This document shows, piece by piece, positions 1 to 64,000 of a stretch of DNA of 64,000 nt. The stretch's first letter is position 1; every line of letters starts with the position of its first letter. The DNA comes from Hippasteria phrygiana (Eukaryota; Echinodermata; Asteroidea; Valvatida; Goniasteridae). The translations under genes and the position numbers were made by a program. The notes below the pieces were generated by a model. The model worked only from the letters and a program-made list of their open reading frames with translations, was not told the origin of the DNA and made no database searches. The stretch is taken from assembly GCA_037893225.1 (NCBI GenBank), contig JAZGUH010000375.1, positions 620,001 through 684,000 on the forward strand. Direction: 5' to 3'.

Positions 1-50
1 CAAAACAAAACAAAACAATACAAAAGAAAAGCCTAAAACATGCAGTTCTT

Positions 51-123
51 CGCCCGGTATGGGACTTGAACCCATGACCCTCAGATTAAAAGTCTGATGC
101 TCTACCGACTGAGCTAACCGGGC
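51..123 (-). tRNA. tRNA-Lys-TTT: tRNA-Lys (anticodon UUU), copy 1
   Basis: Cytosolic lysine tRNA decoding AAA/AAG, transcribed by Pol III. The 73-nt molecule folds perfectly: 7-bp acceptor GCCCGGT/ACCGGGC, D-stem GCTC/GAGC, anticodon stem TCAGA/TCTGA with loop CTTTTAA (U33 present, anticodon at 88-90), variable GGGTC, T-stem ATGGG/CCCAT, discriminator G73. The A box (TAGCTCAGTCGG) and B box (GGTTCAAGTCC) are intact. There is no intron and no encoded CCA. On the gene strand a TTTT run lies about 10 nt past the 3' end and further T-runs follow. This copy serves as the array consensus. Confidence 0.97.
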
Positions 124-930
124 CCTGGAAGGTGTACGGTGGACCGATTTCAAGCCATTTTCCTTCAACAGAGCGTGTAAGTCTCGCGATATCACAACTT
201 TTCATCACTAGATATTGGTAAGGTCTTGGTACGAAACACTAACTAGTTTATTGACGGACCATATTATTAACAGCAAAGCTGTAGCGTGAAGTCTTAGCAG
301 CTAGAACTGTGATTGGAAACTACAGCTAGTGTAAGTAGTATTAATTCAAGTGTATTTGGTGTACCATCAAAAACATCTCTTAAACTTCTTAAATATTTGT
401 TAGAGCTGTGAGACATTTCTCAATTATTAAAAATATCTATAAACCATTTAGAGATATCTCGACTGCATCTATTTCACGATATCTGTAATTAAACATTTGA
501 AGCTGTACTTGTATGATGCAAAATAATTTCATCAAAAATGACGCCGCGTGCAGCTCCTTGGACGAATCCGACCAAGTTTATATTTGCAGGATGAATGTGG
601 TCATGATAGGTGGTCATCCGCATCTGTAAAGTGGCACATGCTTTGTATGACTACAAGCATTGACTATTCATCTGTAGCGATATTTTCAAGCCACAAAGAA
701 CAATCATTACATGACAGATTGCATGGTATCAGCTGAGAACTTGAGAAGCTTTCGGCCTTGTTGTTGTTGTTGTTGTCGTTAAGTTGTTGTCACCGTTGTT
801 GTTCTTGGCACGCGGATCAGAAAACTTTACTCCGGGTGAAACACATGATTATTCAGAACGTTTACACAATGAATGTGGGGATGACTTTCCCAATAACTAT
901 ATTCAAACTTCCAGCGTTGGTTTTACAGAG
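124..930. other. Representative Lys-Tyr divergent spacer, no gene recognised
   Basis: An AT-rich spacer of ~805 bp recurs between every Lys and the following Tyr. Visible elements are an inverted repeat AGCTGTAG...CTACAGCT near 279-328, a perfect 10-bp palindrome GAGATATCTC near 450-459, a (GTT)n tract near 760-778 and a TATATT motif about 30 bp before the Tyr gene. Short open frames run through it and into the tRNAs, but they show no coding signal. I recognised no snRNA, 5S rRNA or other RNA gene in it. Confidence 0.7.
758..778. repeat. GTT trinucleotide tract
   Basis: A short TTG/GTT run followed by GTCGTTAAG. Two main length alleles occur across the array, differing by 6 bp: the longer here and at 3093, 4237 and 11213, the shorter at 1930, 10052 and 12380. 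The length is shared by units of the same family. Confidence 0.85.
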
Positions 931-1012
931 CCTTCGATAGCTCAGTTGGTAGAGCGATGGACTGTAGTGTTAAGAAATCCATAGGTCGCTGGTTTGAATC
1001 CGGCTCGAAAGA
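931..1012 (+). pseudogene. tRNA-Tyr (GUA), degenerate copy 1
   Basis: Tyr copy with a 9-nt instead of 10-nt intron. C56 is changed to T inside the B box (GGTTTGAATCC), which loses the G19-C56 tertiary pair and weakens TFIIIC binding. G71 is changed to A, breaking pair 2-71 of the acceptor. G27 is changed to A, which by itself improves pair 27-43. A T5 run follows. The same combination recurs at 7893, so the lesion has been duplicated. Probably non-functional. Confidence 0.75.
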
Positions 1013-1217
1013 AATTTTTCTTTCATCGAATTCCAATACTTTGAAAAGAGAATCGCGCTAAAGTGAAGTGAAGTGCCTCATGATTTATCTTTTAAACCCT
1101 TAATTTTTTGAGGATATCTGGAAAATTTGCGAGATTCTCCACATTGACCAATTGCTTTCAACTCAAATAGAACAAAACAAAACAATACAAAAGAAAAGCC
1201 TAAAACATGCAGTTCTT

Positions 1218-1290
1218 CGCCCGGTATGGGACTTGAACCCATGACCCTCAGATTAAAAGTCTGATGCTCTACCGACTGAGCTAACCGGGC
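1218..1290 (-). tRNA. tRNA-Lys-TTT: tRNA-Lys (UUU), copy 2
   Basis: Consensus sequence throughout. The 5' flank differs by one base (CTAGAAGG in place of CTGGAAGG on the plus strand). Confidence 0.95.
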
Positions 1291-2095
1291 CCTAGAAGGT
1301 GTACGGTGGACCGATTTCAAGCCATTTTCCTTCAACAGAGCGTGTAAGTCTCGCGATATCACAACTTTTCATCACTAGATATTGGTAAGGTCTTGGTACG
1401 AAACACTAACTAGTTTATTGACGGACCATATTATTAACAGCAAAGCTGTAGCGTGAAGTCTTAGCAGCTAGAACTGCGATTGGAAACTACAGCTAGTGTA
1501 ATTAGTATTAATTCAAGTATATTTGGTGTACCATCAAAAACATCTCTTAAACTTCTTTAATATTTGTTAGAGCTGTGAGATATTTCTCAATTATTAAAAA
1601 TATCTATAAACCATTTAGAGATATCTCGACTGCATCTATTTCACGATATCTGTAATTAAACATTTGAAGCTGTACCTGTATGATGCAAAATAATTTCATC
1701 AAAAATGACGCCGCGTGCAGCTCCAATGGACGAATCCGACCAAGTTTTTATTATTTGCAGGATGAATGTGGTCATGATAGGTGGTCATCCGCATCTGTAA
1801 AGTGGCACATGCTTTGTATGACTACAAGCATTGACTATTCATCTGTAGCGATATTTTCAAGCCACAAAGAACAATCATTACATGACAGATTGCATGGTAT
1901 CAGCTGAGAACTTGAGAAGCTTTCGGCCTTGTTGTTGTTGTCGTTAAGTTGTTGTCACCGTTGTTGTTCTTGGCACGCGGATCAGAAAACTCTACTCCGG
2001 GTAAAACACATGATTATTCAGAACGTTTACACAATGAATGTGGGGATGACTTTCCCAATAACTATATTCAAACTTCCAGCGTTGGTTTAACAGAG

Positions 2096-2178
2096 CCTTC
2101 GATAGCTCAGTTGGTAGAGCGGTGGACTGTAGTGTTAAAGAAATCCATAGGTCGCTGGTTCGAATCCGGCTCGAAGGA
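2096..2178 (+). tRNA. tRNA-Tyr-GTA: tRNA-Tyr (GUA) with 10-nt intron, copy 2
   Basis: Cytosolic tyrosine tRNA decoding UAC/UAU. Exons give acceptor CCTTCGA/TCGAAGG, D-stem GCTC/GAGC, anticodon stem GTGGA/TCCAT, loop CTGTAGA, variable AGGTC, T-stem GCTGG/CCGGC and A73; every stem pairs (27-43 is G-U). C1:G72 and A73 are the eukaryotic TyrRS identity elements. The intron TGTTAAAGAA (2133-2142) sits after G37, the usual eukaryotic splice site, and must be removed by tRNA endonuclease and ligase. The A box (TAGCTCAGTTGG) and B box (GGTTCGAATCC) are perfect. A T7 run starts 2 nt past A73. The next Lys gene converges on it 207 bp away. Confidence 0.97.
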
Positions 2179-2385
2179 ATTTTTTTCTTTCATCGAATTC
2201 CAATACTTTGAAAAGAGAATCGCGCCAAAGTGAAGTGCCTCATGATTTATCTTTTTAAAACCTTAATTTTTTGAGGATGTCTGGAAAATTTGCGAGATTC
2301 TCCACATTGACCAATTGCTTTCAACTCAAATAGAACAAAACAAAACAAAACAATACAAAAGAAAAGCCTAAAACATGCAGTTCTT

Positions 2386-2458
2386 CGCCCGGTATGGGAC
2401 TTGAACCCATGACCCTCAGATTAAAAGTCTGATTCTCTACCGACTGAGCTAACCGGGC
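2386..2458 (-). tRNA. tRNA-Lys-TTT: tRNA-Lys (UUU), copy 3, D-stem variant
   Basis: C25 is changed to A, so pair 10-25 at the end of the D-stem is lost; everything else is consensus. The same change occurs at 49505 and 58790. The A-rich 3' flank has an extra CAAAA repeat. May still function. Confidence 0.85.
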
Positions 2459-3265
2459 CCTGGAAGGTGTACGGTGGACCGATTTCAAGCCATTTTCCTT
2501 CAACAGAGCGTGTAAGTCTCGCGATATCACAACTTTTCATCACTAGATATTGGTAAGGTCTTGGTACGAAACACTAACTAGTTTATTGACGGACCATATT
2601 ATTAACAGCAAAGCTGTAGCGTGAAGTCTTAGCAGCTAGAACTGTGATTGGAAACTACAGCTAGTGTAAGTAGTATTAATTCAAGTGTATTTGGTGTACC
2701 ATCAAAAACATCTCTTAAACTTCTTAAATATTTGTTAGAGCTGTGAGACATTTCTCAATTATTAAAAATATCTATAAACCATTTAGAGATATCTCGACTG
2801 CATCTATTTCACGATATCTGTAATTAAACATTTCAAGCTGTACTTGTATGATGCAAAATAATTTCATCAAAAATGACGCCGCGTGCAGCTCCTTGGACGA
2901 ATCCGACCAAGTTTATATTTGCAGGATGAATGTGGTCATGATAGGTGGTCATCCGCATCTGTAAAGTGGCACATGCTTTGTATGACTACAAGCATTGACT
3001 ATTCATCTGTAGCGATATTTTCAAGCCACAAAGAACAATCATTACATGACAGATTGCATGGTATCAGCTGAGAACTTGAGAAGCTTTCGGCCTTGTTGTT
3101 GTTGTTGTTGTCGTTAAGTTGTTGTCACCGTTGTTGTTCTTGGCACGCGGATCAGAAAACTCTACTCCGGGTGAAACACATGATTATTCAGAACGTTTAC
3201 ACAATGAATGTGGGGATGACTTTCCCAATAACTATATTCAAACTTCCAGCGTGGGTTTTACAGAG

Positions 3266-3348
3266 CCTTCGATAGCTCAGTTGGTAGAGCGGTGGACTGT
3301 AGTGTTAAAGAAATCCATAGGTCGCTGGTTCGAATCCGGCTCGAAGGA
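3266..3348 (+). tRNA. tRNA-Tyr-GTA: tRNA-Tyr (GUA), copy 3
   Basis: Consensus exons and intron. The terminator is only T4 followed by GTTC (3350-3353), weaker than the T6 of most copies. Confidence 0.95.
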
Positions 3349-3529
3349 ATTTTGTTCTTTCATCGAATTCCAATACTTTGAAAAGAGAATCGCGCCAAAG
3401 TGAAGTGCCTCATGATTTATCTTTTTAAACCTTAAAATTTGCGAGATTCTCCACATTGACCAATTGCTTTCAACTCAAATAAAACAAAACAAAACAATAC
3501 AAAAGAAAAGCCTAAAAAATGCAGTTTTT

Positions 3530-3601
3530 CGCCCGGTTGGGACTTGAACCCATGACCCTCAGATTAAAAGTCTGATGCTCTACCGACTGAGCTAACCGGG
3601 C
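3530..3601 (-). pseudogene. tRNA-Lys (UUU), copy 4, one base missing
   Basis: 72 nt: one base is lost at the T-stem/acceptor junction (GCCCGGTTGGG on the plus strand where the consensus reads GCCCGGTATGGG). The T-stem loses its outermost pair or the acceptor is shifted. The anticodon arm and both boxes are intact, so it could be transcribed but may misfold. Copied at 5843. Confidence 0.8.
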
Positions 3602-4409
3602 CCTGGAAGGTGTACGGTGGACCGATTTGAAGCCATTTTCCTTCAACAGAGCGTGTAAGTCTCGCGATATCACAACTTTTCATCACTAGATATTGGTAAG
3701 GTCTTGGTACGAAACACTAACTAGTTTATTGACGGACCATATTATTAACAGCAAAGCTGTAGCGTGAAGTCTAAGCAGCTAGAACTGTGATTGGAAACTA
3801 CAGCTAGTGTAAGTAGTATTAATTCAAGTATATTTGGTGTACCATCAAAAACATCTCTTAAACTTCTTAAATATTTGTTAGAGCTGTGAGATATTTCTCA
3901 ATCATTAAAAATATCTATAAACCATTTAGAGATATCTCGACTGCATCTATTTCACGATATCTGTAATTAAACATTTGAAGCTGTACCTGTATGATGCAAA
4001 ATAATTTCATCAAAAATGACGCCGCGTGCAGCTCCTATGGACGAATCCGACCAAGTTTCTTTTTGCAGGATGAATGTGGTCATGATAGGTGGTCATCCGC
4101 ATCTGTAAAGTGGCACATGCTTTGTATGACTACAAGCATTGACTATTCATCTGTAGCGATATTTTCAAGCCACAAAGAACAATCATTACATGACAGATTG
4201 CATGGTATCAGCTGAGAACTTGAGAAGCTTTCGGCCTTGTTGTTGTTGTTGTTGTCGTTAAGTTGTTGTCACCGTTGTTGTTCTTGGCACGCGGATCAGA
4301 AAACTCTACTCCGGGTGAAACACATGATTATTCAGAACGTTTACACAATGAATGTGGGGATGACTTTCCCAATAACTATATTCAAACTTCCAGCGTGGGT
4401 TTTACAGAG

Positions 4410-4492
4410 CCTTCGATAGCTCAGTTGGTAGAGCGGTGGACTGTAGTGTTAAAGAAATCCATAGGTCGCTGGTTCGAATCCGGCTCGAAGGA
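4410..4492 (+). tRNA. tRNA-Tyr-GTA: tRNA-Tyr (GUA), copy 4
   Basis: Consensus gene. The 3' flank is AATTTTTC (T5), a family marker shared with the copies at 931, 6723 and 7893. Confidence 0.95.
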
Positions 4493-4698
4493 AATTTTTC
4501 TTTCATCGAATTCCAATACTTTGAAAAGAGAATCGCGCTGAAGTGAAGTGAAGTGCCTCATGATTTATCTTTTTAAAACCTTCATTTTTTTAGGATATCT
4601 GGAAAATTTGCGAGATTCTCCACATTGACCAATTGCTTTCAACTCAAACAGAACAAAACAAAACAATACAAAAGAAAAGCCTAAAAAATGCAGTTCTT

Positions 4699-4771
4699 CG
4701 CCCGGTATGGGACTTGAACCCATGACCCTCAGATTAAAAGTCTGATGCTCTACCGACTGAGCTAACCGGGC
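4699..4771 (-). tRNA. tRNA-Lys-TTT: tRNA-Lys (UUU), copy 5
   Basis: Consensus sequence. The 5' flank reads CTGGAAAG and the 3' flank AAAAAATGCAG on the plus strand. Confidence 0.95.
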
Positions 4772-5578
4772 CCTGGAAAGTGTACGGTGGACCGATTTCA
4801 AGCCATTTTCCTTCAACAGAGCGTGTAAGTCTCGCGATATCACAACTTTTCATCACTAGATATTGGTAAGGTCTTGGTACGAAACACTAACTAGTTTATT
4901 GACGGACCATATTATTAACAGCAAAGCTTTAGCGTGAAGTCTTAGCAGCTAGAACTGTGATTGGAAACTACAGCTAGTGTAAGTAGTATTAATTCAAGTG
5001 TATTTGGTGTACCATCAAAAACATCTCTTAAACTTCTTAAATATTTGTTAGAGCTGTGAGACATTTCTCAATTATTAAAAATATCTATAAACCATTTAGA
5101 GATATCTCGACTGCATCTATTTCACGATATCTGTAATTAAACATTTGAAGCTGTACTTGTATGATGCAAAATAATTTCATCAAAAATGACGCCGCGTGCA
5201 GCTCCTTGGACGAATCCGACCAAGTTTATATTTGCAGGATGAATGTGGTCATGATAGGTGGTCATCCGCATCTGTAAAGTGGCACATGCTTTGTATGACT
5301 ACAAGCATTGACTATTCATCTGTAGCGATATTTTCAAGCCACAAAGAACAATCATTACATGACAGATTGCATGGTATCAGCTGAGAACTTGAGAAGCTTT
5401 CGGCCTTGTTGTTGTTGTTGTTGTCGTTAAGTTGTTGTCACCGTTGTTGTTCTTGGCACGCGGATCAGAAAACTCTACTCCGGGTGAAACACATGATTAT
5501 TCAGAACGTTTACACAATGAATGTGGGGATGACTTTCCCAATAACTATATTCAAACTTCCAGCGTGGGTTTTACAGAG

Positions 5579-5661
5579 CCTTCGATAGCTCAGTTGGTAG
5601 AGCGGTGGACTGTAGTGTTAAAGAAATCCATAGGTCGCTGGTTCGAATCCGGCTCGAAGGA
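5579..5661 (+). tRNA. tRNA-Tyr-GTA: tRNA-Tyr (GUA), copy 5
   Basis: Consensus gene with T4 terminator. It is the 2313-bp-shifted duplicate of the copy at 3266. Confidence 0.95.
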
Positions 5662-5842
5662 ATTTTGTTCTTTCATCGAATTCCAATACTTTGAAAAGAG
5701 AATCGCGCCAAAGTGAAGTGCCTCATGATTTATCTTTTTAAACCTTAAAATTTGCGAGATTCTCCACATTGACCAATTGCTTTCAACTCAAATAAAACAA
5801 AACAAAACAATACAAAAGAAAAGCCTAAAAAATGCAGTTTTT

Positions 5843-5914
5843 CGCCCGGTTGGGACTTGAACCCATGACCCTCAGATTAAAAGTCTGATGCTCTACCGAC
5901 TGAGCTAACCGGGC
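5843..5914 (-). pseudogene. tRNA-Lys (UUU), copy 6, one base missing
   Basis: Same single-base deletion as the copy at 3530, which lies exactly 2313 bp upstream; the defect was duplicated with the dimer. Confidence 0.8.
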
Positions 5915-6722
5915 CCTGGAAGGTGTACGGTGGACCGATTTCAAGCCATTTTCCTTCAACAGAGCGTGTAAGTCTCGCGATATCACAACTTTTCATCACT
6001 AGATATTGGTAAGGTCTTGGTACGAAACACTAACTAGTTTATTGCCGGACCATATTATTAACAGCAAAGCTGTAGCGTGAAGTCTAAGCAGCTAGAACTG
6101 TGATTGGAAACTACAGCTAGTGTAAGTAGTATTAATTCAAGTATATTTGGTGTACCATCAAAAACATCTCTTAAACTTCTTAAATATTTGTTAGAGCTGT
6201 GAGATATTTCTCAATCATTAAAAATATCTATAAACCATTTAGAGATATCTCGACTGCATCTATTTCACGATATCTGTAATTAAACATTTGAAGCTGTACC
6301 TGTATGATGCAAAATAATTTCATCAAAAATGACGCCGCGTGCAGCTCCTATGGACGAATCCGACCAAGTTTCTTTTTGCAGGATGAATGTGGTCATGATA
6401 GGTGGTCATCCGCATCTGTAAAGTGGCACATGCTTTGTATGACTACAAGCATTGACTATTCATCTGTAGCGATATTTTCAAGCCACAAAGAACAATCATT
6501 ACATGACAGATTGCATGGTATCAGCTGAGAACTTGAGAAGCTTTCGGCCTTGTTGTTGTTGTTGTTGTCGTTAAGTTGTTGTCACCGTTGTTGTTCTTGG
6601 CACGCGGATCAGAAAACTCTACTCCGGGTGAAACACATGATTATTCAGAACGTTTACACAATGAATGTGGGGATGACTTTCCCAATAACTATATTCAAAC
6701 TTCCAGCGTGGGTTTTACAGAG

Positions 6723-6805
6723 CCTTCGATAGCTCAGTTGGTAGAGCGGTGGACTGTAGTGTTAAAGAAATCCATAGGTCGCTGGTTCGAATCCGGCTCG
6801 AAGGA
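6723..6805 (+). tRNA. tRNA-Tyr-GTA: tRNA-Tyr (GUA), copy 6
   Basis: Consensus gene, T5 terminator; duplicate of 4410. Confidence 0.95.
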
Positions 6806-7011
6806 AATTTTTCTTTCATCGAATTCCAATACTTTGAAAAGAGAATCGCGCTGAAGTGAAGTGAAGTGCCTCATGATTTATCTTTTTAAAACCTTCATTT
6901 TTTTAGGATATCTGGAAAATTTGCGAGATTCTCCACATTGACCAATTGCTTTCAACTCAAACAGAACAAAACAAAACAATACAAAAGAAAAGCCTAAAAA
7001 ATGCAGTTCTT

Positions 7012-7084
7012 CGCCCGGTATGGGACTTGAACCCATGACCCTCAGATTAAAAGCCTGATGCTCTACCGACTGAGCTAACCGGGC
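7012..7084 (-). tRNA. tRNA-Lys-TTT: tRNA-Lys (UUU), copy 7
   Basis: A31 is changed to G, which turns the last anticodon-stem pair into a G-U wobble. This is the main difference from its duplicate at 4699. Likely still functional. Confidence 0.92.
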
Positions 7085-7892
7085 CCTGGAAGGTGTACGG
7101 TGGACCGATTTCAAGCCATTTTCCTTCAACAGAGCGTGTAAGTCTCGCGATATCACAACTTTTCATCACTAGATATTGGTAAGGTCTTGGTACGAAACAC
7201 TAACTAGTTTATTGACGGACCATATTATTAACAGCAAAGCTTTAGCGTGAAGTCTTAGCAGCTAGAACTGTGATTGGAAACTACAGCTAGTGTAAGTAGT
7301 ATTAATTCAAGTATATTTGGTGTACCATCAAAAACATCTCTTAAACTTCTTAAATATTTGTTAGAGCTGTGAGATATTTCTCAATTATTAAAAATATGTA
7401 TAAACCATTTAGAGATATCTCGACTGCATCTATTTCACGATATCTGTAATTAAACATTTGAAGCTGTACCTGTATGATGCAAAATAATTTCATCAAAAAT
7501 GACGCCGCGTGCAGCTCCTATGGACGAATCCGACCAAGTTTCTTTTTGCAGGATGAATGTGGTCATGATAGGTGGTCATCCGCATCTGTAAAGTGGCACA
7601 TGCTTTGTATGACTACAAGCATTGACTATTCATCTGTAGCGATATTTTCAAGCCACAAAGAACAATCATTACATGACAGATTGCATGGTATCAGCTGAGA
7701 ACTTGAGAAGCTTTCGGCCTTGTTGTTGTTGTTGTTGTCGTTAAGTTGTTGTCACCGTTGTTGTTCTTGGCACGCGGATCAGAAAACTCTACTCCGGGTG
7801 AAACACATGATTATTCAGAACGTTTACACAATGAATGTGGGGATGACATTCCCAATAACTATATTCAAACTTCCAGCGTGGGTTTTACAGAG

Positions 7893-7974
7893 CCTTCGAT
7901 AGCTCAGTTGGTAGAGCGATGGACTGTAGTGTTAAGAAATCCATAGGTCGCTGGTTTGAATCCGGCTCGAAAGA
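7893..7974 (+). pseudogene. tRNA-Tyr (GUA), degenerate copy 7
   Basis: Carries the same four changes as the copy at 931 (9-nt intron, G27A, C56T, G71A), showing common origin over 6962 bp. Confidence 0.75.
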
Positions 7975-8179
7975 AATTTTTCTTTCATCGAATTCCAATA
8001 CTTTGAAAAGAGAATCGCGCTAAAGTGAAGTGAAGTGCCTCATGATTTATCTTTTAAACCCTTAATTTTTTGAGGATATCTGGAAAATTTGCGAGATTCT
8101 CCACATTGACCAATTGCTTTCAACTCAAATAGAACAAAACAAAACAATACAAAAGAAAAGCCTAAAACATGCAGTTCTT

Positions 8180-8252
8180 CGCCCGGTATGGGACTTGAAC
8201 CCATGACCCTCAGATTAAAAGTCTGATGCTCTACCGACTGAGCTAACCGGGC
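8180..8252 (-). tRNA. tRNA-Lys-TTT: tRNA-Lys (UUU), copy 8
   Basis: Consensus gene; duplicate of the copy at 1218. Confidence 0.96.
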
Positions 8253-9060
8253 CCTGGAAGGTGTACGGTGGACCGATTTCAAGCCATTTTCCTTCAACAG
8301 AGCGTGTAAGTCTCGCGATATCACAACTTTTCATCACTAGATATTGGTAAGGTCTTGGAACGAAACACTAACTAGTTTATTGACGGACCATATTATTAAC
8401 AGCAAAGCTGTAGCGTGAAGTCTTAGCAGCTAGAACTGTGATTGGAAACTACAGCTAGTGTAAGTAGTATTAATTCAAGTATATTTGGTGTACCATCAAA
8501 AACATCTCTTAAACTTCTTTAATATTTGTTAGAGCTGTGAGATATTTCTCAATTATTAAAAATATCTATAAACCATTTAGAGATATCTCGACTGCATCTA
8601 TTTCACGATATCTGTAATTAAACATTTGAAGCTGTACCTGTATGATGCAAAATAATTTCATCAAAAATGACGCCGCGTGCAGCTCCAATGCACGAATCCG
8701 ACCAAGTTTATGTTTGCAGGATGAATGTGGTCATGATAGGTGGTCATCCGCATCTGTAAAGTGGCACATGCTTTGTATGACTACAAGCATTGACTATTCA
8801 TCTGTAGCGATATTTTCAAGCCACAAAGAACAATCATTACATGACAGATTGCATGGTATCAACTGAGAACTTGAGAAGCTTTCGGCCTTGTTGTTGTTGT
8901 TGTTGTCGTTAAGTTGTTGTCACCGTTGTTGTTCTTGGCACGCGGATCAGAAAATTCTACTCCGGGTGAAACACATGATTATTCAGAACGTTTACACAAT
9001 GAATGTGGGGATGACTTTCCCAATAACTATATTCAAACTTCCAGGGTTGCTTTTACAGAG

Positions 9061-9143
9061 CCTTCGATAGCTCAGTTGGTAGAGCGGTGGACTGTAGTGT
9101 TAAAGAAATCCATAGGTCGCTGGTTCGAATCCGGCTCGAAGGA
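9061..9143 (+). tRNA. tRNA-Tyr-GTA: tRNA-Tyr (GUA), copy 8
   Basis: Consensus gene, T6 terminator. The 5' flank CCAGGGTTGC is a marker shared with 48075 and 51556. Confidence 0.96.
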
Positions 9144-9344
9144 ATTTTTTCTTTCATCGAATTCCAATACTTTGAAAAGAGAATCGCGCCAAAGTGAAGT
9201 GCCTCATGATTTATCTTTTTAAAACCTTCATTTTTTGAGGATGTCTGGAAAATTTGCGAGATTCTCCACATTGACCAATTGCTTTCAACTCAAATAGAAC
9301 AAAACAAAACAATACAAAAGAAAAGCCTAAAACATGCAGTTCTT

Positions 9345-9417
9345 CGCCCGGTATGGGACTTGAACCCATGACCCTCAGATTAAAAGTCTGATGCTCTACC
9401 GACTGAGCTAACCGGGC
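9345..9417 (-). tRNA. tRNA-Lys-TTT: tRNA-Lys (UUU), copy 9
   Basis: Consensus gene. The 5' flank has a private change (GGAAGCTATACGG on the plus strand). Confidence 0.96.
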
Positions 9418-10219
9418 CCTGGAAGCTATACGGTGGACCGATTTCAAGCCATTTTCCTTCAACAGAGCGTGTAAGTCTCGCGATATCAGAACTTTTCATC
9501 ACTAGATATTGGTAAGGTCTTGGTACGAAACACTAACTAGTTTATTGACGGACCATATTATTAACAGCAAAGCTGTAGCGTGAAGTCTTAGCAGCTAGAA
9601 CTGCGATTGGAAACTACAGCTAGTGTACGTAGTATTAATTCAAGTATATTTGGTGTACCATCAAAAACATCTCTTAAACTTCTTTAATATTTGTTAGAGC
9701 TGTGAGATATTTCTCAATTATTAAAAATATCTATAAACCATTTAGAGATATCTCGACTGCATCTATTTCACGATATCTGTAATTAAACATTTGAAGCTGT
9801 ACCTGTATGATGCAAAATAATTTCATCAAAAATGACGCCGCGTGCAGCTCCAATGGACGAATCCGACCAAGTTTATATTTGCAGGATGAATGTGGTCATG
9901 ATAGGTGGTCATCCGCATCTGTAAAGTGGCACATGCTTTGTATGACTACAAGCATTGACTATTCATCTGTAGCGATATTTTCAAGCCACAAAGAACAATC
10001 ATTACATGACAGATTGCATGGTATCAGCTGAGAACTTGAGAAGCTTTCGGCCTTGTTGTTGTTGTCGTTAAGTTGTTGTCACCGTTGTTGTTCTTGGCAC
10101 GCGGATCAGAAAACTCTACTCCGGGTGAAACACATGATTATTCAGAACGTTTACACAATGAATGTGGGGATGACTTTCCCAATAACTATATTCAAACTTC
10201 CAGCGTGGGTTTTACAGAG

Positions 10220-10302
10220 CCTTCGATAGCTCAGTTGGTAGAGCGGTAGACTGTAGTGTTAAAGAAATCCATAGGTCGCTGGTTCGAATCCGGCTCGAAG
10301 GA
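10220..10302 (+). tRNA. tRNA-Tyr-GTA: tRNA-Tyr (GUA), copy 9, anticodon-stem variant
   Basis: G29 is changed to A, giving an A-C mismatch with C41 in the middle of the anticodon stem. T4 terminator. The same change occurs at 18711, 22557 and 31141. Function is doubtful because the pre-tRNA splice helix is weakened. Confidence 0.8.
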
Positions 10303-10504
10303 ATTTTGTTCTTTCATCGAATTCCAATACTTTGAAAAGAGAATCGCGCCAAAGTGAAGTGCCTCATGATTTATCTTTTTAAAACCTTCATTTTTTGAGG
10401 ATGTCTGGAAAATTTGCGAGATTCTCCACATTGACCAATTGCTTTCAACTCAAATAGAACAAAACAAAACAATACAAAAGAAAAGCCTAAAACATGCAGT
10501 TCTT

Positions 10505-10577
10505 CGCCCGGTATGGGACTTGAACCCATGACCCTCAGATTAAAAGTCTGATGCTCTACCGACTGAGCTAACCGGGC
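10505..10577 (-). tRNA. tRNA-Lys-TTT: tRNA-Lys (UUU), copy 10
   Basis: Consensus gene with 5' flank marker GCTGG. Counterpart of 24095 (shift 13590 bp). Confidence 0.96.
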
Positions 10578-11385
10578 GCTGGAAGGTGTACGGTGGACCG
10601 ATTTGAAGCCATTTTCCTTCAACAGAGCGTGTAAGTCTCGCGATATCACAACTTTTCATCACTAGATATTGGTAAGGTCTTGGTACGAAACACTAACTAG
10701 TTAATTGACGGACCATATTATTAACAGCAAAGCTGTAGCGTGAAGTCTTAGCAGCTAGAACTGCGATTGGAAACTACAGCTAGTGTACGTAGTATTAATT
10801 CAAGTATATTTGGTGTACCATCAAAAACATCTCTTAAACTTCTTTAATATTTGTTAGAGCTGTGAGATATTTCTCAATTATTAAAAATATCTATAAACCA
10901 TTTAGAGATATCTCGACTGCATCTATTTCACGATATCTGTAATTAAACATTTGAAGCTGTACCTGTATGATGCAAAATAATTTCATCAAAAATGACGCCG
11001 CGTGCAGCTCCAATGGACGAATCCGACCAAGTTTATATTTGCAGGATGAATGTGGTCATGATAGGTGGTCATCCGCATCTGTAAAGTGGCACATGCTTTG
11101 TATGACTACAAGCATTGACTATTCATCTGTAGCGATATTTTCAAGCCACAAAGAACAATCATTACATGACAGATTGCATGGTATAAGCTGAGAACTTGAG
11201 AAGCTTTCGGCCTTGTTGTTGTTGTTGTTGTCGTTAAGTTGTTGTCACCGTTGTTGTTCTTGGCACGCGGATCAGAAAACTCTACTCCGGGTAAAACACA
11301 TGATTATTCAGAACGTTTACACAATGAATGTGGGGATGACTTTCCCAATAACTATATTCAAACTTCCAGCGTTGGTTTTACAGAG

Positions 11386-11468
11386 CCTTCGATAGCTCAG
11401 TTGGTAGAGCGGTGGACTGTAGTGTTAAAGAAATCCATAGGTCGCTGGTTCGAATCCGGCTCGAAGGA
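11386..11468 (+). tRNA. tRNA-Tyr-GTA: tRNA-Tyr (GUA), copy 10
   Basis: Consensus gene with a T6 terminator. Counterpart of 24976. Confidence 0.97.
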
Positions 11469-11469
11469 A

Positions 11470-11475
11470 TTTTTT
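11470..11475 (+). terminator. Pol III terminator of tRNA-Tyr (typical T6)
   Basis: Six T residues begin two bases after A73. Most Tyr copies have this T6. T4 variants interrupted by G occur at 3350, 10304 and 49304, T5 at 931-type units, T7 at 2180 and in the 46909 unit. Confidence 0.85.
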
Positions 11476-11640
11476 CTTTCATCGAATTCCAATACTTTGA
11501 AAAGAGAATCGCGCCAAAGTGAAGTGCCTCATGATTTATCTTTTTAAAACCTTCATTTTTTGAGGATGTCTGGAAAATTTGCGAGAATCTCCACATTGAC
11601 CAATTGCTTTCAACTCAAATAGAACAAAACAAAACAATAC

Positions 11641-11657
11641 AAAAGAAAAGCCTAAAA
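11641..11657 (-). terminator. Pol III terminator cluster of tRNA-Lys
   Basis: On the gene strand three TTTT runs lie 12-29 nt past the Lys 3' end, followed by further T-runs of the CAAAA repeat. The distance is longer than for Tyr, so the primary transcript should carry a 3' trailer of a dozen or more nt. Confidence 0.8.
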
Positions 11658-11669
11658 CATGCAGTTCTT

Positions 11670-11742
11670 CGCCCGGTATGGGACTTGAACCCATGACCCT
11701 CAGATTAAAAGTCTGATGCTCTACCGACTGAGCTAACCGGGC
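11670..11742 (-). tRNA. tRNA-Lys-TTT: tRNA-Lys (UUU), copy 11
   Basis: Consensus gene; 5' flank marker GGAAAG. Counterparts at 25260 and 33844. Confidence 0.96.
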
Positions 11743-12544
11743 CCTGGAAAGTGTACGGTGGACCGATTTCAAGCCATTTTCCTTCAACAGAGCGTGTAAG
11801 TCTCGCGATATCACAACTTTTCATCACTAGATATTGGTAAGGTCTTGGTACGAAACACTAACTAGTTTATTGACGGACCATATTATTAACAGCAAAGCTG
11901 TAGCGTGAAGTCTTAGCAGCTCTAACTGCGATTGGAAACTACAGCTAGTGTACGTAGTATTAATTCAAGTATATTTGGTGTACCATCAAAAACATCTCTT
12001 AAACTTCTTTAATATTTGTTAGAGCTGTGAGATATTTATCAATTATTAAAAATATCTATAAACCATTTAGAGATATCTCGACTGCATCTATTTTACGATA
12101 TCTGTAATTAAACATTTGAAGCTGTACCTGTATGATGCAAAATAATTTCATCAAAAATGACGCCGCGTGCAGCTCCAATGGACGAATCCGACCAAGTTTA
12201 TATTTGCAGGATGAATGTGGTCATGATAGGTGGTCATCCGCATCTGTAAAGTGGCACATGCTTTGTATGACTACAAGCATCGACTATTCATCTGTAGCGA
12301 TATTTTCAAGCCACAAAGAACAATCATTACATGACAGATTGCATGGTATCAGCTGAGAACTTGAGAAGCTTTCGGCCTTGTTGTTGTTGTCGTTAAGTTG
12401 TTGTCACCGTTGTTGTTCTTGGCACGCGGATCAGAAAACTCTACTCCGGGTAAAACACATGATTATTCAGAACGTTTACACAATGAATGTGGGGATGACT
12501 TTCCCAATAACTATATTCAAACTTCCAGCGTTGGTTTTACAGAA

Positions 12545-12627
12545 CCTTCGATAGCTCAGTTGGTAGAGCGGTGGACTGTAGTGTTAAAGAAATCCATAGG
12601 TCGCTGGTTCGAATCCGGCTCGAAGGA
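12545..12627 (+). tRNA. tRNA-Tyr-GTA: tRNA-Tyr (GUA), copy 11
   Basis: Consensus gene; flank ACAGAA instead of ACAGAG directly before the gene marks this family (also 13705, 14865, 26135, 27295, 34719, 35879). Confidence 0.96.
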
Positions 12628-12829
12628 ATTTTTTCTTTCATCGAATTCCAATACTTTGAAAAGAGAATCGCGCCAAAGTGAAGTGCCTCATGATTTATCT
12701 TTTTAAAACCTTCATTTTTTGAGGATGTCTGGAAAATTTGCGAGATTCTCCACATTGACCAATTGCTTTCAACTCAAATAGAACAAAACAAAACAATAAC
12801 AAAAGAAAAGCCTAAAACATGCAGTTTTT

Positions 12830-12902
12830 CGCCCGGTATGGGACTTGAACCCATGACCCTCAGATTAAAAGTCTGATGCTCTACCGACTGAGCTAACCGG
12901 GC
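12830..12902 (-). tRNA. tRNA-Lys-TTT: tRNA-Lys (UUU), copy 12
   Basis: Consensus gene. 3' flank has CAATAAC (one extra A) and TTTTTCGCC markers. Confidence 0.96.
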
Positions 12903-13704
12903 CCTGGAAAGTGTACGGTGGACCGATTTCAAGCCATTTTCCTTCAACAGAGCGTGTAAGTCTCGCGATATCACAACTTTTCATCACTAGATATTGGTAA
13001 GGTCTTGGTACGAAACACTAACTAGTTTATTGACGGACCATATTATTAACAGCAAAGCTGTAGCGTGAAGTCTTAGCAGCTCTAACTGCGATTGGAAACT
13101 ACAGCTAGTGTACGTAGTATTAATTCAAGTATATTTGGTGTACCATCAAAAACATCTCTTAAACTTCTTTAATATTTGTTAGAGCTGTGAGATATTTCTC
13201 AATTATTAAAAATATCTATAAACCATTTAGAGATATCTCGACTGCATCTATTTCACGATATCTGTAATTAAACATTTGAAGCTGTACCTGTATGATGCAA
13301 AATAATTTCATCAAAAATGACGCCGCGTGCAGCTCCAATGGACGAATCCGACCAAGTTTATATTTGCAGGATGAATGTGGTCATGATAGGTGGTCATCCG
13401 CATCTGTAAAGTGGCACATGCTTTGTATGACTACAAGCATCGACTATTCATCTGTAGCGATATTTTCAAGCCACAAAGAACAATCATTACATGACAGATT
13501 GCATGGTATCAGCTGAGAACTTGAGAAGCTTTCGGCCTTGTTGTTGTTGTCGTTAAGTTGTTGTCACCGTTGTTGTTCTTGGCAGGCGGATCAGAAAACT
13601 CTACTCCGGGTAAAACACATGATTATTCAGAACGTTTACACAATGAATGTGGGGATGACTTTCCCAATAACTATATTCAAACTTCCAGCGTTGGTTTTAC
13701 AGAA

Positions 13705-13787
13705 CCTTCGATAGCTCAGTTGGTAGAGCGGTGGACTGTAGTGTTAAAGAAATCCATAGGTCGCTGGTTCGAATCCGGCTCGAAGGA
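13705..13787 (+). tRNA. tRNA-Tyr-GTA: tRNA-Tyr (GUA), copy 12
   Basis: Consensus gene in a 1160-bp unit almost identical to the two around it. Confidence 0.96.
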
Positions 13788-13989
13788 ATTTTTTCTTTCA
13801 TCGAATTCCAATACTTTGAAAAGAGAATCGCGCCAAAGTGAAGTGCCTCATGATTTATCTTTTTAAAACCTTCATTTTTTGAGGATGTCTGGAAAATTTG
13901 CGAGATTCTCCACATTGACCAATTGCTTTCAACTCAAATAGAACAAAACAAAACAATAACAAAAGAAAAGCCTAAAACATGCAGTTTTT

Positions 13990-14062
13990 CGCCCGGTATG
14001 GGACTTGAACCCATGACCCTCAGATTAAAAGTCTGATGCTCTACCGACTGAGCTAACCGGGC
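13990..14062 (-). tRNA. tRNA-Lys-TTT: tRNA-Lys (UUU), copy 13
   Basis: Consensus gene, same flanks as 12830. This unit is an extra copy absent from the corresponding place in the 8584-bp repeats. Confidence 0.96.
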
Positions 14063-14864
14063 CCTGGAAAGTGTACGGTGGACCGATTTCAAGCCATTTT
14101 CCTTCAACAGAGCGTGTAAGTCTCGCGATATCACAACTTTTCATCACTAGATATTGGTAAGGTCTTGGTACGAAACACTAACTAGTTTATTGACGGACCA
14201 TATTATTAACAGCAAAGCTGTAGCGTGAAGTCTTAGCAGCTCTAACTGCGATTGGAAACTACAGCTAGTGTACGTAGTATTAATTCAAGTATATTTGGTG
14301 TACCATCAAAAACATCTCTTAAACTTCTTTAATATTTGTTAGAGCTGTGAGATATTTCTCAATTATTAAAAATATCTATAAACCATTTAGAGATATCTCG
14401 ACTGCATCTATTTCACGATATCTGTAATTAAACATTTGAAGCTGTACCTGTATGATGCAAAATAATTTCATCAAAAATGACGCCGCGTGCAGCTCCAATG
14501 GACGAATCCGACCAAGTTTATATTTGCAGGATGAATGTGGTCATGATAGGTGGTCATCCGCATCTGTAAAGTGGCACATGCTTTGTATGACTACAAGCAT
14601 CGACTATTCATCTGTAGCGATATTTTCAAGCCACAAAGAACAATCATTACATGACAGATTGCATGGTATCAGCTGAGAACTTGAGAAGCTTTCGGCCTTG
14701 TTGTTGTTGTCGTTAAGTTGTTGTCACCGTTGTTGTTCTTGGCAGGCGGATCAGAAAACTCTACTCCGGGTAAAACACATGATTATTCAGAACGTTTACA
14801 CAATGAATGTGGGGATGACTTTCCCAATAACTATATTCAAACTTCCAGCGTTGGTTTTACAGAA

Positions 14865-14947
14865 CCTTCGATAGCTCAGTTGGTAGAGCGGTGGACTGTA
14901 GTGTTAAAGAAATCCATAGGTCGCTGGTTCGAATCCGGCTCGAAGGA
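14865..14947 (+). tRNA. tRNA-Tyr-GTA: tRNA-Tyr (GUA), copy 13
   Basis: Consensus gene. The flank GCCTCGTGAT (15004) marks the last Tyr unit before a Thr module and recurs after 18711, 27295 and 35879. Confidence 0.96.
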
Positions 14948-15149
14948 ATTTTTTCTTTCATCGAATTCCAATACTTTGAAAAGAGAATCGCGCCAAAGTG
15001 AAGTGCCTCGTGATTTATCTTTTTAAAACCTTCATTTTTTGAGGATGTCTGGAAAATTTGCGAGATTCTCCACATTGACCAATTGCTTTCAACTCAAATA
15101 GAACAAAACAAAACAATAACAAAAGAAAAGCCTAAAACATGCAGTTCTT

Positions 15150-15222
15150 CGCCCGGTATGGGACTTGAACCCATGACCCTCAGATTAAAAGTCTGATGCT
15201 CTACCGACTGAGCTAACCGGGC
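15150..15222 (-). tRNA. tRNA-Lys-TTT: tRNA-Lys (UUU), copy 14
   Basis: Consensus gene with CAATAAC flank. The spacer after it lacks 15 bp between two GTA triplets (near 15435) and is then interrupted by Thr module 1. Confidence 0.96.
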
Positions 15223-15470
15223 CCTGGAAGGTGTACGGTGGACCGATTTCAAGCCATTTTCCTTCAACAGAGCGTGTAAGTCTCGCGATATCACAACTTT
15301 TCATCACTAGATATTGGTAAGGTCTTGGTACGAAACACTAACTAGTTTATTGACGGACCATATTATTAACAGCAAAGCTGTAGCGTGAAGTCTTAGCAGC
15401 TAGAACTGCGATTCGAAACTACAGCTAGTGTACGTATATTTGGTGTACCATCAAAAACATCTCTTAAACT

Positions 15471-15482
15471 TCTTTAATATTT
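15471..15482. repeat. Left 12-bp direct repeat flanking Thr module 1
   Basis: TCTTTAATATTT occurs here and again at 17008-17019 on the other side of the module. Uninterrupted spacers have it once. It looks like a target-site duplication. Confidence 0.8.
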
Positions 15483-15503
15483 TTTCAATGTGAACAAAGA
15501 AAC

Positions 15504-15576
15504 TGGCACGAGCGGGATTCGAACCTGCGACCTCCGGGTTACCGTACCGGCGCTCTACCAACTGAGCTATCTTGCC
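15504..15576 (-). tRNA. tRNA-Thr(GGU)-like gene, module 1 copy 1
   Basis: 73 nt with perfect A box (TAGCTCAGTTGG) and B box (GGTTCGAATCC) and A73. The fold is imperfect: A5-G68 in the acceptor, U31-C39 in the anticodon stem and A51-C63 in the T-stem are mismatched. Position 33 is C, where tRNAs have a near-invariant U. The anticodon GGU would read threonine codons, but eukaryotes normally use AGU (inosine) for this box and GGU-Thr is rare. No TTTT run follows closely on the gene strand, only TTTCTTTG. It may be a tRNA-derived repeat rather than a decoding tRNA. All full copies in the window have the same 73 bases. Confidence 0.6.
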
Positions 15577-15816
15577 CTATGTTGGCGGTCTCCCAAATTG
15601 TCAGTATCTTTGTTCGGGTGGGCGCTAGTCAGAAGTCATAAACCCAGAATGCCGTGTAGCCAGGGATCACACCCAATTTTACGATACAACCTGGGAAGCG
15701 ACATTGTGGAGATCACTCAATGAGGATACGACTTTTTAATATATAATACGTCACACAATCCACAAGGGAAACTGACTAGGTAAATTTGAATACATTTTCA
15801 ATGTGAACAAAGAAAC

Positions 15817-15889
15817 TGGCACGAGCGGGATTCGAACCTGCGACCTCCGGGTTACCGTACCGGCGCTCTACCAACTGAGCTATCTTGCC
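15817..15889 (-). tRNA. tRNA-Thr(GGU)-like gene, module 1 copy 2
   Basis: Identical 73 bases, 313 bp downstream of the first. The junction with unit 1 reads TAATATATAATACG, against TAATTTATAATACG between later units. Confidence 0.6.
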
Positions 15890-16129
15890 CTATGTTGGCG
15901 GTCTCCCAAATTGTCAGTATCTTTGTTCGGGTGGGCGCTAGTCAGAAGTCATAAACCCAGAATGCCGTGTAGCCAGGGATCACACCCAATTTTACGATAC
16001 AACCTGGGAAGCGACATTGTGGAGATCACTCAATGAGGATACGACTTTTTAATTTATAATACGTCACACAATCCACAAGGGAAACTGACTAGGTAAATTT
16101 GAATACATTTTCAATGTGAACAAAGAAAC

Positions 16130-16202
16130 TGGCACGAGCGGGATTCGAACCTGCGACCTCCGGGTTACCGTACCGGCGCTCTACCAACTGAGCTATCTTG
16201 CC
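16130..16202 (-). tRNA. tRNA-Thr(GGU)-like gene, module 1 copy 3
   Basis: Third direct 313-bp unit of the module, identical gene. Confidence 0.6.
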
Positions 16203-16442
16203 CTATGTTGGCGGTCTCCCAAATTGTCAGTATCTTTGTTCGGGTGGGCGCTAGTCAGAAGTCATAAACCCAGAATGCCGTGTAGCCAGGGATCACACCC
16301 AATTTTACGATACAACCTGGGAAGCGACATTGTGGAGATCACTCAATGAGGATACGACTTTTTAATTTATAATACGTCACACAATCCACAAGGGAAACTG
16401 ACTAGGTAAATTTGAATACATTTTCAATGTGAACAAAGAAAC

Positions 16443-16515
16443 TGGCACGAGCGGGATTCGAACCTGCGACCTCCGGGTTACCGTACCGGCGCTCTACCAA
16501 CTGAGCTATCTTGCC
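16443..16515 (-). tRNA. tRNA-Thr(GGU)-like gene, module 1 copy 4
   Basis: Left-arm copy of the palindrome, identical gene. Confidence 0.6.
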
Positions 16516-16863
16516 CTATGTTGGCGGTCTCCCAAATTGTCAGTATCTTTGTTCGGGTGGGCGCTAGTCAGAAGTCATAAACCCAGAATGCCGTGTAGCC
16601 AGGGATCACACCCAATTTTACGATACAACCTGGGAAGCGACATTGTGGAGATCACTCAATGAGGATACGACTTTTTAATTATTTAAAATAATTTTAATTA
16701 TTAAAAAGTCGTATCCTCATTGAGTGATCTCCACAATGTCGCTTCCCAGGTTGTATCGTAAAATTGGGTGTGATCCCTGGCTACACGGCATTCTGGGTTT
16801 ATGACTTCTCACTAGCGCCCACCCGAACAAAGATACTGACAATTTGGGAGACCGCCAACATAG

Positions 16864-16936
16864 GGCAAGATAGCTCAGTTGGTAGAGCGCCGGTACGGTA
16901 ACCCGGAGGTCGCAGGTTCGAATCCCGCTCGTGCCA
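16864..16936 (+). tRNA. tRNA-Thr(GGU)-like gene, module 1 copy 5 (inverted)
   Basis: Right-arm copy on the opposite strand. Its upstream side faces the left-arm copy across the palindrome centre, so the two are divergent. Confidence 0.6.
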
Positions 16937-17007
16937 GTTTCTTTGTTCACATTGAAAATGTATTCAAATTTACCTAGTCAGTTTCCCTTGTGGATTGTGT
17001 GACGTAT

Positions 17008-17019
17008 TCTTTAATATTT
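17008..17019. repeat. Right 12-bp direct repeat flanking Thr module 1
   Basis: TCTTTAATATTT, matching 15471-15482. The spacer resumes with GTTAGAGCTG directly after it. Confidence 0.8.
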
Positions 17020-17552
17020 GTTAGAGCTGTGAGATATTTCTCAATTATTAAAAATATCTATAAACCATTTAGAGATATCTCGACTGCATCTATTTCACGA
17101 TATCTGCAATTAAACATTTGAAGCTGTACCTGTATGATGCAAAATAATTTCATCAAAAATGACGCCGCGTGCAGCTCCAATGGACGAATCTGACCAAGTT
17201 TATATTTGCAGGATGAATGTGGTCATGATAGGTGGTCATCCGCATCTGTAAAGTGGCACATGCTTTGTATGACTACAAGCATTGACTATTCATCTTTAGC
17301 GATATTTTCAAGCCACAAAGAACAATCATTACATGACAGATTGCATGGTATAAGCTGAGAACTTGAGAAGCTTTCGGCCTTGTTGTTGTTGTTGTTGTCG
17401 TTAAGTTGTTGTCACCGTTGTTGTTCTTGGCACGCGGATCAGAAAACTCTACTCCGGGTAAAACACATGATTATTCAGAACGTTTACACAATGAATGTGG
17501 GGATGACTTTCCCAATAACTATATTCAAACTTCCAGCGTTGGTTTTACAGAG

Positions 17553-17635
17553 CCTTCGATAGCTCAGTTGGTAGAGCGGTGGACTGTAGTGTTAAAGAAA
17601 TCCATAGGTCGCTGGTTCGAATCCGGCTCGAAGGA
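17553..17635 (+). tRNA. tRNA-Tyr-GTA: tRNA-Tyr (GUA), copy 14
   Basis: Consensus gene, first after Thr module 1; T6 terminator. Confidence 0.96.
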
Positions 17636-17836
17636 ATTTTTTCTTTCATCGAATTCCAATACTTTGAAAAGAGAATCGCGCCAAAGTGAAGTGCCTCATG
17701 ATTTATCTTTTTAAAACCTTCATTTTTTGAGGATGTCTGGAAAATTTGCGAGAATCTCCACATTGACCAATTGCTTTCAACTCAAATAGAACAAAACAAA
17801 ACAATACAAAAGAAAAGCCTAAAACTTGCAGTTCTT

Positions 17837-17908
17837 CGCCCGGTATGGGACTTGAACCCATGACCCTCAGCTTAAAAGTCTGATGCTCACCGACTGAGCT
17901 AACCGGGC
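17837..17908 (-). pseudogene. tRNA-Lys (UUU), copy 15, defective
   Basis: 72 nt: A21 is missing from the D-loop (GCTCACCG where consensus has GCTCTACCG on the plus strand), and T39 is changed to G so that 31-39 is mismatched. The 3' flank reads AACTTGCAG. The same lesions recur in the Lys copy after modules 2, 3 and 4 (21683, 30267, 38851). Confidence 0.8.
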
Positions 17909-18710
17909 CCTGGAATATGTACGGTGGACCGATTTCAAGCCATTTTCCTTCAACAGAGCGCGTAAGTCTCGCGATATCACAACTTTTCATCACTAGATAT
18001 TGGTAAGGTCTTGGTACGAAACACTAACTAGTTTATTGACGGACCATATTATTAACAGCAAAGCTGTAGCGTGAAGTCTTAGCAGCTCTAACTGCGATTG
18101 GAAACTACAGCTAGTGTACGTAGTATTAATTCAAGTATATTTGGTGTACCATCAAAAACATCTCTTAAACTTCTTTAATATTTGTTAGAGCTGTGAGATA
18201 TTTCTCAATTATTAAAAATATCTATAAACCATTTAGAGATATCTCGACTGCATCTATTTCACGATATCTGTAATTAAACATTTGAAGCTGTACCTGTATG
18301 ATGCAAAATAATTTCATCAAAAATGACGCCGCGTGCAGCTCCTATTGACGAATCCGACCAAGTTTCTTTTTGCAGGATGAATGTGGTCATGATAGGTGGT
18401 CATCCGCATCTGTAAAGTGGCACATGCTTTGTATGACTACAAGCATTGACTATTCATCTGTAGCGATATTTTCAAGCCACAAAGAACAATCATTACATGA
18501 CAGATTGCATGGTATCAGCTGAGAACTTGAGAAGCTTTCGGCCTTGTTGTTGTTGTCGTTAAGTTGTTGTCACCGTTGTTGTTCTTGGCACGCGGATCAG
18601 AAAACTCTACTCCGGGTGAAACACATGATTATTCAGAACGTTTACACAATGAATGTGGGGATGACTTTCCCAATAACTATATTCAAACTTCCAGCGTGGG
18701 TTTTACAGAG

Positions 18711-18793
18711 CCTTCGATAGCTCAGTTGGTAGAGCGGTAGACTGTAGTGTTAAAGAAATCCATAGGTCGCTGGTTCGAATCCGGCTCGAAGGA
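18711..18793 (+). tRNA. tRNA-Tyr-GTA: tRNA-Tyr (GUA), copy 15, anticodon-stem variant
   Basis: G29A mismatch as at 22557, but the 3' flank (GCCTCGTGAT at 18853) belongs to the 27295 family. This copy looks like a crossover product. Confidence 0.8.
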
Positions 18794-18995
18794 ATTTTTT
18801 CTTTCATCGAATTCCAATACTTTGAAAAGAGAATCGCGCCAAAGTGAAGTGCCTCGTGATTTATCTTTTTAAAACCTTCATTTTTTGAGGATGTCTGGAA
18901 AATTTGCGAGATTCTCCACATTGACCAATTGCTTTCAACTCAAATAGAACAAAACAAAACAATAACAAAAGAAAAGCCTAAAACATGCAGTTCTT

Positions 18996-19068
18996 CGCCC
19001 GGTATGGGACTTGAACCCATGACCCTCAGATTAAAAGTCTGATGCTCTACCGACTGAGCTAACCGGGC
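18996..19068 (-). tRNA. tRNA-Lys-TTT: tRNA-Lys (UUU), copy 16
   Basis: Consensus gene with CAATAAC flank, last before Thr module 2. Confidence 0.96.
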
Positions 19069-19349
19069 CCTGGAAGGTGTACGGTGGACCGATTTCAAGC
19101 CATTTTCCTTCAACAGAGCGTGTAAGTCTCGCGATATCACAACTTTTCATCACTAGATATTGGTAAGGTCTTGGTACGAAACACTAACTAGTTTATTGAC
19201 GGACCATATTATTAACAGCAAAGCTGTAGCGTGAAGTCTTAGCAGCTAGAACTGCGATTCGAAACTACAGCTAGTGTACGTATATTTGGTGTACCATCAA
19301 AAACATCTCTTAAACTTCTTTAATATTTTTTCAATGTGAACAAAGAAAC

Positions 19350-19422
19350 TGGCACGAGCGGGATTCGAACCTGCGACCTCCGGGTTACCGTACCGGCGCT
19401 CTACCAACTGAGCTATCTTGCC
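19350..19422 (-). tRNA. tRNA-Thr(GGU)-like gene, module 2 copy 1
   Basis: Identical to the module 1 genes; unit 1 junction carries ATATA. Confidence 0.6.
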
Positions 19423-19662
19423 CTATGTTGGCGGTCTCCCAAATTGTCAGTATCTTTGTTCGGGTGGGCGCTAGTCAGAAGTCATAAACCCAGAATGCCG
19501 TGTAGCCAGGGATCACACCCAATTTTACGATACAACCTGGGAAGCGACATTGTGGAGATCACTCAATGAGGATACGACTTTTTAATATATAATACGTCAC
19601 ACAATCCACAAGGGAAACTGACTAGGTAAATTTGAATACATTTTCAATGTGAACAAAGAAAC

Positions 19663-19735
19663 TGGCACGAGCGGGATTCGAACCTGCGACCTCCGGGTTA
19701 CCGTACCGGCGCTCTACCAACTGAGCTATCTTGCC
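19663..19735 (-). tRNA. tRNA-Thr(GGU)-like gene, module 2 copy 2
   Basis: Second 313-bp unit, identical gene. Confidence 0.6.
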
Positions 19736-19975
19736 CTATGTTGGCGGTCTCCCAAATTGTCAGTATCTTTGTTCGGGTGGGCGCTAGTCAGAAGTCATAA
19801 ACCCAGAATGCCGTGTAGCCAGGGATCACACCCAATTTTACGATACAACCTGGGAAGCGACATTGTGGAGATCACTCAATGAGGATACGACTTTTTAATT
19901 TATAATACGTCACACAATCCACAAGGGAAACTGACTAGGTAAATTTGAATACATTTTCAATGTGAACAAAGAAAC

Positions 19976-20048
19976 TGGCACGAGCGGGATTCGAACCTGC
20001 GACCTCCGGGTTACCGTACCGGCGCTCTACCAACTGAGCTATCTTGCC
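19976..20048 (-). tRNA. tRNA-Thr(GGU)-like gene, module 2 copy 3
   Basis: Third 313-bp unit, identical gene. Confidence 0.6.
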
Positions 20049-20288
20049 CTATGTTGGCGGTCTCCCAAATTGTCAGTATCTTTGTTCGGGTGGGCGCTAG
20101 TCAGAAGTCATAAACCCAGAATGCCGTGTAGCCAGGGATCACACCCAATTTTACGATACAACCTGGGAAGCGACATTGTGGAGATCACTCAATGAGGATA
20201 CGACTTTTTAATTTATAATACGTCACACAATCCACAAGGGAAACTGACTAGGTAAATTTGAATACATTTTCAATGTGAACAAAGAAAC

Positions 20289-20361
20289 TGGCACGAGCGG
20301 GATTCGAACCTGCGACCTCCGGGTTACCGTACCGGCGCTCTACCAACTGAGCTATCTTGCC
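20289..20361 (-). tRNA. tRNA-Thr(GGU)-like gene, module 2 copy 4
   Basis: Left palindrome arm, identical gene. Confidence 0.6.
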
Positions 20362-20709
20362 CTATGTTGGCGGTCTCCCAAATTGTCAGTATCTTTGTTC
20401 GGGTGGGCGCTAGTCAGAAGTCATAAACCCAGAATGCCGTGTAGCCAGGGATCACACCCAATTTTACGATACAACCTGGGAAGCGACATTGTGGAGATCA
20501 CTCAATGAGGATACGACTTTTTAATTATTTAAAATAATTTTAATTATTAAAAAGTCGTATCCTCATTGAGTGATCTCCACAATGTCGCTTCCCAGGTTGT
20601 ATCGTAAAATTGGGTGTGATCCCTGGCTACACGGCATTCTGGGTTTATGACTTCTCACTAGCGCCCACCCGAACAAAGATACTGACAATTTGGGAGACCG
20701 CCAACATAG

Positions 20710-20782
20710 GGCAAGATAGCTCAGTTGGTAGAGCGCCGGTACGGTAACCCGGAGGTCGCAGGTTCGAATCCCGCTCGTGCCA
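20710..20782 (+). tRNA. tRNA-Thr(GGU)-like gene, module 2 copy 5 (inverted)
   Basis: Right palindrome arm, identical gene. Confidence 0.6.
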
Positions 20783-21398
20783 GTTTCTTTGTTCACATTG
20801 AAAATGTATTCAAATTTACCTAGTCAGTTTCCCTTGTGGATTGTGTGACGTATTCTTTAATATTTGTTAGAGCTGTGAGATATTTCTCAATTATTAAAAA
20901 TATCTATAAACCATTTAGAGATATCTCGACTGCATCTATTTCACGATATCTGCAATTAAACATTTGAAGCTGTACCTGTATGATGCAAAATAATTTCATC
21001 AAAAATGACGCCGCGTGCAGCTCCAATGGACGAATCTGACCAAGTTTATATTTGCAGGATGAATGTGGTCATGATAGGTGGTCATCCGCATCTGTAAAGT
21101 GGCACATGCTTTGTATGACTACAAGCATTGACTATTCATCTTTAGCGATATTTTCAAGCCACAAAGAACAATCATTACATGACAGATTGCATGGTATAAG
21201 CTGAGAACTTGAGAAGCTTTCGGCCTTGTTGTTGTTGTTGTTGTCGTTAAGTTGTTGTCACCGTTGTTGTTCTTGGCACGCGGATCAGAAAACTCTACTC
21301 CGGGTAAAACACATGATTATTCAGAACGTTTACACAATGAATGTGGGGATGACTTTCCCAATAACTATATTCAAACTTCCAGCGTTGGTTTTACAGAG

Positions 21399-21481
21399 CC
21401 TTCGATAGCTCAGTTGGTAGAGCGGTGGACTGTAGTGTTAAAGAAATCCATAGGTCGCTGGTTCGAATCCGGCTCGAAGGA
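21399..21481 (+). tRNA. tRNA-Tyr-GTA: tRNA-Tyr (GUA), copy 16
   Basis: Consensus gene after module 2; duplicate of 17553. Confidence 0.96.
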
Positions 21482-21682
21482 ATTTTTTCTTTCATCGAAT
21501 TCCAATACTTTGAAAAGAGAATCGCGCCAAAGTGAAGTGCCTCATGATTTATCTTTTTAAAACCTTCATTTTTTGAGGATGTCTGGAAAATTTGCGAGAA
21601 TCTCCACATTGACCAATTGCTTTCAACTCAAATAGAACAAAACAAAACAATACAAAAGAAAAGCCTAAAACTTGCAGTTCTT

Positions 21683-21754
21683 CGCCCGGTATGGGACTTG
21701 AACCCATGACCCTCAGCTTAAAAGTCTGATGCTCACCGACTGAGCTAACCGGGC
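21683..21754 (-). pseudogene. tRNA-Lys (UUU), copy 17, defective
   Basis: A21 missing and T39G, as in the 17837 copy. Confidence 0.8.
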
Positions 21755-22556
21755 CCTGGAATATGTACGGTGGACCGATTTCAAGCCATTTTCCTTCAAC
21801 AGAGCGCGTAAGTCTCGCGATATCACAACTTTTCATCACTAGATATTGGTAAGGTCTTGGTACGAAACACTAACTAGTTTATTGACGGACCATATTATTA
21901 ACAGCAAAGCTGTAGCGTGAAGTCTTAGCAGCTCTAACTGCGATTGGAAACTACAGCTAGTGTACGTAGTATTAATTCAAGTATATTTGGTGTACCATCA
22001 AAAACATCTCTTAAACTTCTTTAATATTTGTTAGAGCTGTGAGATATTTCTCAATTATTAAAAATATCTATAAACCATTTAGAGATATCTCGACTGCATC
22101 TATTTCACGATATCTGTAATTAAACATTTGAAGCTGTACCTGTATGATGCAAAATAATTTCATCAAAAATGACGCCGCGTGCAGCTCCTATTGACGAATC
22201 CGACCAAGTTTCTTTTTGCAGGATGAATGTGGTCATGATAGGTGGTCATCCGCATCTGTAAAGTGGCACATGCTTTGTATGACTACAAGCATTGACTATT
22301 CATCTGTAGCGATATTTTCAAGCCACAAAGAACAATCATTACATGACAGATTGCATGGTATCAGCTGAGAACTTGAGAAGCTTTCGGCCTTGTTGTTGTT
22401 GTCGTTAAGTTGTTGTCACCGTTGTTGTTCTTGGCACGCGGATCAGAAAACTCTACTCCGGGTGAAACACATGATTATTCAGAACGTTTACACAATGAAT
22501 GTGGGGATGACTTTCCCAATAACTATATTCAAACTTCCAGCGTGGGTTTTACAGAG

Positions 22557-22639
22557 CCTTCGATAGCTCAGTTGGTAGAGCGGTAGACTGTAGTGTTAAA
22601 GAAATCCATAGGTCGCTGGTTCGAATCCGGCTCGAAGGA
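22557..22639 (+). tRNA. tRNA-Tyr-GTA: tRNA-Tyr (GUA), copy 17, anticodon-stem variant
   Basis: G29A mismatch in the anticodon stem. The downstream flank has CTTTAAAAAG where other units have CTTTGAAAAG. Confidence 0.8.
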
Positions 22640-22840
22640 ATTTTTTCTTTCATCGAATTCCAATACTTTAAAAAGAGAATCGCGCCAAAGTGAAGTGCCT
22701 CATGATTTATCTTTTTAAAACCTTCATTTTTTGAGGATGTCTGGAAAATTTGCGAGATTCTCCACATTGACCAATTGCTTTCAACTCAAATAGAACAAAA
22801 CAAAACAATACAAAAGAAAAGCCTAAAACATACAGTTCTT

Positions 22841-22913
22841 CGCCCGGTATGGGACTTGAACCCATGACCCTCAGATTAAAAGTCTGATGCTCTACCGACT
22901 GAGCTAACCGGGC
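22841..22913 (-). tRNA. tRNA-Lys-TTT: tRNA-Lys (UUU), copy 18
   Basis: Consensus gene; flank marker ACATACAG. The following spacer contains the Thr remnant. Confidence 0.96.
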
Positions 22914-23188
22914 CCTGGAAGGTGTACGGTGGACCGATTTCAAGCCATTTTCCTTCAACAGAGCGTGTAAGTCTCGCGATATCAGAACTTTTCATCACTA
23001 GATATTGGTAAGGTCTTGGTACGAAACACTAACTAGTTTATTGACGGACCATATTATTAACAGCAAAGCTGTAGCGTGAAGTCTTAGCAGCTAGAACTGC
23101 GATTGGAAACTACAGCTAGTGTACGTAGTATTAATTCAAGTATATTTGGTGTACCATCAAAAACATCTCTTAAACTTCTTTAATATTT

Positions 23189-23270
23189 TTAATGTGAACA
23201 AAGAAACTGGCACGAGCGGGATTCGAACCTGCGACCTCCGGGTTCCCTTGTGGATTGTGTGACGTATTAT
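23189..23270. mobile_element. Collapsed Thr module remnant
   Basis: 82 bp flanked by the same TCTTTAATATTT direct repeat (23177-23188 and 23271-23282). It consists of the left end of a module up to mid-tRNA, joined directly to the right end (CCCTTGTGGATTGTG...). The right end keeps GACGTATTAT, three bases more than modules 1-4. Confidence 0.75.
23208..23244 (-). pseudogene. tRNA-Thr-like 3' half fragment
   Basis: Keeps 37 bp, from A73 to the anticodon-loop edge, including the B box. The A box is deleted, so it should not be transcribed alone. Confidence 0.8.
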
Positions 23271-23809
23271 TCTTTAATATTTGTTAGAGCTGTGAGGTAT
23301 TTCTCAATTATTAAAAATATCTATAAACCATTTAGAGATATCTCGACTGCATCTATTTCACGATATCTGTAATTAAACATTTGAAGCTGTACCTGTATGA
23401 TGCAAAATAATTTCATCAAAAATGACGCCGCGTGCAGCTCCAATGGACGAATCCGACCAAGTTTATATTTGCAGGATGAATGTGGTCATGATAGGTGGTC
23501 ATCCGCATCTGTAAAGTGGCACATGCTTTGTATGACTACAAGCATTGACTATTCATCTGTAGCGATATTTTCAAGCCACAAAGAACAATCATTACATGAC
23601 AGATTGCATGGTATCAGCTGAGAACTTGAGAAGCTTTCGGCCTTGTTGTTGTTGTCGTTAAGTTGTTGTCACCGTTGTTGTTCTCGGCACGCGGATCAGA
23701 AAACTCTACTCCGGGTAAAACACATGATTATTCAGAACGTTTACACAATGAATGTGGGGATGACTTTTCCAATAACTATATTCAAACTTCCAGCGTTGGT
23801 TTTACAGAG

Positions 23810-23892
23810 CCTTCGATAGCTCAGTTGGTAGAACGGTGGACTGTAGTGTTAAAGAAATCCATAGGTCGCTGGTTCGAATCCGGCTCGAAGGA
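23810..23892 (+). tRNA. tRNA-Tyr-GTA: tRNA-Tyr (GUA), copy 18, D-stem variant
   Basis: G24 is changed to A (GAAC for GAGC), which breaks pair 11-24 of the D-stem. T4 terminator. Copied at 32394. Confidence 0.8.
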
Positions 23893-24094
23893 ATTTTGTT
23901 CTTTCATCGAATTCCAATACTTTGAAAAGAGAATCGCGCCAAAGTGAAGTGCCTCATGATTTATCTTTTTAAAACCTTCATTTTTTGAGGATGTCTGGAA
24001 AATTTGCGAGATTCTCCACATTGACCAATTGCTTTCAACTCAAATAGAACAAAACAAAACAATACAAAAGAAAAGCCTAAAACATGCAGTTCTT

Positions 24095-24167
24095 CGCCCG
24101 GTATGGGACTTGAACCCATGACCCTCAGATTAAAAGTCTGATGCTCTACCGACTGAGCTAACCGGGC
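24095..24167 (-). tRNA. tRNA-Lys-TTT: tRNA-Lys (UUU), copy 19
   Basis: Consensus gene, GCTGG 5' flank like 10505. Confidence 0.96.
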
Positions 24168-24975
24168 GCTGGAAGGTGTACGGTGGACCGATTTGAAGCC
24201 ATTTTCCTTCAACAGAGCGTGTAAGTCTCGCGATATCACAACTTTTCATCACTAGATATTGGTAAGGTCTTGGTACGAAACACTAACTAGTTAATTGACG
24301 GACCATATTATTAACAGCAAAGCTGTAGCGTGAAGTCTTAGCAGCTAGAACTGCGATTGGAAACTACAGCTAGTGTACGTAGTATTAATTCAAGTATATT
24401 TGGTGTACCATCAAAAACATCTCTTAAACTTCTTTAATATTTGTTAGAGCTGTGAGATATTTCTCAATTATTAAAAATATCTATAAACCATTTAGAGATA
24501 TCTCGACTGCATCTATTTCACGATATCTGTAATTAAACATTTGAAGCTGTACCTGTATGATGCAAAATAATTTCATCAAAAATGACGCCGCGTGCAGCTC
24601 CAATGGACGAATCCGACCAAGTTTATATTTGCAGGATGAATGTGGTCATGATAGGTGGTCATCCGCATCTGTAAAGTGGCACATGCTTTGTATGACTACA
24701 AGCATTGACTATTCATCTGTAGCGATATTTTCAAGCCACAAAGAACAATCATTACATGACAGATTGCATGGTATAAGCTGAGAACTTGAGAAGCTTTCGG
24801 CCTTGTTGTTGTTGTTGTTGTCGTTAAGTTGTTGTCACCGTTGTTGTTCTTGGCACGCGGATCAGAAAACTCTACTCCGGGTAAAACACATGATTATTCA
24901 GAACGTTTACACAATGAATGTGGGGATGACTTTCCCAATAACTATATTCAAACTTCCAGCGTTGGTTTTACAGAG

Positions 24976-25058
24976 CCTTCGATAGCTCAGTTGGTAGAGC
25001 GGTGGACTGTAGTGTTAAAGAAATCCATAGGTCGCTGGTTCGAATCCGGCTCGAAGGA
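24976..25058 (+). tRNA. tRNA-Tyr-GTA: tRNA-Tyr (GUA), copy 19
   Basis: Consensus gene, counterpart of 11386. Confidence 0.96.
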
Positions 25059-25259
25059 ATTTTTTCTTTCATCGAATTCCAATACTTTGAAAAGAGAATC
25101 GCGCCAAAGTGAAGTGCCTCATGATTTATCTTTTTAAAACCTTCATTTTTTGAGGATGTCTGGAAAATTTGCGAGAATCTCCACATTGACCAATTGCTTT
25201 CAACTCAAATAGAACAAAACAAAACAATACAAAAGAAAAGCCTAAAACATGCAGTTCTT

Positions 25260-25332
25260 CGCCCGGTATGGGACTTGAACCCATGACCCTCAGATTAAAA
25301 GTCTGATGCTCTACCGACTGAGCTAACCGGGC
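25260..25332 (-). tRNA. tRNA-Lys-TTT: tRNA-Lys (UUU), copy 20
   Basis: Consensus gene, counterpart of 11670. Confidence 0.96.
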
Positions 25333-26134
25333 CCTGGAAAGTGTACGGTGGACCGATTTCAAGCCATTTTCCTTCAACAGAGCGTGTAAGTCTCGCGATA
25401 TCACAACTTTTCATCACTAGATATTGGTAAGGTCTTGGTACGAAACACTAACTAGTTTATTGACGGACCATATTATTAACAGCAAAGCTGTAGCGTGAAG
25501 TCTTAGCAGCTCTAACTGCGATTGGAAACTACAGCTAGTGTACGTAGTATTAATTCAAGTATATTTGGTGTACCATCAAAAACATCTCTTAAACTTCTTA
25601 AATATTTGTTAGAGCTGTGAGATATTTATCAATTATTAAAAATATCTATAAACCATTTAGAGATATCTCGACTGCATCTATTTTACGATATCTGTAATTA
25701 AACATTTGAAGCTGTACCTGTATGATGCAAAATAATTTCATCAAAAATGACGCCGCGTGCAGCTCCAATGGACGAATCCGACCAAGTTTATATTTGCAGG
25801 ATGAATGTGGTCATGATAGGTGGTCATCCGCATCTGTAAAGTGGCACATGCTTTGTATGACTACAAGCATCGACTATTCATCTGTAGCGATATTTTCAAG
25901 CCACAAAGAACAATCATTACATGACAGATTGCATGGTATCAGCTGAGAACTTGAGAAGCTTTCGGCCTTGTTGTTGTTGTCGTTAAGTTGTTGTCACCGT
26001 TGTTGTTCTTGGCACGCGGATCAGAAAACTCTACTCCGGGTAAAACACATGATTATTCAGAACGTTTACACAATGAATGTGGGGATGACTTTCCCAATAA
26101 CTATATTCAAACTTCCAGCGTTGGTTTTACAGAA

Positions 26135-26217
26135 CCTTCGATAGCTCAGTTGGTAGAGCGGTGGACTGTAGTGTTAAAGAAATCCATAGGTCGCTGGTTC
26201 GAATCCGGCTCGAAGGA
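26135..26217 (+). tRNA. tRNA-Tyr-GTA: tRNA-Tyr (GUA), copy 20
   Basis: Consensus gene, ACAGAA flank family. Confidence 0.96.
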
Positions 26218-26419
26218 ATTTTTTCTTTCATCGAATTCCAATACTTTGAAAAGAGAATCGCGCCAAAGTGAAGTGCCTCATGATTTATCTTTTTAAAACC
26301 TTCATTTTTTGAGGATGTCTGGAAAATTTGCGAGATTCTCCACATTGACCAATTGCTTTCAACTCAAATAGAACAAAACAAAACAATAACAAAAGAAAAG
26401 CCTAAAACATGCAGTTTTT

Positions 26420-26492
26420 CGCCCGGTATGGGACTTGAACCCATGACCCTCAGATTAAAAGTCTGATGCTCTACCGACTGAGCTAACCGGGC
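26420..26492 (-). tRNA. tRNA-Lys-TTT: tRNA-Lys (UUU), copy 21
   Basis: Consensus gene, CAATAAC flank, counterpart of 12830. Confidence 0.96.
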
Positions 26493-27294
26493 CCTGGAAA
26501 GTGTACGGTGGACCGATTTCAAGCCATTTTCCTTCAACAGAGCGTGTAAGTCTCGCGATATCACAACTTTTCATCACTAGATATTGGTAAGGTCTTGGTA
26601 CGAAACACTAACTAGTTTATTGACGGACCATATTATTAACAGCAAAGCTGTAGCGTGAAGTCTTAGCAGCTCTAACTGCGATTGGAAACTACAGCTAGTG
26701 TACGTAGTATTAATTCAAGTATATTTGGTGTACCATCAAAAACATCTCTTAAACTTCTTTAATATTTGTTAGAGCTGTGAGATATTTCTCAATTATTAAA
26801 AATATCTATAAACCATTTAGAGATATCTCGACTGCATCTATTTCACGATATCTGTAATTAAACATTTGAAGCTGTACCTGTATGATGCAAAATAATTTCA
26901 TCAAAAATGACGCCGCGTGCAGCTCCAATGGACGAATCCGACCAAGTTTATATTTGCAGGATGAATGTGGTCATGATAGGTGGTCATCCGCATCTGTAAA
27001 GTGGCACATGCTTTGTATGACTACAAGCATCGACTATTCATCTGTAGCGATATTTTCAAGCCACAAAGAACAATCATTACATGACAGATTGCATGGTATC
27101 AGCTGAGAACTTGAGAAGCTTTCGGCCTTGTTGTTGTTGTCGTTAAGTTGTTGTCACCGTTGTTGTTCTTGGCAGGCGGATCAGAAAACTCTACTCCGGG
27201 TAAAACACATGATTATTCAGAACGTTTACACAATGAATGTGGGGATGACTTTCCCAATAACTATATTCAAACTTCCAGCGTTGGTTTTACAGAA

Positions 27295-27377
27295 CCTTCG
27301 ATAGCTCAGTTGGTAGAGCGGTGGACTGTAGTGTTAAAGAAATCCATAGGTCGCTGGTTCGAATCCGGCTCGAAGGA
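27295..27377 (+). tRNA. tRNA-Tyr-GTA: tRNA-Tyr (GUA), copy 21
   Basis: Consensus gene with GCCTCGTGAT flank, last Tyr before module 3. Confidence 0.96.
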
Positions 27378-27579
27378 ATTTTTTCTTTCATCGAATTCCA
27401 ATACTTTGAAAAGAGAATCGCGCCAAAGTGAAGTGCCTCGTGATTTATCTTTTTAAAACCTTCATTTTTTGAGGATGTCTGGAAAATTTGCGAGATTCTC
27501 CACATTGACCAATTGCTTTCAACTCAAATAGAACAAAACAAAACAATAACAAAAGAAAAGCCTAAAACATGCAGTTCTT

Positions 27580-27652
27580 CGCCCGGTATGGGACTTGAAC
27601 CCATGACCCTCAGATTAAAAGTCTGATGCTCTACCGACTGAGCTAACCGGGC
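27580..27652 (-). tRNA. tRNA-Lys-TTT: tRNA-Lys (UUU), copy 22
   Basis: Consensus gene; its spacer has the 15-bp deletion and is interrupted by module 3. Confidence 0.96.
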
Positions 27653-27933
27653 CCTGGAAGGTGTACGGTGGACCGATTTCAAGCCATTTTCCTTCAACAG
27701 AGCGTGTAAGTCTCGCGATATCACAACTTTTCATCACTAGATATTGGTAAGGTCTTGGTACGAAACACTAACTAGTTTATTGACGGACCATATTATTAAC
27801 AGCAAAGCTGTAGCGTGAAGTCTTAGCAGCTAGAACTGCGATTCGAAACTACAGCTAGTGTACGTATATTTGGTGTACCATCAAAAACATCTCTTAAACT
27901 TCTTTAATATTTTTTCAATGTGAACAAAGAAAC

Positions 27934-28006
27934 TGGCACGAGCGGGATTCGAACCTGCGACCTCCGGGTTACCGTACCGGCGCTCTACCAACTGAGCTAT
28001 CTTGCC
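27934..28006 (-). tRNA. tRNA-Thr(GGU)-like gene, module 3 copy 1
   Basis: Identical gene; unit 1 with ATATA junction. Confidence 0.6.
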
Positions 28007-28246
28007 CTATGTTGGCGGTCTCCCAAATTGTCAGTATCTTTGTTCGGGTGGGCGCTAGTCAGAAGTCATAAACCCAGAATGCCGTGTAGCCAGGGATCAC
28101 ACCCAATTTTACGATACAACCTGGGAAGCGACATTGTGGAGATCACTCAATGAGGATACGACTTTTTAATATATAATACGTCACACAATCCACAAGGGAA
28201 ACTGACTAGGTAAATTTGAATACATTTTCAATGTGAACAAAGAAAC

Positions 28247-28319
28247 TGGCACGAGCGGGATTCGAACCTGCGACCTCCGGGTTACCGTACCGGCGCTCTA
28301 CCAACTGAGCTATCTTGCC
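28247..28319 (-). tRNA. tRNA-Thr(GGU)-like gene, module 3 copy 2
   Basis: Second 313-bp unit. Confidence 0.6.
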
Positions 28320-28559
28320 CTATGTTGGCGGTCTCCCAAATTGTCAGTATCTTTGTTCGGGTGGGCGCTAGTCAGAAGTCATAAACCCAGAATGCCGTGT
28401 AGCCAGGGATCACACCCAATTTTACGATACAACCTGGGAAGCGACATTGTGGAGATCACTCAATGAGGATACGACTTTTTAATTTATAATACGTCACACA
28501 ATCCACAAGGGAAACTGACTAGGTAAATTTGAATACATTTTCAATGTGAACAAAGAAAC

Positions 28560-28632
28560 TGGCACGAGCGGGATTCGAACCTGCGACCTCCGGGTTACCG
28601 TACCGGCGCTCTACCAACTGAGCTATCTTGCC
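28560..28632 (-). tRNA. tRNA-Thr(GGU)-like gene, module 3 copy 3
   Basis: Third 313-bp unit. Confidence 0.6.
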
Positions 28633-28872
28633 CTATGTTGGCGGTCTCCCAAATTGTCAGTATCTTTGTTCGGGTGGGCGCTAGTCAGAAGTCATAAACC
28701 CAGAATGCCGTGTAGCCAGGGATCACACCCAATTTTACGATACAACCTGGGAAGCGACATTGTGGAGATCACTCAATGAGGATACGACTTTTTAATTTAT
28801 AATACGTCACACAATCCACAAGGGAAACTGACTAGGTAAATTTGAATACATTTTCAATGTGAACAAAGAAAC

Positions 28873-28945
28873 TGGCACGAGCGGGATTCGAACCTGCGAC
28901 CTCCGGGTTACCGTACCGGCGCTCTACCAACTGAGCTATCTTGCC
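28873..28945 (-). tRNA. tRNA-Thr(GGU)-like gene, module 3 copy 4
   Basis: Left palindrome arm. Confidence 0.6.
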
Positions 28946-29293
28946 CTATGTTGGCGGTCTCCCAAATTGTCAGTATCTTTGTTCGGGTGGGCGCTAGTCA
29001 GAAGTCATAAACCCAGAATGCCGTGTAGCCAGGGATCACACCCAATTTTACGATACAACCTGGGAAGCGACATTGTGGAGATCACTCAATGAGGATACGA
29101 CTTTTTAATTATTTAAAATAATTTTAATTATTAAAAAGTCGTATCCTCATTGAGTGATCTCCACAATGTCGCTTCCCAGGTTGTATCGTAAAATTGGGTG
29201 TGATCCCTGGCTACACGGCATTCTGGGTTTATGACTTCTCACTAGCGCCCACCCGAACAAAGATACTGACAATTTGGGAGACCGCCAACATAG

Positions 29294-29366
29294 GGCAAGA
29301 TAGCTCAGTTGGTAGAGCGCCGGTACGGTAACCCGGAGGTCGCAGGTTCGAATCCCGCTCGTGCCA
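29294..29366 (+). tRNA. tRNA-Thr(GGU)-like gene, module 3 copy 5 (inverted)
   Basis: Right palindrome arm. Confidence 0.6.
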
Positions 29367-29982
29367 GTTTCTTTGTTCACATTGAAAATGTATTCAAATT
29401 TACCTAGTCAGTTTCCCTTGTGGATTGTGTGACGTATTCTTTAATATTTGTTAGAGCTGTGAGATATTTCTCAATTATTAAAAATATCTATAAACCATTT
29501 AGAGATATCTCGACTGCATCTATTTCACGATATCTGCAATTAAACATTTGAAGCTGTACCTGTATGATGCAAAATAATTTCATCAAAAATGACGCCGCGT
29601 GCAGCTCCAATGGACGAATCTGACCAAGTTTATATTTGCAGGATGAATGTGGTCATGATAGGTGGTCATCCGCATCTGTAAAGTGGCACATGCTTTGTAT
29701 GACTACAAGCATTGACTATTCATCTTTAGCGATATTTTCAAGCCACAAAGAACAATCATTACATGACAGATTGCATGGTATAAGCTGAGAACTTGAGAAG
29801 CTTTCGGCCTTGTTGTTGTTGTTGTTGTCGTTAAGTTGTTGTCACCGTTGTTGTTCTTGGCACGCGGATCAGAAAACTCTACTCCGGGTAAAACACATGA
29901 TTATTCAGAACGTTTACACAATGAATGTGGGGATGACTTTCCCAATAACTATATTCAAACTTCCAGCGTTGGTTTTACAGAG

Positions 29983-30065
29983 CCTTCGATAGCTCAGTTG
30001 GTAGAGCGGTGGACTGTAGTGTTAAAGAAATCCATAGGTCGCTGGTTCGAATCCGGCTCGAAGGA
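29983..30065 (+). tRNA. tRNA-Tyr-GTA: tRNA-Tyr (GUA), copy 22
   Basis: Consensus gene after module 3. Confidence 0.96.
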
Positions 30066-30266
30066 ATTTTTTCTTTCATCGAATTCCAATACTTTGAAAA
30101 GAGAATCGCGCCAAAGTGAAGTGCCTCATGATTTATCTTTTTAAAACCTTCATTTTTTGAGGATGTCTGGAAAATTTGCGAGAATCTCCACATTGACCAA
30201 TTGCTTTCAACTCAAATAGAACAAAACAAAACAATACAAAAGAAAAGCCTAAAACTTGCAGTTCTT

Positions 30267-30338
30267 CGCCCGGTATGGGACTTGAACCCATGACCCTCAG
30301 CTTAAAAGTCTGATGCTCACCGACTGAGCTAACCGGGC
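30267..30338 (-). pseudogene. tRNA-Lys (UUU), copy 23, defective
   Basis: A21 missing and T39G. Confidence 0.8.
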
Positions 30339-31140
30339 CCTGGAATATGTACGGTGGACCGATTTCAAGCCATTTTCCTTCAACAGAGCGCGTAAGTCTC
30401 GCGATATCACAACTTTTCATCACTAGATATTGGTAAGGTCTTGGTACGAAACACTAACTAGTTTATTGACGGACCATATTATTAACAGCAAAGCTGTAGC
30501 GTGAAGTCTTAGCAGCTCTAACTGCGATTGGAAACTACAGCTAGTGTACGTAGTATTAATTCAAGTATATTTGGTGTACCATCAAAAACATCTCTTAAAC
30601 TTCTTTAATATTTGTTAGAGCTGTGAGATATTTCTCAATTATTAAAAATATCTATAAACCATTTAGAGATATCTCGACTGCATCTATTTCACGATATCTG
30701 TAATTAAACATTTGAAGCTGTACCTGTATGATGCAAAATAATTTCATCAAAAATGACGCCGCGTGCAGCTCCTATTGACGAATCCGACCAAGTTTCTTTT
30801 TGCAGGATGAATGTGGTCATGATAGGTGGTCATCCGCATCTGTAAAGTGGCACATGCTTTGTATGACTACAAGCATTGACTATTCATCTGTAGCGATATT
30901 TTCAAGCCACAAAGAACAATCATTACATGACAGATTGCATGGTATCAGCTGAGAACTTGAGAAGCTTTCGGCCTTGTTGTTGTTGTCGTTAAGTTGTTGT
31001 CACCGTTGTTGTTCTTGGCACGCGGATCAGAAAACTCTACTCCGGGTGAAACACATGATTATTCAGAACGTTTACACAATGAATGTGGGGATGACTTTCC
31101 CAATAACTATATTCAAACTTCCAGCGTGGGTTTTACAGAG

Positions 31141-31223
31141 CCTTCGATAGCTCAGTTGGTAGAGCGGTAGACTGTAGTGTTAAAGAAATCCATAGGTCGC
31201 TGGTTCGAATCCGGCTCGAAGGA
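31141..31223 (+). tRNA. tRNA-Tyr-GTA: tRNA-Tyr (GUA), copy 23, anticodon-stem variant
   Basis: G29A mismatch; counterpart of 22557. Confidence 0.8.
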
Positions 31224-31424
31224 ATTTTTTCTTTCATCGAATTCCAATACTTTAAAAAGAGAATCGCGCCAAAGTGAAGTGCCTCATGATTTATCTTTTT
31301 AAAACCTTCATTTTTTGAGGATGTCTGGAAAATTTGCGAGATTCTCCACATTGACCAATTGCTTTCAACTCAAATAGAACAAAACAAAACAATACAAAAG
31401 AAAAGCCTAAAACATACAGTTCTT

Positions 31425-31497
31425 CGCCCGGTATGGGACTTGAACCCATGACCCTCAGATTAAAAGTCTGATGCTCTACCGACTGAGCTAACCGGGC
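31425..31497 (-). tRNA. tRNA-Lys-TTT: tRNA-Lys (UUU), copy 24
   Basis: Consensus gene, ACATACAG flank. Confidence 0.96.
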
Positions 31498-31772
31498 CCT
31501 GGAAGGTGTACGGTGGACCGATTTCAAGCCATTTTCCTTCAACAGAGCGTGTAAGTCTCGCGATATCAGAACTTTTCATCACTAGATATTGGTAAGGTCT
31601 TGGTACGAAACACTAACTAGTTTATTGACGGACCATATTATTAACAGCAAAGCTGTAGCGTGAAGTCTTAGCAGCTAGAACTGCGATTGGAAACTACAGC
31701 TAGTGTACGTAGTATTAATTCAAGTATATTTGGTGTACCATCAAAAACATCTCTTAAACTTCTTTAATATTT

Positions 31773-31854
31773 TTAATGTGAACAAAGAAACTGGCACGAG
31801 CGGGATTCGAACCTGCGACCTCCGGGTTCCCTTGTGGATTGTGTGACGTATTAT
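31773..31854. mobile_element. Collapsed Thr module remnant, second copy
   Basis: Same 82-bp remnant as at 23189, copied with the higher-order unit. Confidence 0.75.
31792..31828 (-). pseudogene. tRNA-Thr-like 3' half fragment, second copy
   Basis: 37-bp 3' half with B box and no A box. Confidence 0.8.
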
Positions 31855-32393
31855 TCTTTAATATTTGTTAGAGCTGTGAGGTATTTCTCAATTATTAAAA
31901 ATATCTATAAACCATTTAGAGATATCTCGACTGCATCTATTTCACGATATCTGTAATTAAACATTTGAAGCTGTACCTGTATGATGCAAAATAATTTCAT
32001 CAAAAATGACGCCGCGTGCAGCTCCAATGGACGAATCCGACCAAGTTTATATTTGCAGGATGAATGTGGTCATGATAGGTGGTCATCCGCATCTGTAAAG
32101 TGGCACATGCTTTGTATGACTACAAGCATTGACTATTCATCTGTAGCGATATTTTCAAGCCACAAAGAACAATCATTACATGACAGATTGCATGGTATCA
32201 GCTGAGAACTTGAGAAGCTTTCGGCCTTGTTGTTGTTGTCGTTAAGTTGTTGTCACCGTTGTTGTTCTCGGCACGCGGATCAGAAAACTCTACTCCGGGT
32301 AAAACACATGATTATTCAGAACGTTTACACAATGAATGTGGGGATGACTTTTCCAATAACTATATTCAAACTTCCAGCGTTGGTTTTACAGAG

Positions 32394-32476
32394 CCTTCGA
32401 TAGCTCAGTTGGTAGAACGGTGGACTGTAGTGTTAAAGAAATCCATAGGTCGCTGGTTCGAATCCGGCTCGAAGGA
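32394..32476 (+). tRNA. tRNA-Tyr-GTA: tRNA-Tyr (GUA), copy 24, D-stem variant
   Basis: G24A as at 23810; T4 terminator. Confidence 0.8.
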
Positions 32477-32678
32477 ATTTTGTTCTTTCATCGAATTCCA
32501 ATACTTTGAAAAGAGAATCGCGCCAAAGTGAAGTGCCTCATGATTTATCTTTTTAAAACCTTCATTTTTTGAGGATGTCTGGAAAATTTGCGAGATTCTC
32601 CACATTGACCAATTGCTTTCAACTCAAATAGAACAAAACAAAACAATACAAAAGAAAAGCCTAAAACATGCAGTTCTT

Positions 32679-32751
32679 CGCCCGGTATGGGACTTGAACC
32701 CATGACCCTCAGATTAAAAGTCTGATGCTCTACCGACTGAGCTAACCGGGC
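32679..32751 (-). tRNA. tRNA-Lys-TTT: tRNA-Lys (UUU), copy 25
   Basis: Consensus gene, GCTGG flank. Confidence 0.96.
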
Positions 32752-33559
32752 GCTGGAAGGTGTACGGTGGACCGATTTGAAGCCATTTTCCTTCAACAGA
32801 GCGTGTAAGTCTCGCGATATCACAACTTTTCATCACTAGATATTGGTAAGGTCTTGGTACGAAACACTAACTAGTTAATTGACGGACCATATTATTAACA
32901 GCAAAGCTGTAGCGTGAAGTCTTAGCAGCTAGAACTGCGATTGGAAACTACAGCTAGTGTACGTAGTATTAATTCAAGTATATTTGGTGTACCATCAAAA
33001 ACATCTCTTAAACTTCTTTAATATTTGTTAGAGCTGTGAGATATTTCTCAATTATTAAAAATATCTATAAACCATTTAGAGATATCTCGACTGCATCTAT
33101 TTCACGATATCTGTAATTAAACATTTGAAGCTGTACCTGTATGATGCAAAATAATTTCATCAAAAATGACGCCGCGTGCAGCTCCAATGGACGAATCCGA
33201 CCAAGTTTATATTTGCAGGATGAATGTGGTCATGATAGGTGGTCATCCGCATCTGTAAAGTGGCACATGCTTTGTATGACTACAAGCATTGACTATTCAT
33301 CTGTAGCGATATTTTCAAGCCACAAAGAACAATCATTACATGACAGATTGCATGGTATAAGCTGAGAACTTGAGAAGCTTTCGGCCTTGTTGTTGTTGTT
33401 GTTGTCGTTAAGTTGTTGTCACCGTTGTTGTTCTTGGCACGCGGATCAGAAAACTCTACTCCGGGTAAAACACATGATTATTCAGAACGTTTACACAATG
33501 AATGTGGGGATGACTTTCCCAATAACTATATTCAAACTTCCAGCGTTGGTTTTACAGAG

Positions 33560-33642
33560 CCTTCGATAGCTCAGTTGGTAGAGCGGTGGACTGTAGTGTT
33601 AAAGAAATCCATAGGTCGCTGGTTCGAATCCGGCTCGAAGGA
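33560..33642 (+). tRNA. tRNA-Tyr-GTA: tRNA-Tyr (GUA), copy 25
   Basis: Consensus gene. Confidence 0.96.
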
Positions 33643-33843
33643 ATTTTTTCTTTCATCGAATTCCAATACTTTGAAAAGAGAATCGCGCCAAAGTGAAGTG
33701 CCTCATGATTTATCTTTTTAAAACCTTCATTTTTTGAGGATGTCTGGAAAATTTGCGAGAATCTCCACATTGACCAATTGCTTTCAACTCAAATAGAACA
33801 AAACAAAACAATACAAAAGAAAAGCCTAAAACATGCAGTTCTT

Positions 33844-33916
33844 CGCCCGGTATGGGACTTGAACCCATGACCCTCAGATTAAAAGTCTGATGCTCTACCG
33901 ACTGAGCTAACCGGGC
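33844..33916 (-). tRNA. tRNA-Lys-TTT: tRNA-Lys (UUU), copy 26
   Basis: Consensus gene, GGAAAG flank. Confidence 0.96.
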
Positions 33917-34718
33917 CCTGGAAAGTGTACGGTGGACCGATTTCAAGCCATTTTCCTTCAACAGAGCGTGTAAGTCTCGCGATATCACAACTTTTCATCA
34001 CTAGATATTGGTAAGGTCTTGGTACGAAACACTAACTAGTTTATTGACGGACCATATTATTAACAGCAAAGCTGTAGCGTGAAGTCTTAGCAGCTCTAAC
34101 TGCGATTGGAAACTACAGCTAGTGTACGTAGTATTAATTCAAGTATATTTGGTGTACCATCAAAAACATCTCTTAAACTTCTTAAATATTTGTTAGAGCT
34201 GTGAGATATTTATCAATTATTAAAAATATCTATAAACCATTTAGAGATATCTCGACTGCATCTATTTTACGATATCTGTAATTAAACATTTGAAGCTGTA
34301 CCTGTATGATGCAAAATAATTTCATCAAAAATGACGCCGCGTGCAGCTCCAATGGACGAATCCGACCAAGTTTATATTTGCAGGATGAATGTGGTCATGA
34401 TAGGTGGTCATCCGCATCTGTAAAGTGGCACATGCTTTGTATGACTACAAGCATCGACTATTCATCTGTAGCGATATTTTCAAGCCACAAAGAACAATCA
34501 TTACATGACAGATTGCATGGTATCAGCTGAGAACTTGAGAAGCTTTCGGCCTTGTTGTTGTTGTCGTTAAGTTGTTGTCACCGTTGTTGTTCTTGGCACG
34601 CGGATCAGAAAACTCTACTCCGGGTAAAACACATGATTATTCAGAACGTTTACACAATGAATGTGGGGATGACTTTCCCAATAACTATATTCAAACTTCC
34701 AGCGTTGGTTTTCCAGAA

Positions 34719-34801
34719 CCTTCGATAGCTCAGTTGGTAGAGCGGTGGACTGTAGTGTTAAAGAAATCCATAGGTCGCTGGTTCGAATCCGGCTCGAAGG
34801 A
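34719..34801 (+). tRNA. tRNA-Tyr-GTA: tRNA-Tyr (GUA), copy 26
   Basis: Consensus gene; private A-to-C change eight bases upstream. Confidence 0.96.
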
Positions 34802-35003
34802 ATTTTTTCTTTCATCGAATTCCAATACTTTGAAAAGAGAATCGCGCCAAAGTGAAGTGCCTCATGATTTATCTTTTTAAAACCTTCATTTTTTGAGGAT
34901 GTCTGGAAAATTTGCGAGATTCTCCACATTGACCAATTGCTTTCAACTCAAATAGAACAAAACAAAACAATAACAAAAGAAAAGCCTAAAACATGCAGTT
35001 TTT

Positions 35004-35076
35004 CGCCCGGTATGGGACTTGAACCCATGACCCTCAGATTAAAAGTCTGATGCTCTACCGACTGAGCTAACCGGGC
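35004..35076 (-). tRNA. tRNA-Lys-TTT: tRNA-Lys (UUU), copy 27
   Basis: Consensus gene, CAATAAC flank. Confidence 0.96.
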
Positions 35077-35878
35077 CCTGGAAAGTGTACGGTGGACCGA
35101 TTTCAAGCCATTTTCCTTCAACAGAGCGTGTAAGTCTCGCGATATCACAACTTTTCATCACTAGATATTGGTAAGGTCTTGGTACGAAACACTAACTAGT
35201 TTATTGACGGACCATATTATTAACAGCAAAGCTGTAGCGTGAAGTCTTAGCAGCTCTAACTGCGATTGGAAACTACAGCTAGTGTACGTAGTATTAATTC
35301 AAGTATATTTGGTGTACCATCAAAAACATCTCTTAAACTTCTTTAATATTTGTTAGAGCTGTGAGATATTTCTCAATTATTAAAAATATCTATAAACCAT
35401 TTAGAGATATCTCGACTGCATCTATTTCACGATATCTGTAATTAAACATTTGAAGCTGTACCTGTATGATGCAAAATAATTTCATCAAAAATGACGCCGC
35501 GTGCAGCTCCAATGGACGAATCCGACCAAGTTTATATTTGCAGGATGAATGTGGTCATGATAGGTGGTCATCCGCATCTGTAAAGTGGCACATGCTTTGT
35601 ATGACTACAAGCATCGACTATTCATCTGTAGCGATATTTTCAAGCCACAAAGAACAATCATTACATGACAGATTGCATGGTATCAGCTGAGAACTTGAGA
35701 AGCTTTCGGCCTTGTTGTTGTTGTCGTTAAGTTGTTGTCACCGTTGTTGTTCTTGGCAGGCGGATCAGAAAACTCTACTCCGGGTAAAACACATGATTAT
35801 TCAGAACGTTTACACAATGAATGTGGGGATGACTTTCCCAATAACTATATTCAAACTTCCAGCGTTGGTTTTACAGAA

Positions 35879-35961
35879 CCTTCGATAGCTCAGTTGGTAG
35901 AGCGGTGGACTGTAGTGTTAAAGAAATCCATAGGTCGCTGGTTCGAATCCGGCTCGAAGGA
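35879..35961 (+). tRNA. tRNA-Tyr-GTA: tRNA-Tyr (GUA), copy 27
   Basis: Consensus gene, GCCTCGTGAT flank, last Tyr before module 4. Confidence 0.96.
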
Positions 35962-36163
35962 ATTTTTTCTTTCATCGAATTCCAATACTTTGAAAAGAGA
36001 ATCGCGCCAAAGTGAAGTGCCTCGTGATTTATCTTTTTAAAACCTTCATTTTTTGAGGATGTCTGGAAAATTTGCGAGATTCTCCACATTGACCAATTGC
36101 TTTCAACTCAAATAGAACAAAACAAAACAATAACAAAAGAAAAGCCTAAAACATGCAGTTCTT

Positions 36164-36236
36164 CGCCCGGTATGGGACTTGAACCCATGACCCTCAGATT
36201 AAAAGTCTGATGCTCTACCGACTGAGCTAACCGGGC
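36164..36236 (-). tRNA. tRNA-Lys-TTT: tRNA-Lys (UUU), copy 28
   Basis: Consensus gene before module 4. Confidence 0.96.
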
Positions 36237-36517
36237 CCTGGAAGGTGTACGGTGGACCGATTTCAAGCCATTTTCCTTCAACAGAGCGTGTAAGTCTCGC
36301 GATATCACAACTTTTCATCACTAGATATTGGTAAGGTCTTGGTACGAAACACTAACTAGTTTATTGACGGACCATATTATTAACAGCAAAGCTGTAGCGT
36401 GAAGTCTTAGCAGCTAGAACTGCGATTCGAAACTACAGCTAGTGTACGTATATTTGGTGTACCATCAAAAACATCTCTTAAACTTCTTTAATATTTTTTC
36501 AATGTGAACAAAGAAAC

Positions 36518-36590
36518 TGGCACGAGCGGGATTCGAACCTGCGACCTCCGGGTTACCGTACCGGCGCTCTACCAACTGAGCTATCTTGCC
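36518..36590 (-). tRNA. tRNA-Thr(GGU)-like gene, module 4 copy 1
   Basis: Identical gene; unit 1 with ATATA junction. Confidence 0.6.
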
Positions 36591-36830
36591 CTATGTTGGC
36601 GGTCTCCCAAATTGTCAGTATCTTTGTTCGGGTGGGCGCTAGTCAGAAGTCATAAACCCAGAATGCCGTGTAGCCAGGGATCACACCCAATTTTACGATA
36701 CAACCTGGGAAGCGACATTGTGGAGATCACTCAATGAGGATACGACTTTTTAATATATAATACGTCACACAATCCACAAGGGAAACTGACTAGGTAAATT
36801 TGAATACATTTTCAATGTGAACAAAGAAAC

Positions 36831-36903
36831 TGGCACGAGCGGGATTCGAACCTGCGACCTCCGGGTTACCGTACCGGCGCTCTACCAACTGAGCTATCTT
36901 GCC
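36831..36903 (-). tRNA. tRNA-Thr(GGU)-like gene, module 4 copy 2
   Basis: Identical gene; private substitution in its upstream flank near 36959. Confidence 0.6.
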
Positions 36904-37143
36904 CTATGTTGGCGGTCTCCCAAATTGTCAGTATCTTTGTTCGGGTGGGCGCTAGTCACAAGTCATAAACCCAGAATGCCGTGTAGCCAGGGATCACACC
37001 CAATTTTACGATACAACCTGGGAAGCGACATTGTGGAGATCACTCAATGAGGATACGACTTTTTAATTTATAATACGTCACACAATCCACAAGGGAAACT
37101 GACTAGGTAAATTTGAATACATTTTCAATGTGAACAAAGAAAC

Positions 37144-37216
37144 TGGCACGAGCGGGATTCGAACCTGCGACCTCCGGGTTACCGTACCGGCGCTCTACCA
37201 ACTGAGCTATCTTGCC
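37144..37216 (-). tRNA. tRNA-Thr(GGU)-like gene, module 4 copy 3
   Basis: Third 313-bp unit. Confidence 0.6.
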
Positions 37217-37456
37217 CTATGTTGGCGGTCTCCCAAATTGTCAGTATCTTTGTTCGGGTGGGCGCTAGTCAGAAGTCATAAACCCAGAATGCCGTGTAGC
37301 CAGGGATCACACCCAATTTTACGATACAACCTGGGAAGCGACATTGTGGAGATCACTCAATGAGGATACGACTTTTTAATTTATAATACGTCACACAATC
37401 CACAAGGGAAACTGACTAGGTAAATTTGAATACATTTTCAATGTGAACAAAGAAAC

Positions 37457-37529
37457 TGGCACGAGCGGGATTCGAACCTGCGACCTCCGGGTTACCGTAC
37501 CGGCGCTCTACCAACTGAGCTATCTTGCC
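37457..37529 (-). tRNA. tRNA-Thr(GGU)-like gene, module 4 copy 4
   Basis: Left palindrome arm. Confidence 0.6.
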
Positions 37530-37877
37530 CTATGTTGGCGGTCTCCCAAATTGTCAGTATCTTTGTTCGGGTGGGCGCTAGTCAGAAGTCATAAACCCAG
37601 AATGCCGTGTAGCCAGGGATCACACCCAATTTTACGATACAACCTGGGAAGCGACATTGTGGAGATCACTCAATGAGGATACGACTTTTTAATTATTTAA
37701 AATAATTTTAATTATTAAAAAGTCGTATCCTCATTGAGTGATCTCCACAATGTCGCTTCCCAGGTTGTATCGTAAAATTGGGTGTGATCCCTGGCTACAC
37801 GGCATTCTGGGTTTATGACTTCTCACTAGCGCCCACCCGAACAAAGATACTGACAATTTGGGAGACCGCCAACATAG

Positions 37878-37950
37878 GGCAAGATAGCTCAGTTGGTAGA
37901 GCGCCGGTACGGTAACCCGGAGGTCGCAGGTTCGAATCCCGCTCGTGCCA
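37878..37950 (+). tRNA. tRNA-Thr(GGU)-like gene, module 4 copy 5 (inverted)
   Basis: Right palindrome arm. Confidence 0.6.
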
Positions 37951-38566
37951 GTTTCTTTGTTCACATTGAAAATGTATTCAAATTTACCTAGTCAGTTTCC
38001 CTTGTGGATTGTGTGACGTATTCTTTAATATTTGTTAGAGCTGTGAGATATTTCTCAATTATTAAAAATATCTATAAACCATTTAGAGATATCTCGACTG
38101 CATCTATTTCACGATATCTGCAATTAAACATTTGAAGCTGTACCTGTATGATGCAAAATAATTTCATCAAAAATGACGCCGCGTGCAGCTCCAATGGACG
38201 AATCTGACCAAGTTTATATTTGCAGGATGAATGTGGTCATGATAGGTGGTCATCCGCATCTGTAAAGTGGCACATGCTTTGTATGACTACAAGCATTGAC
38301 TATTCATCTTTAGCGATATTTTCAAGCCACAAAGAACAATCATTACATGACAGATTGCATGGTATAAGCTGAGAACTTGAGAAGCTTTCGGCCTTGTTGT
38401 TGTTGTTGTTGTCGTTAAGTTGTTGTCACCGTTGTTGTTCTTGGCACGCGGATCAGAAAACTCTACTCCGGGTAAAACACATGATTATTCAGAACGTTTA
38501 CACAATGAATGTGGGGATGACTTTCCCAATAACTATATTCAAACTTCCAGCGTTGGTTTTACAGAG

Positions 38567-38649
38567 CCTTCGATAGCTCAGTTGGTAGAGCGGTGGACTG
38601 TAGTGTTAAAGAAATCCATAGGTCGCTGGTTCGAATCCGGCTCGAAGGA
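38567..38649 (+). tRNA. tRNA-Tyr-GTA: tRNA-Tyr (GUA), copy 28
   Basis: Consensus gene after module 4. Confidence 0.96.
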
Positions 38650-38850
38650 ATTTTTTCTTTCATCGAATTCCAATACTTTGAAAAGAGAATCGCGCCAAAG
38701 TGAAGTGCCTCATGATTTATCTTTTTAAAACCTTCATTTTTTGAGGATGTCTGGAAAATTTGCGAGAATCTCCACATTGACCCATTGCTTTCAACTCAAA
38801 TAGAACAAAACAAAACAATACAAAAGAAAAGCCTAAAACTTGCAGTTCTT

Positions 38851-38922
38851 CGCCCGGTATGGGACTTGAACCCATGACCCTCAGCTTAAAAGTCTGATGC
38901 TCACCGACTGAGCTAACCGGGC
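38851..38922 (-). pseudogene. tRNA-Lys (UUU), copy 29, defective
   Basis: A21 missing and T39G. Upstream flank reads GCGTGTAAG where the three related copies have GCGCGTAAG. Confidence 0.8.
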
Positions 38923-39133
38923 CCTGGAATATGTACGGTGGACCGATTTCAAGCCATTTTCCTTCAACAGAGCGTGTAAGTCTCGCGATATCACAACTTT
39001 TCATCACTAGATATTGGTAAGGTCTTGGTACGAAACACTAACTAGTTTATTGACGGACCATATTATTAACAGCAAAGCTGTAGCGTGAAGTCTTAGCAGC
39101 TCTAACTGCGATTGGAAACTACAGCTAGTGTAC

Positions 39134-39147
39134 GTAGTATTAATTCA
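39134..39147. repeat. Left 14-bp direct repeat flanking Thr module 5
   Basis: GTAGTATTAATTCA occurs here and at 40505-40518; uninterrupted spacers have it once. The site is different from that of modules 1-4, about 65 bp closer to the Lys gene. Confidence 0.8.
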
Positions 39148-39169
39148 TTTTCAAAGTGAACAAAGAAAC

Positions 39170-39242
39170 TGGCACGAGCGGGATTCGAACCTGCGACCTC
39201 CGGGTTACCGTACCGGCGCTCTACCAACTGAGCTATCTTGCC
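39170..39242 (-). tRNA. tRNA-Thr(GGU)-like gene, module 5 copy 1
   Basis: Same 73 bases as modules 1-4 although the surrounding unit has diverged. Confidence 0.6.
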
Positions 39243-39482
39243 CTATGTTGGTGGTCTCCCAAATTGTCAGTATCTTTGTTCGAGTGGGCGCTAGTCAGAA
39301 GTCATAAACCCAGAATGCCGTGTAGCCAGGGATCACACCCAATTTTACGATACAACCTGGGAAGCGACATTGTGGAGATCACTCAATGAGGATACGACTT
39401 TTTAACTTATAATACGTCACACAATCCACAAGGGAAACTGACTAGGTAAATTTGAATACATTTTCAAAGTGAACAAAGAAAC

Positions 39483-39555
39483 TGGCACGAGCGGGATTCG
39501 AACCTGCGACCTCCGGGTTACCGTACCGGCGCTCTACCAACTGAGCTATCTTGCC
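39483..39555 (-). tRNA. tRNA-Thr(GGU)-like gene, module 5 copy 2
   Basis: Second direct unit. Confidence 0.6.
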
Positions 39556-39795
39556 CTATGTTGGTGGTCTCCCAAATTGTCAGTATCTTTGTTCGAGTGG
39601 GCGCTAGTCAGAAGTCATAAACCCAGAATGCCGTGTAGCCAGGGATCACACCCAATTTTACGATACAACCTGGGAAGCGACATTGTGGAGATCACTCAAT
39701 GAGGATACGACTTTTTAACTTATAATACGTCACACAATCCACAAGGGAAACTGACTAGGTAAATTTGAATACATTTTCAAAGTGAACAAAGAAAC

Positions 39796-39868
39796 TGGCA
39801 CGAGCGGGATTCGAACCTGCGACCTCCGGGTTACCGTACCGGCGCTCTACCAACTGAGCTATCTTGCC
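39796..39868 (-). tRNA. tRNA-Thr(GGU)-like gene, module 5 copy 3, truncated upstream
   Basis: The gene is complete, but only 37 bp of its own 5' flank remain before the inversion joint. Confidence 0.6.
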
Positions 39869-40054
39869 CTATGTTGGTGGTCTCCCAAATTGTCAGTATC
39901 TTTGTCCTCATTGAGTGATCTCCACAATGTCGCTTCCCAGGTTGTATCGTAAAATTGGGTGTGATCCCTGGCTACACGGCATTCTGGGTTTATGACTTCT
40001 GACTAGCGCCCACTCGAACAAAGATACTGACAATTTGGGAGACCACCAACATAG

Positions 40055-40127
40055 GGCAAGATAGCTCAGTTGGTAGAGCGCCGGTACGGTAACCCGGAGG
40101 TCGCAGGTTCGAATCCCGCTCGTGCCA
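40055..40127 (+). tRNA. tRNA-Thr(GGU)-like gene, module 5 copy 4 (inverted)
   Basis: First plus-strand unit after the inversion joint. Confidence 0.6.
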
Positions 40128-40367
40128 GTTTCTTTGTTCACTTTGAAAATGTATTCAAATTTACCTAGTCAGTTTCCCTTGTGGATTGTGTGACGTATTA
40201 TAAGTTAAAAAGTCGTATCCTCATTGAGTGATCTCCACAATGTCGCTTCCCAGGTTGTATCGTAAAATTGGGTGTGATCCCTGGCTACACGGCATTCTGG
40301 GTTTATGACTTCTGACTAGCGCCCACTCGAACAAAGATACTGACAATTTGGGAGACCACCAACATAG

Positions 40368-40440
40368 GGCAAGATAGCTCAGTTGGTAGAGCGCCGGTAC
40401 GGTAACCCGGAGGTCGCAGGTTCGAATCCCGCTCGTGCCA
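40368..40440 (+). tRNA. tRNA-Thr(GGU)-like gene, module 5 copy 5 (inverted)
   Basis: Second plus-strand unit, 313 bp on. Confidence 0.6.
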
Positions 40441-41101
40441 GTTTCTTTGTTCACTTTGAAAATGTATTCAAATTTACCTAGTCAGTTTCCCTTGTGGATT
40501 GTGTGTAGTATTAATTCAAGTATATTTGGTGTACCATCAAAAACATCTCTTAAACTTCTTTAATATTTGTTAGAGCTGTGAGATATTTCTCAATTATTAA
40601 AAATATCTATAAACCATTTAGAGATATCTCGACTGCATCTATTTCACGATATCTGTAATTAAACATTTGAAGCTGTACCTGTATGATGCAAAATAATTTC
40701 ATCAAAAATGACGCCGCGTGCAGCTCCAATGGACGAATCCGACCAAGTTTATATTTGCAGGATGAATGTGGTCATGATAGGTGGTCATCCGCATCTGTAA
40801 AGTGGCACATGCTTTGTATGACTACAAGCATCGACTATTCATCTGTAGCGATATTTTCAAGCCACAAAGAACAATCATTACATGACAGATTGCATGGTAT
40901 AAGCTGAGAACTTGAGAAGCTTTCGGCCTTGTTGTTGTTGTTGTTGTCGTTAAGTTGTTGTCACCGTTGTTGTTCTTGGCACGCGGATCAGAAAACTCTA
41001 CTCCGGGTAAAACACATGATTATTCAGAACGTTTACACAATGAATGTGGGGATGACTTTCCCAATAACTATATTCAAACTTCCAGCGTTGGTTTTACAGA
41101 G

Positions 41102-41184
41102 CCTTCGATAGCTCAGTTGGTAGAGCGGTGGACTGTAGTGTTAAAGAAATCCATAGGTCGCTGGTTCGAATCCGGCTCGAAGGA
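41102..41184 (+). tRNA. tRNA-Tyr-GTA: tRNA-Tyr (GUA), copy 29
   Basis: Consensus gene, first after module 5. Confidence 0.96.
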
Positions 41185-41385
41185 ATTTTTTCTTTCATCG
41201 AATTCCAATACTTTGAAAAGAGAATCGCGCCAAAGTGAAGTGCCTCATGATTTATCTTTTTAAAACCTTCATTTTTTGAGGATGTCTGGACAATTTGCGA
41301 GATTCTCCACATTGACCAATTGCTTTCAACTCAAATAGAACAAAACAAAACAATACAAAATAAAAACGTAAAACATGCAGTTCTT

Positions 41386-41458
41386 CGACCGGTATGGGAC
41401 TTGAACCCATGACCCTCAGATTAAAAGTCTGATGCTCTACCGACTGAGCTAACCGGGC
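41386..41458 (-). tRNA. tRNA-Lys-TTT: tRNA-Lys (UUU), copy 30, acceptor variant
   Basis: G71 is changed to T, which breaks pair 2-71. The 3' flank is also altered (AAATAAAAACG). Probably impaired in processing or charging. Confidence 0.8.
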
Positions 41459-42266
41459 CCTGGAAGGTGTACGGTGGACCGATTTCAAGCCATTTTCCTT
41501 CAACAGAGCGTGTAAGTCTCGCGATATCACAACTTTTCATCACTAGATATTGGTAAGGTCTTGGTACGAAACACTAACTAGTTAATTGACGGACCATATT
41601 ATTAACAGCAAAGCTGTAGCGTGAAGTCTTAGCAGCTAGAACTGCGATTGGAAACTACAGCTAGTGTACGTAGTATTAATTCAAGTATATTTGGTGTACC
41701 ATCAAAAACATCTCTTAAACTTCTTTAATATTTGTTAGAGCTGTGAGATATTTCTCAATTATTAAAAATATCTATAAACCATTTAGAGATATCTCGACTG
41801 CATCTATTTCACGATATCTGTAATTAAACATTTGAAGCTGTACCTGTATGATGCAAAATAATTTCATCAAAAATGACGCCGCGTGCAGCTCCAATGGACG
41901 AATCCGACCAAGTTTATATTTGCAGGATGAATGTGGTCATGATAGGTGGTCATCCGCATCTGTAAAGTGGCACATGCTTTGTATGACTACAAGCATTGAC
42001 TATTCATCTGTAGCGATATTTTCAAGCCACAAAGAACAATCATTACATGACAGATTGCATGGTATCAGCTGAGAACTTGAGAAGCTTTCGGCCTTGTTGT
42101 TGTTGTTGTTGTCGTTAAGTTGTTGTCACCGTTGTTGTTCTTGGCACGCGGATCAGAAAACTCTACTCCGGGTAAAACACATGATTATTCAGAACGTTTA
42201 CACAATGAATGTGGGGATGACTTTCCCAATAACTATATTCAAACTTCCAGCGTCGGTTTTACAGAG

Positions 42267-42349
42267 CCTTCGATAGCTCAGTTGGTAGAGCGGTGGACTG
42301 TAGTGTTAAAGAAATCCATAGGTCGCTGGTTCGAATCCGGCTCGAAGGA
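42267..42349 (+). tRNA. tRNA-Tyr-GTA: tRNA-Tyr (GUA), copy 30
   Basis: Consensus gene; flank CAGCGTCGG. Confidence 0.96.
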
Positions 42350-42550
42350 ATTTTTTCTTTCATCGAATTCCAATACTTTGAAAAGAGAATCGCGCCAAAG
42401 TGAAGTGCCTCATGATTTATCTTTTTAAAACCTTCATTTTTTGAGGATGTCTGGACAATTTGCGAGATTCTCCACATTGACCAATTGCTTTCAACTCAAA
42501 TAGAACAAAACAAAACAATACAAAAGAAAAGCCTAAAACATGCAGTTCTT

Positions 42551-42623
42551 CGCCCGGTATGGGACTTGAACCCATGGCCCTCAGATTAAAAGTCTGATGC
42601 TCTACCGACTGCGCTAACCGGGC
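42551..42623 (-). tRNA. tRNA-Lys-TTT: tRNA-Lys (UUU), copy 31, A-box variant
   Basis: T12 is changed to G, which breaks pair 12-23 and alters the A box (TAGCGCAG). T47 is changed to C in the variable loop. Transcription and folding are both doubtful. Confidence 0.75.
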
Positions 42624-43431
42624 CCTGGAAGGTGTACGGTGGACCGATTTCAAGCCATTTTCCTTCAACAGAGCGTGTAAGTCTCGCGATATCACAACTT
42701 TTCATCACTAGATATTGGTAAGGTCTTGGTACGAAACACTAACTAGTTAATTGACGGACCATATTATTAACAGCAAAGCTGTAGCGTGAAGTCTTAGCAG
42801 CTAGAACTGCGATTGGAAACTACAGCTAGTGTACGTAGTATTAATTCAAGTATATTTGGTGTACCATCAAAAACATCTCTTAAACTTCTTTAATATTTGT
42901 TAGAGCTGTGAGATATTTCTCAATTATTAAAAATATCTATAAACCATTTAGAGATATCTCGACTGCATCTATTTCACGATATCTGTAATTAAACATTTGA
43001 AGCTGTACCTGTATGATGCAAAATAATTTCATCAAAAATGACGCCGCGTGCAGCTCCAATGGACGAATCCGACCAAGTTTATATTTGCAGGATGAATGTG
43101 GTCATGATAGGTGGTCATCCGCATCTGTAAAGTGGCACATGCTTTGTATGACTACAAGCATTGACTATTCATCTGTAGCGATATTTTCAAGCCACAAAGA
43201 ACAATCATTACATGACAGATTGCACGGTATAAGCTGAGAACTTGAGAAGCTTTCGGCCTTGTTGTTGTTGTTGTTGTCGTTAAGTTGTTGTCACCGTTGT
43301 TGTTCTTGGCACGCGGATCAGAAAACTCTACTCCGGGTAAAACACATGATTATTCAGAACGTTTACACAATGAATGTGGGGATGACTTTCCCAATAACTA
43401 TATTCAAACTTCCAGCGTTGCTTTTACAGAG

Positions 43432-43514
43432 CCTTCGATAGCTCAGTTGGTAGAGCGGTGGACTGTAGTGTTAATGAAATCCATAGGTCGCTGGTTCGAA
43501 TCCGGCTCGAAGGA
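43432..43514 (+). tRNA. tRNA-Tyr-GTA: tRNA-Tyr (GUA), copy 31, intron variant
   Basis: Exons consensus; intron TGTTAATGAA with one A-to-T change. Confidence 0.94.
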
Positions 43515-43715
43515 ATTTTTTCTTTCATCGAATTCCAATACTTTGAAAAGAGAATCGCGCCAAAGTGAAGTGCCTCATGATTTATCTTTATAAAACCTTC
43601 ATTTTTTGAGGATGTCTGGAAAATTTGCGAGATTCTCCACATTGACCAATTGCTTTCAACTCAAATAGAACAAAACAAAACAATACAAAAGAAAAGCCTA
43701 AAACATGCAGTTCTT

Positions 43716-43788
43716 CGCCCGGTATGGGACTTGAACCAATGACCCTCAGATTAAAAGTCTGATGCTCTACCGACTGAGCTAACCGGGC
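43716..43788 (-). tRNA. tRNA-Lys-TTT: tRNA-Lys (UUU), copy 32, T-stem variant
   Basis: G51 is changed to T, a mismatch with C63 in the middle of the T-stem. The B box itself is unchanged. Confidence 0.8.
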
Positions 43789-44590
43789 CCTGGAAGGTGT
43801 ACGGTGGACCGATTTCAAGCCATTTTCCTTCAACAGAGCGTGTAAGTCTCGCGATATCACAACTTTTCATCACTAGATATTGGTAAGGTCTTGGTACGAA
43901 ACACTAACTAGTTTATTGACGGACCATATTATTAACAGCAAAGCTGTAGCGTGAAGTCTTAGCAGCTCTAACTGCGATTGGAAACTACAGCTAGTGTACG
44001 TAGTATTAATTCAAGTATATTTGGTGTACCATCAAAAACATCTCTTAAACTTCTTTAATATTTGTTAGAGCTGTGAGATATTTCTCAATTATTAAAAATA
44101 TCTATAAACCATTTAGAGATATCTCGACTGCATCTATTTCACGATATCTGTAATTAAACATTTGAAGCTGTACCTGTATGATGCAAAATAATTTCATCAA
44201 AAATGACGCCGTGTGCAGCTCCAATGGACGAATCCGACCAAGTTTATATTTGCAGGATGAATGTGGTCATGATAGGTGGTCATCCGCATCTGTAAAGTGG
44301 CACATGCTTTGTATGACTACAAGCATCGACTATTCATCTGTAGCGATATTTTCAAGCCACAAAGAACAATCATTACATGACAGATTGCATGGTATCAGCT
44401 GAGAACTTGAGAAGCTTTCGGCCTTGTTGTTGTTGTCGTTAAGTTGTTGTCACCGTTGTTGTTCTTGGCACGCGGATCAGAAAACTCTACTCCGGGTAAA
44501 ACACATGATTATTCAGAACGTTTACACAATGAATGTGGGGATGACTTTCCCAATAACTATATTCAAACTTCCAGCGTTGATTTTACAGAG

Positions 44591-44673
44591 CCTTCGATAG
44601 CTCAGTTGGTAGAGCGGTGGACTGTAGTGTTAAAGAAATCCATAGGTCGCTGGTTCGAATCCGGCTCGAAGGA
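44591..44673 (+). tRNA. tRNA-Tyr-GTA: tRNA-Tyr (GUA), copy 32
   Basis: Consensus gene; flank GCGTTGATTTTAC shared with 45750. Confidence 0.96.
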
Positions 44674-44874
44674 ATTTTTTCTTTCATCGAATTCCAATAT
44701 TTTGAAAAGAGAATCGCGCCAAAGTGAAGTGCCTCATGATTTATCTTTTTAAAACCTTAATTTTTTGAGGATGTCTGGACAATTTGCGAGATTCTCCACA
44801 TTGACCAATTGCTTTCAACTCAAATAGAACAAAACAAAACAATACAAAAGAAAAGCCTAAAACATGCAGTTCTT

Positions 44875-44947
44875 CGCCCGGTATGGGACTTGAACCCATG
44901 ACCCTCAGATTAAAAGTCTGATGCTCTACCGACTGAGCTAACCGGGC
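44875..44947 (-). tRNA. tRNA-Lys-TTT: tRNA-Lys (UUU), copy 33
   Basis: Consensus gene. Confidence 0.96.
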
Positions 44948-45749
44948 CCTGGAAGGTGTACGGTGGACCGATTTCAAGCCATTTTCCTTCAACAGAGCGT
45001 GTAAGTCTCGCGATATCAGAACTTTTCATCACTAGATATTGGTAAGGTCTTGGTACGAAACACTAACTAGTTTATTGACGGACCATATTATTAACAGCAA
45101 AGCTGTAGCGTGAAGTCTTAGCAGCTCTAACTGCGATTGGAAACTACAGCTAGTGTACGTAGTATTAATTCAAGTATATTTGGTGTACCATCAAAAACAT
45201 CTCTTAAACTTCTTTAATATTTGTTAGAGCTGTGAGATATTTCTCAATTATTAAAAATATCTATAAACCATTTAGAGATATCTCGACTGCATCTATTTCA
45301 CGATATCTGTAATTAAACATTTGAAGCTGTACCTGTATGATGCAAAATAATTTCATCAAAAATGACGCCGCGTGCAGCTCCAATGGACGAATCCGACCAA
45401 GTTTATATTTGCAGGATGAATGTGGTCATGATAGGTGGTCATCCGCATCTGTAAAGTGGCACATGCTTTGTATGACTACAAGCATCGACTATTCATCTGT
45501 AGCGATATTTTCAAGCCACAAAGAACAATCATTACATGACAGATTGCATGGTATCAGCTGAGAACTTGAGAAGCTTTCGGCCTTGTTGTTGTTGTCGTTA
45601 AGTTGTTGTCACCGTTGTTGTTCTTGGCACGCGGATCAGAAAACTCTACTCCGGGTAAAACACATGATTATTCAGAACGTTTACACAATGAATGTGGGGA
45701 TGACTTTCCCAATAACTATATTCAAACTTCCAGCGTTGATTTTACAGAG

Positions 45750-45832
45750 CCTTCGATAGCTCAGTTGGTAGAGCGGTGGACTGTAGTGTTAAAGAAATCC
45801 ATAGGTCGCTGGTTCGAATCCGGCTCGAAGGA
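45750..45832 (+). tRNA. tRNA-Tyr-GTA: tRNA-Tyr (GUA), copy 33
   Basis: Consensus gene in a 1159-bp near-identical repeat of the previous unit. Confidence 0.96.
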
Positions 45833-46033
45833 ATTTTTTCTTTCATCGAATTCCAATACTTTGAAAAGAGAATCGCGCCAAAGTGAAGTGCCTCATGATT
45901 TATCTTTTTAAAACCTTAATTTTTTGAGGATGTCTGGACAATTTGCGAGATTCTCCACATTGACCAATTGCTTTCAACTCAAATAGAACAAAACAAAACA
46001 ATACAAAAGAAAAGCCTAAAACATGCAGTTCTT

Positions 46034-46106
46034 CGCCCGGTATGGGACTTGAACCCATGACCCTCAGATTAAAAGTCTGATGCTCTACCGACTGAGCTAA
46101 CCGGGC
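46034..46106 (-). tRNA. tRNA-Lys-TTT: tRNA-Lys (UUU), copy 34
   Basis: Consensus gene, 1159 bp after copy 33. Confidence 0.96.
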
Positions 46107-46908
46107 CCTGGAAGGTGTACGGTGGACCGATTTCAAGCCATTTTCCTTCAACAGAGCGTGTAAGTCTCGCGATATCAGAACTTTTCATCACTAGATATTG
46201 GTAAGGTCTTGGTACGAAACACTAACTAGTTTATTGACGGACCATATTATTAACAGCAAAGCTGTAGCGTGAAGTCTTAGCAGCTCTAACTGCGATTGGA
46301 AACTACAGCTAGTGTACGTAGTATTAATTCAAGTATATTTGGTGTACCATCAAAAACATCTCTTAAACTTCTTTAATATTTGTTAGAGCTGTGAGATATT
46401 TCTCAATTATTAAAAATATCTATAAACCATTTAGAGATATCTCGACTGCATCTATTTCACGATATCTGTAATTAAACATTTGAAGCTGTACCTGTATGAT
46501 GCAAAATAATTTCATCAAAAATGACGCCGCGTGCAGCTCCAATGGACGAATCCGACCAAGTTTATATTTGCAGGATGAATGTGGTCATGATAGGTGGTCA
46601 TCCGCATCTGTAAAGTGGCACATGCTTTGTATGACTACAAGCATTGACTATTCATCTGTAGCGATATTTTCAAGCCACAAAGAACAATCATTACATGACA
46701 GATTGCATGGTATCACCTGAGAACTTGAGAAGCTTTCGGCCTTGTTGTTGTTGTCGTTAAGTTGTTGTCACCGTTGTTGTTCTTGGCACGCGGATCAGAA
46801 AACTCTACTCCGGGTAAAACACATGATTATTCAGAACGTTTACACAATGAATGTGGGGATGACTTTCCCAATAACTATATTCAAACTTCCAGCGTAGGTT
46901 TTACAGAG

Positions 46909-46991
46909 CCTTCGATAGCTCAGTTGGTAGAGCGGTGGACTGTAGTGCTAAAGAAATCCATAGGTCGCTGGTTCGAATCCGGCTCGAAGGA
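46909..46991 (+). tRNA. tRNA-Tyr-GTA: tRNA-Tyr (GUA), copy 34, intron variant
   Basis: Exons consensus; intron TGCTAAAGAA. T7 terminator. Confidence 0.94.
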
Positions 46992-47193
46992 ATTTTTTTC
47001 TTTCATCGAATTCCAATACTTTGAAAAGAGAATCGCGCCAAAGTGAAGTGCCTCATGATTTATCTTTTTAAAACCTTCATTTTTTGAGGATGTCTGGAAA
47101 ATTTGCGAGATTCTCCACATTGACCAATTGCTTTCAACTCAAATAGAACAAAACAAAACAATACAAAAGAAAAGCCTAAAACATGCAGTTCTT

Positions 47194-47266
47194 CGCCCGG
47201 TATGGGACTTGAACCCATGACCCTCAGATTAAAAGTCTGATGCTCTACCGACTGAGCTAACCGGGC
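47194..47266 (-). tRNA. tRNA-Lys-TTT: tRNA-Lys (UUU), copy 35
   Basis: Consensus gene; the next spacer has ACCATGTTATT, a marker shared with units after 49505 and 58790. Confidence 0.96.
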
Positions 47267-48074
47267 CCTGGAAGGTGTACGGTGGACCGATTTCAAGCCA
47301 TTTTCCTTCAACAGAGCGTGTAAGTCTCGCGATATCACAACTTTTCATCACTAGATATTGGTAAGGTCTTGGTACGAAACACTAACTAGTTAATTGACGG
47401 ACCATGTTATTAACAGCAAAGCTGTAGCGTGAAGTCTTAGCAGCTAGAACTGCGATTGGAAACTACAGCTAGTGTACGTAGTATTAATTCAAGTATATTT
47501 GGTGTACCATCAAAAACATCTCTTAAACTTCTTAAATATTTGTTAGAGCTGTGAGATATTTCTCAATTATTAAAAATATCTATAAACCATTTAGAGATAT
47601 CTCGACTGCATCTATTTCACGATATCTGTAATTAAACATTTGAAGCTGTACCTGTATGATGCAAAATAATTTCATCAAAAATGACGCCGCGTGCAGCTCC
47701 AATGGACGAATCCGACCAAGTTTATATTTGCAGGATGAATGTGGTCATGATAGGTGGTCATCCGCATCTGTAAAGTGGCACATGCTTTGTATGACTACAA
47801 GCATTGACTATTCATCTGTAGCGATATTTTCAAGCCACAAAGAACAATCATTACATGACAGATTGCATGGTATAAGCTGAGAACTTGAGAAGCTTTCGGC
47901 CTTGTTGTTGTTGTTGTTGTCGTTAAGTTGTTGTCACCGTTGTTGTTCTTGGCACGCGGATCAGAAAACTCTACTCCGGGTGAAACACATGATTATTCAG
48001 AACGTTTACACAATGAATGTGGGGATGACTTTCCCAATAACTATATTCAAACTTCCAGGGTTGCTTTTACAGAG

Positions 48075-48157
48075 CCTTCGATAGCTCAGTTGGTAGAGCG
48101 GTGGACTGTAGTGTTAAAGAAATCCATAGGTCGCTGGTTCGAATCCGGCTCGAAGGA
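48075..48157 (+). tRNA. tRNA-Tyr-GTA: tRNA-Tyr (GUA), copy 35
   Basis: Consensus gene; CCAGGGTTGC flank. Confidence 0.96.
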
Positions 48158-48359
48158 ATTTTTTCTTTCATCGAATTCCAATACTTTGAAAAGAGAATCG
48201 CGCCAAAGTGAAGTGCCTCATGATTTATCTTTTTAAAACCTTCATTTTTTGAGGATGTCTGGAAAATTTGCGAGATTCTCCACATTGACCAATTGCTTTC
48301 AACTCAAATAGAACAAAACAAAACAATAACAAAAGAAAAGCCTAAAACATGCAGTTCTT

Positions 48360-48432
48360 CGCCCGGTATGGGACTTGAACCCATGACCCTCAGATTAAAA
48401 GTCTGATGCTCTACCGACTGAGCTAACCGGGC
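48360..48432 (-). tRNA. tRNA-Lys-TTT: tRNA-Lys (UUU), copy 36
   Basis: Consensus gene; CAATAAC flank, TTGATAAGG marker and the 15-bp spacer deletion near 48643. Confidence 0.96.
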
Positions 48433-49219
48433 CCTGGAAGGTGTACGGTGGACCGATTTCAAGCCATTTTCCTTCAACAGAGCGTGTAAGTCTCGCGATA
48501 TCACAACTTTTCATCACTAGATATTGATAAGGTCTTGGTACGAAACACTAACTAGTTTATTGACGGACCATATTATTAACAGCAAAGCTGTAGCGTGAAG
48601 TCTTAGCAGCTAGAACTGCGATTGGAAACTACAGCTAGTGTACGTATATTTGGTGTACCATCAAAAACATCTCTTAAACTTCTTAAATATTTGTTAGAGC
48701 TGTGAGATATTTCTCAATTATTAAAAATATCTATAAACCATTTAGAGATATCTCGACTGCATCTATTTCACGATATCTGTAATTAAACATTTGAAGCTGT
48801 ACCTGTATGATGCAAAATAATTTCATCAAAAATGACGCCGCGTGCAGCTCCAATGGACGAATCCGACCAAGTTTATATTTGCAGGATGAATGTGGTCATG
48901 ATAGGTGGTCATCCGCATCTGTAAAGTGGCACATGCTTTGTATGACTACAAGCATTGACTATTCATCTGTAGCGATATTTTCAAGCCACAAAGAACAATC
49001 ATTACATGACAGATTGCATGGTATCAGCTGAGAACTTGAGAAGCTTTCGGCCTTGTTGTTGTTGTCGTTAAGTTGTTGTCACCGTTGTTGTTCTTGGCAC
49101 GCGGATCAGAAAACTCTACTCCGGGTAAAACACATGATTATTCAGAACGTTTACACAATGAATGTGGGGATGACTTTCCCAATAACTATATTCAAACTTC
49201 CAGCGTTGGTTTAACAGAG

Positions 49220-49302
49220 CCTTCGATAGCTCAGTTGGTAGAGCGGTGGACTGTAGTGTTAAAGAAATCCATAGGTCGCTGGTTCGAATCCGGCTCGAAG
49301 GA
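49220..49302 (+). tRNA. tRNA-Tyr-GTA: tRNA-Tyr (GUA), copy 36
   Basis: Consensus gene; T4 terminator. Confidence 0.95.
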
Positions 49303-49504
49303 ATTTTGTTCTTTCATCGAATTCCAATACTTTGAAAAGAGAATCGCGCCAAAGTGAAGTGCCTCATGATTTATCTTTTTAAAACCTTCATTTTTTGAGG
49401 ATGTCTGGAAAATTTGCGAGATTCTCCACATTGACCAATTGCTTTCAACTCAAATAGAACAAAACAAAACAATACAAAAGAAAAGCCTAAAACATGCAGT
49501 TCTT

Positions 49505-49577
49505 CGCCCGGTATGGGACTTGAACCCATGACCCTCAGATTAAAAGTCTGATTCTCTACCGACTGAGCTAACCGGGC
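49505..49577 (-). tRNA. tRNA-Lys-TTT: tRNA-Lys (UUU), copy 37, D-stem variant
   Basis: C25A, as in 2386 and 58790. Confidence 0.85.
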
Positions 49578-50385
49578 CCTGGAAGGTGTACGGTGGACCG
49601 ATTTCAAGCCATTTTCCTTCAACAGAGCGTGTAAGTCTCGCGATATCACAACTTTTCATCACTAGATATTGGTAAGGTCTTGGTACGAAACACTAACTAG
49701 TTAATTGACGGACCATGTTATTAACAGCAAAGCTGTAGCGTGAAGTCTTAGCAGCTAGAACTGCGATTGGAAACTACACCTAGTGTACGTAGTATTAATT
49801 CAAGTATATTTGGTGTACCATCAAAAACATCTCTTAAACTTCTTTAATATTTGTTAGAGCTGTGAGATATTTCTCAATTATTAAAAATATCTATAAACCA
49901 TTTAGAGATATCTCGACTGCATCTATTTCACGATATCTGTAATTAAACATTTGAAGCTGTACCTGTATGATGCAAAATAATTTCATCAAAAATGACGCCG
50001 CGTGCAGCTCCAATGGACGAATCCGACCAAGTTTATATTTGCAGGATGAATGTGGTCATGATAGGTGGTCATCCGCATCTGTAAAGTGGCACATGCTTTG
50101 TATGACTACAAGCATTGACTATTCATCTGTAGCGATATTTTCAAGCCACAAAGAACAATCATTACATGACAGATTGCATGGTATAAGCTGAGAACTTGAG
50201 AAGCTTTCGGCCTTGTTGTTGTTGTTGTTGTCGTTAAGTTGTTGTCACCGTTGTTGTTCTTGGCACGCGGATCAGAAAACTCTACTCCGGGTAAAACACA
50301 TGATTATTCAGAACGTTTACACAATGAATGTGGGGATGACTTTCCCAATAACTATATTCAAACTTCCAGCGTTGGTTTTACAGAG

Positions 50386-50468
50386 CCTTCGATAGCTCAG
50401 TTGGTAGAGCGGTGGACTGTAGTGTTAAAGAAATCCATAGGTCGCTGGTTCGAATCCGGCTCGAAGGA
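50386..50468 (+). tRNA. tRNA-Tyr-GTA: tRNA-Tyr (GUA), copy 37
   Basis: Consensus gene; downstream marker CATGAATTATC. Confidence 0.96.
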
Positions 50469-50674
50469 ATTTTTTCTTTCATCGAATTCCAATACTTTGA
50501 AAAGAGAATCGCGCCAAAGTGAAGTGCCTCATGAATTATCTTTTTAAAACCTTCATTTTTTGAGGATGTCTGGAAAATTTGCGAGATTCTCCACATTGAC
50601 CAATTGCTTTCAACTCAAATAGAACAAAACAAAACAAAACAATACAAAAGAAAAGCCTAAAACATGCAGTTCTT

Positions 50675-50747
50675 CGCCCGGTATGGGACTTGAACCCATG
50701 ACCCTCAGATTAAAAGTCTGATGCTCTACCGACTGAGCTAACCGGGC
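50675..50747 (-). tRNA. tRNA-Lys-TTT: tRNA-Lys (UUU), copy 38
   Basis: Consensus gene; 5' flank GGGCCTTGG and an extra CAAAA in the 3' flank. Confidence 0.96.
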
Positions 50748-51555
50748 CTTGGAAGGTGTACGGTGGACCGATTTCAAGCCATTTTCCTTCAACAGAGCGT
50801 GTAAGTCTCGCGATATCAGAACTTTTCATCACTAGATATTGGTAAGGTCTTGGTACGAAACACTAACTAGTTTATTGACGGACCATATTATTAACAGCAA
50901 AGCTGTAGCGTGAAGTCTTAGCAGCTAGAACTGCGATTGGAAACTACAGCTAGTGTACGTAGTATTAATTCAAGTATATTTTGTGTACCATCAAAAACAT
51001 CTCTTAAACTTCTTTAATATTTGTTAGAGCTGTGAGATATTTCTCAATTATTAAAAATATCTATAAACCATTTAGAGATATCTCGACTGCATCTATTTCA
51101 CGATATCTGTAATTAAACATTTGATGCTGTACCTGTATGATGCAAAATAATTTCATCAAAAATGACGCCGCGTGCAGCTCCAATGGACGAATCCGACCAA
51201 GTTTATATTTGCAGGATGAATGTGGTCATGATAGGTGGTCATCCGCATCTGTAAAGTGGCACATGCTTTGTATGACTACAAGCATTGACTATTCATCTGT
51301 AGCGATATTTTCAAGCCACAAAGAACAATCATTACATGACAGATTGCATGGTATAAGCTGAGAACTTGAGAAGCTTTCGGCCTTGTTGTTGTTGTTGTTG
51401 TCGTTAAGTTGTTGTCACCGTTGTTGTTCTTGGCACGCGGATCAGAAAACTCTACTCCGGGTGAAACACATGATTATTCAGAACGTTTACACAATGAATG
51501 TGGGGATGACTTTCCCAATAACTATATTCAAACTTCCAGGGTTGCTTTTACAGAG

Positions 51556-51638
51556 CCTTCGATAGCTCAGTTGGTAGAGCGGTGGACTGTAGTGTTAAAG
51601 AAATCCATAGGTCGCTGGTTCGAATCCGGCTCGAAGGA
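51556..51638 (+). tRNA. tRNA-Tyr-GTA: tRNA-Tyr (GUA), copy 38
   Basis: Consensus gene; CCAGGGTTGC flank. Confidence 0.96.
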
Positions 51639-51840
51639 ATTTTTTCTTTCATCGAATTCCAATACTTTGAAAAGAGAATCGCGCCAAAGTGAAGTGCCTC
51701 ATGATTTATCTTTTTAAAACCTTCATTTTTTGAGGATGTCTGGAAAATTTGCGAGATTCTCCACATTGACCAATTGCTTTCAACTCAAATAGAACAAAAC
51801 AAAACAATAACAAAAGAAAAGCCTAAAACATGCAGTTCTT

Positions 51841-51913
51841 CGCCCGGTATGGGACTTGAACCCATGACCCTCAGATTAAAAGTCTGATGCTCTACCGACT
51901 GAGCTAACCGGGC
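51841..51913 (-). tRNA. tRNA-Lys-TTT: tRNA-Lys (UUU), copy 39
   Basis: Consensus gene. Its spacer starts as the TTGATAAGG family and continues as the ACACCTAGTG family, a recombinant. Confidence 0.96.
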
Positions 51914-52721
51914 CCTGGAAGGTGTACGGTGGACCGATTTCAAGCCATTTTCCTTCAACAGAGCGTGTAAGTCTCGCGATATCACAACTTTTCATCACTA
52001 GATATTGATAAGGTCTTGGTACGAAACACTAACTAGTTTATTGACGGACCATATTATTAACAGCAAAGCTGTAGCGTGAAGTCTTAGCAGCTAGAACTGC
52101 GATTGGAAACTACACCTAGTGTACGTAGTATTAATTCAAGTATATTTGGTGTACCATCAAAAACATCTCTTAAACTTCTTTAATATTTGTTAGAGCTGTG
52201 AGATATTTCTCAATTATTAAAAATATCTATAAACCATTTAGAGATATCTCGACTGCATCTATTTCACGATATCTGTAATTAAACATTTGAAGCTGTACCT
52301 GTATGATGCAAAATAATTTCATCAAAAATGACGCCGCGTGCAGCTCCAATGGACGAATCCGACCAAGTTTATATTTGCAGGATGAATGTGGTCATGATAG
52401 GTGGTCATCCGCATCTGTAAAGTGGCACATGCTTTGTATGACTACAAGCATTGACTATTCATCTGTAGCGATATTTTCAAGCCACAAAGAACAATCATTA
52501 CATGACAGATTGCATGGTATAAGCTGAGAACTTGAGAAGCTTTCGGCCTTGTTGTTGTTGTTGTTGTCGTTAAGTTGTTGTCACCGTTGTTGTTCTTGGC
52601 ACGCGGATCAGAAAACTCTACTCCGGGTAAAACACATGATTATTCAGAACGTTTACACAATGAATGTGGGGATGACTTTCCCAATAACTATATTCAAACT
52701 TCCAGCGTTGGTTTTACAGAG

Positions 52722-52804
52722 CCTTCGATAGCTCAGTTGGTAGAGCGGTGGACTGTAGTGTTAAAGAAATCCATAGGTCGCTGGTTCGAATCCGGCTCGA
52801 AGGA
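52722..52804 (+). tRNA. tRNA-Tyr-GTA: tRNA-Tyr (GUA), copy 39
   Basis: Consensus gene; CATGAATTATC marker downstream. Confidence 0.96.
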
Positions 52805-53006
52805 ATTTTTTCTTTCATCGAATTCCAATACTTTGAAAAGAGAATCGCGCCAAAGTGAAGTGCCTCATGAATTATCTTTTTAAAACCTTCATTTTTTGAG
52901 GATGTCTGGAAAATTTGCGAGATTCTCCACATTGACCAATTGCTTTCAACTCAAATAGAACAAAACAAAACAATAACAAAAGAAAAGCCTAAAACATGCA
53001 GTTCTT

Positions 53007-53079
53007 CGCCCGGTATGGGACTTGAACCCATGACCCTCAGATTAAAAGTCTGATGCTCTACCGACTGAGCTAACCGGGC
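53007..53079 (-). tRNA. tRNA-Lys-TTT: tRNA-Lys (UUU), copy 40
   Basis: Consensus gene that combines the CAATAAC 3' flank with the GGGCCTTGG 5' flank, so a crossover or conversion joint lies at or near the gene. Confidence 0.96.
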
Positions 53080-53887
53080 CTTGGAAGGTGTACGGTGGAC
53101 CGATTTCAAGCCATTTTCCTTCAACAGAGCGTGTAAGTCTCGCGATATCAGAACTTTTCATCACTAGATATTGGTAAGGTCTTGGTACGAAACACTAACT
53201 AGTTTATTGACGGACCATATTATTAACAGCAAAGCTGTAGCGTGAAGTCTTAGCAGCTAGAACTGCGATTGGAAACTACAGCTAGTGTACGTAGTATTAA
53301 TTCAAGTATATTTTGTGTACCATCAAAAACATCTCTTAAACTTCTTTAATATTTGTTAGAGCTGTGAGATATTTCTCAATTATTAAAAATATCTATAAAC
53401 CATTTAGAGATATCTCGACTGCATCTATTTCACGATATCTGTAATTAAACATTTGATGCTGTACCTGTATGATGCAAAATAATTTCATCAAAAATGACGC
53501 CGCGTGCAGCTCCAATGGACGAATCCGACCAAGTTTATATTTGCAGGATGAATGTGGTCATGATAGGTGGTCATCCGCATCTGTAAAGTGGCACATGCTT
53601 TGTATGACTACAAGCATTGACTATTCATCTGTAGCGATATTTTCAAGCCACAAAGAACAATCATTACATGACAGATTGCATGGTATAAGCTGAGAACTTG
53701 AGAAGCTTTCGGCCTTGTTGTTGTTGTTGTTGTCGTTAAGTTGTTGTCACCGTTGTTGTTCTTGGCACGCGGATCAGAAAACTCTACTCCGGGTGAAACA
53801 CATGATTATTCAGAACGTTTACACAATGAATGTGGGGATGACTTTCCCAATAACTATATTCAAACTTCCAGCGTTGCTTTTACAGAG

Positions 53888-53970
53888 CCTTCGATAGCTC
53901 AGTTGGTAGAGCGGTGGACTGTAGTGTTAAAGAAATCCATAGGTCGCTGGTTCGAATCCGGCTCGAAGGA
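53888..53970 (+). tRNA. tRNA-Tyr-GTA: tRNA-Tyr (GUA), copy 40
   Basis: Consensus gene; CCAGCGTTGC flank. Confidence 0.96.
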
Positions 53971-54172
53971 ATTTTTTCTTTCATCGAATTCCAATACTTT
54001 GAAAAGAGAATCGCGCCAAAGTGAAGTGCCTCATGATTTATCTTTTTAAAACCTTCATTTTTTGAGGATGTCTGGAAAATTTGCGAGATTCTCCACATTG
54101 ACCAATTGCTTTCAACTCAAATAGAACAAAACAAAACAATAACAAAAGAAAAGCCTAAAACATGCAGTTCTT

Positions 54173-54245
54173 CGCCCGGCATGGGACTTGAACCCATGAC
54201 CCTCAGATTAAAAGTCTGATGCTCTACCGACTGAGCTAACCGGGC
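54173..54245 (-). tRNA. tRNA-Lys-TTT: tRNA-Lys (UUU), copy 41
   Basis: A66 is changed to G, making pair 7-66 a wobble. Shared with 61126. Should function. Confidence 0.93.
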
Positions 54246-55038
54246 CCTGGAAGGTGTACGGTGGACCGATTTCAAGCCATTTTCCTTCAACAGAGCGTGT
54301 AAGTCTCGCGATATCACAACTTTTCATCACTAGATATTGATAAGGTCTTGGTACGAAACACTAACTAGTTTATTGACGGACCATATTATTAACAGCAAAG
54401 CTGTAGCGTGAAGTCTTAGCAGCTAGAACTGCGATTGGAAACTACAGCTAGTGTACGTATATTTGGTGTACCATCAAAAACATCTCTTAAACTTCTTTAA
54501 TATTTGTTAGAGCTGTGAGATATCTCTCAATTATTAAAAATATCTATAAACCATTTAGAGATATCTCGACTGCATCTATTTCACGATATCTGTAATTAAA
54601 CATTTGAAGCTGTACCTGTATGATGCAAAATAATTTCATCAAAAATGACGCCGCGTGCAGCTCCAATGGACGAATCCGACCAAGTTTATATTTGCAGGAT
54701 GAATGTGGTCATGATAGGTGGTCATCCGCATCTGTAAAGTGGCACATGCTTTGTATGACTACAAGCATTGACTATTCATCTGTAGCGATATTTTCAAGCC
54801 ACAAAGAACAATCATTACATGACAGATTGCATGGTATAAGCTGAGAACTTGAGAAGCTTTCGGCCTTGTTGTTGTTGTTGTTGTCGTTAAGTTGTTGTCA
54901 CCGTTGTTGTTCTTGGCACGCGGATCAGAAAACTCTACTCCGGGTAAAACACATGATTATTCAGAACGTTTACACAATGAATGTGGGGATGACTTTCCCA
55001 ATAACTATATTCAAACTTCCAGCGTTGGTTTTACAGAG

Positions 55039-55121
55039 CCTTCGATAGCTCAGTTGGTAGAGCGGTGGACTGTAGTGTTAAAGAAATCCATAGGTCGCTG
55101 GTTCGAATCCGGCTCGAAGGA
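55039..55121 (+). tRNA. tRNA-Tyr-GTA: tRNA-Tyr (GUA), copy 41
   Basis: Consensus gene. Confidence 0.96.
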
Positions 55122-55327
55122 ATTTTTTCTTTCATCGAATTCCAATACTTTGAAAAGAGAATCGCGCCAAAGTGAAGTGCCTCATGAATTATCTTTTTAA
55201 AACCTTCATTTTTTGAGGATGTCTGGAAAATTTGCGAGATTCTCCACATTGACCAATTGCTTTCAACTCAAATAGAACAAAACAAAACAAAACAATACAA
55301 AAGAAAAGCCTAAAACATGCAGTTCTT

Positions 55328-55400
55328 CGCCCGGTATGGGACTTGAACCCATGACCCTCAGATTAAAAGTCTGATGCTCTACCGACTGAGCTAACCGGGC
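55328..55400 (-). tRNA. tRNA-Lys-TTT: tRNA-Lys (UUU), copy 42
   Basis: Consensus gene; GGGCCTTGG flank. Confidence 0.96.
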
Positions 55401-56208
55401 CTTGGAAGGTGTACGGTGGACCGATTTCAAGCCATTTTCCTTCAACAGAGCGTGTAAGTCTCGCGATATCAGAACTTTTCATCACTAGATATTGGTAAGG
55501 TCTTGGTACGAAACACTAACTAGTTTATTGACGGACCATATTATTAACAGCAAAGCTGTAGCGTGAAGTCTTAGCAGCTAGAACTGCGATTGGAAACTAC
55601 AGCTAGTGTACGTAGTATTAATTCAAGTATATTTGGTGTACCATCAAAAACATCTCTTAAACTTCTTTAATATTTGTTAGAGCTGTGAGATATTTCTCAA
55701 TTATTAAAAATATCTATAAACCATTTAGAGATATCTCGACTGCATCTATTTCACGATATCTGTAATTAAACATTTGAAGCTGTACCTGTATGATGCAAAA
55801 TAATTTCATCAAAAATGACGCCGCGTGCAGCTCCAATGGACGAATCCGACCAAGTTTATATTTGCAGGATGAATGTGGTCATGATAGGTGGTCATCCGCA
55901 TCTGTAAAGTGGCACATGCTTTGTATGACTACAAGCATTGACTATTCATCTGTAGCGATATTTTCAAGCCACAAAGAACAATCATTACATGACAGATTGC
56001 ATGGTATAAGCTGAGAACTTGAGAAGCTTTCGGCCTTGTTGTTGTTGTTGTTGTCGTTAAGTTGTTGTCACCGTTGTTGTTCTTGGCACGCGGATCAGAA
56101 AACTCTACTCCGGGTGAAACACATGATTATTCAGAACGTTTACACAATGAATGTGGGGATGACTTTCCCAATAACTATATTCAAACTTCCAGCGCTGCTT
56201 TTACAGAG

Positions 56209-56291
56209 CCTTCGATAGCTCAGTTGGTAGAGCGGTGGACTGTAGTGTTAAAGAAATCCATAGGTCGCTGGTTCGAATCCGGCTCGAAGGA
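56209..56291 (+). tRNA. tRNA-Tyr-GTA: tRNA-Tyr (GUA), copy 42
   Basis: Consensus gene; flank CCAGCGCTGC. Confidence 0.96.
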
Positions 56292-56493
56292 ATTTTTTCT
56301 TTCATCGAATTCCAATACTTTGAAAAGAGAATCGCGCCAAAGTGAAGTGCCTCATGATTTATCTTTTTAAAACCTTCATTTTTTGAGGATGTCTGGAAAA
56401 TTTGCGAGATTCTCCACATTGACCAATTGCTTTCAACTCAAATAGAACAAAACAAAACAATAACAAAAGAAAAGCCTAAAACATGCAGTTCTT

Positions 56494-56566
56494 CGCCCGG
56501 TATGGGACTTGAACCCATGACCCTCAGATTAAAAGTCTGATGCTCTACCGACTGAGCTAACCGGGC
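56494..56566 (-). tRNA. tRNA-Lys-TTT: tRNA-Lys (UUU), copy 43
   Basis: Consensus gene; 15-bp spacer deletion follows. Confidence 0.96.
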
Positions 56567-57359
56567 CCTGGAAGGTGTACGGTGGACCGATTTCAAGCCA
56601 TTTTCCTTCAACAGAGCGTGTAAGTCTCGCGATATCACAACTTTTCATCACTAGATATTGATAAGGTCTTGGTACGAAACACTAACTAGTTTATTGACGG
56701 ACCATATTATTAACAGCAAAGCTGTAGCGTGAAGTCTTAGCAGCTAGAACTGCGATTGGAAACTACAGCTAGTGTACGTATATTTGGTGTACCATCAAAA
56801 ACATCTCTTAAACTTCTTTAATATTTGTTAGAGCTGTGAGATATTTCTCAATTATTAAAAATATCTATAAACCATTTAGAGATATCTCGACTGCATCTAT
56901 TTCACGATATCTGTAATTAAACATTTGAAGCTGTACCTGTATGATGCAAAATAATTTCATCAAAAATGACGCCGCGTGCAGCTCCAATGGACGAATCCGA
57001 CCAAGTTTATATTTGCAGGATGAATGTGGTCATGATAGGTGGTCATCCGCATCTGTAAAGTGGCACATGCTTTGTATGACTACAAGCATTGACTATTCAT
57101 CTGTAGCGATATTTTCAAGCCACAAAGAACAATCATTACATGACAGATTGCATGGTATAAGCTGAGAACTTGAGAAGCTTTCGGCCTTGTTGTTGTTGTT
57201 GTTGTCGTTAAGTTGTTGTCACCGTTGTTGTTCTTGGCACGCGGATCAGAAAACTCTACTCCGGGTGAAACACATGATTATTCAGAACGTTTACACAATG
57301 AATGTGGGGATGACTTTCCCAATAACTATATTCAAACTTCCAGCGTTGCTTTTACAGAG

Positions 57360-57442
57360 CCTTCGATAGCTCAGTTGGTAGAGTGGTGGACTGTAGTGTT
57401 AAAGAAATCCATAGGTCGCTGGTTCGAATCCGGCTCGAAGGA
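57360..57442 (+). tRNA. tRNA-Tyr-GTA: tRNA-Tyr (GUA), copy 43
   Basis: C25 is changed to T, making pair 10-25 a G-U wobble. Likely functional. Confidence 0.93.
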
Positions 57443-57644
57443 ATTTTTTCTTTCATCGAATTCCAATACTTTGAAAAGAGAATCGCGCCAAAGTGAAGTG
57501 CCTCATGATTTATCTTTTTAAAACCTTCATTTTTTGAGGATGTCTGGAAAATTTGCGAGATTCTCCACATTGACCAATTGCTTTCAACTCAAATAGAACA
57601 AAACAAAACAATAACAAAAGAAAAGCCTAAAACATGCAGTTCTT

Positions 57645-57717
57645 CGCCCGGTATGGGACTTGAACCCATGACCCTCAGATTAAAAGTCTGATGCTCTATC
57701 GACTGAGCTAACCGGGC
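57645..57717 (-). tRNA. tRNA-Lys-TTT: tRNA-Lys (UUU), copy 44, D-loop variant
   Basis: G19 is changed to A. G19 pairs with C56 in the tRNA elbow and is part of the A box, so folding and transcription may suffer. Confidence 0.8.
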
Positions 57718-58504
57718 CCTGGAAGGTGTACGGTGGACCGATTTCAAGCCATTTTCCTTCAACAGAGCGTGTAAGTCTCGCGATATCACAACTTTTCATC
57801 ACTAGATATTGATAAGGTCTTGGTACGAAACACTAACTAGTTTATTGACGGACCATATTATTAACAGCAAAGCTGTAGCGTGAAGTCTTAGCAGCTAGAA
57901 CTGCGATTGGAAACTACAGCTAGTGTACGTATATTTGGTGTACCATCAAAAACATCTCTTAAACTTCTTTAATATTTGTTAGAGCTGTGAGATATTTCTC
58001 AATTATTAAAAATATCTATAAACCATTTAGAGATATCTCGACTGCATCTATTTCACGATATCTGTAATTAAACATTTGAAGCTGTACCTGTATGATGCAA
58101 AATAATTTCATCAAAAATGACGCCGCGTGCAGCTCCAATGGACGAATCCGACCAAGTTTATATTTGCAGGATGAATGTGGTCATGATAGGTGGTCATCCG
58201 CATCTGTAAAGTGGCACATGCTTTGTATGACTACAAGCATTGACTATTCATCTGTAGCGATATTTTCAAGCCACAAAGAACAATCATTACATGACAGATT
58301 GCATGGTATCATCTGAGAACTTGAGAAGCTTTCGGCCTTGTTGTTGTTGTCGTTAAGTTGTTGTCACCGTTGTTGTTCTTGGCACGCGGATCAGAAAACT
58401 CTACTCCGGGTAAAACACATGATTATTCAGAACGTTTACACAATGAATGTGGGGATGACTTTCCCAATAACTATATTCAAACTTCCAGCGTTGGTTTAAC
58501 AGAG

Positions 58505-58587
58505 CCTTCGATAGCTCAGTTGGTAGAGCGGTGGACTGTAGTGTTAAAGAAATCCATAGGTCGCTGGTTCGAATCCGGCTCGAAGGA
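58505..58587 (+). tRNA. tRNA-Tyr-GTA: tRNA-Tyr (GUA), copy 44
   Basis: Consensus gene; T4 terminator; counterpart of 49220. Confidence 0.95.
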
Positions 58588-58789
58588 ATTTTGTTCTTTC
58601 ATCGAATTCCAATACTTTGAAAAGAGAATCGCGCCAAAGTGAAGTGCCTCATGATTTATCTTTTTAAAACCTTCATTTTTTGAGGATGTCTGGAAAATTT
58701 GCGAGATTCTCCACATTGACCAATTGCTTTCAACTCAAATAGAACAAAACAAAACAATACAAAAGAAAAGCCTAAAACATGCAGTTCTT

Positions 58790-58862
58790 CGCCCGGTATG
58801 GGACTTGAACCCATGACCCTCAGATTAAAAGTCTGATTCTCTACCGACTGAGCTAACCGGGC
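58790..58862 (-). tRNA. tRNA-Lys-TTT: tRNA-Lys (UUU), copy 45, D-stem variant
   Basis: C25A; counterpart of 49505. Confidence 0.85.
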
Positions 58863-59670
58863 CCTGGAAGGTGTACGGTGGACCGATTTCAAGCCATTTT
58901 CCTTCAACAGAGCGTGTAAGTCTCGCGATATCACAACTTTTCATCACTAGATATTGGTAAGGTCTTGGTACGAAACACTAACTAGTTAATTGACGGACCA
59001 TGTTATTAACAGCAAAGCTGTAGCGTGAAGTCTTAGCAGCTAGAACTGCGATTGGAAACTACACCTAGTGTACGTAGTATTAATTCAAGTATATTTGGTG
59101 TACCATCAAAAACATCTCTTAAACTTCTTTAATATTTGTTAGAGCTGTGAGATATTTCTCAATTATTAAAAATATCTATAAACCATTTAGAGATATCTCG
59201 ACTGCATCTATTTCACGATATCTGTAATTAAACATTTGAAGCTGTACCTGTATGATGCAAAATAATTTCATCAAAAATGACGCCGCGTGCAGCTCCAATG
59301 GACGAATCCGACCAAGTTTATATTTGCAGGATGAATGTGGTCATGATAGGTGGTCATCCGCATCTGTAAAGTGGCACATGCTTTGTATGACTACAAGCAT
59401 TGACTATTCATCTGTAGCGATATTTTCAAGCCACAAAGAACAATCATTACATGACAGATTGCATGGTATAAGCTGAGAACTTGAGAAGCTTTCGGCCTTG
59501 TTGTTGTTGTTGTTGTCGTTAAGTTGTTGTCACCGTTGTTGTTCTTGGCACGCGGATCAGAAAACTCTACTCCGGGTAAAACACATGATTATTCAGAACG
59601 TTTACACAATGAATGTGGGGATGACTTTCCCAATAACTATATTCAAACTTCCAGCGTTGGTTTTACAGAG

Positions 59671-59753
59671 CCTTCGATAGCTCAGTTGGTAGAGCGGTGG
59701 ACTGTAGTGTTAAAGAAATCCATAGGTCGCTGGTTCGAATCCGGCTCGAAGGA
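59671..59753 (+). tRNA. tRNA-Tyr-GTA: tRNA-Tyr (GUA), copy 45
   Basis: Consensus gene. Confidence 0.96.
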
Positions 59754-59959
59754 ATTTTTTCTTTCATCGAATTCCAATACTTTGAAAAGAGAATCGCGCC
59801 AAAGTGAAGTGCCTCATGAATTATCTTTTTAAAACCTTCATTTTTTGAGGATGTCTGGAAAATTTGCGAGATTCTCCACATTGACCAATTGCTTTCAACT
59901 CAAATAGAACAAAACAAAACAAAACAATACAAAAGAAAAGCCTAAAAAATGCAGTTCTT

Positions 59960-60032
59960 CGCCCGGTATGGGACTTGAACCCATGACCCTCAGATTAAAA
60001 GTCTGATGCTCTACCGACTGAGCTAACCGGGC
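59960..60032 (-). tRNA. tRNA-Lys-TTT: tRNA-Lys (UUU), copy 46
   Basis: Consensus gene; 3' flank AAAAAATGCAG; counterpart of 50675. Confidence 0.96.
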
Positions 60033-60840
60033 CTTGGAAGGTGTACGGTGGACCGATTTCAAGCCATTTTCCTTCAACAGAGCGTGTAAGTCTCGCGATA
60101 TCAGAACTTTTCATCACTAGATATTGGTAAGGTCTTGGTACGAAACACTAACTAGTTTATTGACGGACCATATTATTAACAGCAAAGCTGTAGCGTGAAG
60201 TCTTAGCAGCTAGAACTGCGATTGGAAACTACAGCTAGTGTACGTAGTATTAATTCAAGTATATTTGGTGTACCATCAAAAACATCTCTTAAACTTCTTT
60301 AATATTTGTTAGAGCTGTGAGATATTTCTCAATTATTAAAAATATCTATAAACCATTTAGAGATATCTCGACTGCATCTATTTCACGATATCTGTAATTA
60401 AACATTTGAAGCTGTACCTGTATGATGCAAAATAATTTCATCAAAAATGACGCCGCGTGCAGCTCCAATGGACGAATCCGACCAAGTTTATATTTGCAGG
60501 ATGAATGTGGTCATGATAGGTGGTCATCCGCATCTGTAAAGTGGCACATGCTTTGTATGACTACAAGCATTGACTATTCATCTGTAGCGATATTTTCAAG
60601 CCACAAAGAACAATCATTACATGACAGATTGCATGGTATAAGCTGAGAACTTGAGAAGCTTTCGGCCTTGTTGTTGTTGTTGTTGTCGTTAAGTTGTTGT
60701 CACCGTTGTTGTTCTTGGCACGCGGATCAGAAAACTCTACTCCGGGTGAAACACATGATTATTCAGAACGTTTACACAATGAATGTGGGGATGACTTTCC
60801 CAATAACTATATTCAAACTTCCAGCGTTGCTTTTACAGAG

Positions 60841-60923
60841 CCTTCGATAGCTCAGTTGGTAGAGCGGTGGACTGTAGTGTTAAAGAAATCCATAGGTCGC
60901 TGGTTCGAATCCGGCTCGAAGGA
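60841..60923 (+). tRNA. tRNA-Tyr-GTA: tRNA-Tyr (GUA), copy 46
   Basis: Consensus gene. Confidence 0.96.
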
Positions 60924-61125
60924 ATTTTTTCTTTCATCGAATTCCAATACTTTGAAAAGAGAATCGCGCCAAAGTGAAGTGCCTCATGATTTATCTTTTT
61001 AAAACCTTCATTTTTTGAGGATGTCTGGAAAATTTGCGAGATTCTCCACATTGACCAATTGCTTTCAACTCAAATAGAACAAAACAAAACAATAACAAAA
61101 GAAAAGCCTAAAACATGCAGTTCTT

Positions 61126-61198
61126 CGCCCGGCATGGGACTTGAACCCATGACCCTCAGATTAAAAGTCTGATGCTCTACCGACTGAGCTAACCGGGC
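61126..61198 (-). tRNA. tRNA-Lys-TTT: tRNA-Lys (UUU), copy 47
   Basis: A66G wobble as in 54173. Confidence 0.93.
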
Positions 61199-61991
61199 CC
61201 TGGAAGGTGTACGGTGGACCGATTTCAAGCCATTTTCCTTCAACAGAGCGTGTAAGTCTCGCGATATCACAACTTTTCATCACTAGATATTGATAAGGTC
61301 TTGGTACGAAACACTAACTAGTTTATTGACGGACCATATTATTAACAGCAAAGCTGTAGCGTGAAGTCTTAGCAGCTAGAACTGCGATTGGAAACTACAG
61401 CTAGTGTACGTATATTTGGTGTACCATCAAAAACATCTCTTAAACTTCTTTAATATTTGTTAGAGCTGTGAGATATTTCTCAATTATTAAAAATATCTAT
61501 AAACCATTTAGAGATATCTCGACTGCATCTATTTCACGATATCTGTAATTAAACATTTGAAGCTGTACCTGTATGATGCAAAATAATTTCATCAAAAATG
61601 ACGCCGCGTGCAGCTCCAATGGACGAATCCGACCAAGTTTATATTTGCAGGATGAATGTGGTCATGATAGGTGGTCATCCGCATCTGTAAAGTGGCACAT
61701 GCTTTGTATGACTACAAGCATTGACTATTCATCTGTAGCGATATTTTCAAGCCACAAAGAACAATCATTACATGACAGATTGCATGGTATAAGCTGAGAA
61801 CTTGAGAAGCTTTCGGCCTTGTTGTTGTTGTTGTTGTCGTTAAGTTGTTGTCACCGTTGTTGTTCTTGGCACGCGGATCAGAAAACTCTACTCCGGGTAA
61901 AACACATGATTATTCAGAACGTTTACACAATGAATGTGGGGATGACTTTCCCAATAACTATATTCAAACTTCCAGCGTTGGTTTTACAGAG

Positions 61992-62074
61992 CCTTCGATA
62001 GCTCAGTTGGTAGAGCGGTGGACTGTAGTGTTAAAGAAATCCATAGGTCGCTGGTTCGAATCCGGCTCGAAGGA
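61992..62074 (+). tRNA. tRNA-Tyr-GTA: tRNA-Tyr (GUA), copy 47
   Basis: Consensus gene. Confidence 0.96.
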
Positions 62075-62280
62075 ATTTTTTCTTTCATCGAATTCCAATA
62101 CTTTGAAAAGAGAATCGCGCCAAAGTGAAGTGCCTCATGAATTATCTTTTTAAAACCTTCATTTTTTGAGGATGTCTGGAAAATTTGCGAGATTCTCCAC
62201 ATTGACCAATTGCTTTCAACTCAAATAGAACAAAACAAAACAAAACAATACAAAAGAAAAGCCTAAAACATGCAGTTCTT

Positions 62281-62353
62281 CGCCCGGTATGGGACTTGAA
62301 CCCATGACCCTCAGATTAAAAGTCTGATGCTCTACCGACTGAGCTAACCGGGC
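62281..62353 (-). tRNA. tRNA-Lys-TTT: tRNA-Lys (UUU), copy 48
   Basis: Consensus gene; GGGCCTTGG flank. Confidence 0.96.
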
Positions 62354-63161
62354 CTTGGAAGGTGTACGGTGGACCGATTTCAAGCCATTTTCCTTCAACA
62401 GAGCGTGTAAGTCTCGCGATATCAGAACTTTTCATCACTAGATATTGGTAAGGTCTTGGTACGAAACACTAACTAGTTTATTGACGGACCATATTATTAA
62501 CAGCAAAGCTGTAGCGTGAAGTCTTAGCAGCTAGAACTGCGATTGGAAACTACAGCTAGTGTACGTAGTATTAATTCAAGTATATTTGGTGTACCATCAA
62601 AAACATCTCTTAAACTTCTTTAATATTTGTTAGAGCTGTGAGATATTTCTCAATTATTAAAAATATCTATAAACCATTTAGAGATATCTCGACTGCATCT
62701 ATTTCACGATATCTGTAATTAAACATTTGAAGCTGTACCTGTATGATGCAAAATAATTTCATCAAAAATGACGCCGCGTGCAGCTCCAATGGACGAATCC
62801 GACCAAGTTTATATTTGCAGGATGAATGTGGTCATGATAGGTGGTCATCCGCATCTGTAAAGTGGCACATGCTTTGTATGACTACAAGCATTGACTATTC
62901 ATCTGTAGCGATATTTTCAAGCCACAAAGAACAATCATTACATGACAGATTGCATGGTATAAGCTGAGAACTTGAGAAGCTTTCGGCCTTGTTGTTGTTG
63001 TTGTTGTCGTTAAGTTGTTGTCACCGTTGTTGTTCTTGGCACGCGGATCAGAAAACTCTACTCCGGGTGAAACACATGATTATTCAGAACGTTTACACAA
63101 TGAATGTGGGGATGACTTTCCCAATAACTATATTCAAACTTCCAGCGTTGCTTTTACAGAG

Positions 63162-63244
63162 CCTTCGATAGCTCAGTTGGTAGAGCGGTGGACTGTAGTG
63201 TTAAAGAAATCCATAGGTCGCTGGTTCGAATCCGGCTCGAAGGA
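63162..63244 (+). tRNA. tRNA-Tyr-GTA: tRNA-Tyr (GUA), copy 48
   Basis: Consensus gene, last Tyr in the window. Confidence 0.96.
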
Positions 63245-63446
63245 ATTTTTTCTTTCATCGAATTCCAATACTTTGAAAAGAGAATCGCGCCAAAGTGAAG
63301 TGCCTCATGATTTATCTTTTTAAAACCTTCATTTTTTGAGGATGTCTGGAAAATTTGCGAGATTCTCCACATTGACCAATTGCTTTCAACTCAAATAGAA
63401 CAAAACAAAACAATAACAAAAGAAAAGCCTAAAACATGCAGTTCTT

Positions 63447-63519
63447 CGCCCGGTATGGGACTTGAACCCATGACCCTCAGATTAAAAGTCTGATGCTCTA
63501 CCGACTGAGCTAACCGGGC
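63447..63519 (-). tRNA. tRNA-Lys-TTT: tRNA-Lys (UUU), copy 49
   Basis: Consensus gene; the 15-bp-deleted spacer after it runs to the window edge. Confidence 0.96.
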
Positions 63520-64000
63520 CCTGGAAGGTGTACGGTGGACCGATTTCAAGCCATTTTCCTTCAACAGAGCGTGTAAGTCTCGCGATATCACAACTTTTCA
63601 TCACTAGATATTGATAAGGTCTTGGTACGAAACACTAACTAGTTTATTGACGGACCATATTATTAACAGCAAAGCTGTAGCGTGAAGTCTTAGCAGCTAG
63701 AACTGCGATTGGAAACTACAGCTAGTGTACGTATATTTGGTGTACCATCAAAAACATCTCTTAAACTTCTTTAATATTTGTTAGAGCTGTGAGATATTTC
63801 TCAATTATTAAAAATATCTATAAACCATTTAGAGATATCTCGACTGCATCTATTTCACGATATCTGTAATTAAACATTTGAAGCTGTACCTGTATGATGC
63901 AAAATAATTTCATCAAAAATGACGCCGCGTGCAGCTCCAATGGACGAATCCGACCAAGTTTATATTTGCAGGATGAATGTGGTCATGATAGGTGGTCATC

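Follow-up and report, generated by a model that had tools for sequence, protein, structure and literature searches.

The 64-kb stretch of Hippasteria phrygiana DNA analysed here (the window, C375:620001-684000) is best explained as a Lys/Tyr tRNA gene array superposed with insertions of a tRNA-headed 313-bp retroelement that was probably moved by Penelope-type machinery; we put the probability of this reading at roughly two in three. A preliminary description had seen two isotypes plus a Thr-like third as components of one array. The Lys/Tyr tandem array is real, its genes look intact, and inverted Thr-like modules do interrupt it, but the Thr-like third lies outside the gene design of the array: it is the head, tRNA-like in sequence, of a dispersed mobile element. 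The modules are insertions in Lys-Tyr units with target-site duplications, and thousands of core matches lie elsewhere in the 944-Mb genome. Large mixed tRNA clusters have already been published; the novelty lies in the Thr-like third.

A tandem array of Lys and Tyr tRNA genes

In the window, 122 tRNA matches were obtained with Rfam and 120 with ARAGORN. BLAST counted 49 copies of tRNA-Lys(UUU), all on the - strand, 48 copies of an intron-bearing tRNA-Tyr(GUA), all on the + strand, and 25 full Thr-like copies plus two fragments (23208-23247 and 31792-31831). The earlier count of 49, 48 and 25 was exact, its density of one tRNA per ~525 bp is reproduced (64,000/122 = 525), and its statement that the block holds no protein gene agrees with the absence of any listed open reading frame of at least 120 aa in the window (table 11). 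The array and representative genes are:

1..64000, no strand assigned: interior of the Lys(-)/Tyr(+) tandem array, ordinary unit ~1,165 bp
15150..15222, - strand: tRNA-Lys(UUU) example, sequence common to 33 of the 49 window copies
14865..14947, + strand: tRNA-Tyr(GUA) example, sequence common to 37 of the 48 window copies, with a 10-nt intron at 14902-14911

Tyr and Lys genes stand tail-to-tail, ~200 bp apart, and Lys and Tyr genes head-to-head, ~808 bp apart. Ordinary Lys-to-Lys units measure 1,144-1,254 bp and are near-identical, an array far beyond chance, while the five longer Lys-to-Lys units are those holding full Thr-like modules. The repeated units carry intact tRNA genes: a T4 terminator follows 49/49 Lys and 48/48 Tyr genes in the window, and A and B boxes and a cloverleaf are present in the common Lys and Tyr sequences alike. 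The extent first given, 1..64000, was too narrow for this genuine block, since the array runs past both ends of the window, which is a mid-part of it. The array starts at ~C375:513.5 kb with a degenerate edge, tRNA matches on this contig go on to 816,363, and its end thus lies at 816 kb at least, giving a length of ~300 kb on one contig. Between 480 and 744 kb, C375 holds 191 Lys and 191 Tyr genes; 131 and 113 of them, respectively, match exactly the sequence most frequent in the window. Some tRNA matches fall on contigs other than C375.

Insertions of an element with a tRNA-like head

The Thr-like modules are built from a non-coding unit of 313 bp (46.3% GC) that begins with a tRNA-like head. 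Motif searches identify A and B boxes in this head, a putative Pol III promoter of the kind found at the head of tRNA-derived SINEs. Compared with tRNA-Thr, the head has C33 in place of U33 and a single mismatch in each of two stems, acceptor and anticodon, and a T4 (TTTT) terminator is absent in all 15 complete 313-bp units of the window. Units stand in tandem, head-to-tail, and palindromes are present. The insertions in the window are:

15470..15482, no strand assigned: left target-site duplication TTCTTTAATATTT of insertion A copy 1, 13 bp
15483..17006, no strand assigned: insertion A copy 1, 1,524 bp, with four - heads (15504, 15817, 16130, 16443), then one + head (16864), head-to-head
17007..17019, no strand assigned: right target-site duplication of insertion A copy 1
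19316..20865, no strand assigned: insertion A copy 2, both duplications included
27900..29449, no strand assigned: insertion A copy 3, both duplications included
36484..38033, no strand assigned: insertion A copy 4, both duplications included
23176..23282, no strand assigned: internally shortened remnant at the insertion A site, with the same duplications
31760..31866, no strand assigned: second shortened remnant, its unit identical to that of the first
39134..39147, no strand assigned: left target-site duplication GTAGTATTAATTCA of insertion B, 14 bp
39148..40504, no strand assigned: insertion B, 1,357 bp, with three - and two + Thr-like heads, at a unit site different from that of insertion A
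40505..40518, no strand assigned: right target-site duplication of insertion B

The target sequence is found once, as an empty site, in ordinary Lys-Tyr units and twice around the modules. Genome-wide, the element core gave 9,268 matches and the backward control none. Among the matches listed (100 each in two genome-wide lists), neighbouring copies stood head-to-head 10 and 14 times and never tail-to-tail. A warning for gene annotation follows: the 25 apparent "tRNA-Thr genes" of this 64-kb window, like thousands of matches across the genome, represent heads of a mobile element. A high-copy partner carrying the tail region only was considered and rejected, as the tail motif (7,784 matches) shows no excess over the core (9,268), a comparison that a low-copy partner would escape. 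In viral and bacterial collections, five exact patterns had no match (four in viral_contigs, one in genome_contigs), and a plasmid search yielded short matches, none spanning more than 6% of the query, which we take as generic tRNA similarity.

Insertion scars across the genome

Insertion ends were read in 20 insertions, namely 17 genomic loci, the two window insertions and one at C375:615 kb. The genomic loci come from the best 40 of 437 candidates (30 contigs listed), a choice biased to young, long copies; 21 were fetched, and L047, L050, L051 and L054 were left out, one end being missing from the fetched sequence. Insertion B and the 615-kb insertion, which have a common site and variants, are probably one event, so that the independent events probably number 19. 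Direct target-site duplications of 12-15 bp flank 18 of the 20 insertions; L048 and L055 have no clear duplication, and the ends of L055 are atypical. In a control of mismatched flank pairs, 3/380 reached 12 bp, all of them between array insertions with common unit sequence. The 18 duplications have a GC content of 18%, compared with 39% in the surrounding flanks.

Seventeen insertions are head-to-head inverted and three are not. One outer end (E2) lies at unit position 91-97 in 19/20, directly beside the duplication, and the outer end of the inverted arm lies at 126-144 in 14 of the 17 inverted insertions; two insertions with short arms have it at 142 and 150. Measured along the unit, ~32-50 nt usually separate the two outer ends. 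L048, L056 and L058 combine a fixed 3' end with 5' truncation. These scars match those of Penelope-like elements: inverted and tandem copies (17/20 inverted), duplications (18/20) and a tail at one end. With so many near-identical copies, the scars would allow the rules of Penelope-type priming to be read off the genome.

Mode of mobilization and alternatives

In our reading, the element is SINE-like, carries a tRNA-like head and travels as a passenger of Penelope-type machinery. An open frame with RVT_1 and GIY-YIG domains of the Penelope type is present in the same genome. The element itself holds no such frame, and without an open reading frame of 120 aa it could only be a non-autonomous passenger. 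Penelope cuts and extends both strands and prefers AT-rich DNA, and two adjacent internal start sites account for its 30-40-bp genomic tail (PMC11167929); head-to-head inversions and an optional 31-bp tail are described for Penelope-like elements (PMC3846280). The present insertions resemble these elements in tandem and partial-tandem copies, head-to-head inversion, one-end tail, duplications and AT-rich targets (PMC11167929, PMC3846280), and differ from them in the 313-bp non-coding unit, the tRNA-like head, the lack of a detected hammerhead, longer duplications and a tail of ~32-50 nt. Several points count against the Penelope reading. In the one Penelope region compared, no sequence in common with the 313-bp unit, and hence no helper sharing it, was found. 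The start site of the anole Penelope is described as the same on both strands (PMC11167929), whereas every inverted insertion read here combines the two kinds of end. Duplications in A. vaga are given as 8 and 9 bp (PMC3846280), compared with 12-15 bp here, and the authors of PMC3846280 derive head-to-head inversions from self-priming on antisense template. The three insertions that are not inverted, the missing clear duplications of L048 and L055, the lack of a hammerhead and the choice of the best-scoring copies weigh on the same side.

In the proposed mechanism, transcription by Pol III would begin in the tRNA-like head and, for want of a T4 on the sense strand, run on through several tandem units, or the RNA would be circular. 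A Penelope-type reverse transcriptase/GIY-YIG endonuclease would then cut AT-rich DNA, leaving a 12-15-nt stagger, and cDNA would be primed from both cut strands at two nearby RNA start sites, ~94 and usually ~141. Joining of the two cDNAs would give a head-to-head inverted multimer with a "tail" at one end and a flanking target-site duplication.

An unlikely alternative, compatible with the Penelope-type reading as a variant of its template, is that the element resembles a retrozyme and is mobilized as circular RNA, repeated copying round the circle alone making the multimers. Its size, tandem runs, GC of 46% and duplications longer than 4 bp (12-15 bp here) match metazoan retrozymes (PMC7229834), for which Penelope machinery is suspected (PMC7761336), and the element resembles metazoan non-LTR retrozymes and Schistosoma SMalpha as ~300-335-bp, low-GC, tandem, SINE-like repeats (PMC7229834, PMC7761336, PMC8490949). 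Unlike retrozymes and SMalpha, however, it shows no type I hammerhead, either with Rfam (E up to 5, 15480-17020) or in a core-motif scan of one unit on both strands, and it has a tRNA-like promoter, whereas metazoan retrozymes are said to be promoterless (PMC7761336). Other known ribozymes were likewise rejected: Rfam (15480-17020) returned tRNA, hairpin families lying on palindromes and weak plastid-element matches, all but tRNA below the cut-off.

Twin priming by a LINE can yield inverted insertions. If the element were a conventional tRNA-derived SINE mobilized by a LINE, its inverted multimers would arise by twin priming on read-through RNA. The tRNA-like head with its A and B boxes speaks for this, and the 12-15-bp duplications, the inversion and the fixed 3' end with 5' truncation (L048, L056, L058) fit as well; with tRNA-derived SINEs the element also has in common a high copy number and a lack of coding capacity. 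We nevertheless consider this origin improbable. The fixed end lacks an A-rich or simple-repeat tail in all 20 insertions, the inverted arm begins in a narrow zone at most loci and not anywhere, 17/20 insertions are inverted, and tandem head-to-head multimers set the element apart from tRNA-derived SINEs.

Far less plausible is a satellite that holds a tRNA-like stretch and was dispersed through DNA circles or the repair of breaks, an origin that would suit the head-to-tail 313-bp units and palindromes but not the fixed outer ends and staggered-cut duplications (18/20) or the exclusively head-to-head outward orientation among the matches listed. A role of the Thr-like copies as functional tRNA-Thr(GGU) genes can practically be dismissed: ARAGORN calls them Thr(GGT), Rfam scores them at 57.2 bits, above the cut-off, and over 73 nt the 25 full copies show no difference, but C33, the two stem mismatches, the missing terminator and the mobile distribution all speak against it. 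A TRIM of the Helenus type, with a tRNA-derived LTR, is likewise a short non-autonomous element with tRNA-like sequence, and it is ruled out by duplication length, 12-15 bp in 18/20 compared with 4-5 bp (PMC10886601).

Returning to the Penelope-type reading, our search of titles and abstracts of open-access literature found no report of a Penelope-mobilised, tRNA-headed tandem element. Tentatively, the element might even represent a class of Pol III-driven, SINE-like passengers with a Penelope-type helper in place of a LINE, the tRNA-like head standing where retrozymes have a hammerhead. The head would then be a promoter and perhaps an RNase P/Z processing signal for cutting multimeric or circularised transcripts, and two RNA priming sites would build inverted multimers, from which further tandem arrays of tRNA-like sequence might grow. 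Should the element rely on Penelope machinery, SINE-like parasites can also use helpers other than LINEs, and a ribozyme-less, tRNA-promoted branch would be added to the retrozymes.

Maintenance and function of the host array

Heterogeneous tRNA clusters hold tens to hundreds of genes in isotype-mixing repeats, and clusters of at least 50 members are reported (PMC2888827, PMC12308677). The present array is like those of Nematostella, zebrafish and Xenopus and the Arabidopsis SYY cluster in that many tRNA genes stand in such repeats. Unlike them, it consists of Lys and Tyr only, spans ~300 kb on one contig and carries mobile-element insertions. Its Lys and Tyr genes are antiparallel, whereas neighbouring pairs in the survey of PMC2888827 are mostly parallel. 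Most likely, the array supplies tRNA-Lys(UUU) and tRNA-Tyr(GUA) in bulk, a role suggested by the A and B boxes and cloverleaf of the common gene forms and by the T-run terminator of each window copy. Tandem tRNA arrays can, however, be silent, and the SYY cluster is silent in most tissues (PMC12308677). In 43 of the 48 units, the five long units with full modules being left out, the tRNA genes showed no sign of stronger purifying selection than the spacer (15/146 variable columns in genes, 80/1,009 in spacer). Unequal exchange and conversion probably keep the Lys/Tyr units alike, and with two isotypes over ~300 kb the host array is a large natural case of concerted tRNA gene evolution. Divergence between units grows with distance along the array.

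Thr-like tRNA copies that belong to a mobile element

The window (C375, i.e. contig JAZGUH010000375.1, 620001-684000) belongs to a genome assembly of 944,056,580 bases in 1,285 contigs and contains 122 tRNA matches above the Rfam cut-off. These are 49 Lys(UUU) copies on the minus strand, 48 Tyr(GUA) copies on the plus strand and 25 Thr-like copies, accompanied by two Thr-like fragments; hence, the copy numbers of the preliminary description were exact. ARAGORN returned 120 genes and assigned '???' and a four-base anticodon to the majority of the Tyr copies, which carry an intron of 10 nt. No ORF of at least 120 aa was listed in the window. The Lys-Tyr array is a large representative of an already known type; of the two halves of the locus, the Thr-like third is of greater interest. 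Mistaken for a tRNA gene, it is a mobile element, with duplications around its insertions, C33 and two stem mismatches in its tRNA-like head and TTTT on the sense strand in 0 of 15 complete window units. The element unit has 313 bp and a GC content of 46.3%. Its 240-bp spacer has 437 candidate places in the genome, and the best 40 of these, which were scored, hold 127 matches spread over 30 contigs; those of full length are 99-100% identical. Genome-wide, the core motif of the tRNA-like head yields 4,340 + 4,928 matches with up to one mismatch (backward control 0), and the tail motif 3,364 + 4,420. Among the 100 entries at the top of either list, which partly cover identical loci, same-strand neighbours less than 1 kb apart are spaced by 313 bp, twice by 312, and opposite-strand neighbours are arranged head-to-head (10 and 14) and never tail-to-tail (0).

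Anatomy of the insertions

The measurements cover 20 insertions with both ends read, of which 17 come from genomic loci, two from the window and one from 615 kb of C375. Direct repeats of 12-15 bp surround 18 of them (13 bp in ten), the exceptions being loci L048 (7 bp) and L055 (5 bp). Among mismatched flanks only 3/380 pairs reach 12 bp, all between in-array insertions, which have unit sequence in common. The 18 duplications have a GC content of 18%, compared to 39% in the outer flanks. In 19/20 insertions one outer end maps to unit position 91-97, in L055 to 87. Seventeen of the 20 are inverted head-to-head, with a junction that differs between loci; on its outer side, the inverted arm ends at 126-144 in 14 of these 17, at 142 and 150 in the short arms of L053 and L059, and at 173 in L055. 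The non-inverted insertions L048, L056 and L058 start at positions 131, 271 and 281. Two similar sequences, CAGTTTC(TT/CCC)TTGT, lie near positions 72 and 113, each upstream of one outer end; spotted by eye, they are a possible binding or priming signal.

Within the array, TTCTTTAATATTT is single in ordinary units and stands on either side of modules 1-4 and of both Thr-like fragments. Modules 1-4 thus represent one insertion (A) that was multiplied along with its unit. Module 5 (insertion B) occupies a different site in the unit with its own duplication, and has site and variants in common with the insertion at 615 kb. The inversion junction of insertion A (window ~16569-16809) is a near-perfect palindrome with 120-bp arms; the remaining copies have it too, centred near 20535, 29119 and 37703. 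These palindromes give chance matches to microRNA families and could be unstable.

A Penelope-type insertion signature

Judged from the sequence, this anatomy would be best explained by double-strand-primed reverse transcription, in which both cut target strands prime synthesis on an RNA holding several units. Priming from both strands is suggested by the fixed end, the 5' truncation, the duplications from staggered cuts, the second, nearly fixed start and the outward head-to-head inversion. For the anole Penelope element, cleavage and extension of both target strands, a preference for AT-rich DNA and two adjacent internal start sites, explaining a 30-40-bp genomic tail, are described (PMC11167929). 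However, the start site there is alike on both strands, while each inverted insertion in H. phrygiana has both kinds of end. The account of Penelope elements in A. vaga describes inverted pseudo-LTRs, head-to-head inversions, an optional 31-bp tail and duplications of 8 and 9 bp; its authors prefer self-priming on an antisense template (PMC3846280). Penelope-like elements occur in the same genome: GIY-YIG domains gave at least 30 matches in long frames (E <=0.001; 150 of 1,100 candidates scored), and an 825-aa open frame on contig C641 (L060:588-3062) combines RVT_1 and GIY-YIG domains, other GIY-YIG-bearing frames reaching 841 aa. No sequence common to this one Penelope region and the 313-bp unit was found, so that Penelope is a putative helper.

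The 313-bp unit was not classed as a Penelope element, as it has no coding frame and no sequence in common with the one Penelope region read. Metazoan retrozymes are tandem repeats of 150-450 bp with GC below 50%, a type I hammerhead and duplications above 4 bp (PMC7229834), for which Penelope machinery is suspected and promoters are said to be absent (PMC7761336). The Schistosoma SMalpha repeat is SINE-like, with 335 bp and a hammerhead (PMC8490949). The element resembles both in its manner of working, but unlike both it fails the hammerhead test, and unlike the reportedly promoterless retrozymes it bears a tRNA-like head; the retrozyme label was therefore rejected. As far as the evidence goes, the repeat is a SINE-like element whose insertions bear a Penelope-type signature.

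The Lys-Tyr array

The array is about 300 kb long, its sequence-read portion ending at 744 kb. This follows from its left edge (C375:513,510-515,424), Lys-Tyr spacer matches reaching 779 kb (40 of 353 candidates scored, 40/40 on C375) and tRNA matches extending to 816,363. The edge is made up of diverged, broken pieces that are 79-97% identical to the unit, which would fit a place with little exchange. To its left, long simple repeats with open frames on both strands lie at ~499,900-501,300 and 510,200-510,900. Between 480 and 744 kb there are 191 Lys and 191 Tyr genes, of which 131 and 113, respectively, are identical to the commonest window sequence. The exact Tyr 5' half, the one sequence covered, matches 236 times on the forward strand and 0 times on the reverse strand genome-wide; the 100 matches listed are all on C375. 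Divergence between units grows with distance, from 0.9% in neighbours to 2.0% at lags of at least 129 units, and identical units in the window recur at 8,584 bp. This is the pattern that unequal exchange would produce, and it makes a simple assembly error less likely. Lys and Tyr genes have paired stems as well as A and B boxes, and we take their sequences to be similar to metazoan tRNAs. A T4 run starts 10-12 nt past the gene end in 49/49 Lys copies of the window and 1-2 nt past it in 48/48 Tyr copies. Variable columns are similarly frequent in genes (15/146) and spacers (80/1,009; p = 0.33, 43/48 window units), so single gene copies look no more constrained than adjoining spacers. Among the Tyr genes between 480 and 744 kb, an 82-nt form with an intron one base shorter occurs in 11 and 7 copies.
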